A stretch of DNA of 37,814 nucleotides, from assembly GCA_938015925.1 (NCBI GenBank), contig CALLVY010000772.1, positions 1 through 37,814 on the forward strand, written 5' to 3'. The stretch's first letter is position 1. Every line of letters starts with the position of its first letter. The position numbers and the translations under genes are program-made. Source of the stretch: an uncultured Saprospiraceae bacterium (lineage in GTDB: Bacteria; Bacteroidota; Bacteroidia; Chitinophagales; Saprospiraceae). Shown here piece after piece: positions 1-37,814 of this stretch. The notes under the pieces were generated by a model. The model searched no databases and was not told the DNA's origin. It was given only the letters and a program-made list of their open reading frames with translations.

Positions 1-1
1 C

Positions 2-448
2 GAAAAAGGAATCAATATCGGTTGGATGGAAGGCCAGCAAATCCCCGACTTTAAAATCAATGACGTATTTAATAAGAAATTCAAACTTTACGATTTATTA
101 GACAAGCCTTTGGTGATCGAAATTTTTGAACTCAATAGCGCTCAAAGCAAAAAAAATAAAAAATACCTCAAAGCTTTTTATAATCAATACAACATCAACA
201 TACTGGGAATCTGCGCAGATGAATACACTTTCCAAATCCAGGATGTCAAAACCGACAATGAATTGACTTGGTCTATAGTACAAGACAATTCCAGAGTTTT
301 GGAAGGCAAAACTTTTGCACAGCAAAATGGCCTTGAAAATGTAAAATTCTTGATTATCCTTCCAGGAGGCATCATTCACAAAGTTTATTCCTCTGAGAGT
401 GAAATTGGCAGGCTAGGAGTAGAATTACAAAATTATTTTAAAGGCTAA
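2..448 (+). CDS. thioredoxin-fold (TlpA/AhpC-like) protein, C-terminal part, no CxxC
   Basis: The reading frame is open to the left edge of the window, so the gene probably starts outside it; an internal ATG lies at 26. The visible 149 residues follow the TlpA/AhpC-TSA layout: a GQQIPDF entry motif, a hydrophobic strand LVIEIF, a helix, a second strand NINILGICADE, a W-containing segment, and a late strand FLIILPGGIIHKVY that matches the usual 'fliDpdGkI' strand before the last helix. Where redox-active members carry WCxxC after the first strand, this protein has ELNSAQ, so it should not act as a thiol oxidoreductase. It may be a structural or substrate-binding domain of a longer secreted or lipoprotein member. 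Family fold call is moderate; function unknown. A terminator follows at 500-537. Confidence 0.6.
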   Translation, partial: EKGINIGWMEGQQIPDFKINDVFNKKFKLYDLLDKPLVIEIFELNSAQSKKNKKYLKAFYNQYNINILGICADEYTFQIQDVKTDNELTWSIVQDNSRVLEGKTFAQQNGLENVKFLIILPGGIIHKVYSSESEIGRLGVELQNYFKG

Positions 449-499
449 GCAAAAAATCTGTTTGCTGAAAAGCTAAACAGATAAAGGGTAATTGAAAGA

Positions 500-537
500 A
501 GAGGAGTATTGGTGCAAGTCATCAATATTCCTCTTTA
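500..537 (+). terminator. rho-independent terminator after the thioredoxin-fold gene
   Basis: A 15-bp stem (500-514 with 520-534) closes a 5-nt loop and is followed by a short T/A-rich tail. Two pairs are G-U wobbles on the plus-strand RNA and would be C-A mismatches on the other strand, so this serves the rightward gene. A second hairpin just upstream (456-463 with 475-482, inner GCT-GAAA-AGC) has its T-run on the minus strand and may make the pair bidirectional. Confidence 0.7.
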
Positions 538-596
538 AATATCCCCCTAAAGGGTGATTTTTTAGAGATCAATAAGTCCGATCTTTGAAACAAAAA

Positions 597-1148
597 ATGA
601 AAAATACCATTCCCTTTTTTCTTCTTTTGTTCTTGTGCTTGGCTTTTACAGAAAACCCTAAGCAAATCCCAATCATTCCGATTGAAAGTATCCCCAACCA
701 AACCGTAAGGATCACCGGGAACCTAAGTGCAGGCGAACCCATCTCCGATATGAATTTTGCCTGGAGTAGCTCCGTGGCTTGTTTTCCCGCTACGCAAAAA
801 AATAAATTTACCGGCCATCAAGTCCTCTATACCACCGAACTTCCCAGTTATTCAGAAATGGAAGTCAAAGTAATTCCCGACAACAAAAAAGACAATTTTA
901 GCATCTACGCCTACCAAATCGGACTTGGAGAAATTTCAGAAATCCAATATCCACCCAGCTCTTGTGTCCGCTGCGAAGTAGATCATAAATGGGATCGCCC
1001 TTGGGTAGGTAAAACCCAGGATCATACCCGAACAGCCAAGGATTTGGTGGCGATACGCCACCCTTATCGGGTGGTCATTGGCGTGCTTGGTGCGGATGGC
1101 TTGTCGGAAGGAGGCTATACTTTGGAAGTCTCGCTAAAGTCGAGATAA
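597..1148 (+). CDS. hypothetical secreted protein
   Basis: An 183-residue protein with a Sec signal peptide (MKNTIPFFLLLFLCLAF, cleavage near residue 19); no lipobox is evident. The ATG at 597 is preferred over a TTG at 585 because it gives a normal signal peptide start. The mature part is probably beta-rich and holds three cysteines (one in a VACFPA stretch, two in SSCVRCEVDHKW), which suggests a disulfide or metal site. It includes a RITGNLSAGEPI segment and an SEMEVKVIPDN segment resembling a small beta-sandwich. I do not recognise the family. It stands alone between the terminator at 500-537 and the radical SAM gene, with a short inverted repeat (1152-1157 with 1168-1173) after its stop. 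Confidence 0.65.
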   Translation: MKNTIPFFLLLFLCLAFTENPKQIPIIPIESIPNQTVRITGNLSAGEPISDMNFAWSSSVACFPATQKNKFTGHQVLYTTELPSYSEMEVKVIPDNKKDNFSIYAYQIGLGEISEIQYPPSSCVRCEVDHKWDRPWVGKTQDHTRTAKDLVAIRHPYRVVIGVLGADGLSEGGYTLEVSLKSR

Positions 1149-1256
1149 GCCCGCCAAACAAGTTCAATTGGCGAAATTGCCTAAAAAATAACCATTATTG
1201 GGCTTGTATTGGCCATTTTGATCAAATTCTCCCCACTACTGGGATGCAAAAAAGCG

Positions 1257-1264
1257 TACCTTTG
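1257..1264 (+). promoter_or_regulatory. TAnnTTTG -7 box before the YgiQ-like gene
   Basis: TACCTTTG matches the Bacteroidetes -7 consensus TAnnTTTG and ends 4 nt before the chosen ATG at 1269. No clear -33 TTG is seen at the usual distance. If used, the transcript would start close to the start codon and be nearly leaderless. Confidence 0.45.
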
Positions 1265-1268
1265 CGGG

Positions 1269-3209
1269 ATGGACGAAAAGCGACCTTTATCAGATTGGCT
1301 CCCCATCACCCGCAAGGAAGTGGAAATGAGAGAATGGGAAGAACTAGATGTCATCCTCATCAGTGGAGATGCCTATGTAGATCATCCCGCTTTTGGTACC
1401 GCGGTGATTGCTCGGATTATTGAGAGCGAAGGACTTCGCATTGCCATTGTTCCCCAACCTAATTGGAAAGATGATCTTCGGGATTTCAAGAAAATGGGAA
1501 AACCACGCCTCTTCTTTGGAATTACCTCCGGGTGTATGGATACCATGGTCAATCATTATACCGCCTCTCGTCGACGAAGATCTACCGATGCTTATACGCC
1601 CGGTGGAAAAGCAGGTTTTCGACCTGATTATGCTTTAACAGAGTATACCAAAATTCTTAAAGGACTATATCCAGAAGTACCGGTACTCATCGGAGGAATC
1701 GAAGCTTCGCTACGACGCGTAACGCATTATGACTATTGGGCCGACGAATTGTTTCCCAATATCTTGAGTCATTCTGGTGCAGATATGTTGGTCTATGGAA
1801 TGGGAGAAATGCCACTCCGGGAGATGATGCGTTTGATGAAAAAAGGGGTTCCTTTTTCTTCTTTAAGGACCATTCCACAGACCGCAGTCTTGGCTCCGAA
1901 AAACGAAGCTTTACCAATCAATAAAAATTGGGAAGATCTCACCCTTTCTTCTCACGAACAATGTCTTCGAGATAAAAAAGCCTTTGCTGCCAATTTCAAA
2001 CACATCGAACAAGAATCAAATAAGGTCAATGCGCGTCGCTTGATCCAGGGATGTGGCGATCACAACCTAATCATCAATCCACCTTATCCACCAATGACGG
2101 AAAAGGAAATTGATACCTCTTTTGATTTGCCTTATACCCGTTTGCCTCATCCAAAGTATGACAAACGTGGAGCGATTCCCGCTTATGAAATGATTCGATT
2201 CTCGGTGAATATGCATCGGGGTTGTTTTGGAGGCTGTAGTTTTTGTACCATCTCTGCGCATCAGGGAAAATTTGTTTCGAGTAGATCGAAGGAGTCGATC
2301 ATGAAGGAAGTAGAACAGGTGACGGAGATGCCAGGGTTTAAAGGTTATATCAGTGATCTAGGTGGCCCTTCGGCCAATATGTATAAAATGAAAGGCAAGG
2401 TGCAATCCATTTGTGATCGTTGTGTAAGTCCAAGTTGTATTCATCCAGTTATCTGTAGCAATCTGGATACGAGTCATAAACCATTGACTGAAATTTATCA
2501 AGAAGTAGATGCTCATCCAAAAGTAAAAAAGGCTTTTGTTGGAAGCGGTATTCGATATGATTTGCTGGCGGATAGTTATAATAAAAACAGTGACGGTAGT
2601 GGCGATGAATACATGGAACAATTGGTTACTTGCCATGTCTCCGGACGATTGAAGGTAGCACCAGAGCACACCTCTGATGAGACCTTGAAGATAATGCGGA
2701 AGCCGAGTTTTAAGCATTTCCATGAGTTTAAAAAGAAGTTTGATTTTTACAATAAAAAACATGGACTCAATCAGCCATTGATTCCGTATTTTATTTCTAG
2801 TCACCCGGGTTCGACCGAAGAGGAGATGGCCAATTTGGCGGCAGAGACCAAGGGCATGGGGTTCCAATTAGAGCAGGTGCAGGACTTTACGCCGACGCCA
2901 ATGACGGTGGCAACGATTATTTATTACACCGGACTTCATCCTTATACTTTGAAGCCGGTTTACACTGCCCGCTCACCAAAAGATAAACGCAATCAGCACC
3001 TCTTCTTCTTTTGGCACAAAAGAGAAAACCACAATATTATTCGGGAGAAATTGAAGGCGATGGGACGAGAGGATTTGATCGAAAAATTGATCAATGATAA
3101 AAAGCGTCACAATAAACAAGTTGCCCTTAATGAACGCAAAATAACGACAGACAAACGAAGGTTTGGCAAGAAAAAAAATACTCGAAAACCACCCCGAAGG
3201 AAACGCTAA
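1269..3209 (+). CDS. ygiQ: YgiQ family radical SAM protein
   Basis: A 646-residue member of the YgiQ (UPF0313) family. The N-terminus PLSDWLPITRKEVE followed by DVILISGDAYVDHPAFG is the family signature and fixes the start at 1269; an upstream in-frame TTG at 1209 would only add a poorly conserved 20-residue tail. The radical SAM cluster motif is HRGCFGGCSFC with cysteines 319, 323 and 326 (CxxxCxxC), which bind the 4Fe-4S cluster that cleaves S-adenosylmethionine. A second cysteine group (ICDRCVSPSCIHPVIC) lies about 65 residues later, as usual for this family. The C-terminal tail is strongly basic (KKKNTRKPPRRKR), suggesting RNA contact. The substrate of YgiQ proteins is not established to my knowledge. 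The protein is cytosolic, and it is followed after 17 nt by the CPBP protease gene, probably as an operon. Confidence 0.93.
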   Translation: MDEKRPLSDWLPITRKEVEMREWEELDVILISGDAYVDHPAFGTAVIARIIESEGLRIAIVPQPNWKDDLRDFKKMGKPRLFFGITSGCMDTMVNHYTASRRRRSTDAYTPGGKAGFRPDYALTEYTKILKGLYPEVPVLIGGIEASLRRVTHYDYWADELFPNILSHSGADMLVYGMGEMPLREMMRLMKKGVPFSSLRTIPQTAVLAPKNEALPINKNWEDLTLSSHEQCLRDKKAFAANFKHIEQESNKVNARRLIQGCGDHNLIINPPYPPMTEKEIDTSFDLPYTRLPHPKYDKRGAIPAYEMIRFSVNMHRGCFGGCSFCTISAHQGKFVSSRSKESIMKEVEQVTEMPGFKGYISDLGGPSANMYKMKGKVQSICDRCVSPSCIHPVICSNLDTSHKPLTEIYQEVDAHPKVKKAFVGSGIRYDLLADSYNKNSDGSGDEYMEQLVTCHVSGRLKVAPEHTSDETLKIMRKPSFKHFHEFKKKFDFYNKKHGLNQPLIPYFISSHPGSTEEEMANLAAETKGMGFQLEQVQDFTPTPMTVATIIYYTGLHPYTLKPVYTARSPKDKRNQHLFFFWHKRENHNIIREKLKAMGREDLIEKLINDKKRHNKQVALNERKITTDKRRFGKKKNTRKPPRRKR

Positions 3210-3226
3210 TTTTTCGTTCTACTCCT

Positions 3227-4150
3227 ATGAAATCCATTCTTCAGTACCTACAGAAATTTTGGAAAACTGATTTTGATCCACTGATCTATGCTTTGACTAT
3301 TTTAGGTTTAGGCATTGCCATCTATTTTAATTACCTCTACGATTTTGAAGATAGCATTGTCGATAGTTATCGAAAGCAACCGATTTCTCTGTTGTACTAT
3401 TTCTTGTATTATGGAGCGGCCTATTATTATGTGATTGCCTTGTATCTGATTTTTAAAAGGGATATTCCTGGATTGAAGAGTCGGCAATTTGTGATAAAAA
3501 GCTTGTTTGTATTGGCACTGATCGCCTTTAAAGTCTTTTTTTATTTCGATGAAACCTGGACGGATGCTGGTATGGCCTTACACGAGCGTTACGCCTATAT
3601 CAAAACGAGTAAAGCCATAGCGAGTGTAAGCATTTATACAATAGGTTTGATCGTCTTTTATTATTTCTTCGAAAAAGACAAAAGCAATTGGTATGGACTT
3701 ACGACCAAAGGATTCAATTGGCGGCCCTATGCAATCATGTTGCTCATCATGGTTCCGCTCATCGCGATGGCTGCCACACAGCCTGATTTTCTAAAAGCCT
3801 ATCCCCGCTTTAAAACCCATTATTTTGAAACCGGTTATTGGTTTTATTTTAGTATTTATGAGCCCTTTTATTTGTTGGGTTTTGTGATGGTAGAATGGTT
3901 GTTTCGGGGATTCTTGGTAGTTGGGATGGTCCATCTTTTAGGGCATCGTGCGATTTTGCCAGCAGCGGCTTTTTATTGTGTTTTCCATTTTGGAAAGCCA
4001 TTGGGAGAATGTATCTCTTCTTTTTTTGGTGGTTATATTCTCGGTGTTTTTGCCTATTATAGTCGATCTATCTGGGGAGGAATTATTGTGCATATGGGGA
4101 TTGCATTGCTCATGGACTTGGCCGCGATTTTTGTAAAATTTGCCTTGTAG
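3227..4150 (+). CDS. CPBP family intramembrane metalloprotease-like protein
   Basis: A 307-residue polytopic membrane protein with about seven or eight hydrophobic segments. The C-terminal third matches the CPBP (CAAX protease/bacteriocin-processing, Abi) domain. Motif 1 is VEWLFRG at residues 222-228, motif 2 is YCVFHFGKP with His254, and motif 3 is IIVHMG with His289. The usual motif 1 is EExxxR; here the first Glu is replaced by Val222 while Glu223 and Arg227 remain, so catalytic activity is plausible but not certain. The N-terminal half (residues 1-170) is extra membrane sequence. The gene begins 17 nt after the YgiQ-like gene. The substrate is unknown. A link to cleavage of the anti-sigma-like proteins further right cannot be claimed from this distance. 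Confidence 0.8.
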   Translation: MKSILQYLQKFWKTDFDPLIYALTILGLGIAIYFNYLYDFEDSIVDSYRKQPISLLYYFLYYGAAYYYVIALYLIFKRDIPGLKSRQFVIKSLFVLALIAFKVFFYFDETWTDAGMALHERYAYIKTSKAIASVSIYTIGLIVFYYFFEKDKSNWYGLTTKGFNWRPYAIMLLIMVPLIAMAATQPDFLKAYPRFKTHYFETGYWFYFSIYEPFYLLGFVMVEWLFRGFLVVGMVHLLGHRAILPAAAFYCVFHFGKPLGECISSFFGGYILGVFAYYSRSIWGGIIVHMGIALLMDLAAIFVKFAL

Positions 4151-4459
4151 AAAAATGGCTTTTTTCTTTTTTTGTAACTATTCAGCCTTTAAGTTTGCGG
4201 TAGGCAGATTCCAAAACCAAGGACACTGTTTGTAGTGTTGATCTCGGTGAATGACTATCGGCCTCTGGCCACTAGTAAGTTTCCTCTCCGCTATTTACAA
4301 TGCTTTCCCTCGAGCTGAATTTTCTTCTTCCTTTTTTAAAACCTTATCTCTATTCAAGTCTAATTCTTTCGGCCATCAAATCGAAAGAAATGTAAAGCTT
4401 TGACCAAAAAATAACCAAGCTTTATTTCTTACTATTCTTTTATCACTTACATTTAGTGA
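4151..4459. other. intergenic region before the first ASST gene
   Basis: No gene-sized open frame with coding character. It holds a 22-bp element at 4389-4410 (listed separately) that recurs before the second ASST gene. No RNA gene is recognised. Confidence 0.6.
4389..4410 (+). promoter_or_regulatory. conserved element upstream of ASST gene 1
   Basis: Sequence AATGTAAAGCTTTGAC plus CAAAAA. It matches 20 of 22 bases with 6247-6268, which lies before the second ASST gene. The surrounding TCGAAA context is also similar. It contains a TTTG that could be a -33 box, or the whole may be an operator. It starts about 70 nt before the start codon. Confidence 0.45.
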
Positions 4460-6160
4460 ATGATTTTTGCTAAAGAAAATAAACCTACTCTCCACAAGTT
4501 TTTATTACTATCCTTCTGTTGGATGCTGACTTTGTCTTTGTCTGGACAAGATCGCACCGTAGGTATTTTCCTCAATGACTCCCTGTCTTTAAATGGCTAT
4601 ACTCTTTTTGCGCCCAGCGGTGCCAAGGAAACCTACTTGATTGATAATTGTGGACATGTCGTCAATACCTGGACCAGCAATTTTCGTCCAGGCTTATCGG
4701 TCTATTTATTAGAAGATGGCAGTTTGCTCCGTCCTTGTCGAATCAATTCTGAGTTTAATGAGGGGGGAACCGCAGGTCGGATAGAAAAATACAATTGGGA
4801 AGGAAATATGATTTGGGGTTTTAATTATTCGACTGAATGGGTACACCAACACCACGACATTGCTCCCTTGCCGAATGGCAATCTTTTGCTATTGGCCTGG
4901 GAAAAAAAGAGCAAAGCCGAAGCGATATTAGCAGGCCGAAATCCATCCACTATTTTGGAGGATGAAATGTGGTCAGAGCATATAGTAGAATGGAAAATAG
5001 TAGGCAATAGTCCACCAGAGATCGTCTGGGAATGGCATGTCTGGGATCATTTGATCCAAGACTTTGATTCCGAGAAAAATAATTATGGAATCGTGGAAGA
5101 ACATCCCGAGCGATTCAATCTTAATTTTAGCACGAATAGTAATGTCGATTGGTTGCATTGCAATGGCATCGATTATAATCCAGTATTAGATCAGATCATT
5201 CTTAGTTCTCGAGATTGGAATGAGTTCTGGGTGATCGACCATAGTACGAGCACCGAAGAAGCTGCGAGTGATTCTGGCGGGAAATATCAAAAAGGAGGAG
5301 ATCTTCTCTATCGCTGGGGAAACCCAAGAACTTACGGTAGGGGGAATACCACGGATCAAAAATTGTTTGGACAGCATCATGTCACCTGGATTCCTGAAGG
5401 CCTTCCGGGGGAAGGGAATGTTTTGCTTTTTAATAATGGATTTGGACGCTTTGATGGCCCCTACAGTACCGTCGAAGAAATCGTAACGCCCATCAATGCG
5501 GATGGTACGTACCACTTAGAAAATGGAAGTGTTTATGGCCCAGATCAAGCTTCTTGGATTTATCCGGAAGTACCTGATTTTAGTTTTTTTGCTAGTCGGA
5601 TTTCTGGTGCCCAACGATTGTCTAATGGCAATACGTTGATTTGTGATGGCACCAAGGGAGTGTTTTTTGAAGTGACGATTGATGGGGAAAAAGTTTGGGA
5701 ATATGTTTGTCCATTAAGGCAAGGGGTTCCGATCATTCAAGGGGGGAAGGCCGAAGGCAATGCGACCTTTAGAGTCGAACGATTTGAAGAAAATTTTTCA
5801 GCTTTTATGGATAGAGATTTAAGTCCAGGAGAGGTGATTGAATTGGATTCTTTGCCGGATAATTGTGGTAAAACAATCGTGAGCATAAATGATATTCCTC
5901 CTGTGGAAGGGGTGCAAGTTTTTCCCAATCCAATGGACGATTTTATCCAATTAGAAAATCAAAGGAATATCGAAATCCGAGTGACAATTGTGGATATTAC
6001 TGGGAGAAAACGATTTGAGTTGGAAACGAGAGCGGCCCGTCTGAGTATCCCAACTTACGATTGGCCAGATGGTGTTTATTTTGCCCGAGTAGCTGGCCTA
6101 GAAAATAATACCCTGATAGAACAATCTTCCTGGGTACTTTCAAAAATTTCCCAACCCTAA
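4460..6160 (+). CDS. arylsulfotransferase (ASST)-like protein with T9SS sorting domain
   Basis: A 566-residue secreted protein. A signal peptide (residues 1-30, ending LSLSGQD) is followed by a beta-propeller of the arylsulfotransferase family, with repeated NGYTLF, LLEDGSLL, PNGNLLLLAWE and LSNGNTLICDG blade motifs. Family-type histidine motifs are present: HHDIAPLPNGN (His131, His132), DWLHCNGIDYN (His233), VIDHST (His261) and GQHHVTW (His306, His307). Known ASST enzymes move sulfate between phenolic compounds through a transient sulfo-histidine; which histidine would serve here cannot be fixed without a structure alignment. The C-terminus (about residues 480-566, VFPNPMDDF ... DWPDGVYFARV) is a T9SS type A sorting domain, so the protein should reach the cell surface or the medium. 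It is followed by a paralog in the same orientation. Confidence 0.88.
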   Translation: MIFAKENKPTLHKFLLLSFCWMLTLSLSGQDRTVGIFLNDSLSLNGYTLFAPSGAKETYLIDNCGHVVNTWTSNFRPGLSVYLLEDGSLLRPCRINSEFNEGGTAGRIEKYNWEGNMIWGFNYSTEWVHQHHDIAPLPNGNLLLLAWEKKSKAEAILAGRNPSTILEDEMWSEHIVEWKIVGNSPPEIVWEWHVWDHLIQDFDSEKNNYGIVEEHPERFNLNFSTNSNVDWLHCNGIDYNPVLDQIILSSRDWNEFWVIDHSTSTEEAASDSGGKYQKGGDLLYRWGNPRTYGRGNTTDQKLFGQHHVTWIPEGLPGEGNVLLFNNGFGRFDGPYSTVEEIVTPINADGTYHLENGSVYGPDQASWIYPEVPDFSFFASRISGAQRLSNGNTLICDGTKGVFFEVTIDGEKVWEYVCPLRQGVPIIQGGKAEGNATFRVERFEENFSAFMDRDLSPGEVIELDSLPDNCGKTIVSINDIPPVEGVQVFPNPMDDFIQLENQRNIEIRVTIVDITGRKRFELETRAARLSIPTYDWPDGVYFARVAGLENNTLIEQSSWVLSKISQP

Positions 6161-6492
6161 TACACCGTCTACTTTTTTGCCCTAAAACTTAATTTTCATT
6201 AAACAGAATTACAAAAGACCAAATCTTTTTTTCGAAAAAGACAAGGAATGTAATGCTTTGACGAAAAAGAAAGGCCGATTTTCTTATACTGTATATTATT
6301 AACCGTTACTTTTGTAAACGTTTTTGGGTAGAACCATTGGATTGTGATTAAAAATAGCCTTTACTTTTCTTCTTAAAAATAAAACGCTTACAACTAATCT
6401 AGTTCGTACCTCCTGAATTTCTTTCGGTCGTTTTTAACCTCCGATTTACAACAATTTCAATTAAACAAATTCCTTACAACAACAAGAGCTCT
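6161..6492. other. intergenic region between the two ASST genes
   Basis: No coding frame. It holds the conserved element at 6247-6268 and a TACTTTTG match to the Bacteroidetes -7 box at 6307-6314, about 180 nt before the next start, so the second ASST gene probably has its own promoter and a long leader. No clear terminator is seen after the first gene. Confidence 0.5.
6247..6268 (+). promoter_or_regulatory. conserved element upstream of ASST gene 2
   Basis: AATGTAATGCTTTGAC plus GAAAAA, the partner of 4389-4410 with two substitutions. It lies about 225 nt before the start codon, farther than in the first gene, so its role as a promoter or as an activator site is open. Confidence 0.45.
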
Positions 6493-8157
6493 ATGAAAAA
6501 AATAATAGTTACACTTAGTTTTTGCCTCTTGGGCAGCCTAATGATTTTTGGGCAAAACACGGTAGGACTGTTGTCTTACAAACCAGCCCTTTCTTCGGAA
6601 GGGTATAATTTGATTTATCCGCACAATCAACCCAATGTTTATTTGTTGAATAGTTGTGGAGAAGTCGTTCATGAATGGACAGACGATGTTGATTTTAGAC
6701 CAGGGAATACGGCTTACCTGCAAAAAGATGGATCCATCATCAAAACGCAAAGACCTGCTTCCGTAGCGGGTGATGTGATTTGGGCAGGTGGCGGCGGAGG
6801 AACCGTAGAAGCTTTTGATTGGGACAATAATCTACTTTGGTCTTTTACGATGAATGATGAACTCCAGAGATTGCACCATGATATCGCACCGATGCCCAAT
6901 GGCAATGTACTGATGATCGCCTGGGAACTAAAGACGAAGGCAGAAGCCATCGCTGCGGGAAGAGATACTGCATTACTTTCTCAAGATGTACTTTGGCCGG
7001 AGAAAATAATTGAATACAGTCCTGCGGCGGATGCAATTGTTTGGGAATGGCATGCCTGGGATCATTTGGTACAGGATTTTGATGATACGAAATTGAATTT
7101 TGGGGTAGTCGCCGATAACTCCCAATTGATCGATCTAAACTATGATACTTCTGACGGAAGATCCGATTGGCACCACGCCAATTCGCTGGATTATAATGAA
7201 GAACTAGATCAAATTCTGATCAGTATTCCAACCTTTAGTGAAATTTGGATCATCGATCATAGTACCACTACGGAGCAGGCAAGAGGACATACCGGAGGAA
7301 AATCGAATAGAGGAGGAGACCTGATGTACCGCTTTGGTAATCCATTGGCCTACCAGGCAGGGACCATCGATGACCAACAATTATTTTATCAGCACGATGC
7401 TCATTGGGTGGATGATTATTTGCCGAATACTTTTCCGCATTTAGGGAAAATTGCGGTATTCAATAATCGAGTCGGAGTAGATTTTTCTTCTGCACATGTA
7501 TTGATTCCACCTTGGAATATGTACAAGTGGCGCTACGATCAGAATATGGGCGTTTGGGGACCCAATGATTTTGATTTAAATTTCCAACATCCGGTACCCA
7601 CCAAATTGCATTCCACAGGTTTGTCTAGCGTCCAATTATTGCCCAATGGCAATTCACTGATTTGCTCTGGAAGATATGGCTATACTTTTGAAATGACGCC
7701 TGCCAATGAGATTGTATGGGAATATAAAACACCGATCATAGCGGGCGCTTTGGCTAGTCAGGGAGATAGTTTGGTGATCAATAATAATTTGACTTTCCGT
7801 CTGCAAAGAATACCATTGACGGATGATGCTTTTGTCGGGCGAGACCTTAGTCCGCTTCGTTATTTGGAATTGAATCCTAATGAAAAATTCTGTCCTTCGA
7901 TTATTGCGAGTATAGGAGAAGTGAGTCAATATGATTTTAAAATTTATCCTAATCCAGCGGATGATATGGTGGTGATGGAATGGAATGATGGCATGCGAGT
8001 AGACATTGAAGTATTTGATCTTTTGGGAAGGAAAATGGAAAATGTTACGGCCTCTGGTGGTCGTAAATACCTCGATGTTTCCAGTTATGATCCGGGCATT
8101 TATTTGCTTAGGATTGGAGGAATGGAAATTCGGAAGTTGATGATTGCCAGGGAATAA
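6493..8157 (+). CDS. arylsulfotransferase (ASST)-like protein with T9SS sorting domain, paralog 2
   Basis: A 554-residue paralog of the preceding gene, with the same order of parts: signal peptide (MKKIIVTLSFCLLGSLMIFGQN), ASST-type beta-propeller, and T9SS type A sorting domain (FKIYPNPADDM to the end, about residues 476-554). Histidine motifs match the first copy: LHHDIAPMPNGN (His128, His129), DWHHANSLDYN (His227, His228), IIDHST (His256) and YQHDAHW (His301, His304). The third motif differs: His-Cys-Asn in copy 1 is His-His-Ala-Asn here, so the two may differ in substrate. It ends just before a strong bidirectional terminator shared with the convergent lyase gene. Confidence 0.88.
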   Translation: MKKIIVTLSFCLLGSLMIFGQNTVGLLSYKPALSSEGYNLIYPHNQPNVYLLNSCGEVVHEWTDDVDFRPGNTAYLQKDGSIIKTQRPASVAGDVIWAGGGGGTVEAFDWDNNLLWSFTMNDELQRLHHDIAPMPNGNVLMIAWELKTKAEAIAAGRDTALLSQDVLWPEKIIEYSPAADAIVWEWHAWDHLVQDFDDTKLNFGVVADNSQLIDLNYDTSDGRSDWHHANSLDYNEELDQILISIPTFSEIWIIDHSTTTEQARGHTGGKSNRGGDLMYRFGNPLAYQAGTIDDQQLFYQHDAHWVDDYLPNTFPHLGKIAVFNNRVGVDFSSAHVLIPPWNMYKWRYDQNMGVWGPNDFDLNFQHPVPTKLHSTGLSSVQLLPNGNSLICSGRYGYTFEMTPANEIVWEYKTPIIAGALASQGDSLVINNNLTFRLQRIPLTDDAFVGRDLSPLRYLELNPNEKFCPSIIASIGEVSQYDFKIYPNPADDMVVMEWNDGMRVDIEVFDLLGRKMENVTASGGRKYLDVSSYDPGIYLLRIGGMEIRKLMIARE

Positions 8158-8211
8158 TTTTCTGTTTTTGGCTGAGGCCAAAATGAGAAATTTAAAGAAC
8201 AATAATTCCAA

Positions 8212-8254
8212 AAAAAATCCACTCCAATTCAATCTGAATTGGAGTGGATTTTTT
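8212..8254. terminator. bidirectional rho-independent terminator
   Basis: A perfect 20-bp stem (8212-8231 with 8235-8254) closes the loop ATC. It has an A-run on the left and a T-run on the right, so it can stop transcription from both sides. It sits between the convergent ASST and lyase genes. Confidence 0.88.
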
Positions 8255-8281
8255 ATACTTCGGAAATGGTTTTGATAAATT

Positions 8282-11047
8282 TTAAAGTCGTTCCAATTTT
8301 CCATAGCCCAATAATTCCTGCCCTCCTCTGATTTCATAAAAATAAATTCCTGTCGCTAGCGAAGCAATAGAACAAGCAGTCCTTCTCTTTGTCAAACTTT
8401 TTTCCAATACTTTTTTTCCATTAAGGTCATAGAGTTGAAAAGTAGCAGATTGATTTGTTTTTAAATCGATCTGAATAAAATCACTACTAGGATTTGGAAA
8501 GACAGAAGCCATAGAAGCCGAAGCGGTCTCCTGTTGGTTGACCACGAAAGGGACTTTGCTGATCTCCGTCCTGCCCATATTGTTTTTTTCAAAAACAAAG
8601 ACATCTTCCAAGCCTGCATTGATGATGCTTAGCGTATCCTTGCTGTCGTTCCATTTGGTGATTGGTAAAACATCGCCTTCCGTAAAAGGAAAAAGCATCA
8701 CTTTGAAATCCGGAGCAATACTATTGCTTTCTACAATCAAACGAGGACGAACCCAATTGGGATTAGGGGTATAGGGCGTGCCGTTGAAATATTCATTATA
8801 AGCCATGGTATCGACTATACCCGGTGCCCTAGTGCCATCAAAACCTTCATTGTGTAAGACGCGGACTAGAAGTCGACGATTGCCCCTTGCTGCAGGTTCT
8901 TCCAGAATAATATCATTGCGATAATTATCCAGGTCGAGAGAAACAAGCGTTTCTTTAATCGTCAAATCCCTGGCGATTTGGGCGAGCCATTTATAATTTT
9001 GTGCTTCCTCGTTTTTTTGAACATCATCTACGATCAAGGCAAAAGGTCGAGCTGTGCGAACCATCGCTACGGAGCGAATGACTCTTTGCATAGGATTAAA
9101 AGATTTTTTAACCATCCGCTCAAATTTACCTTCCACATGCCAATGCGGGAAGTCATAAAAAGGAAGATCAAAATGCGTTTCGCTTTGCGGCGAATATTGA
9201 AAGTCATTCCAGGTTTCCGTTACCTTTTCCCAACCATCATTTCCCAACCAAGGATGATCCTGGCCATCCGCCTGAGCCGACCAATGCCAATCCCAGGAAT
9301 AAGCATAAGTCGCATCTCCTGCGATGATCGATAAATCGTTGTCTGATTCCCAGTGTAAAATTTTTCCCGGTTGTCGACATTTATCACCATCTGGATCACC
9401 CACCGGTACCCCCAAATCATTGACCAAAATAGTACTGTGAAACCAAGTCGGTTGGAACTGACTACCGCTATAAGATTTTCTCACCCAAATTCTCCCCAAA
9501 GCACTCATGGTAAAATCATTCCGATCTCCATGTGTATGTCCACCCATATCCTGGCGGCAATGAAACTGTATGGCCATCGCATCTTTGTCGCTATCCGACC
9601 GGAGTACTGCCAGCCCCCGATCATCGGCGAAGTAGTCTGTTTGTACGGTGAGGTCTGCCTGAGTTTGCCAATCGTCCGTCTCATAATCTTGCGCAAAGAC
9701 TGCTGCGGGAATCAAATAGTTATAATAGCTATCATCTGGTCGAACCTGTTGGTAAACATATCCTTTGGAGTCCAAACCCTGACTGGTTTCAATATAATTT
9801 CTCCAAACAAAATCCACCTTAGGATCACTTGGGAAAACCCATTTTAATCCTACGGCATCCGCAGCACTAAATTTGTAGCCACCTGTTACGGGATCATAGC
9901 CGCTTCCTCCCCAGACATCATAAGAAGTGAATCCTTCGCCAAAAGGCTGTAAGATGGCAGGTAGAAATTCTGTAGCATAAGCTTTGACATGAGGATGGCC
10001 GAGTAGGCTGTATCCCCGTTTGGCGCAAGCGATCATGGTGGTGGTATACTGATAATTTTTTCCCAAACCTTCATAACCTGCTCCAGAAGGATACCAACCA
10101 TAATTGATAAAATTATGCAGGGTGCGCATCCATCTTTCGGTGAGTGCTGGTTTGTAACCTGCTTCGCCTTCGATAGCCAGATTGGGAATGATTTCAAAAG
10201 AATTTAAAGTGGTCCAATTACTGGTATTCGCATAGGCGCTGAGGTAGGCGCCGTGGCGCGGTAGCTCCGGAATCATTTTTACCAATGCTTCTCTGACCTG
10301 GTCTTGCTGCGCAGTACTCATGGCATTGAAAAGAAGATCATAGCAAAGTGCCATGTGAGTGCCTCCGAAGTGATTGAAGTGATCGCTGTCTGAATTATAA
10401 TCTGGATTATTTAAAGCAAGTCCTGCCCAAAAGTTCATGGCTTGGGCAAGGGTGTTGGCTCGGTCATCATAAGAGAGTCCCGTATCAGGATCGTTCTGTC
10501 CAGCAAAAAGCAGACATTCAAAAGCTTCCAATGCCATAAGGGTAGCTGTGCGGTGTTTGGTCTTGATGTTTTGACCTTCCCATACCGTTGGGTCTTCGGC
10601 GACTAGTTTTCTATAAGAAGGACTATTGTCCCAAGCGCCAGCATTGTCAATGAGGCGATTGCCATCTTTGTCTTTGGCGTAATCGGCATTGTGGCTATAG
10701 GTTCCATTGCTGGAATATCCTAAGTGAAGGAGGGTGGTAAAGGCATGAATCTGTGCAGCGATAGCTTGGCCGCTGAGGGTGTTGGCCAGGCGATCTTTGA
10801 GGTCGCTAATTTCTGAAGGGCCAAAAAATACCCTGGGATGAATGCCTGCTTCCGGGGCATGGGTGATGTCTCTGAGGCCTTCTGTTTGGAAGGTGACGGG
10901 TCTGGGACCGAGTCCATTTTCTATACTTTGGTCGTAGTTGTCCCAACCATAAGTGAAGCCACCTGCTTTGGTGTCTTGTGCTTGTAAGGAAAATAGGGAA
11001 TAGAAAAGGAAGACGAAAAATAGACTTAATCGTGGATAGGTAGGCAT
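8282..11047 (-). CDS. heparinase II/III-like polysaccharide lyase with T9SS sorting domain
   Basis: A 921-residue secreted protein. The ATG at 11047 is chosen because it begins a clean signal peptide (MPTYPRLSLFFVFLFYSLFSLQAQD); the frame extends to a TTG at 11089. An alpha-helical toroid-like N-terminal half starts after the DUF-like 'HPRVFFGPSEI' entry motif common in secreted lyases. It is followed by the heparinase II/III signature GGHTHGDRNDF (His504, His506, Asp508) that opens the beta-sandwich domain. The family cleaves uronic-acid glycosidic bonds by beta-elimination; the exact polymer is not deducible here. The C-terminal VFPNPSSDF ... TGIYFYEIRGG stretch (about residues 845-921) is a T9SS type A sorting domain. 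Two ASST-like genes converge on it, which would fit a sulfated polysaccharide as target, as an inference only. Confidence 0.85.
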   Translation of the reverse strand: MPTYPRLSLFFVFLFYSLFSLQAQDTKAGGFTYGWDNYDQSIENGLGPRPVTFQTEGLRDITHAPEAGIHPRVFFGPSEISDLKDRLANTLSGQAIAAQIHAFTTLLHLGYSSNGTYSHNADYAKDKDGNRLIDNAGAWDNSPSYRKLVAEDPTVWEGQNIKTKHRTATLMALEAFECLLFAGQNDPDTGLSYDDRANTLAQAMNFWAGLALNNPDYNSDSDHFNHFGGTHMALCYDLLFNAMSTAQQDQVREALVKMIPELPRHGAYLSAYANTSNWTTLNSFEIIPNLAIEGEAGYKPALTERWMRTLHNFINYGWYPSGAGYEGLGKNYQYTTTMIACAKRGYSLLGHPHVKAYATEFLPAILQPFGEGFTSYDVWGGSGYDPVTGGYKFSAADAVGLKWVFPSDPKVDFVWRNYIETSQGLDSKGYVYQQVRPDDSYYNYLIPAAVFAQDYETDDWQTQADLTVQTDYFADDRGLAVLRSDSDKDAMAIQFHCRQDMGGHTHGDRNDFTMSALGRIWVRKSYSGSQFQPTWFHSTILVNDLGVPVGDPDGDKCRQPGKILHWESDNDLSIIAGDATYAYSWDWHWSAQADGQDHPWLGNDGWEKVTETWNDFQYSPQSETHFDLPFYDFPHWHVEGKFERMVKKSFNPMQRVIRSVAMVRTARPFALIVDDVQKNEEAQNYKWLAQIARDLTIKETLVSLDLDNYRNDIILEEPAARGNRRLLVRVLHNEGFDGTRAPGIVDTMAYNEYFNGTPYTPNPNWVRPRLIVESNSIAPDFKVMLFPFTEGDVLPITKWNDSKDTLSIINAGLEDVFVFEKNNMGRTEISKVPFVVNQQETASASMASVFPNPSSDFIQIDLKTNQSATFQLYDLNGKKVLEKSLTKRRTACSIASLATGIYFYEIRGGQELLGYGKLERL

Positions 11048-11451
11048 AGGTGTTATTTGTGTGGTACGAATGTAGGGAAATAATAACAACTTTTATACCG
11101 AGGAGGAGGAGGGGAGAATATTTAGTACCAAGGAGTGTTCAGGAAAAAAAATGGAAGAGGAACTATTCCATATCGAATATCGATTGGGGCGGTCAGTGCT
11201 ATGATTTAGTTTAACTCCTTCTTTGATGTCCTTATAAAATCGCGATTTTTCGTCAAAAAATTCCTTATTCAAAATTAAGATCCAGAATTAAATTTCCTTC
11301 TTTTTCTTTTTCTGAACAGTTCTAATAATGAATGTTGAATTGGACTAAATGATTGTGGGAAGGAGAAAGAGAAGTGAAGTGAAGTTTTAAAATAGATACC
11401 CACTCCAACGCATATTTTATTCGACTTAAGTTGGAGTGGGTAGGTAAAGGT
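11048..11451. other. intergenic region between two leftward genes
   Basis: No coding frame. It carries the terminator of the gene to the right (11397-11442) and presumably the lyase promoter nearer 11100. A weak 6-bp hairpin (11151-11156 with 11166-11171) is the only other structure noticed. Confidence 0.5.
11397..11442 (-). terminator. hairpin terminator after secreted paralog a
   Basis: A 13-bp perfect stem (11397-11409 with 11430-11442) with a 20-nt loop lies 9 nt beyond the stop of the leftward gene. The T-tract after it is weak. The arms share the CACTCCAA/TTGGAGTG core with the terminator at 8212-8254. Confidence 0.55.
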
Positions 11452-12408
11452 TTATTTTATTTTTACCAATCGGTAGCTTTTGCTAAAGCTACCCGTGTTG
11501 ACTTGCGCGTAGTATACGCCAGTGGGCCAGTTGTCGGTATCCAATTCGATTTGATGAGCGCCAGCGCCTTGCTGCTTTGCTTCTTGGTGCAAGATTTTTC
11601 CGGTAGCATCAAAGACTTGAAATTCGAATGCAGCCGCTTCTTTTAATTCGAAAGGGAGGTGCAATTGGGAGTCGAATGGATTAGGTTGGAATTGTAAGGA
11701 CGTTAGGTTTTTTTCATTGGAGTGGAAGGGTAATTCTTCGCCTTCGTTTTCACCATCGAAAGGATCTATTATATCGAAAGGATTATCATCAATAATTGGT
11801 TCTTCAGCGAAACGGCAATCTGGCCAAACTGAAATTAGACTTCTATATACCCTAGGAGGAGTGGTTTCTCCTAATTCACATCCTGGAGGAGGGGTCTGAG
11901 TACCAAAAGAATGATCGAATACATGGCAAGGGAAAAAGCTCTTATGTGCGATGTAATCCCTTACAGGGTAAAAGGAATGGTAACCAGGGATGCTAGGGTG
12001 ATCTGTAACTAAAGTTCCAGTGTAACTAGGAGGTAGGGTGCTTTGATTGTCAAAAGACAATGAAAACCTCCATTCTATAATAGAGCGCCCGTCAATTTTC
12101 TCACCATAGTCTACAAATTCGTCAAAATATACCGGAATGGTTTCGGTCCCTTGGTTCTCTAGATGGTATCTTAAATACATTGGAACTAAACTTTGAAAAC
12201 TTTGACTCCCTGGTACAAATGGCTTTGTCATCCTTATGGAAAAGGTAATTTTTATTTCACAATTATCTGCAGGAGCTGAAAACCGCGCATCATCCTGAAC
12301 ATCCAGGATTTTTCCATTGTTCGCGGCGATATCCGTATTGAAAAGAGAAGAAGTCGTAAAAAGGAGTAAGAAAAAAAATTGTTTTAGTAAGATCTTCCTG
12401 GCGTTCAT
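11452..12408 (-). CDS. secreted T9SS protein of the CHAT module, paralog a
   Basis: A 318-residue secreted protein with signal peptide (residues 1-29). A shared family core begins NGKILDVQDDARF and contains a cysteine-bearing beta-rich region, a YPVRDY motif and FFPCHVFDHSFG ... PPGC. The C-terminal third is a T9SS type A sorting domain (FQPNPFDSQL ... WPTGVYYAQV ... YRLVKIK). It is a paralog of the gene at 15767-16756: nearly the same motifs recur, including 'NGKILDVQDDAR' and 'FFPCHVFD'. The function is not recognised; the architecture suggests a surface or released beta-sandwich protein. It lies downstream of the CHAT gene in the same direction but has its own promoter-like element and structured leader (12458-12653). 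Confidence 0.8.
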   Translation of the reverse strand: MNARKILLKQFFFLLLFTTSSLFNTDIAANNGKILDVQDDARFSAPADNCEIKITFSIRMTKPFVPGSQSFQSLVPMYLRYHLENQGTETIPVYFDEFVDYGEKIDGRSIIEWRFSLSFDNQSTLPPSYTGTLVTDHPSIPGYHSFYPVRDYIAHKSFFPCHVFDHSFGTQTPPPGCELGETTPPRVYRSLISVWPDCRFAEEPIIDDNPFDIIDPFDGENEGEELPFHSNEKNLTSLQFQPNPFDSQLHLPFELKEAAAFEFQVFDATGKILHQEAKQQGAGAHQIELDTDNWPTGVYYAQVNTGSFSKSYRLVKIK

Positions 12409-12624
12409 TATTTTGAAGTTTGAAGGTTTAAATAATCATTGTTTGCAAAAAAAAAGTACACCTTCCAGCCACAACCGGAAGGTGTCTCACAAATCATATT
12501 CAGAATAAAACCGGAGTCTTATATTTTTAACTCTAGGCACTTTACAGCAGGGCTGCAAGGCACCGTATGTTTTATTCTGAAAGTTTCTTTGATCGATACA
12601 AACTTCCTATGTCGCTTTTGGTAG
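12409..12624 (-). promoter_or_regulatory. structured 5' leader of paralog a
   Basis: About 216 nt between the promoter-like element and the start codon, closely similar to 16757-16968. On the minus-strand RNA it can form a 13-bp outer stem (12499-12511 with 12569-12581). This closes two inner hairpins (12514-12517 with 12530-12533; 12545-12548 with 12552-12555). A separate 9-bp hairpin follows (12458-12466 with 12477-12485) with loop GGUUGUGGCU. The last hairpin is about 50 nt before the ATG, too far to hide the ribosome site directly. Both copies keep the fold while the inner hairpin sequence changes, which argues for an RNA role. Confidence 0.6.
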
Positions 12625-12653
12625 AAAAGGTAATCGAGAATTCGATTTTTTTT
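12625..12653 (-). promoter_or_regulatory. composite promoter-like element, copy 1
   Basis: On the minus strand: eight A, an 11-nt spacer TCGAATTCTCG, then ATTACCTTTT. The same layout occurs at 16969-16997, 17371-17399, 26335-26365 and 27927-27956. TACCTTTT resembles the Bacteroidetes -7 box TAnnTTTG with its last base changed, but no -33 TTG is present; the A-tract takes that place. I infer a promoter for an alternative sigma factor. Confidence 0.6.
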
Positions 12654-12768
12654 ATAAAAAAGTGGGAAAAACGGTAATTCTTAGAATTTATCGTTCTTTG
12701 ATTCATACACGGGATTTGCCAGAGAACCAAGTTTATTAGTGGTTTCATTCCTATTTAATAGGATTATT

Positions 12769-15672
12769 TTATTTAGAAAATTTTCTAAAAGCAAAAAGCA
12801 ATAGGCCCAGGCTTAAAAGTATCCACCGCCAATTTCCACCCAGAAATCCAGTATGGAATTCCATCGCTTCGGCATTGCCTGACTGAACAAAAGCAGCCCA
12901 GTAATAAGGATGTGCAGTAGCCTTATCCGCAGTTTTTAGATGCTGAATTTTTGCTTGTTGTAAAGCTTGGTCCTTGGGGAGTCCGTCTTTGATATTTTTA
13001 TAAAAAGCAAACATCAAATCAGAGGTAGTACAGTCATCGACTGACCATAGACTCATCAGCGTACTTGGACAACCCGCCAGGATAAATCCTCTGGATAAAC
13101 TCATCACTCCTTCTCCTTTGATCAGTTTTCCTGAGCCTGTATTGCAGGCACTCAGTACTGCCAGATCTGCTTGTAAATTTAAATTGTGCAAATCTTTATT
13201 GGATAAAAAATCATCGGTAAAATGAATTTTGTTTTGCGCCAAATTATCTTCTCCTACACAAGCATGTGTAGCGAGGTGTACGATTCGATAATCGGAGGCT
13301 TCGGCTATAAAAGTCTGGCGGTCGGCCTGGCTGGCTAAAAGGGTACGGCCATTGAATAAGGCATTGATATTGTTTACTTCTTGTTGATTGCAATTCAAGG
13401 AAAGTAATTGGCCTCCATCACAGGCTCGCGTAGTACCTGCCATCTCTTTTCCAAAGGAAGGCGCAAAGCCAATAAAGCGTTTACTACTTTTAGCATTTCT
13501 GTTTTTAGAATGATTAAGTAAAAGGGAGGCAGAATAATTATAACTGATGGCATATTGATTTTGCAGATAAGCGAAAGTATGGTCATAGAAATCGGTAACC
13601 TCCGCTGCGGGCGCTTTTTCCAATAATAATTCAAAAGGCAAATAGGCCAAAAAATCATCGGGGATAATAATCAATCGTTTGATTGCTTTGGGGATCAAAT
13701 CAAGCGCAGGGCGAATCAATTGTTGGCTCAATTGCCAACTGGATTTGGAGAAACTTTGACATTCTGCCAAGAACGATTCTGGTACTGGCGCTTGTGTGAT
13801 TAGTTGTCGAAGCTCAGTGATACTCTGGTCGAGATTGTCTGGCAATTCCAGCGGAATGATTTTTAGTTCCTTGCTGGTAATACAAAAAAGATAACTGTTT
13901 TCTGCCCCAATAAAATATTCTAAAATAGCACTGCTCGGATCGATTATTTTTTTGCGCAAGCTATGGGCATCGGCAACTTGTGTATTGTATTTGATGTCAT
14001 AATATTGAGGATAATCTTTTTCGAAATGTGCAATGACTTTTTGATACTGTTGCTTCAATTCAAAAAGTTTGTTTTCCCATGTTTTGATTTTGTCAAGATT
14101 TTGATTTCCTTTTTTCTGCTTTATTTTGTTGATCTGTTTTTCATAAACAGCGATGTCGAGCCGCAATTGTTTTTCTTTTTCGAGTTCTTCTTCTGGGATG
14201 CCTCCGCTAAATTTAGCATCCGCTTCCTGTAATGATTCAAGGAGTAAGATGGCTTTGTTTTGTTCTGCAAAAGCAAAAGCTTTGTCGAGGTAATGCGCCT
14301 TCCCCGTGACGGTGTTTAGATCCAATGCTGTTTTTATCCCTCCTTCGTAAATGGGGAGCGCTTTTTGAGCCAATAATTCTTTGGAACCTTGTGCCAGAAA
14401 ACTTTGTCGAAGTTTTTGAATGAGTTGCGTTGCATATTCATAATTGTCAAAAGAAGCTTGAAGGTGTTTGAGTTCTTTTGTCTGCTGATATTTGGCGTAA
14501 TAAGCTTGTCCTTTATTCGCAATGATTTCCATTCCCTTGCGGATAGAAATAAAATTATTGATCGGCGGATTGACGTAAAGCGAAGAATCCGAAAAATCAA
14601 AAGCTAAAAAAATAAGTGCTTGTTGATAGGCTTCAATTGCTTCGTCCTGCTTGTTTAAAAGAAAATAAGTTTCTCCAACTTGCTTGAGATTATGAGCTTT
14701 GGAATAATGTTTTTCGTATTTGCGGTATTTGCCAAGTCCAATATTGTGTGCCTCTTGGTAAGCGTCTAAAGCTTTTTTATAATTGGCGGTTTGGCGGTGT
14801 AGATCACCAAGGACTTCATAGCTTTGCATTCTTCTGGAAGAGTATTCTCCCTGATCCAATTGGATGACTTGGTCGATATAGTAATTGGTACTATCTGCAT
14901 TGTTTTCCTGCAAAAATATTTTGGCCAAACTTTGATAGCAATAGACGATGCTCTTGGTCACCACGGAGCCCGTAGGCATGCCTTTTTGCTTGACAATATT
15001 TAGAAAAGTATGGTAACTCTCTTTTGCTTTTTTTAATTGCTTCATGTCTCTAAAGCAATGGCCTTTAAAAAGAATAGAGCGAGCGGTTTCAAAATGCTGT
15101 AAGCCATAGCTTTCTAACTGTAGTTGAATGGCTTTGTCGTAGTAATTGATGGCTTGTTGATAATCCCCCATGCGCCTAAAATTGGAGCCGAGATTGGAAT
15201 AAGAAATGGCGATAGAATTATTATCTGCCTCAATCTCAAAATCCACCGCCAAGGATCTTTGATAATAATCTTGTGCCTGTTCGTAGTAGCCGATTTGTCG
15301 CAAGAAAATACCATAGTTGTTGAGGACTTGGGAGTAGTAAGCATTTTTCTTGCCCAGGTGTTTTTCGGTGAGGGCAATGGCTTCTAAGGAAGTCTTTTTA
15401 AATTGATCGTAATCGCCAATCTGATAATAGTATTGACTGAAGCCATTGGTGCATTGGATGTATTGTTCCCAAGCTCCAATTCGCTCAAAATAAGGTTGGG
15501 CTTCCTGGTGGTAGATTAGAAAACTATCCAGATTTTGCAAGAGAATGGCATCCGCTTTTTGCAATAATTGGTGTCCAATAATAGAATCAGAGGAATGGTT
15601 TTCGGTTTGAGTGAAAGCCAGTGCACTGTAGAGAAACAGGCATAGGAAGCTTATGATTTTTAGTTGGTGCAT
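12769..15672 (-). CDS. TPR-CHAT (caspase-like) protein A, membrane-anchored
   Basis: A 967-residue protein. A signal peptide (residues 1-21) is followed by about ten tetratricopeptide repeats (roughly 30-420), a charged coiled-coil-like segment (about 490-560), then a CHAT domain (about 600-930). The caspase-type dyad is visible: His803 in VHLATHAC and Cys843 in DLAVLSACNTGSGK. A C-terminal hydrophobic helix (about 948-963, ILLSLGLLLFAF) and a basic tail follow, predicting a periplasmic body anchored in the inner membrane. CHAT domains belong to the caspase/separase protease clan; some members are site-specific proteases with TPR partners. The gene lies between two paralogous secreted T9SS genes and is divergent from a sigma/anti-sigma-like pair. 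The ATG at 15672 is clear. The substrate is unknown; the neighbouring TPR anti-sigma is the first candidate by inference. Confidence 0.9.
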   Translation of the reverse strand: MHQLKIISFLCLFLYSALAFTQTENHSSDSIIGHQLLQKADAILLQNLDSFLIYHQEAQPYFERIGAWEQYIQCTNGFSQYYYQIGDYDQFKKTSLEAIALTEKHLGKKNAYYSQVLNNYGIFLRQIGYYEQAQDYYQRSLAVDFEIEADNNSIAISYSNLGSNFRRMGDYQQAINYYDKAIQLQLESYGLQHFETARSILFKGHCFRDMKQLKKAKESYHTFLNIVKQKGMPTGSVVTKSIVYCYQSLAKIFLQENNADSTNYYIDQVIQLDQGEYSSRRMQSYEVLGDLHRQTANYKKALDAYQEAHNIGLGKYRKYEKHYSKAHNLKQVGETYFLLNKQDEAIEAYQQALIFLAFDFSDSSLYVNPPINNFISIRKGMEIIANKGQAYYAKYQQTKELKHLQASFDNYEYATQLIQKLRQSFLAQGSKELLAQKALPIYEGGIKTALDLNTVTGKAHYLDKAFAFAEQNKAILLLESLQEADAKFSGGIPEEELEKEKQLRLDIAVYEKQINKIKQKKGNQNLDKIKTWENKLFELKQQYQKVIAHFEKDYPQYYDIKYNTQVADAHSLRKKIIDPSSAILEYFIGAENSYLFCITSKELKIIPLELPDNLDQSITELRQLITQAPVPESFLAECQSFSKSSWQLSQQLIRPALDLIPKAIKRLIIIPDDFLAYLPFELLLEKAPAAEVTDFYDHTFAYLQNQYAISYNYSASLLLNHSKNRNAKSSKRFIGFAPSFGKEMAGTTRACDGGQLLSLNCNQQEVNNINALFNGRTLLASQADRQTFIAEASDYRIVHLATHACVGEDNLAQNKIHFTDDFLSNKDLHNLNLQADLAVLSACNTGSGKLIKGEGVMSLSRGFILAGCPSTLMSLWSVDDCTTSDLMFAFYKNIKDGLPKDQALQQAKIQHLKTADKATAHPYYWAAFVQSGNAEAMEFHTGFLGGNWRWILLSLGLLLFAFRKFSK

Positions 15673-15713
15673 TTTCTCTCATTAATTAAGCCAAAGCATA
15701 GGAAAAACGAAGT

Positions 15714-15748
15714 CCAGCTCCAAGGAATTGATGATCCATTGGAGCTGG
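15714..15748 (-). terminator. intercistronic hairpin between paralog b and CHAT A
   Basis: A 10-bp stem (15714-15723 with 15739-15748) with a 15-nt loop lies 19 nt after the stop of paralog b and about 40 nt before the CHAT start. No strong T-tract follows. It may attenuate or process the transcript, so that the first gene is made in excess over CHAT A. It shares the CTCCAA/TTGGAG core with the hairpins at 8212 and 11397. Confidence 0.5.
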
Positions 15749-15766
15749 TATTGGAGGTCAGTTGGT

Positions 15767-16756
15767 TTAGTCTATTTTTACCAATCGATAGCTTTGGATG
15801 GCGTTTCCAGATTGAGCTTTAGTGTAATAGACACCAGCGGGCCAGGTGTCGGTATTCAATACGATTTGATGAATGCCAGCGTCTTGTGGATTCGACTCTT
15901 GGTAGATGATTTTTCCCGTGGCATCAAAGACTTGGAAGTCTACTTTTGCAGCTTCTTTTAATTCAAAAGGTACGTGTAGTTGAGTGCTAAAAGGGTTGGG
16001 GTAAATTTGTAAAGCACTTAGGTTGTGGTCATTGGTGTGGAATGGATTCTCATCTCCGTTGAAAGGATTGGCGTCACCCGGGATCTGATTTTTTGGCTCA
16101 TAGGGTTCTACAAGAATTCCACCTTTAGGCCCTCCTGGTTCTGGTTCTGGCTCTATGTCAAAACAAGGTTTGCAATGGGTGTCAAATTCATTCGAATAAG
16201 CTGGGATGTAATTGCCAGTGATGTCGCATCCTGGGGCAGGCGATTGTTGACCAAAACTAAGGTCAAAAACATGGCAAGGGAAAAAACTATCTTCCTCCTT
16301 ATAATCTTCTATCGGATAAGGAATAAAACCACCATTAGTTGACCTTGGATTCTCGGTAAGTAAAGCCAAGGAGTAGTGTTCAGGGAGTTCGTCTTGGTTG
16401 CCATTGCTAACATCAATAGAAAAATGGACTCGATATTCTACTATAGGAGTATTATCGACCGTATTACCATAATCGTTGAATCCATCAATATCTACATCAA
16501 GGGTTTCTTCCATTCCTTCTCCGAAATTATAGTAAAAATACATTGGAGCTAATTCGTTAGAATTGGCATTTATAGGTTGAGCCATCTTGATCCTTATGAA
16601 GAAATTCAATTCACAATCTTCATTACAGTAGAGTCTAGCATCATCTTGGACATCCAGGATTTTGCCATTTACATTACTGGCATAACTATAAAAAGAACAA
16701 GTAGTAAGGAGGGCTAATAGCAGAGTCTGCTTAGCTAAGATCGTCAGGTAATTCAT
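15767..16756 (-). CDS. secreted T9SS protein of the CHAT module, paralog b
   Basis: A 329-residue secreted protein, paralog of 11452-12408. It has a signal peptide (to about residue 27), the NGKILDVQDDARLY motif, an FFIRIKMAQPIN stretch, YPIEDYKEEDSFFPCHVFDLSFG, PAPGCD, a low-complexity Pro/Gly/Glu linker (EPEPEPGGPKGG), and a C-terminal T9SS type A sorting domain (YPNPFSTQLH ... WPAGVYYTKAQ ... YRLVKID). The function is not recognised. It is the first gene of the leftward arm, followed by the CHAT gene after 94 nt, and is preceded by a structured leader and promoter-like element. Likely exported to the cell surface. Confidence 0.8.
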   Translation of the reverse strand: MNYLTILAKQTLLLALLTTCSFYSYASNVNGKILDVQDDARLYCNEDCELNFFIRIKMAQPINANSNELAPMYFYYNFGEGMEETLDVDIDGFNDYGNTVDNTPIVEYRVHFSIDVSNGNQDELPEHYSLALLTENPRSTNGGFIPYPIEDYKEEDSFFPCHVFDLSFGQQSPAPGCDITGNYIPAYSNEFDTHCKPCFDIEPEPEPGGPKGGILVEPYEPKNQIPGDANPFNGDENPFHTNDHNLSALQIYPNPFSTQLHVPFELKEAAKVDFQVFDATGKIIYQESNPQDAGIHQIVLNTDTWPAGVYYTKAQSGNAIQSYRLVKID

Positions 16757-16968
16757 GATCTTGAAGTTTTGAAGGTTAAAATAATCATTTTTTGCTTATA
16801 AAAGTACACCCTTCAGCCACAACCGAAAGGTGTCTCACAAATCATATTCAGAATAAAACCGGAGTTTTAAGTCTTTACTCTTTTGTGCATACCGCAAGAG
16901 GGTATAGCAAGTGTTTTATTCTGAAAGTTTCTTTGATTGATACAACTTTCCTATGTGCCTTTTGAGGA
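16757..16968 (-). promoter_or_regulatory. structured 5' leader of paralog b
   Basis: Second copy of the leader seen at 12409-12624. Outer stem 16847-16859 with 16913-16925 (13 bp, identical to the other copy); inner hairpins 16862-16865 with 16877-16880, and 16889-16893 with 16901-16905 (ATACC/GGTAT here, CAGC/GCTG in the other copy). The 9-bp hairpin is 16806-16814 with 16825-16833, with the same GGUUGUGGCU loop on the minus-strand RNA. One pair of this hairpin is U-G on the minus strand and would be a C-A mismatch on the plus strand, so the minus-strand RNA is the folded one. Confidence 0.6.
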
Positions 16969-16997
16969 AAAAGGTAATCCAGAATTCTATTTTTTTT
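16969..16997 (-). promoter_or_regulatory. composite promoter-like element, copy 2
   Basis: On the minus strand: eight A, the 11-nt spacer TAGAATTCTGG, then ATTACCTTTT, 213 nt before the start of paralog b. The spacer differs at only two positions from copy 1. Confidence 0.6.
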
Positions 16998-17370
16998 ATA
17001 AAAAAAGGAATTAAGTAGAAAATTTGTTAAGTGATAGGAAACATTAAGATAGCAAAAGAGAAAATAAATGTCAAAGAAAAAGGAGTATTATTACAAAATA
17101 GATCTTATGGAGAAAATGGCCTCTAATTGGGTACTTTATGCTTTATCTGGAGAATCTTCTTTTTTGATCCTGAAATCTATACTTATTTATAAGGGTGGAA
17201 CGATTAATGAAAAAGGATAAGTGAGGAGCTGTCGGAAATGACTCGAACTTACTTGATTTTGTTTTAACCAATCAAAAAAATTAAGGATTTAAAAGGACTG
17301 ACTTTACTTATTTTGAGATTAAAGAATTGACCAAGTCAGGAAGTCTATCCATTTGTTTTTCGTTTTCCTC

Positions 17371-17399
17371 AAAAAAAATCTCATTTTTGATTACCTTTT
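17371..17399 (+). promoter_or_regulatory. composite promoter-like element, copy 3 (sigma A)
   Basis: Eight A, the 11-nt spacer TCTCATTTTTG, then ATTACCTTTT, ending 35 nt before the sigma gene start. That distance suits a promoter with a short leader and suggests autoregulation of the sigma factor. The stretch from 16998 to 17370 holds nothing else I can recognise. Confidence 0.6.
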
Positions 17400-17434
17400 A
17401 GAGCAATACATACATATTTAAAGTAGCAGCTAAT

Positions 17435-18016
17435 ATGAAACAAATTTCGGATGCCGAAGTGATTGAAATGCTGAAATCCTTGGATGAACAAAGGAAAAAA
17501 GCGGGATTGACTTATCTCCATCAACGGGTCTATAAAACAGTGCGGAGCTTTATTCTTAGGAGTAGAGGGAGCGAACAAGATGCAGAAGATTTTTTTCACG
17601 AAGGTTTGATTGCTTTTTATATGATGGCCCGAAAAGACAAACTAGGGCCGGAGGTCAATGTAGAAGCTTACTTATATACGATCTGTCGAAACATGTGGAA
17701 TAAAAACATTATGAAAAAACCACGTCAATTAGAATTGTCTGAAGAATACAATAATATCGTTTCTGAAGATTTACAATTGAAGACCTTGCTGAGTAATGAA
17801 CGTAGTGTTTTGATCAAACAATTATTAGAGAGTCTTGGAGAAGAGTGCCATAAGATTTTGGTTTATTTCTATTTTGATCGATTGAGCATGAAAGAAATTG
17901 TTGTTCAATTAAATATCTCTGGAGAAGCAGTAGCAAAAAATAAGAAATCGAATTGTATGAAAAAACTGAGAGCCATCGTATTAGATTCTCCTTTTTATAA
18001 TAACCTTTTGAAGTAA
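17435..18016 (+). CDS. ECF-type RNA polymerase sigma factor A
   Basis: A 193-residue sigma-70 family protein with regions 2 and 4 only. Region 2 spans about residues 27-92 (AEDFFHEGLIAFY, then NVEAYLYTICRNMW) and binds core polymerase and the -10 region. Region 4 spans about 128-182 (LLESLGEECHKIL ... SMKEIVVQLNISGEAVAKNKKSNCMKKL), a helix-turn-helix for the upstream promoter element. It aligns without gaps through about residue 190 with the sigma factor at 26399-26989. The next gene, 27 nt downstream, encodes a single-pass protein with an anti-sigma-like cytoplasmic tail, so the pair likely forms a membrane-controlled switch. The promoter-like element before it recurs before the nearby secreted-protein genes, the expected targets. 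Confidence 0.9.
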   Translation: MKQISDAEVIEMLKSLDEQRKKAGLTYLHQRVYKTVRSFILRSRGSEQDAEDFFHEGLIAFYMMARKDKLGPEVNVEAYLYTICRNMWNKNIMKKPRQLELSEEYNNIVSEDLQLKTLLSNERSVLIKQLLESLGEECHKILVYFYFDRLSMKEIVVQLNISGEAVAKNKKSNCMKKLRAIVLDSPFYNNLLK

Positions 18017-18043
18017 CAACTTGAATTAACTAAGAACAGAAAA

Positions 18044-18775
18044 ATGCAAGAGTTTACAAACGAAAAAATCGAAAAATACCTGCTCGGTCAGTTAAAAGGA
18101 GGAGACTTGGCCAATTTTGAAAGCCAACTCAAAACCAATACTGCGCTGGCTGAAGAAGTGAACGTACAACGGCTACTAATGGAGCAAGTAGAAAGTTTGG
18201 GCGCACTGGAAATGAAAGAGCAATTATTGGAAATCAAAAAAGACCTGGAAGGAAAGCGTAAACTCATTATTCGACGGATGTTGGGATTAAGTGCCGCTGC
18301 TGCCATCGCCTTACTTGTTTTTGGCGTACAGTTTTTAGGAACGGATGCTCCCTCCCGCGATTTGTTTGGCGACTATTATGCCGCCTATGAATTGCCCTTT
18401 ACTGCTCGATCTGTAGAAGGAGAAGAATTGCTTGGACAAGCAGGTGTTTATTATTTGGGAAAGGATTATAAAAAAGCACTTCCAGTCTTAGAGAAAATAC
18501 TTGTGGAAAATCCTAAAGATTCAAGAAGTCGATTGGCGCTGGGGATTAGCCAAATGGAAATGGCGAAAGAACAAGAAGCTTTGCAAACTTTTGCAGGGCT
18601 GATCGAAAATAAGGATCCACTTTACCTGGATCAAGCACGATGGTATACCGCTTTGCTTTATCTAAAAAGTGATAAAAAAGAAGCTTGTCGAAAACAATTG
18701 ATGTTGTTGATTGGAAACCCTCGAGCGCCTCATTATACACAAGCGCAAGACTTATTAAAAAAGCTAAAAAACTAA
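18044..18775 (+). CDS. single-pass TPR protein, predicted anti-sigma factor A
   Basis: A 243-residue protein. Residues 1-78 are cytoplasmic and begin NEKIEKYLLGQLKGGDLANFE, the pattern found at the start of many Bacteroidetes anti-sigma factors ('iekYLlGeLs..E...FE'), though no zinc-binding His-Cys-Cys is present. One membrane helix follows at about residues 80-99. The remainder is a periplasmic TPR domain of about three repeats (LLGQAGVYYLGKDYKKALPVLEKIL, RLALGISQMEMAKEQEALQTF, and so on). It is translationally close to the sigma gene (27 nt). It shares length (243 aa) and topology with 27197-27928. I infer that it holds the sigma factor at the membrane and that its periplasmic TPRs meet the CHAT protein or another signal. 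Confidence 0.75.
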   Translation: MQEFTNEKIEKYLLGQLKGGDLANFESQLKTNTALAEEVNVQRLLMEQVESLGALEMKEQLLEIKKDLEGKRKLIIRRMLGLSAAAAIALLVFGVQFLGTDAPSRDLFGDYYAAYELPFTARSVEGEELLGQAGVYYLGKDYKKALPVLEKILVENPKDSRSRLALGISQMEMAKEQEALQTFAGLIENKDPLYLDQARWYTALLYLKSDKKEACRKQLMLLIGNPRAPHYTQAQDLLKKLKN

Positions 18776-18786
18776 ATATTACTTTC

Positions 18787-18816
18787 GTAAACCGTCTTTA
18801 TTTGGTTTACTGTTTT
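18787..18816 (+). terminator. terminator of the sigma A / anti-sigma A operon
   Basis: A 7-bp stem GTAAACC/GGTTTAC (18787-18793 with 18804-18810), a 10-nt loop, then TGTTTT, 11 nt after the stop codon. Confidence 0.6.
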
Positions 18817-19489
18817 AGGTTCAATTTTGGGTGTGTCGTAGCCCTTCAATGAGAAATCTAATCTTAGGTTTTAATCGTGATAAATCTCGATGCTATCTTT
18901 TCTGAAAACAAAATATTCAAAAATTAAATCTGTTTAGGTTTAGGCATTTAGTAGTGATGTTTACACTAGATTTTTCTTCTCTTTGGGAGGCGCTTCTAGA
19001 AGGTCACTATTAAAAATGCTATCCTTATTTTATAGAAAAAAGATCTTTTAAATGATTGATTGATCGATACGAACTTTGAAGGTTTGATGCTGACGGTATC
19101 TGATATATCTTTCCACAAAAAAGATAAGGCCATCTGTCGGTTATCAATAATCATTCGATAGGGGGAGCTTGCTGAAAGGTAGGTTTTCCCTTTTTTTATT
19201 GAGCGATTTTTTGAGAAATAAATTTTTGAAAATTACATTGGAAAACCCTGTCGGATTTTCTGCTCGTGGGCTATCTGTCTTGTGTTTAGTTTCTTATGCT
19301 TTATTAGAAAAGCACATGTAAAATAAATCTCTTGATATTGGAAAACAAAGCGAAAAAAAATGAAAAAAAAGAAGATTATATCGTTACCTCTGCGCACTAA
19401 ATTGACATATATCATTGTAAGCAGCAAGGAAACAAAGCTATGAAAACATTTTCCTTTCTTTTTACTTCATAAAAAAAAATATTCGGCTC

Positions 19490-19548
19490 AAACAGGCCAT
19501 TGAAGGTTTAAAACTTAACAGTTTTTTTTCCTTCAATGGGAACTGTTT
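19490..19548. repeat. long imperfect inverted repeat
   Basis: Outer arms AAACAG/CTGTTT (19490-19495 with 19543-19548), a perfect 10-bp middle stem CCATTGAAGG/CCTTCAATGG (19497-19506 with 19530-19539) and inner arms AAAAC/GTTTT (19510-19514 with 19521-19525). It is not followed by a typical T-tract. It may be a remnant of a small mobile element or an RNA structure. Confidence 0.5.
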
Positions 19549-19633
19549 ATTTCAATTTTCTAGCGAGAGCACTGCTTGCTATTGGGAAAATTTTGCCTTA
19601 GTCAAAGAGTAATCTCTTTGGCAGAACAGCTAG

Positions 19634-19798
19634 CACTTTCCCTGGCCAGAAAATGGATGCGCCACCCTTTTGGTAAGCAACACGAATCAAGAACTCCAAG
19701 TGTCTACGGACAACTGGGAAGCAGGACTTTATCTGATTGAAGTAATGAATTTAGAAACTTTAGAAAGAGAAGTCCAAAAGCTTATTCTTCAACATTAG
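19634..19798 (+). pseudogene. decayed T9SS protein, C-terminal remnant
   Basis: A 54-codon open stretch with no start codon, closed upstream by a stop at 19631. Its translation contains QVSTDNWEAGLYLIEV followed by VQKLIL near the end, the closing strands of a T9SS type A sorting domain; compare DTDNWPTGVYYAQV in the gene at 11452. The PNP segment that should precede it is not readable in this frame. A neighbouring frame shows FGKQHESRTP, which may be the displaced upstream strand. The gene's terminator is still intact at 19835-19890. Probably a broken copy of one of the module's secreted proteins. Confidence 0.6.
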
Positions 19799-19834
19799 AA
19801 TAAGGCCTATTTGGAATTAAGTGTTAGTGATAGT

Positions 19835-19890
19835 AGCAGGTTACTGTATTTTTTGAATGTTATTTCAAGGAATTGGTAGCCTGCTTTTTT
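19835..19890 (+). terminator. terminator of the decayed T9SS gene
   Basis: A 10-bp stem AGCAGGTTAC with GTAGCCTGCT (19835-19844 with 19876-19885, one G-U pair on the plus strand) and a T-tract after it. It supports the view that a rightward gene once ended here. Confidence 0.65.
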
Positions 19891-20084
19891 TGTGAATTTT
19901 AGCGCTTAAAACTCTTCTGCTCTCCTTTTTAGACAGGACCTAAGTACTTCCATTTATCAGTTTAAGTAGTTTTACGTATTCATTGCTTTTTCCCTTCTTT
20001 CCATCTTTGTGTTGTTAATCAAGTTATAATCCGATGAACCTTTTTTCGCATTAGGTTCTGGTATTTACCCATAAAAACTTTACA

Positions 20085-20822
20085 ATGAAACGTATTCAAA
20101 AGAACAATGTCTGGATGTTACTCCTTTTTTTAGGGCTCAGTTTTACCGCCTGTATGGAAGATGAAGATCCAATAATAGAAGACCCAGTAGCCACTACTCC
20201 TGCGGCTCCTAGCCCAACAGTTGGCCTTGGTGATGGTGCCTTTTGGGGGATTAATGCAATCTCAACGGTTACAACTCCAATTACGCTCGATACCGAAATT
20301 GGTACCGCAGTAGCTTTTCTAACCAATGATAATTTCAACTCCTTCGTAGATGCTGGAGCAATATCCGTAATGGATGCGGCATTGACTGTCAATGAAAATA
20401 AATCCTACGTCTACCTTCCGGGAATAACCCAACCTTTAGGTTTGCAATATCCTAGTTCTTATGACTGGACGGTTGCCGGTGCGGGTTCTGTGACAGGATT
20501 CACGCATACTGTTGATTTTCCTTTTCCAAGTTTGGGAGCAATCACTAGTGGCAATGAAGTCGTCAAAGCAAGTGGTTATACCCTGACTTGCCAAAATGTA
20601 TCTCGGGCAGATTCGATCATTTATATCGTTGGAGAAGCCATCAAAACGGTAGCTGGCGATGTTACAAGCGTTGAATTTACCGCAGATGATTTAAAAAATG
20701 TAACGACCGGATCTAGCTTTATACAAATTGCTGCTTATACTTATAAGCCCGAAGAAATCAATAATAAAACCTATTATTTTGGCAATGAAACGGTTCGTTC
20801 TGAAGTAGTAGAAATAAAATAA
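20085..20822 (+). CDS. hypothetical lipoprotein
   Basis: A 245-residue lipoprotein. The N-terminus MKRIQKNNVWMLLLFLGLSFTAC ends in a lipobox with Cys23 as the lipidated residue, followed by an acidic, Pro/Thr-rich linker (MEDEDPIIEDPVATTPAAP), typical for outer-membrane or surface lipoproteins of Bacteroidetes. The mature domain looks beta-rich (GAFWGINAIST, NKSYVYLPG, SGYTLTC). I recognise no family. It is followed by its own terminator and then the TIR gene, so the two are probably separate units. It lies between the two CHAT/sigma modules; whether it takes part in them is unknown. Confidence 0.7.
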   Translation: MKRIQKNNVWMLLLFLGLSFTACMEDEDPIIEDPVATTPAAPSPTVGLGDGAFWGINAISTVTTPITLDTEIGTAVAFLTNDNFNSFVDAGAISVMDAALTVNENKSYVYLPGITQPLGLQYPSSYDWTVAGAGSVTGFTHTVDFPFPSLGAITSGNEVVKASGYTLTCQNVSRADSIIYIVGEAIKTVAGDVTSVEFTADDLKNVTTGSSFIQIAAYTYKPEEINNKTYYFGNETVRSEVVEIK

Positions 20823-20851
20823 AAACCAGGATACCCAACCCTAAAGAACAG

Positions 20852-20873
20852 GAAAAAGGCCTAGGCCTTTTTC
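20852..20873. terminator. palindromic terminator after the lipoprotein gene
   Basis: A perfect 22-bp palindrome (9-bp stem GAAAAAGGC/GCCTTTTTC, loop CTAG) with its A-run and T-run placed for either direction. It lies 30 nt after the lipoprotein stop. Confidence 0.8.
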
Positions 20874-20968
20874 ACTGGTGGAGATCTATACGATCATTAG
20901 TCAAGCTGCTGTAAACTTTGTTTGCAGCGGCTTTTGTTTTTCCCTTTTTCCCAAAAGCAAAAAAAACG

Positions 20969-20978
20969 ATACATTTGC
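20969..20978 (+). promoter_or_regulatory. TAnnTTTG -7 box before the TIR gene
   Basis: TACATTTG matches the Bacteroidetes -7 consensus about 23 nt before the chosen ATG. It would exclude the upstream TTG at 20922 as a start, since that codon lies before the expected transcript start. No convincing -33 box at normal spacing. Confidence 0.5.
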
Positions 20979-20999
20979 AAGATCACAATTAGAACGCCA

Positions 21000-21923
21000 A
21001 TGTCAAATTCAAGACCTGCTGTAAATGTATACCTCGCCTATGTACCCGAGGATGAAGACTTGCTCAAGCGACTTCGCTTGCAGCTCAAAGCGATAGAACG
21101 CATTGGTCTGGTCGATGCCTGGCACGATGGAGAAATCACGGCAGGTGCCGATCGGGAAAAGGCGATGATGGAAGCTTTACATCAATCTCCGATCATTCTA
21201 CTTTTGGTTTCTAGCGCCTTTATTGCTTCAGAGTTTGCTTATGAACAGGAGGTGAAAACTGCGATGGAATTGCATGCCGCAGAGAAGGCAAGGGTTGTAC
21301 CTGTTATTCTCAAGCCTTGTATGTGGAGGGCTACTTCTTTTGGGAAATTGAACCCTTGTCCAGCCAACGGTATTCCTGTCATGGACGATCATTGGCAAAG
21401 TGTAGATCATGCTTTTATGGAAGTGGCGGAGCAGGTTTTGAAAATGATAGAAGAACCTAAAGCGGAGGAGTCTATGGTGGAAGTACCTGTTGCCAATTCT
21501 GAAAAGGTGCCTTCTGCGGAAGCGCCGCCGGCCGCCGCTCAATTTTCTTTTCCCACGATCCTCCTCAATGGCCAACACTGGATGGCAGGAGATTTAGAAG
21601 GTTTATCACCGGAGGGAAAACGAGTCATTCATTTTGACTTTAAAACAGCCTTGAGTAGTTGTCCTCCGGGCTGGCGATTGCCAAGCAAGCAAGAATGGCA
21701 AAATTTGTCAGAAGACCAGGTCGCTCAATTGAATTTGAATTTCAATGGTGTGCTAGATCGAGGTTCCCTTCGCGATAAGGATCGGAAATTGTATTATTGG
21801 ACTAGTGATCGATCCTTTGGTGGCGAAGCCAGGTGTTTTGAAAAGATGGTCGATGGATCTGGTAGAATGGAATCCCGTTATGACCATTGGGGACTTTCCT
21901 GTCGCTGTATAAAAGAAGATTGA
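21000..21923 (+). CDS. TIR domain - FISUMP domain fusion protein
   Basis: A 307-residue protein without signal peptide. Residues 7-145 form a TIR domain of the bacterial type: VNVYLAYVPEDEDLL at the start, GLVDAWHDGEITAG, SPIILLLVSSAFIASEFAYEQEVKTAM with Glu84 at the position of the catalytic glutamate of NAD-cleaving TIRs, and RVVPVILKPCMW. A Glu/Pro/Ala-rich linker (about 150-182) leads to a FISUMP (Fibrobacter succinogenes major paralogous) domain at 188-307 with CPPGWRLPSKQEWQNL, YYWTSD and HWGLSCRCIKED. FISUMP domains are usually on secreted proteins; here the protein is predicted cytosolic. TIR proteins often make or break NAD in defence and signalling. The ATG at 21000 is chosen over the TTG at 20922. 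It converges on CHAT gene B with only 8 nt between stops. Confidence 0.85.
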   Translation: MSNSRPAVNVYLAYVPEDEDLLKRLRLQLKAIERIGLVDAWHDGEITAGADREKAMMEALHQSPIILLLVSSAFIASEFAYEQEVKTAMELHAAEKARVVPVILKPCMWRATSFGKLNPCPANGIPVMDDHWQSVDHAFMEVAEQVLKMIEEPKAEESMVEVPVANSEKVPSAEAPPAAAQFSFPTILLNGQHWMAGDLEGLSPEGKRVIHFDFKTALSSCPPGWRLPSKQEWQNLSEDQVAQLNLNFNGVLDRGSLRDKDRKLYYWTSDRSFGGEARCFEKMVDGSGRMESRYDHWGLSCRCIKED

Positions 21924-21931
21924 ATTTGAAA

Positions 21932-24913
21932 TTATCTTTCCTCGGTTTTCGAATTCTTTTTTCTTAGAAAAACCCAAAAGACAAAACCCGCCAGCAAAAG
22001 GCCAATCATCCAAGGATTGAGCCAGTCCGAAAAAGGTTTGTTTCTTAAAGCGGAAATATTTCCAGTCTGTACAAAACCTGCCCAGTAATAAGGATGTGAT
22101 TTTATTTTATCAGAAGTGTTTTTTAAGAAATTTATTTTTGCTTGTTGCAATGCTTCGTCCTTATCCAAACCCTTGTAAAGTTGTTGGTAAAAAGCAATCA
22201 TCAAATCTGAAGTGCTGCAATCATCTACAGACCACAGACTCATCAAAGAACTAGGGCAACCAGCCTGCGTAAAACTTCGGGCAAGACTAAGAACGCCTTC
22301 TCCTTTTGCCATTTTTCCTGATCCCGTATTACAGGCGCTAAGCACCACGAGGTCGGCCTTTAAGCGAAGATTGTGTAAGTCAAAACCATTGATCGCATTT
22401 TCTTTAAAATGAATTTTACTGAGGTCGGCATAGTTTTTATCGATACAGGCATGGGTCGCTAAGTGTATAATTTGGTAGTCTGGAGCTTGTTCGATAAATG
22501 CGGTCTTGCTGGCTTGGGCATCTTTTTTGACGACTCCCCCCCAAAGACTTTGGATAGTTTCTACTTCTTTTTGATTGCAAAGTAAAGGGGATAAAGCAAA
22601 ATCGGAACAAGATCGACTGGCTGTTTTAATATTACTTTTAAAAGTAGGGGCAAAGCCAATAAATTTGTTGGGATTGTCTTGCGGTTCTTTTTGGGAACCC
22701 GTTTTAAATAAGGTGGCGGAATAGTTGTAACTGATTCGGAAATCATTGAGTAAATAAGACAAATGGTCTGGCGAAAAATCTGCACTTGCCGGAGCTTTTT
22801 GTTGGAGCAATAGTTCAAAAGGCAAATAGTTGGTGTACTCGTCAGGGATGAAAATTAGCTGCTGGGTAGCAGGGGAGAGTTGCGCAAGAACGTCCTGTAA
22901 TAATTCTTCGTAAAGCTGATTTGCACGGATAGTGAAGTCTAGGTAAGCCTGTAAGAAATCAGTAGAGGCAGGAGGCTCGATGATGGAGTTCCGAAGGTCG
23001 TTAATACTCAAGGAGAGTTGGGTCGAACTTGGCCACTGATGTAGAACTATATCTTGCGGCGTGATACAGAAAACATAATTGTGCTCACTGCCATGGAAAT
23101 ATTCAATCAAAGCACTGTTGCTGCTAAGTGTTTTTTCTTGCAAATCTGCAACCGAGGTAAGTTGAGTATTGAATTTTAATTGATAATACCGGGGATAATT
23201 TTTTTCAAAACGGGCAATCAGTTTTTTGTGTTCTTCTTGTAAATCAAACAATCGATTTTTCCATTCTTTTTGTTCCGCTAAGTTATCCTGTTCTGTTTGT
23301 TGCGCCTGACTCAATTGGTTTTTAAGAAAATTAATTTGAGCATTATAAGTTTGTTCTTTTAGCAATAAAGAATCTGGAATATCTCCATGATTCAGTGCTT
23401 GGTTTTGTTGGATGGATTCCAGTAAAAGAATGGCTTTGCTGCTCTCTGAAAAATAGAAAGCATCCGCTAAATAGTTTTTATCTTTTTGGGATTGATACAA
23501 TAGTTGGGCGACCTGAATGGCTTCTTCAAAGATCGGTTTTACCTTTCCTGAAAGGTGGAGTTTAGAGCCTTCTGCCGAATAAGTTTGCCGGATTTGTTGG
23601 ATGATCTGAGTAGCGTAGTGATAGGTGGCCAAAGCCAATTCCAGGTTTTCTTTTTTTTCTTTCTCCTGGTGACTAAGTGCAATCTGATAAAAGCTTTTTC
23701 CTTTTTGGCGAATGATATCCAATGCGGTATTTAAATCCAATAAGTTTTCAAGAGGTGGCATTGTGGCCAAATCCGTTGGATTGAAATCTAAGGTATTCGT
23801 TAGGAGTGCTTTTTGGAAAAAAGAGAGCGCCGAATCTAGTTTCCCTTGTTGTTGATAAAATTTTCCGATGTCTAAAAAACTCTTGGCTATTTCCTGGTGT
23901 TTTTCAAAGTCTTTGTATTGCTCAAGCACCATTTTGTTGCACTGATTCAACAAGGCAAATTGCTGCTCCCAATCTTTATTGTGTGCATGAATTTTAGAAA
24001 GCATTCGATAGCTAAGATGGGCATCTTTAAATGATTTTCCTTTTTGCAGAGCCAATGCCTTGTCGATATAGTTTAGTGCTTTAGGGATTTGTTGTTTTTG
24101 TAAAAAAAGATCTGCCATGTTTTGATAGCAAAGGAGTTTGACCGGGTCTAAATAATCTCGTTCTTGTTTTATTTGATTGCCTGCCTTGATGCTTTTTTCG
24201 AAATAGACGAAGGCGCTATCCAATTGGTTTTTATTTTTTAAAGCTTTGGCCCAATCGAAAAGACATCCAGGGATATTTTTCGGACTGGTTTCAGTACTAA
24301 ATTTTTGGTATAATTCCAATGCTTTGGGAAAGTAACGGAGCGCATTATCGAAGTCGCCTTGATCTTGATAGCATTTGCCAATATTGTGATAACTCATGGC
24401 GAGAGATTCCTTATAAGCTTTCGTGGGAGGAATAAGGTTTAGCGATTGCATATAGTATTTAATGGCTAGCCGATAATTTCCATTTTGATGATAAAGCGTA
24501 GCCATATTATTGAGCGCAATGCTGTGGTTTTCTCCTTTATCATTGGGCAGAAATTCTTTGGCTTTTTGAATAGCTTGTTGTACTGTTAGCGTATAGTTCG
24601 GATAGTTGCCATGGTAATTGTAGACCACAGAAAGAGAATTATAACCCTCGACATATTTTTCCCAGTTTTCTGCGGCTTTAAAGTAATCAATGGCAGCTAA
24701 GACTTTTTGCTCATTTGCCGCCTCGGTTGAATCTGTACCCACCTTAGCCAAAAGAGCGTCTCCTAGATTGGAGAGGCTATCCGCTTGGGTCATGGGAGGG
24801 TTTTGTGCAGGAAGTATGGAGAAGAAGAAAAGGAAAAAAATAACCAACAGAAAAGTTAAAGATTTAACTCTTCTGTTGGTTGATTCAAGGAATATCGGTG
24901 TAGTTAGACTCAT
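21932..24913 (-). CDS. TPR-CHAT (caspase-like) protein B, membrane-anchored
   Basis: A 993-residue paralog of CHAT protein A. An N-terminal hydrophobic segment (about residues 22-37, LLVIFFLFFFSILPAQ) serves as signal peptide. About ten TPRs follow (50-430), then a coiled-coil-like Gln/Lys-rich segment (about 530-585) and the CHAT domain (about 620-945). The dyad is His821 in IHLATHAC and Cys861 in DLVVLSACNTGSGK, the same 40-residue spacing as in A. A C-terminal membrane helix (about 965-985) and a basic tail follow. The ATG at 24913 is preferred over a TTG at 24928. It starts 47 nt after the stop of the secreted T9SS gene upstream, likely in one transcript. Predicted location: periplasmic, anchored in the inner membrane. 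Confidence 0.9.
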   Translation of the reverse strand: MSLTTPIFLESTNRRVKSLTFLLVIFFLFFFSILPAQNPPMTQADSLSNLGDALLAKVGTDSTEAANEQKVLAAIDYFKAAENWEKYVEGYNSLSVVYNYHGNYPNYTLTVQQAIQKAKEFLPNDKGENHSIALNNMATLYHQNGNYRLAIKYYMQSLNLIPPTKAYKESLAMSYHNIGKCYQDQGDFDNALRYFPKALELYQKFSTETSPKNIPGCLFDWAKALKNKNQLDSAFVYFEKSIKAGNQIKQERDYLDPVKLLCYQNMADLFLQKQQIPKALNYIDKALALQKGKSFKDAHLSYRMLSKIHAHNKDWEQQFALLNQCNKMVLEQYKDFEKHQEIAKSFLDIGKFYQQQGKLDSALSFFQKALLTNTLDFNPTDLATMPPLENLLDLNTALDIIRQKGKSFYQIALSHQEKEKKENLELALATYHYATQIIQQIRQTYSAEGSKLHLSGKVKPIFEEAIQVAQLLYQSQKDKNYLADAFYFSESSKAILLLESIQQNQALNHGDIPDSLLLKEQTYNAQINFLKNQLSQAQQTEQDNLAEQKEWKNRLFDLQEEHKKLIARFEKNYPRYYQLKFNTQLTSVADLQEKTLSSNSALIEYFHGSEHNYVFCITPQDIVLHQWPSSTQLSLSINDLRNSIIEPPASTDFLQAYLDFTIRANQLYEELLQDVLAQLSPATQQLIFIPDEYTNYLPFELLLQQKAPASADFSPDHLSYLLNDFRISYNYSATLFKTGSQKEPQDNPNKFIGFAPTFKSNIKTASRSCSDFALSPLLCNQKEVETIQSLWGGVVKKDAQASKTAFIEQAPDYQIIHLATHACIDKNYADLSKIHFKENAINGFDLHNLRLKADLVVLSACNTGSGKMAKGEGVLSLARSFTQAGCPSSLMSLWSVDDCSTSDLMIAFYQQLYKGLDKDEALQQAKINFLKNTSDKIKSHPYYWAGFVQTGNISALRNKPFSDWLNPWMIGLLLAGFVFWVFLRKKNSKTEER

Positions 24914-24960
24914 GGCCTGTTTTGACAAATTTAGGATTAAGAAGTAGACATTTTTCTACT

Positions 24961-25854
24961 TTAATTTCCCAATTTAATTATTTTATAAGATTTTCCATTA
25001 TTGACTCGGCAATAATAAAAACCTGTAGCCAATTCCTGCGTATCAATCCTTAAGGTATTACTGATCTGATCTCCAAGGATTTGGTGGTAAACAACACGTT
25101 TCCCGGAAACATTGAATAATTCTACCTGTAATGCGGTTTCAGGAGTACGATCAAAAGTAATTAAAAACTCTTCTTGAAATGGATTTGGAGAGATTTGAAA
25201 ATCAGGAGTCAATAGATTTGGAGAGGCTGTAATAGAAGGAGCGGCCAGTCTATTGCTTTGAGCTTCCGTATAATTACAGCAAATATCTTTTTGGCCAGTG
25301 ATCAAAGAAGTAGGCGCAATAGGGTTTCCATACTCGTCGAAAAAAAGATATTCCGGGAATAGAGTTCCTTTGTAATCAGCGACTGGATAGTCGGTGAAAT
25401 TTTCTCCTGGTGGTTCTGTGCCTTCCTGATTTTGAGCGGGGGTTTCTAAATTGATGGAATAATTTAAGATACCAGGCGTACTTGAGGCTTGACAGAGTTC
25501 TGTATAATCGATTTTGTGATTAAAGGTCGCCTGGAAAACAATGTTTCCATTGTCATTAACCATGACCAGGTCGGTATTAGAAATTCGATTGCTTCTACCA
25601 ACCTCTAGTCCTCCAAAATCGTAAGAGTAGTATAAGGAAGGGAAGGGGCTAAGGTCATCTTTGCCTACAATAACGGTAACATCGACAGACAAAATATAAT
25701 CTCCATTGTCTGCAATTATTATACAGCCGTTGTTGTCCATAGGATTGCTCCAATTGGTGACTACGATTTTGGGGCCAAGATTGGCGGCAAAAGCGGTATT
25801 AAAACTTAAAAAGCATAGGAATAGGAGTGAAATAAAGGTTTGTTTGTTTTTCAT
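24961..25854 (-). CDS. secreted T9SS protein of the CHAT module, paralog c
   Basis: A 297-residue secreted protein with a signal peptide (MKNKQTFISLLFLCFLSFNTAFAAN), a beta-rich body and a T9SS type A sorting domain from about residue 218 (FQISPNPFQEEF ... TGFYYCRV ... YKIIKLG). It diverges from paralogs a and b but keeps landmarks in the same order: an N-terminal KIVVT strand, a 'YYSYDFGG' strand, and DYPVADYKGTLFPEYLFFDEYG, which matches their YPV/IxDY...FFPCHVFD region; a Cys-Cys pair follows. The FPCH cysteine is absent. It is the first gene of the leftward arm of module B and is placed as paralog b is in module A. Confidence 0.75.
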   Translation of the reverse strand: MKNKQTFISLLFLCFLSFNTAFAANLGPKIVVTNWSNPMDNNGCIIIADNGDYILSVDVTVIVGKDDLSPFPSLYYSYDFGGLEVGRSNRISNTDLVMVNDNGNIVFQATFNHKIDYTELCQASSTPGILNYSINLETPAQNQEGTEPPGENFTDYPVADYKGTLFPEYLFFDEYGNPIAPTSLITGQKDICCNYTEAQSNRLAAPSITASPNLLTPDFQISPNPFQEEFLITFDRTPETALQVELFNVSGKRVVYHQILGDQISNTLRIDTQELATGFYYCRVNNGKSYKIIKLGN

Positions 25855-25984
25855 GATTCAGTATTTATTCTTGGTGTAATTAAATAATAGTTGCTAAGGC
25901 GTGCATCCGAAAGGATACTTGCTTAGCGAATAAAGTAATAGTTAATTTTAGGTGGTGTTATAATTCCTAGTTCCTAAGAATTAA
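25855..25984 (-). promoter_or_regulatory. structured 5' leader of paralog c
   Basis: On the minus-strand RNA, a 9-bp hairpin with loop GAA (25962-25970 with 25974-25982) follows the ATTACCTTTT core directly. A second hairpin has an outer stem GCUAAG/CUUAGC (25893-25898 with 25922-25927) and an inner stem GUAUCC/GGAUGC (25903-25908 with 25913-25918). In both hairpins one pair is G-U on the minus strand only, so the minus RNA is the folded one. The sequence is not related to the leaders of paralogs a and b. Confidence 0.5.
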
Positions 25985-25994
25985 AAAAGGTAAT
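25985..25994 (-). promoter_or_regulatory. ATTACCTTTT core, copy without A-tract
   Basis: On the minus strand, ATTACCTTTT about 131 nt before paralog c. The A7-8 tract seen in the other copies is missing, so this may be a weaker promoter. The rest of 25995-26334 holds nothing recognisable. Confidence 0.4.
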
Positions 25995-26334
25995 AGCTTT
26001 ATTCCATTTAATATCAAATGAATAGATTCTTGTGAAGTATAATAAAAGTCTAAATATCTGGTTTTGACCATAGAGATGTTGAAATTATCAATTAGTCGTA
26101 AAATTTAATAGAGTCCGTAATTAATTGTTGATAATTGGTATTTTGGGCAGTGATTGTGTATATGGGGAGTTCGGTATAGAGGAGTTTAGGAGACGCGGAC
26201 TAAAAATAACCCGGAAGTCCTAAGGTGCAATATATGGAAATTAGAAGAATAAGGTTTAAAAAAATAAATTAACCTTGCTTAGGTGGATGTTTTGAGAGAA
26301 ATATCAACAAAAATCTTATGCGTAAGGATAAAAG

Positions 26335-26365
26335 AAAAAAATAGCTCCAATTGTTATTACCTTTT
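26335..26365 (+). promoter_or_regulatory. composite promoter-like element, copy 4 (sigma B)
   Basis: Seven A, a 14-nt spacer, then ATTACCTTTT, ending 33 nt before the sigma B start. The placement is almost the same as for sigma A (35 nt). Confidence 0.55.
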
Positions 26366-26398
26366 TAACATTGAGCATAACATACAATTAGATAGTAG

Positions 26399-26989
26399 AT
26401 GGAAAGACAGGCTAGTCAATTAATTATCGAGCAGTTACAGTCGAAAGATAAAAAGGAGAATGCGAAAGCGGTTCGTTATCTTTTTAGCTGTATACAAGAT
26501 CAGGTGGCTCATTTTATTTTGAGAAATAATGGAAAATCAGAGGATGTAGATGATATCTTTCAGGATGGATTTGTAGCCCTTTTTAAGCTGGTAAGAGACA
26601 AGCGTCTGGATAAAGTAGAAAATGTAGAAGCTTATCTATATTCTATCTGTCGAAATCTCTGGCTCAAAAAAATAAAAAAAGAATCTCGAAACATTTCGCT
26701 TACGGAAGAGCAAGAGAATATTGCGGTGCCGGAAGTGTCCATTTCTACTTTGATCAGTCAAGAGCGAAAAGAAGCTTTGGAAACTTTATTCAAAGCATTG
26801 GGAGGAAGTTGTCATCGGGTATTGATCTATTATTATTACGAAAGGTTGAGTATGGTGGAAATCGCGGAGCAGATGAAATTTGCGAGTGCCGCCGTAGCTA
26901 AAAACAAAAAATCTTCTTGTCTCAAAAAATTAAAAAACCTCATCATGGAATCTAACCATTATCGAGAATTGCTAAGCCACTTAGAGTAA
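26399..26989 (+). CDS. ECF-type RNA polymerase sigma factor B
   Basis: A 196-residue paralog of sigma factor A. Region 2 covers about residues 27-92 (VDDIFQDGFVALF, NVEAYLYSICRNLW) and region 4 about 128-182 (ALGGSCHRVLIYYYYERLSMVEIAEQM ... AVAKNKKSSCLKKL). The regions align residue for residue with sigma A, and the helix-turn-helix part AVAKNKKSxCxKKL is nearly the same, which predicts similar upstream promoter recognition and possible cross-talk. It is divergent from the secreted protein and CHAT B, and is followed after 207 nt by the second anti-sigma-like gene. That gap is much longer than the 27 nt in module A and holds no recognised promoter or terminator. Confidence 0.9.
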   Translation: MERQASQLIIEQLQSKDKKENAKAVRYLFSCIQDQVAHFILRNNGKSEDVDDIFQDGFVALFKLVRDKRLDKVENVEAYLYSICRNLWLKKIKKESRNISLTEEQENIAVPEVSISTLISQERKEALETLFKALGGSCHRVLIYYYYERLSMVEIAEQMKFASAAVAKNKKSSCLKKLKNLIMESNHYRELLSHLE

Positions 26990-27196
26990 GACGTGTGCAA
27001 GCCGACAAAGAAGATTTGTGAAGTACGAACTAAAATGATATTTTAAAAATAAGCAATTCGAAAGTTTTTTACACCGTGTATTTAGTTGGCAAGCATCGTA
27101 AAAAAAAATTTAGAATAGATAAGTACCAGCCCTTGTAAAGGAATAGCTACCACAATCTCACCCTTTCAGAGGCGGATACCTAAAACAGGATATGTT

Positions 27197-27928
27197 ATGA
27201 AAGATTTAGATAAAATCATCGATTTTCTCAGCGGACGTTTGAGAAAAGAAGAACAAGAAGTCTTTGCGAAAGAAAAGGCGGAATACCCGGAGTCTAAGGA
27301 AGATGCCTTGGCGCATCAAGCTGTTTTGAATTACATCGACCAATCTGGAGATCTCGAAACCAAAGACTGGTTGAAAACAGTATTGCCAAAATATCAAGAA
27401 AAGAAAAATAAGCCTGGACGATCTATTTTAATGTGGCTCATTCCAGTCACGGCTGCTGCCGCGATGCTACTCTTGTTTTTTCTCCCTTCCATGCAACCTG
27501 AATTATCTTCGGTCCAACAGGTAGCCAATTATCTAGAACCTTACGAATTGTCTTTTGGAGATCGGGGCCAATCAGCAGACGTCCTGCTAGAAGCAGGGCA
27601 AGCTTATCAAACAAAAGAATACGATGCAGCAATTCCTTTACTGCAACAAGCCATTGAGGAAAGTCAAGATGGGAAATACCGCTTGGCACTAGGGATTAGT
27701 CTCCTGGAAGTCGGAAAAAGCGCCCCAGCGATTGAAAACTTTCAAGACCTAATAAGTAATGCTGATCCAATATACACGGAACATGCCCAATGGTATATGG
27801 CCTTAGCTTATCTTCAACAAAATAATCCAAATGCAGCGGCACCTCTTCTCCAGATTTTAGCCGCCAATCCCAAAGCGTTTAACCACAGCAAAGCGAAGAA
27901 CTTACTCACCGAAAAAATATTTTTCTAA
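27197..27928 (+). CDS. single-pass TPR protein, predicted anti-sigma factor B
   Basis: A 243-residue paralog of the protein at 18044-18775. The cytoplasmic part (1-75) starts MKDLDKIIDFLSGRLRKEEQEVF, a membrane helix lies at about 77-97, and the periplasmic part has TPRs (VLLEAGQAYQTKEYDAAIPLLQQAI, RLALGISLLEVGKSAPAIENF, AQWYMALAYLQQNNPNAAAPLLQ). The segment just outside the membrane (YLEPYELSFGDRG) matches YYAAYELPFTARS in copy A, a conserved stretch that could be the cleavage or contact site for the CHAT protein; that last point is inference. The anti-sigma role rests on position next to a sigma gene, topology and N-terminal pattern; no zinc-finger residues are seen. Confidence 0.75.
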   Translation: MKDLDKIIDFLSGRLRKEEQEVFAKEKAEYPESKEDALAHQAVLNYIDQSGDLETKDWLKTVLPKYQEKKNKPGRSILMWLIPVTAAAAMLLLFFLPSMQPELSSVQQVANYLEPYELSFGDRGQSADVLLEAGQAYQTKEYDAAIPLLQQAIEESQDGKYRLALGISLLEVGKSAPAIENFQDLISNADPIYTEHAQWYMALAYLQQNNPNAAAPLLQILAANPKAFNHSKAKNLLTEKIFF

Positions 27929-27956
27929 AAAAAATAGCATTCCTCTATTACCTTTT
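27927..27956 (+). promoter_or_regulatory. composite promoter-like element, copy 5 (orphan)
   Basis: Eight A, the 12-nt spacer TAGCATTCCTCT, then ATTACCTTTT, starting within the stop codon of anti-sigma B. No open frame follows for about 690 nt. The transcript it would start is either a noncoding RNA or a very long leader of the gene at 28644. Confidence 0.55.
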
Positions 27957-28643
27957 ACTCCACTCGGAGAACAAGCTATTACTTAGAGACAATCAGCCGG
28001 ACTGGTTTGTAAATGTCTCAAGAGTACTTAGCCCTAATGCTAATGCAATACTCCTTTAGAATATATCCAGAACATAAGACTACTGGATAAAAAGTAGGGT
28101 CTTGTTCAGAAAGAGGATGTATGAATTATTAAAAAAATAAACCGGGAAAAGAAATAATACTCAAGGGGCTTCCAAATTGGCCGGCGCTCCTTTATCTCAT
28201 GAAATTCATATTTTACAACCACGTTGATCAAAAAAATAATCCAAGCTAAGACACAAAATATAAAGCTACACAAAAGGATAACTTCCTTAATTTTTTACAA
28301 GCAAGGATTAATCTCCTAATTATTTTTCTGACAAAAAAATAACTCAAGCTTTAGTTCAAATACCCAAAAGTATTCCTGCTACTGCTATGGAGAAAAAGGA
28401 TCTAATTTATGTCAGTATTTATTGGTATATATCTGCAAGAGTGATAGCGACGGTTGTTGCTTTTGCAGATGCCTTTTCGATGTTCGATACGCAAAAATAA
28501 AACAAAAAAATCAGAGATTATTTCCGCGCTAAATACTAAAAGAGACAATTGGAAGGATCAACACGATTTGAAAAATTGATCTATCTTTTCCTACCACAAA
28601 TAATTAATTATTTTGAACACCTGCTTACTTAAAATATAATAAC
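27957..28643 (+). other. non-coding region with dense hairpins (candidate RNA)
   Basis: The first 150 nt hold GAGACA/TGTCTC (27986-27991 with 28014-28019), GAGTA/TACTC (28022-28026 with 28049-28053), TATCCAG/CTGGATA (28064-28070 with 28083-28089) and a competing pair AAGACTAC with GTA-GTCTT (28076-28083 with 28094-28103). The third and fourth cannot form together. From about 28110 to 28640 I see only AT-rich sequence with no coding character. Confidence 0.4.
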
Positions 28644-29456
28644 ATGACTTTTCATATTTACAAACCTTTCTTTTTTTTATTGCTTTTACTTCCCTTTTCT
28701 CCACCCATATTTGCGCAGGATTATTCTGAAGATATTACCGATGCTAGTACCGGAATAATTGAGGCCATCTCAGAACATGCAGGTCCCGTCCCTAATTTGG
28801 CAGCCTATGCTTTTGATGAAGATGTCATTAACTTGGGATGGGCCAATAGTGAGGCCTCTGATTTTCCAGCTTGGATTAGTTATGAATTTCCAGATACTTC
28901 CGGTGCCAAAAATGTAGTGGCGTATAGTTTGATTTGTTCCAATGACCAATCCAATACTTGGCCCTCCGATTATATGCCTGTTCGATGGACTTTGGAAGGT
29001 GAAAATAGTGATGGAGTGGTTCTTTTGGATTCTGTGGAAGCGGCAAGCCTCAAGGTGAATGAATGGCAGTTGTTTGAATTTGAGAATGATGAATTTTTTG
29101 AAAAGTATATTTTTACTTTTTATGAAACGAAAGGAGGCTTCCCTTTTACTTTTGTAACGGAAATGGAATTGTATGAGCCAAAAACAGCAGTGAGTGTACG
29201 AGAACTTAATCCAGAAAATCTAATAGCTATTTATCCAAATCCAGTAAGCCAGTTTTTAACAATCTCTGTAAAGAATAGTGAGGTCTTTAATATTTCTGTT
29301 TTCAATGAATTAGGACAGCAAGTAGATTTTTTAAAGGATATTTCTATTTCAGATAATTTAGAACTCGATTGTTCTTCTTATGGCAAAGGGGTCTATTCTT
29401 TATTGTTCCAAAGTGAGGATGGTTTTTCTACAAAGCGGATTGTCGTTCTTGAATAA
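28644..29456 (+). CDS. secreted T9SS protein with galactose-binding-like domain
   Basis: A 270-residue secreted protein: signal peptide (residues 1-25, ending IFAQD), then an F5/8 type C (discoidin)-like domain at about 30-178 with a typical order of motifs (NLAAYAFDEDVINLGWANS, WISYEFPD, VVAYSLICSND, MPVRWTLEGENSDG, FTFVTEMELY). A T9SS type A sorting domain follows from about 190 (AIYPNPVSQFL ... KGVYSLLFQS ... KRIVVLE). Such domains bind glycans or other surface ligands. Domain assignment is by pattern only. It has its own start context, and the orphan promoter-like element 690 nt upstream is the only promoter-type signal I found before it. Confidence 0.75.
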   Translation: MTFHIYKPFFFLLLLLPFSPPIFAQDYSEDITDASTGIIEAISEHAGPVPNLAAYAFDEDVINLGWANSEASDFPAWISYEFPDTSGAKNVVAYSLICSNDQSNTWPSDYMPVRWTLEGENSDGVVLLDSVEAASLKVNEWQLFEFENDEFFEKYIFTFYETKGGFPFTFVTEMELYEPKTAVSVRELNPENLIAIYPNPVSQFLTISVKNSEVFNISVFNELGQQVDFLKDISISDNLELDCSSYGKGVYSLLFQSEDGFSTKRIVVLE

Positions 29457-29574
29457 GTTTAAAAGTCGTTCAAGATAATGTCATGTTTTAGTTCAAAGAA
29501 CTTGTCCTTATCTTTGGCAATCAAAAAAATAAGCAATCCTATTCCTAGAATCAATAGGTACAAAAAAAATAAAA

Positions 29575-29603
29575 AAGTGGCCCGACAAAATGCCGGGCCA
29601 CTT
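29575..29603. terminator. GC-rich terminator between convergent genes
   Basis: A 10-bp stem AAGTGGCCCG/CGGGCCACTT (29575-29584 with 29594-29603) with an A-rich stretch on the left, that is a T-tract for the leftward gene. It mainly serves the gene ending at 29681 and probably also stops read-through from 28644-29456. Confidence 0.85.
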
Positions 29604-29680
29604 ATAATTAATCACCTATCGTAAACCTATTCTTAATTCAAAACGCTTTGAAAATAGTTTGGAAAAAAAACCAAAAACTA

Positions 29681-31234
29681 CTAGTCAATCGCTTTGATAA
29701 ATTTCGTTGTTTGTCTTCCCAAGGAAAGAATATAAGTACCTGCTTTTAAGTCATTGATATCTACTGCGAAACTATTCATTCCCTGCTCAATGCTTACTTC
29801 TTCTCGCAAGATGTTTTTGCCATAAATATCAGCAATACTTAAGATGGCGTTTTCTTTGACATTGGCTTCAAAGCGCATGTTGACTTCGCCAGTCATCGCT
29901 GGATTTGGAAAAATATTTACGAAACCAATACTCTCGTCGTTTTTCAAGCATTCGCTTTTTACAAAAATCACATCAGAGTAAGTGCTTGTACCGTTAAAGT
30001 CTACTTGCTTAAGACGGTAGTAGTTTTCTCTGGTAGGCATGGCATCTACAAAATCATAAACGTGGTATTGATTGCTGGTACCACTTCCTTTTATTTGTCC
30101 GATTTTAGAAAAACGGTAACCATCTACACTTCTTTCGATATCAAAATGACTGTTGTCCAACTCTGTTTCTGTTACCCAGCTTAAGTTTACCTTGCAAGCC
30201 GCTTCTTTAGCTTTAAAGCTGACCAATTCTACCGGAAGTACTGCGGTAATTTCAACGGTTACGGTTGCATAAGCAAAGCCACCATTAGAATCTGTAATGA
30301 CATATTGGAATTCGTCTGTTCCCACAAATTCTGGCGCAGGTACATAGTCGATGAAATCATCAGTAGGATCGTTTTCTGTACCATTATTATTGATGCTTAC
30401 AGTACCTCCTTCTTTAGTTACTTGGTTGTTCATAAAGTCAGTTCCTACAGAAGTAATGGTCAATACATCTTCCTCTTCTGGGTCGGTATCGCTAATGCCA
30501 TGATTAAGTACATTGATTTGTATTGCTTCATTGATCGAAGTAGTCTCTGAATCATCATAAGCGATCGGCTGAGAGTTACCTATTCCGCCTTTTATAAAGT
30601 CTCCACAGCTTCCACCAGACTGTCGGTAGACGATGGTTTCATTACAAACCTGAGCAAGCGTTGCATCATTAAAAAGGTTGAAAGTATTTTGACTTTGATC
30701 GCCACCGATACTCACTCCACCATCTCCACAAACAATAGCGTTGGTTCCTTTGATGTGAAAATCATCATCCACTCTTACACAGATAGATTCCACAGTAGTC
30801 GTAGTATATTGAGAAACTTTCCAGTCGTCGGTGATCCAAATTTCAGAACCAGGGTGTCCCCAGAAATGTCCAGCTCCAACAAAAGAAAAATCTTTATCAG
30901 CAGTAAAAGTAAGTTTTCCAAAAACGTGAAACTCCCCTCCACAGAAAATTAAAGCATCATTACTATTTCCAGCATCCACTAGTAATTCTCCATTTTCTTT
31001 AATGACGATGTTTCCATAAAAAGTATAAGCATTAGTTCCGGTAATCGTTACGATATGACCATCGTTGATGATGACTATATCTGATGGAGTAGGATATCCT
31101 GATTCTGCCCAAGTATTGGCGTCAGACCAATCACCACTTTGAGTAGTCGTAAAAGTTGCGGCAGATAAAGTAAAGTTGAAGAGTAAGAAAAATGCTAAGA
31201 AAGGGATAACGGAGTTGTGTAAATTTTTGGACAT
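29681..31234 (-). CDS. secreted cadherin-like/T9SS surface protein
   Basis: A 517-residue secreted protein. A signal peptide (1-25) is followed by a beta-helix-like region (about 30-220) starting TTQSGDWSDANTWAESGYPTPSDIVIINDGH, common in Bacteroidetes surface proteins. A cadherin-like tandem-repeat domain lies at about 225-330 (AYDDSETTSINEAIQINVL, DEFQYVITDSNGGFAYATVTV). A fibronectin-like module spans about 333-435 (LPVELVSFKAKE ... LSWVTETELDNSHFDIERS ... YYRLKQVDFNG), and a T9SS type A sorting domain follows from about 445. Probably an adhesin or extracellular matrix component. It is monocistronic and convergent with the previous gene. Confidence 0.85.
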   Translation of the reverse strand: MSKNLHNSVIPFLAFFLLFNFTLSAATFTTTQSGDWSDANTWAESGYPTPSDIVIINDGHIVTITGTNAYTFYGNIVIKENGELLVDAGNSNDALIFCGGEFHVFGKLTFTADKDFSFVGAGHFWGHPGSEIWITDDWKVSQYTTTTVESICVRVDDDFHIKGTNAIVCGDGGVSIGGDQSQNTFNLFNDATLAQVCNETIVYRQSGGSCGDFIKGGIGNSQPIAYDDSETTSINEAIQINVLNHGISDTDPEEEDVLTITSVGTDFMNNQVTKEGGTVSINNNGTENDPTDDFIDYVPAPEFVGTDEFQYVITDSNGGFAYATVTVEITAVLPVELVSFKAKEAACKVNLSWVTETELDNSHFDIERSVDGYRFSKIGQIKGSGTSNQYHVYDFVDAMPTRENYYRLKQVDFNGTSTYSDVIFVKSECLKNDESIGFVNIFPNPAMTGEVNMRFEANVKENAILSIADIYGKNILREEVSIEQGMNSFAVDINDLKAGTYILSLGRQTTKFIKAID

Positions 31235-32174
31235 GTGAGAAAATTGTAAGGTTAAAGAATTGGTGTTTTGTTGGTTACTATTCTCTTTAGAATGTGGAGA
31301 AGAACCTATATCTCGACAGCAGATTCGGATGCTGTCTTTTTTTGTAAAATTGTGATTCCTTGCTTGGGACGGGAAAAAATAAATTCAGCAATTTTGATTT
31401 TGGTAAATTTTCTAAGTGATCAACTGTAAAGGCGAAAGCGTGAAAAATTACCGAAATCCTAAAAAAAATTGATGATTTTATTTACTTCGTGAACCTTCCT
31501 TCGGTCGGTTTCCGTCAAATAATTAAGTGGGAGGAAAGGGAGAAAAAATGGAGGAAGGGGGGATTCTGAAATTTCAGAATGTTTGTTTGTTTTTTGAATG
31601 TCCTGTGACAGGCTATCTTGCTTATATTAGAAAAGGAGGTAAATTATAATAGATTCATTTTGCAGGAGGCAAAAAAATCGGAGGTACTAAAATGGGAAGA
31701 AAGGGAATATTTTGTATTTGGAATTTCTCTGAGGGAGCGTAAGTATTTGTAACTAACTTACGAATACAAACTTGCAGGTTTTTATATTGAAATGCAACAA
31801 TTATGATAAAAAAGATTTTATAAAGTGCTTTTTTGGAGGGGCTTAAGTGCGTGAAATAGTAGTAAACAAAGGCTTTTTGGGTCGTTTATTTATTCCAAAC
31901 AATGATTTCTTTTTTTGTGACAGGGGATTTTTTGCAGATGAATTTTAAGTTTAGATAAATGGGCTTTGTTCTTTTTTTTCTGTAACGGAATTGATGGTTT
32001 TAGGGCTTTTGAGTCGGAGAGGAATAAGGAGCTTGTGATTCTTTATATTGAGGTGTTTAGGCATTGCAATGTTTTCTTTTAGGAGAGAAGAGGCAAGGTG
32101 GGAGCAAAACATGATACTAATAAGTAGTGGAGGAGGCGAGTCCATTCAATGAATTTTTTAATTACTAAAACATA
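31235..32174. other. long intergenic region, no gene recognised
   Basis: About 940 nt. It contains a terminator-like hairpin on the plus strand (31315-31320 with 31331-31336, then seven T) and a 7-bp dyad CGTAAGT/ACTTACG (31738-31744 with 31756-31762). A 64-codon leftward open frame at 31951-32145 lacks coding character. The promoter of the leftward gene should lie near 31260-31300 but was not identified with confidence. Confidence 0.5.
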
Positions 32175-32611
32175 ATGGAATTTAAGTTTAATAACAGCGA
32201 AAAAGCATGGGGCCAATTATTCCTTAATGAATTTTGTTTTCCCTATTTGGAAGATACGGTAGTAACAAAAGACTTAGGAGATGTTTATCTTGAAAACATA
32301 GAGGAAGGAATTGAATTTATTTTTGACGAAGAAGATTACGAATTAACGACGATAATCTTTAAAGGAAAAGAACAGGAACACTCCTTTAAAAAGGGTCTAC
32401 CATTCAAGTATCGTTTTGGTCTTAGTCAAGAAGAAGTTTTAGGACTTTTGGAAAGTTTTATTATCAAAGCCCTCCAATCAGCGTTCTTGATATTAATAGC
32501 GGCTGTACTTATCATAAAGAAGAGTATCCAATTGCCATCCAGTTCTCCATCGATTTGCAAGGAATAAAAACACTACAAATCTCTACAAAAAAAAATTTCC
32601 CAGAAGAGTAG
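32175..32611 (+). pseudogene. small hypothetical protein gene with a -1 frameshift
   Basis: The first frame runs 130 codons to 32567, but its last 30 residues are unlike coding sequence. From about 32450 the frame shifted by -1 reads GKFYYQSPPISVLDINSG, then HKEEYPIAIQFSIDLQGIKTL, and ends at a stop at 32609-32611, giving a sensible continuation (FGLSQEEVLGLL then GKFYYQSPP). The joint product would be about 145 residues, cytosolic, with the pattern 'IEFIFDEEDYELTTIIFKG ... LPFKYRFGLSQEEVLGLLGK' seen in small proteins of immunity or SMI1-like type; the family is not certain. The break is in a T-run at 32445-32449, so a one-base deletion, true or a sequencing error, is likely. Confidence 0.65.
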
Positions 32612-32960
32612 TCAGTACTTGCGATAGGCGAGTTGAAATAAGTTGGAAAGCATTCTTTTTCATTCTCTACGCATTAAAATAAAGCCATATGCAAAAACTA
32701 ACCAGAAAGTAGTGTTCTTTCTCCTAGAATAGATTTTGCCAAAAAAAAAAGCTATTTTTAAAGCGGAAACAATTTAATTGTAATTCTCCTCCCACTCTTA
32801 ATTCCACTTTTTACCTTACCAAAGACTGATTTACTGATCGGCTTACTTCCTATTTATGCTAAATAGAATAGGAGGAAATAGACTGCCTGCAAACTTAGCT
32901 ATTCACAAGTTGATACCAACTTGAGACCTTATAGATTAAACAAACACAAACGACGAAATT
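32612..32960. other. intergenic region before the CotH gene
   Basis: No coding frame. A perfect 7-bp hairpin CAAGTTG/CAACTTG with loop ATAC (32906-32912 with 32917-32923) lies 38 nt before the CotH start and could be an operator or leader hairpin. Confidence 0.5.
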
Positions 32961-35900
32961 ATGAAATGGACTGCTATCTTTAAGACCTTTCTGACTATTA
33001 CTCTTTTGAGTAGTCAAATGCTTTTTGCCCAAACTCCAATTAATTTAGATATACAAATTAGCAGCGGAGCAGATGATGCAGAAGAATACGCCTCCGGCTT
33101 TGTAACGCTCTCTAGCTCTGATATCGAAATGGTAGACGAAGGCGGCAATGAACTGACTGTCGGATTTCGTTTTCAAAACGTCCTGCTTCCAGCCAATGCG
33201 ACCATCAATCAAGCTTACCTCCAATTCTACGTGGATGAAGTTACTGTTGGAACAACCGACCTCAATATCTTTGGCGATGCCGCAGGAAACTCTGCACCCT
33301 TTGCCCTTACACAAGCCAATATTTCTGGAAGAAATGCAACCAATGCTTCCGCCAATTGGCTACCCAATTCCTGGCTCAGTTTAAATGCCGCTGGTCCCGA
33401 CCAAAGGTCTCCGGATATTGCAGCTATTGTGCAAGAGATCGTCGGTATTCCTGGTTGGACAGAAGGAAATGCGATGTCCTTTATTATTCAAGGATCTGGT
33501 CTGCGGACTGCGATTGCTTTTAATAAAAACCCTAATCTGGCAGCAAGACTTATCATCGAAGCAGAAGGAACCGTCACTCCTCCTGGGCCAGTCGTAGGAA
33601 TTGTGATTAATGAAATTGCTCCTTTTGGTTCCAACTATCAAGACATCAATGGGAAAAGTGAAGACTGGGTAGAGCTGTATAATACGACCAACCAAACAAT
33701 CCAATTGGGAGGTTTGTTTTTGTCTGATAAATTAAGCGAACTCGACAAATGGGAAATCCCGGCAGGACTGAGTATTGCTCCAGGTGCTTACCTTACTTTT
33801 TTTACCGACGGTGATCCGGAAGATGGAATATTGCATGCTGATTTTTCTCTAAAAGCTGGTGGCGAATCTATTGCGATTTCTCAGATGACCGCCAATGGTT
33901 TGGAAATTATCGATTCCTATACCTTCCCTGAAACAGCCTTTGAATCTACTCATGCGCGAATTCCAAATGCGACTGGCGACTTTGTAAATGTAGGTACCCC
34001 TTCCGCCAATGCCAACAATGATGGTTCGTTACTTTATTTGGAATCCCCAGAAATATTATTACCAAGTTCAATTTATCAAGGAACGCAATTTTTAGAAATT
34101 TCTCATCCAGATCCGGCCGTCACTATTTATTATACCCTAGACGGTTCCGATCCTGATCAAAATAGCCTCAGCTATTCGGGGCCTGTTCTTATTACAGAAA
34201 CCGCTGCGGTAAGAGCTATTGCTGCCAAGCCAGGCTACGCCAATAGTGCACCAGATAATGAAGCTTATTTGATTGATGAAAATCCAAATATGGATGTCAT
34301 TTTCATTACCTCTGATCCTGATAATTTTTTCGATGACGAAATAGGAATCTATGTAGATGGTACCAATGGAGTAGAGGCCTACTGTGCTACCTATCCAGTG
34401 AATTGGGCTAGAGATTGGGAACGACCTGCCAACTTTAAAATGTTCCAACCAGACGGAACCCTACTTTGGGATGTCAATGCAGGAGTTGAAATCAATGGTG
34501 CTTGTAGTCGGAACAATGCAATGAAGAGTCTTGGGATTTCGCTTCGCACCAAAGAATATGGAGATGGCGCTATTGAATATAATTTGTATCCAGAAAGAAC
34601 ACACGCTGATTTTCAGCGCTTGAAATTGAGAAACTCGGGACAGGATTTTTTCAGAATGGGTTTTAGAGATATGTTGACGCAAAATTTAATTGCCGGACAA
34701 GTAGATATTCAAACTCAATCAGGAATCCCAGCTATCGTATTTCTAAACGGAGAATTTTGGGGATTACACAACTTAAGAGAAAAATACTCAGGAGAATATT
34801 TCGAAGCCATTTATGATGTAGATGAAGATGATTTGGATATCCTGAAAAGTCCAGGTTTGGATTGGGTGGATGTAAAAAAAGGATCGACTGCTATTTATGA
34901 TGACTTGTTTGCTTTTATGCAAGGCGCCGACCTAAACGATCCTGCTAGTATGGCACGTTTTGAAGAAGAAGTTGATGTCAATGAATTTTTGAATTACTGG
35001 ATTGCCATGACTTATCTTGCCAATTACGATTGGCCAGCCAATAACCTCACCATCTGGAGAGAAAGAAAAGACGGCGCTAAATGGCGCTACTGTATGGCTG
35101 ACACCGACGGAAGTACGCAAAATAATCTTACCCCAGATGCCAATCCTGAGTTTAATACCCTGGCTTTGATCTCTGAAGCGAATAGCACCTCTTGGCCAAA
35201 CCATAGCAATAGTACCTTATTCCTCCGCAAGCTTTTGGAAAGACCAGATTATCGGGCGGAATGGATTCAAAGGTCTTGTAGTTTTATGGAATTGATTTAC
35301 AATAGCCCAAGAGTAAATGCGATGACCGATGAAGTGGCCAATTTATACGAACCCAATATTCCTCGCCACCTCAACAAGTGGGGGAATGGAAATGCCATGG
35401 GCGGAAGTATTTTCTCTTGGCAACAATGGATAGATCTTTACAAAAACTTCTTTGAAGAAAGACCCGACTACTACCGAGGATTTATGGACAACCAATATGG
35501 CCTCAATGGAGAATATGACTTGACGGTTAATTTCGATGCCAACTCTGGCGGAAAGGTTTTGATCAATTGGAATACCATGGATTTGCCTTTCAATTACACC
35601 GGAACCTATATGGCCAATGTCCCCGTTCGACTAACTGCCGAAGCAGACAATGGCTACACCTTTTTATACTGGCTGGAAACAGGAGAAACCAACCCCGTGA
35701 TTGACTTTGTCTCTTCTAACAATGCGACCCTGACACCAATCTTTGGAACCGGAAATTGTACGCCCGGAGATTCTTGTAATGATGGCGACGATTGTACCGA
35801 GAATGATATTTTTGATGCCAACTGTGATTGTAGCGGAACCTTTGTGGATACAGATGGAGATGGCATTTGTGATGCGGAAGATCAGTGCGAAGGATTCGAT

Positions 35901-36860
35901 GACAATAATGACCAAAACAATAATGGCATTCCTGACGATTGTGAGCCAGTCTGTACCGATGTCGACATGGACGGAGTCTGTGCAGTAGATGATTGTGATG
36001 ACAATGATCCAGCGATTCCTGCGACACCAGGAAACAGCTGTGATGATGGCAATGCGCTAACGAATAATGATAGGATCTTAGCCGATGGATGTACTTGCCA
36101 AGGCACGCTTATTCCAACTGGAAATTATTGCGACGCCTTTGGAGATTTCCCTTGGCACGAATGGATTGCCAATGTAAAATTCAATGAAATTGATTATGCC
36201 AGTGGCAAAAGCAGGTATTCCAATTCTTTGGCGGTATCGACGGAGATTTATCCAGGAGATACTTATTCCATCGAATTGACCACGGGTTATAGTTGGGACA
36301 CTTATGACGAATATTGGAGTATTTGGATTGATTTGAATAATGATAGAATTTTTGATCCAGTGACAGAACTCGTTTACTCGGGCATGTTGAACGCTCCGGC
36401 TTTGGGTACTTTCAGTGCGACCTTGGCGGCGGATGTTACGCTTCCTGATTTTGTAGAAACGGGAGAGCTTTCGAGAATGAGAATTGCGATGCAAAGAGGA
36501 TCTGTACAAACGGACCCTTGTGTGATTCTTACTTTTGGAGAAGTAGAAGATTACAGTGTGGTACTTGGAGCCACGATTATTAATCGGGTAAGTCCGAAAA
36601 ACAATAAGGAATTGCTCGTCTATCCTGTGCCAGCACATGATCTCGTAAGCATTGATCTTCCGAATACCGTTGGCATCAAAAAAATGAGAGTACTTACGGC
36701 CACCGGAACGGAGGTTTATCAAACCAGTGGCTTGGAAGTATTAGAAGAAAGAATGGTTTTGAATGTGAGCGATTGGCCAGAAGGTTTGTACTTTATTCAA
36801 GTAGAAGTGGATGCCGGGAAGTGGCGCTTTGGGAAGATGATTGTCACTGGGAATAAGTAA
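32961..36860 (+). CDS. large secreted CotH kinase-like protein with T9SS sorting domain
   Basis: A 1299-residue secreted multidomain protein. Order: signal peptide (1-23), a beta-sandwich (25-205), lamin-tail domain (about 213-320, VINEIAPFGSN ... EDWVELYN), chitobiase C-terminal-like domain (about 360-430, VTIYYTLDGSDP), CotH kinase domain (about 444-800), InlB-B-like repeat (about 850-925), thrombospondin type 3-like Ca-binding repeats rich in Asp and Cys (about 940-1010, DTDGDGICDAEDQCEG), a GEVED-type domain (about 1054-1200, ending FGEVEDYSV), and a T9SS type A sorting domain to the end. In the CotH part, Asn694-Asn695 in ANNLTIW and Asp714/Asp716 in ADTDGS match the positions of catalytic and metal-binding residues in CotH kinases. 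CotH of spores phosphorylates proteins outside the cell; the target here is unknown. Monocistronic with its own terminator. Confidence 0.87.
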   Translation: MKWTAIFKTFLTITLLSSQMLFAQTPINLDIQISSGADDAEEYASGFVTLSSSDIEMVDEGGNELTVGFRFQNVLLPANATINQAYLQFYVDEVTVGTTDLNIFGDAAGNSAPFALTQANISGRNATNASANWLPNSWLSLNAAGPDQRSPDIAAIVQEIVGIPGWTEGNAMSFIIQGSGLRTAIAFNKNPNLAARLIIEAEGTVTPPGPVVGIVINEIAPFGSNYQDINGKSEDWVELYNTTNQTIQLGGLFLSDKLSELDKWEIPAGLSIAPGAYLTFFTDGDPEDGILHADFSLKAGGESIAISQMTANGLEIIDSYTFPETAFESTHARIPNATGDFVNVGTPSANANNDGSLLYLESPEILLPSSIYQGTQFLEISHPDPAVTIYYTLDGSDPDQNSLSYSGPVLITETAAVRAIAAKPGYANSAPDNEAYLIDENPNMDVIFITSDPDNFFDDEIGIYVDGTNGVEAYCATYPVNWARDWERPANFKMFQPDGTLLWDVNAGVEINGACSRNNAMKSLGISLRTKEYGDGAIEYNLYPERTHADFQRLKLRNSGQDFFRMGFRDMLTQNLIAGQVDIQTQSGIPAIVFLNGEFWGLHNLREKYSGEYFEAIYDVDEDDLDILKSPGLDWVDVKKGSTAIYDDLFAFMQGADLNDPASMARFEEEVDVNEFLNYWIAMTYLANYDWPANNLTIWRERKDGAKWRYCMADTDGSTQNNLTPDANPEFNTLALISEANSTSWPNHSNSTLFLRKLLERPDYRAEWIQRSCSFMELIYNSPRVNAMTDEVANLYEPNIPRHLNKWGNGNAMGGSIFSWQQWIDLYKNFFEERPDYYRGFMDNQYGLNGEYDLTVNFDANSGGKVLINWNTMDLPFNYTGTYMANVPVRLTAEADNGYTFLYWLETGETNPVIDFVSSNNATLTPIFGTGNCTPGDSCNDGDDCTENDIFDANCDCSGTFVDTDGDGICDAEDQCEGFDDNNDQNNNGIPDDCEPVCTDVDMDGVCAVDDCDDNDPAIPATPGNSCDDGNALTNNDRILADGCTCQGTLIPTGNYCDAFGDFPWHEWIANVKFNEIDYASGKSRYSNSLAVSTEIYPGDTYSIELTTGYSWDTYDEYWSIWIDLNNDRIFDPVTELVYSGMLNAPALGTFSATLAADVTLPDFVETGELSRMRIAMQRGSVQTDPCVILTFGEVEDYSVVLGATIINRVSPKNNKELLVYPVPAHDLVSIDLPNTVGIKKMRVLTATGTEVYQTSGLEVLEERMVLNVSDWPEGLYFIQVEVDAGKWRFGKMIVTGNK

Positions 36861-36892
36861 GCACTTTTTTTAAAATCAAAAAAGTAAAAAGG

Positions 36893-36930
36893 ACACCGAG
36901 ATATCAATAAGATGTTTCGGTGTTTTTTTT
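36893..36930 (+). terminator. terminator of the CotH gene
   Basis: Stem ACACCGA/TCGGTGT (36893-36899 with 36917-36923) followed by a run of eight T. The rest of the spacer to 37224 holds no further recognised signal. Confidence 0.85.
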
Positions 36931-37224
36931 GAAATAAAATCTCGATTTTTCAGTAAAGTTATAAGGCCTGTTTCTGTGCTAGTAGTATTGGGCTAAGTAT
37001 TTTTTTGCGTGGATACCTAGGTTTATCTTGGTACCCATTTATTTCTATGTTTTAAAAACAATTTTTTTTCCTAACTTTAAGCATAGTCTATTAAGTACCT
37101 TACTGGCCGAATTTTTTTACTAAAACTATAAGATCTAATTGCTCCATTTGTCGATATCGATACCTGGACAAACCTTGTGTGAGTTTACACCTGGTCTATT
37201 AGTTAATAATTTAAATCCGAAAAG

Positions 37225-37814
37225 ATGAAACTCCTTAGCCCTTTATTCCTTCTCTTATTTCCCTTCTTCCTTCATGCTCAAGATTGCAATTGTGAAAGCA
37301 ATTTTAATTGGGTAAAGAAAACCTTCGAAGAAAACGATGCAGGTTTTGCCTATATCCTCGAAGTTAAGGGACAAAGCGAATATGAAAGTCACAATAGTTT
37401 TTATCAAGAGAAAGTGAAAAATATCGCAGATAAAGGAAAGTGTATGGAAACGCTTTACGAGTGGATGACCTTTTTTCGTTCTGGGCATATTGCCATCAAT
37501 CCTATGAGTTCGATGAGTGATTCAGGGGAGGAAAAAGAGGCCAGTAAAAAAGAAATTATTAAAGCCTTTAAGGACTGGGAAAAAATGGAAGTGGACGTCG
37601 ATGAATTCCGGAAGTATCTTGGGACTCAAGAGAATCCAGGATATGAAGGGATCTACCGATCGGGTCAATATCTGATTGGAGTGAAAAAGGTGGAACAGGA
37701 ATACATCGGTTTTATCATCGAAGCGGATGGCGTGTATTGGACAGAAGGGCAAGTGAAAATGAGAATAAAAGCCGACGGTTCGGTGGTGTATTATATGAGA
37801 GATCATTCTGGTAG
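37225..37814 (+). CDS. S41 peptidase-like secreted protein, N-terminal part
   Basis: An open frame from the ATG at 37225 that runs off the window end after 196 codons. A signal peptide (MKLLSPLFLLLFPFFLHAQD) precedes a mature region starting CNCESNFNWVKKTFEENDAGFAY and containing MTFFRSGHIAI, the pattern of the N-terminal helical domain of Bacteroidetes S41 (tail-specific/C-terminal processing) peptidases. The serine-lysine catalytic part would lie beyond the window, so activity cannot be judged. It begins about 295 nt after the CotH terminator, as a separate unit. Confidence 0.75.
   Translation, partial: MKLLSPLFLLLFPFFLHAQDCNCESNFNWVKKTFEENDAGFAYILEVKGQSEYESHNSFYQEKVKNIADKGKCMETLYEWMTFFRSGHIAINPMSSMSDSGEEKEASKKEIIKAFKDWEKMEVDVDEFRKYLGTQENPGYEGIYRSGQYLIGVKKVEQEYIGFIIEADGVYWTEGQVKMRIKADGSVVYYMRDHSG

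Follow-up and report, generated by a model that had tools for sequence, protein, structure and literature searches.

A predicted separase-like TPR-CHAT protein and a conserved anti-sigma arginine in an ECF sigma factor gene set of Bacteroidota

A core set of three genes, encoding an ECF sigma factor, a single-pass TPR protein that is its predicted anti-sigma factor and a TPR-CHAT protein, recurs across Bacteroidota. Within this set, one arginine in the linker of the anti-sigma factor and one glutamate of the CHAT domain covary far beyond the other columns tested in either protein. We studied the set in a window of 37,814 nucleotides, the whole analysed stretch of DNA from an uncultured Saprospiraceae bacterium (assembly GCA_938015925.1, contig CALLVY010000772.1), and in its relatives. 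A first-pass annotation of this DNA had placed a caspase-clan protein in the role of site-1 protease, and the covariation lends that idea computational support. We consider it probable that the TPR-CHAT protein is a periplasmic, separase-like site-1 protease for the ECF anti-sigma factor.

The window holds two diverged copies of the gene set

All nine ORFs of the first-pass annotation were found with the positions and sizes it gave, and Pfam bore out the domains in its two-copy layout, referred to here as modules A and B:

11452..12408, minus strand: S1, second secreted protein of module A; 318 aa, T9SS type A sorting domain; promoter-like element at 12625
12769..15672, minus strand: module A TPR-CHAT; 967 aa, with N-terminal hydrophobic stretch, TPR superhelix, CHAT domain and C-terminal membrane helix
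15767..16756, minus strand: S2, module A secreted protein directly upstream of CHAT; 329 aa, T9SS type A sorting domain
17435..18016, plus strand: module A ECF sigma factor; 193 aa, TIGR02937 2.5e-21
18044..18775, plus strand: module A single-pass TPR anti-sigma-like protein; 243 aa, AF2 model pLDDT 87.7
21932..24928, minus strand: module B TPR-CHAT; 998 aa, with E788, H826 and C866 as counterparts of module A E765, H803 and C843
24961..25854, minus strand: S3, module B secreted protein; 297 aa, T9SS type A sorting domain
26399..26989, plus strand: module B ECF sigma factor; 196 aa, TIGR02937 1e-20
27197..27928, plus strand: module B single-pass TPR anti-sigma-like protein; 243 aa

Pfam matched CHAT in both modules (8.2e-58 in A, 3.1e-59 in B), sigma-70 regions in the ECF sigma factors, some under the curated cut-off, TPRs in both 243-aa proteins, and T9SS sorting domains in S1, S2 and S3. 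The modules are diverged copies of each other (sigma 1e-50, TPR protein 2e-31, CHAT 6e-191). S3 is only weakly similar to S1 and S2; with the sorting domain removed, S1 and S2 match each other (1e-35) and S3 matches the secreted proteins of copy L024 (2e-10).

The same genome contains 17 CHAT places, 15 of them strong. A matching ECF sigma factor lies within 6 kb of 10 of these 15; each of the other five sits on a short contig or close to where a contig ends. The duplication reported in the first-pass annotation is real, but module B is therefore one of several copies rather than a one-off duplicate. The layout is divergent in six copies, of which one is truncated at a contig end, and rearranged in four; several copies are paralogues of each other.

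Sigma, anti-sigma and CHAT genes cluster across Bacteroidota

Among 71 CHATs of six relatives, 24 have such an anti-sigma gene within 5 kb, versus 1.5 expected, while 47 have none within that distance. Co-occurrence across 129 genomes gave a Fisher value of 7e-7. The loci that we examined contain 129 gene pairs of an ECF sigma factor followed by an anti-sigma factor, chosen by that very gene order. Among the 100 CHAT-linked pairs the CHAT gene is divergent in 35, convergent in 37 and on the same strand in 28, and the clustering persists in all three layouts. Sigma, anti-sigma and CHAT thus cluster above chance, so the chance-level co-occurrence against which the first-pass annotation had staked its four gene types did not materialise for these three; the T9SS protein is seldom directly upstream of CHAT elsewhere.

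The T9SS protein is a lineage-specific addition to the core

A secreted-protein gene lies directly ahead of CHAT on the same strand in the canonical copies here, and likewise at three loci in another genome of the genus. A T9SS protein is directly upstream of the sigma-linked CHAT in 5 of 8 cases in this genome and, outside it, in 3 of 29 and 3 of 50, as detected by a sorting-domain profile that was made from this genome and may miss T9SS proteins in others. The four-part unit of the first-pass annotation is accordingly not supported: the T9SS protein is a lineage-specific addition, and the divergent order is one of three layouts.

Both arms of the modules carry a shared promoter-like element:

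12625..12635, minus strand: GATTACCTTTT, ahead of S1
16969..16979, minus strand: GATTACCTTTT, ahead of S2-CHAT
17389..17399, plus strand: GATTACCTTTT, ahead of sigma A; TTACCTTTT starts 44 nt before the ATG
25985..25995, minus strand: TATTACCTTTT, ahead of S3-CHAT
26355..26365, plus strand: TATTACCTTTT, ahead of sigma B; TTACCTTTT starts 42 nt before the ATG
27946..27956, plus strand: TATTACCTTTT, a sixth element just 3' of the module B anti-sigma gene, reading toward a T9SS protein at 28644

An element placed much like the one at 27946 was seen in G001 (L263, position 4817). TTACCTTTT stands ahead of both arms in most canonical copies; the element is present in 11 of 15 arms, including 6 of 9 secreted-protein arms, and also in the second genome of the genus. 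KATTACCTTTT occurs six times exactly in the window versus 0.15 expected, for a pattern picked with the matches already known. Genome-wide, RATTACCTTTT was not enriched (51 versus 46 for the reversed control), and the word alone is therefore no regulon marker. Searched stretches of L023 and the four rearranged copies lacked TTACCTTTT, and downstream of it no -10 element could be fixed by eye.

The position of the secreted gene in this genus and the element ahead of its arms are consistent with a full four-part surface sensor in which the T9SS protein would be the obligate input, an arrangement compatible in this genus with direct cleavage of the anti-sigma factor. The rarity of the T9SS protein next to sigma-linked CHATs elsewhere speaks against it, even allowing for proteins that the profile may miss, and we hold this arrangement to be possible but doubtful.

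The predicted anti-sigma factor carries a conserved linker arginine

The position of the TPR gene directly after the ECF sigma gene, together with weak profile matches, suggests that its product is an anti-sigma factor. The NF052375 anti-sigma profile matched 25 of 44 members at E <= 0.01 (best 5.5e-9), with member 1 at 19 bits against a cut-off of 100. The zinc anti-sigma domain zf-HC2 was found in 2 of 44 members at the same threshold and gave no match to the window protein. Sequence and AF2 model agree on an architecture of N-terminal helices, a membrane helix, a linker and TPRs. A Foldseek search with this model returned common TPR or TPR-like proteins and no Csx30 among the matches listed, an outcome that does not speak against a Csx30-type substrate.

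Across the 44 anti-sigma factors, with a mean identity of 22%, six columns are at least 90% conserved, and one of them is an arginine in the linker, located by profile alignment:

18407..18409, plus strand: anti-sigma A R122 codon, proposed P1 residue, followed by Ser
27563..27565, plus strand: anti-sigma B R123 codon, proposed P1 residue, followed by Gly

This arginine sits in coil in the AF2 model and lies outside the membrane core at a median of 26 residues (10-90% range 22-30). It is present in 79 of 100 CHAT-linked anti-sigma factors, and the residue after it is Gly, Ser, Thr or Asn at 75 of these 79 sites, versus 24% after any Arg. The site is not exclusive to CHAT-linked proteins: 14 of 23 anti-sigma factors without CHAT in the stretch examined keep it, and it therefore marks the anti-sigma family beyond the linked pairs.

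The TPR-CHAT protein has the fold of Craspase and separase

The AF2 model of the module A TPR-CHAT has a pLDDT of 86. Its top fold matches in the PDB were the TPR-CHAT/Csx29 subunit of Craspase (7y83_D and 8eey_B, Z 31.8) and separase (Z 27.9); the protease domain alone matched separase with Z 27.6 and an rmsd of 3.2 over 315 residues. By sequence profile, the whole protein gave TPR matches only, among the matches listed, and the CHAT part alone picked up Craspase chains at a weak E of 0.006-0.009 and a single further CHAT protein at 1.6e-8. Four residues of the CHAT domain are relevant here:

13378..13380, minus strand: E765 codon, candidate P1-pocket Glu, covarying with the anti-sigma Arg
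13264..13266, minus strand: H803 codon, putative catalytic His, invariant in 14 sequences of A1
13144..13146, minus strand: C843 codon, putative catalytic Cys of the conserved His/Cys dyad
13033..13035, minus strand: D880 codon, close by spacing to where separase has D2151, which recognises the P1 Arg; ranks third among the 313 control columns

All 97 readable CHAT/anti-sigma pairs keep the putative catalytic His and Cys. By Pfam match and this dyad, the window proteins belong to the CHAT peptidase family (PF12770). By its spacing, D880 may be the equivalent of separase D2151. A simple hydropathy rule, applied to 92 complete CHATs, found an N-terminal hydrophobic stretch in 86 of them and a C-terminal membrane helix in 84, the helix of the module A protein being borderline. 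By eye, the three CHATs of this genome without the helix carry a lipoprotein signal. As a substitute for the helix, such a signal was seen by eye in 3 of the 7 helix-less CHATs of the pair table and is therefore no rule.

The linker arginine covaries with Glu765 of CHAT

We scored the linker residue by a raw rule, taking whatever the profile alignment places opposite R122 in place of a motif picked by eye. Under a corrected rule, eight anti-sigma factors were reclassified by eye; since the CHAT residue was already known at that point, the raw rule is the unbiased one. In the 100 pairs under the raw rule, Arg occurs with Glu765 in 76, with Ala in one and with a gap in two; when the linker residue is not Arg, the CHAT residue is Glu in 5, another residue in 15 and a gap in one. 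Of the 77 readable pairs with Arg, 76 thus have Glu, and without Arg, Glu is missing in 15 of 20. Sister systems without Glu765 often have Met at the site, followed by Gly or Ser.

A rule fixed beforehand (Arg or Lys with Glu, Met without) then held for 27 of 29 basic and 4 of 4 Met pairs among 35 new pairs across the class. In detail, Arg occurs with Glu in 27 of 28, and the single Lys, one Ala and one His occur without it. The two misses were L192 (Arg by alignment, without Glu) and L222 (Lys without Glu); further exceptions are L129, also Lys without Glu, and L086, Ser with Glu. L192 is counted as an exception under the raw rule; judged by eye against its relatives L207, L173 and L189, its true site may be a Met just upstream.

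A Pagel-type test gave E765 a likelihood ratio (LR) of 44.6 under the raw and 42.2 under the corrected rule, and the 313 other CHAT columns reached at most 16.0 (corrected rule), the next-ranked including D880 and S841, two residues before the catalytic Cys. In the reverse test, R122 scored 44.6, against 14.1 for the best of 234 other anti-sigma columns and 11.3 for the best of 172 sigma columns. Columns of low variation or with many gaps were excluded from these controls by rule, and 172 of 173 sigma columns were covered. The underlying tree is weak, with 17 of 92 inner branches supported, and the supported branches yield only 2-4 independent pairs, at which number a sign test cannot reach significance. 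By the raw rule, on average 2.6 of 4 independent pairs changed in the same direction, 1.4 showed no difference and none was opposite; by the corrected rule, 1 of 200 pairings contained an opposite pair. E765 is a candidate residue of the P1 pocket.

A proposed route from protease to sigma factor

We propose that the TPR anti-sigma factor would use its cytoplasmic N-terminus to hold the ECF sigma factor, and that the TPR-CHAT protein, a separase-like Cys protease, would be exported and tethered on the outer face of the inner membrane. A signal received by its TPR superhelix would switch the protease on. It would then make a single cut in the anti-sigma factor, within the exposed linker that joins the membrane helix to the periplasmic TPRs. 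The bond cut would follow Arg (R122 of module A, R123 of module B) and precede a small residue, with E765 and probably D880 binding the substrate Arg. Loss of the TPR cap would allow site-2 cleavage and release of sigma, which may act on TTACCTTTT promoters to transcribe its own operon as well as that of secreted protein and CHAT, in a positive feedback. As a net effect, a signal outside the cell would turn genes on. The profile of the site-2 protease RseP exceeded its cut-off in 4 of the 5 genomes scanned, one of which belongs to this genus; this 78% complete assembly gave only weak matches.

Covariation as such reports contact or shared selection rather than catalysis, and CHAT might instead dock on the linker Arg motif as on a pseudosubstrate and leave it uncut, with another protease or a conformational change then freeing sigma; separase has such an inhibitory partner in securin, which holds it (PMC9729208). 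A docking protein would have no need of the catalytic His and Cys kept in every readable pair, however, and the small residue preferred after Arg resembles a scissile site, so that we judge docking unlikely.

Equally unlikely in our assessment is that CHAT cuts another target, such as the T9SS protein or an envelope protein, and merely shares the regulon, the Arg/Glu covariation then being a lineage effect. The same-strand order of secreted gene and CHAT in this genus, the 47 CHATs of relatives that lack a nearby anti-sigma gene and the weakly resolved tree would fit such a target. Against it, E765 and R122 each stand alone among their own columns, whereas the sigma columns, with much shared history, stay far lower, and the preset rule held in the new class-wide set with two exceptions. 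Neutral duplication of neighbouring genes of an ordinary family, suggested by the mutual paralogy of several copies, is very improbable given clustering in three orientations and the co-occurrence across 129 genomes.

If direct cleavage by CHAT is correct, signalling would be switched by a caspase/separase-clan protease that works outside the bacterial cytosol, and the wiring of Craspase, in which a TPR-CHAT protein frees an ECF sigma factor, would extend beyond CRISPR. PMC7406223 associates only 6% of Bacteroidetes ECF sigma factors with a nearby class I anti-sigma domain. For a subset of ECF sigma factors our proposal offers a candidate answer to how they are controlled, naming the enzyme, the bond and two residues that can be swapped, and the roughly 100 pairs form a natural panel of candidate enzymes and substrates with matched specificity. 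More tentatively, these proteins could represent a general signalling class of Bacteroidota, with ECF sigma families gated by periplasmic, separase-like proteases that each read a substrate code of their own (Glu pocket with Arg, altered pocket with Met), in about ten lines in one cell; in this genus the T9SS protein of each line might be a ligand or securin-like blocker whose export reports on the outer surface.

Comparison with known systems

Craspase, the nearest known system, works in the cytosol. In this type III-E CRISPR system (Csx29/TPR-CHAT, Csx30 and CASP-sigma/RpoE), the excerpted reports describe a TPR-CHAT that cuts an inhibitor of an ECF sigma factor (PMC10028731, PMC9729208). 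The two systems share a TPR-CHAT protease of the same fold, tied to an ECF sigma factor through an inhibitor whose cleavage is proposed here. Craspase is switched on by RNA, whereas here both protease and proposed site are predicted to be on the outer side of the inner membrane. Pfam matched no Cas protein among the 19 window proteins scanned. Craspase orthologues cut at non-conserved sites, between A and S, L and D, or M and K (PMC11106740); the site proposed here is conserved, Arg before a small residue, with a matching Glu.

In separase, D2151 reads the P1 Arg (excerpt of PMC9729208). The likeness to separase, securin and cohesin thus covers the fold and the Arg proposed here at P1; the present protein is bacterial and predicted to be membrane-tethered, and a small residue follows the Arg. 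A look by eye at the linkers revealed no separase motif EXXR.

As in RseA/DegS/RseP, where the extracytoplasmic part of a membrane anti-sigma factor is cut first (PMC10028731, in part), both window modules encode a membrane-spanning anti-sigma factor after its own ECF sigma factor. The site-1 enzyme here would be a caspase-clan Cys protease instead of a PDZ serine protease or signal peptidase, and the outside part is made of TPRs.

The first-pass annotation knew of no described system of this make-up, which is too strong a statement: Craspase (PMC10028731) and the ECF54 proposal (PMC8999054), as far as the excerpts describe them, come close. Our survey of open-licence PMC literature, a body that leaves aside subscription journals and preprints, did not return a periplasmic CHAT cutting an anti-sigma factor. 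Group ECF54 has a CHAT, subtilase or carboxypeptidase in its gene context, and the review, in the part drawn on, proposes proteolytic control without an anti-sigma factor (PMC8999054); the pairs counted here share the CHAT near an ECF sigma factor and the proposed proteolysis, but were chosen for an anti-sigma gene after sigma. Besides Craspase and ECF54, the open-licence literature contains other caspase-sigma associations.

A three-gene core shared widely and a local divergent layout

All nine genes that the first-pass annotation had named were found in the window as it described them. In modules A and B alike, the rightward arm carries an ECF sigma factor followed by a 243-aa protein, the anti-sigma, in which one membrane helix separates an N-terminal part from the TPRs. 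The leftward arm encodes a secreted protein bearing a T9SS sorting domain and a TPR-CHAT protein of ~1000 aa, which in both modules is hydrophobic near its N-terminus and has a membrane helix at its C-terminus. Module A holds a second secreted gene with an upstream element of its own (S1 and S2 in module A, S3 in module B). The assembly holding the window comprises 7.5 Mb in 905 contigs and is 78% complete. Three further features were recorded in the window:

4460-8157, + strand: two adjoining arylsulfotransferase-like T9SS proteins, the window's second local duplication, with DNA repeats that share 70-76% identity over short patches
20085-20822, + strand: putative lipoprotein of 245 aa with a lipobox-like start by eye, adjoining the TIR gene; no Pfam match at 1e-4
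20922-21923, + strand: TIR-domain protein, weakly Fibrobacter-major-like towards its C-terminus, between modules A and B

A CHAT profile search located 17 CHAT places in this genome, 15 of them strong (≥145 bits); around the 15 places that lie outside the window, genes were annotated with profiles built from it. Ten of the 15 strong CHATs have an ECF sigma match within 6 kb. The canonical divergent layout occurs in six copies (window A, window B, L023, L024, L026 and L028), the contig of L028 stopping inside the sigma gene so that its anti-sigma is not visible; in L029, L021, L020 and L030 the genes are rearranged or others intervene. The remaining five strong CHATs (L018, L019, L022, L025 and L027) lie on short contigs or near a contig end. 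In L019, a weak sigma match (3e-6) lies beyond CHAT and was left out of the count; L025 may be a true exception to the linkage, since ~4.3 kb of its upstream sequence holds no sigma. Across ten aligned CHAT-near sigmas of this genome, C138 and C174 of sigma A are invariant.

We then considered other genomes. A GTDB scan with the CHAT alignment gave more than 578 candidates, of which the best 80 loci were analyzed; among these, 53 loci extend 4 kb or more to either side of CHAT, and 24 of the 53 show an ECF sigma no further than 4 kb away. The density of sigma genes falls from 0.064 per kb inside that distance to 0.016 per kb at 6-10 kb. The first-pass annotation had proposed that four families occur together in one layout. 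The clustering of sigma, anti-sigma and CHAT was borne out: in six relatives with several CHATs, a TPR anti-sigma lies within 5 kb of 24 of 71 CHATs (1.5 expected) and a CHAT lies near 24 of 51 anti-sigmas, among the matches listed (CHAT ≥95 bits; anti-sigma E 1e-15 or better). The secreted gene and the fixed divergent layout were not. Directly upstream of sigma-linked CHATs, a secreted gene was seen in 5/8 cases in this genome but in only 3/29 GTDB loci and 3/50 loci of relatives and class genomes, by a profile built from this genome alone, which distant secreted proteins may escape; and 100 linked pairs comprise 37 convergent, 35 divergent and 28 one-strand arrangements. The three-gene core is therefore wide, and the divergent layout with a secreted protein is a local form of it.

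In 129 class genomes including our own, at 1e-25, CHAT occurs in 36, the anti-sigma in 19 and both in 14. When matches to the TPR part only were set aside, a choice made after the list was seen, the anti-sigma remained in 15 genomes, 13 of them with CHAT (Fisher 7e-7, or 2e-6 with our own genome left out). The anti-sigma is thus seldom found without CHAT. The reverse is untrue, 22-23 of the 36 CHAT genomes being without this anti-sigma at 1e-25. Five of the class genomes, ~2-3 Mb each (G057, G061, G097, G100 and G130) hold 7 to 13 CHAT matches apiece; this anti-sigma type is absent from them at E 1e-25, and theirs is apparently a different CHAT expansion.

Residue E765 of CHAT covaries with a linker residue of the anti-sigma

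In the AF2 model of the anti-sigma (mean pLDDT 87.7), the membrane helix is followed by a short helix, a coil and the TPRs. This linker coil repeatedly contains an Arg with a small residue behind it (R122 in anti-sigma A, pLDDT around it ~72). When 44 anti-sigmas were aligned (mean column identity 22%), six columns reached ≥90% conservation, R122 among them. By profile alignment, 79 of 100 CHAT-linked anti-sigmas have Arg at the site, a median of 26 residues from the membrane core (10-90% range 22-30). In 75 of these 79 it is followed by G, S, T or N, the rate after Arg in general being 24% in these proteins. The site also occurs outside CHAT-linked anti-sigmas: among 23 with no CHAT in the fetched stretch, Arg occurs in 14 and Lys in 3.

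We compared CHAT residues with the type of linker residue, assigned by a small motif rule, in a first set of 65 pairs. The E765 column (CHAT A numbering) was the sole standout, with Glu in 48/51 Arg pairs (the other 3 being gaps), 4/5 Lys pairs and 0/6 Met pairs. Before drawing a second sample we set down the rule that a linker R or K is paired with Glu, and Met is not. This sample of 60 new loci, picked with a Met-type CHAT profile from among the matches in 53 class genomes, with near relatives within one genus thinned by hand, yielded 35 new pairs. Glu was present in 27/28 Arg pairs, the sole Arg miss (L192) being poorly aligned, and was lacking in one Lys pair, in all four Met pairs and in one pair each with Ala and His; the rule thus held for 27/29 basic and 4/4 Met pairs. 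In the pooled 100 pairs, by the raw rule (the residue opposite R122 in the profile alignment), CHATs paired with Arg have Glu in 76, Ala in 1 and a gap in 2, and those paired with another residue have Glu in 5, not Glu in 15 and a gap in 1. Lys stands at or beside the site in four of these five Glu pairs (L110, L145, L084 and L143) and Ser in the fifth (L086); Lys without Glu occurs twice (L222 and L129).

As a control for common descent, we built a quick IQ-TREE tree of 95 CHAT domains with column 765 left out, in which 17 of 92 inner branches are supported. The best tree implies 8 changes between Glu and not-Glu, and supported branches by themselves require no fewer than 3. The supported independent pairs, 2-4, are too few for a sign test; under the raw rule, of 4 pairs on average, 2.6 went the same way, 1.4 showed no difference and 0.0 went the opposite way, and under the corrected rule, in which eight anti-sigmas were reclassified by eye with the CHAT residue already seen, an opposite pair arose in 1 of 200 random pairings. 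On the same tree, a Pagel-type likelihood test of correlated change (our own script) gave an LR of 44.6 (raw rule) or 42.2 (corrected rule) for E765 and the linker residue. For 313 other sufficiently variable CHAT columns under the corrected rule, the median was 2.8 and the highest values were 16.0 (S841), 15.6 (F928), 15.4 (D880) and 13.9 (D916). In the reverse test, with E765 as the trait, R122 gave 44.6, the best of 234 other anti-sigma columns 14.1, and 172 of 173 sigma columns, which have much of the same history, at most 11.3. Since E765 and R122 stand far above the other CHAT, anti-sigma and sigma columns, the covariation signal is specific to this single residue pair, on a tree with 17/92 branches supported.

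Structural setting of E765

The best match of the CHAT A model (pLDDT 86) is Csx29/TPR-CHAT of Craspase (Z 31.8); TPR proteins rank between it and the next protease, separase (Z 27.9), against which the protease domain alone gives Z 27.6 and an rmsd of 3.2 over 315 residues. E765 stands close to the beginning of helix 762-773, following a CHAT-core strand, and may belong to the P1 pocket. S841 is two residues ahead of the catalytic Cys and D880 is 37 residues past it; D2151 of separase is 41 residues past its own. As described for the T. brucei metacaspase, D95 and D211 read basic substrates (PMC8283722), and an account of separase gives D2151 a like use (PMC9729208). D880 and E765 would be the likely pair that reads a basic P1 residue here. 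A Glu of Craspase TPR-CHAT can be counted opposite E765 in a profile alignment of weak significance (E about 0.008), yet Craspase orthologues are described as cutting after Ala, Leu and Met (PMC11106740), so that Glu need not mean a P1 Arg in distant relatives.

Proposed mechanism and its relation to known systems

We propose that an outside signal would wake CHAT, that the anti-sigma would be cut at the Arg of its periplasmic linker, that a site-2 protease would finish the release of sigma, and that the freed sigma would switch on both arms. The way it works would then resemble the regulated proteolysis known for ECF anti-sigmas, except that the first enzyme would be unusual. RseP scored above the cut-off in 4/5 genomes checked, one of the same genus among them, and its matches in our own incomplete assembly were weak. 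In its parts and logic the set comes closest to Craspase, but Craspase is RNA-gated and its cleavage sites are non-conserved; because the protease here bears export and membrane signals and no Cas protein was found among the 19 window proteins scanned, we do not class the set as Craspase. A review ties CHAT genes to group ECF54, there without an anti-sigma (PMC8999054), and caspase-like genes near sigma factors are mentioned for other groups (PMC3501461, PMC8195603). We therefore count the residue pair E765/R122 as the new, testable part.

A candidate promoter and the secreted proteins

The element TTACCTTTT lies upstream in 11/15 arms of the canonical copies and L022 (6/9 secreted-protein and 5/6 sigma arms, the S1 and S2 upstream regions being near copies and so not independent), vs 3.2 arms on average for the best word in single-base shuffles. 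The window contains KATTACCTTTT 6 times vs 0.15 expected; this pattern was settled once an initial search allowing one mismatch (9 vs 1.9) had been seen. Five of the six sites lie ahead of S1, S2, S3, sigma A and sigma B. Ahead of sigma, the element starts 38-44 nt before the ATG; a second genome of the genus has it in 3/4 sigma arms (41-43 nt) and 2/3 secreted arms. Neither L023 nor any of the rearranged copies has it within the sequence searched, and genome-wide the word shows no enrichment (51 vs 46 for the reversed control). The element is a candidate promoter: it agrees with a sigma that transcribes both its own operon and the one encoding secreted protein and CHAT. Two copies lie behind an anti-sigma gene:

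27946-27956, + strand: sixth TTACCTTTT of the window, behind the module B anti-sigma, reading toward the next T9SS gene
L263 (locus in a second genome), 4817, - strand: TTACCTTTT right behind the anti-sigma, pointing at a gene that has a T9SS sorting domain or matches the profile of that domain

Seen thus in two genomes, such copies may extend the regulon.

Outside the sorting domain the secreted proteins diverge, falling into groups (S1/S2; S3 with L024 and L028; L022 with L026; L023 alone), as might be expected of recognition parts, although this pattern is only suggestive. By eye, 8/9 of them (S1-S3 and those of L022, L023, L024 with two, L026 and L028 were inspected) bear a late motif like [YF]P[VIL]xxY, which loosely resembles, without the Arg itself, the YYxPYP ahead of the anti-sigma Arg. 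It is conceivable that this motif acts as a pseudosubstrate.
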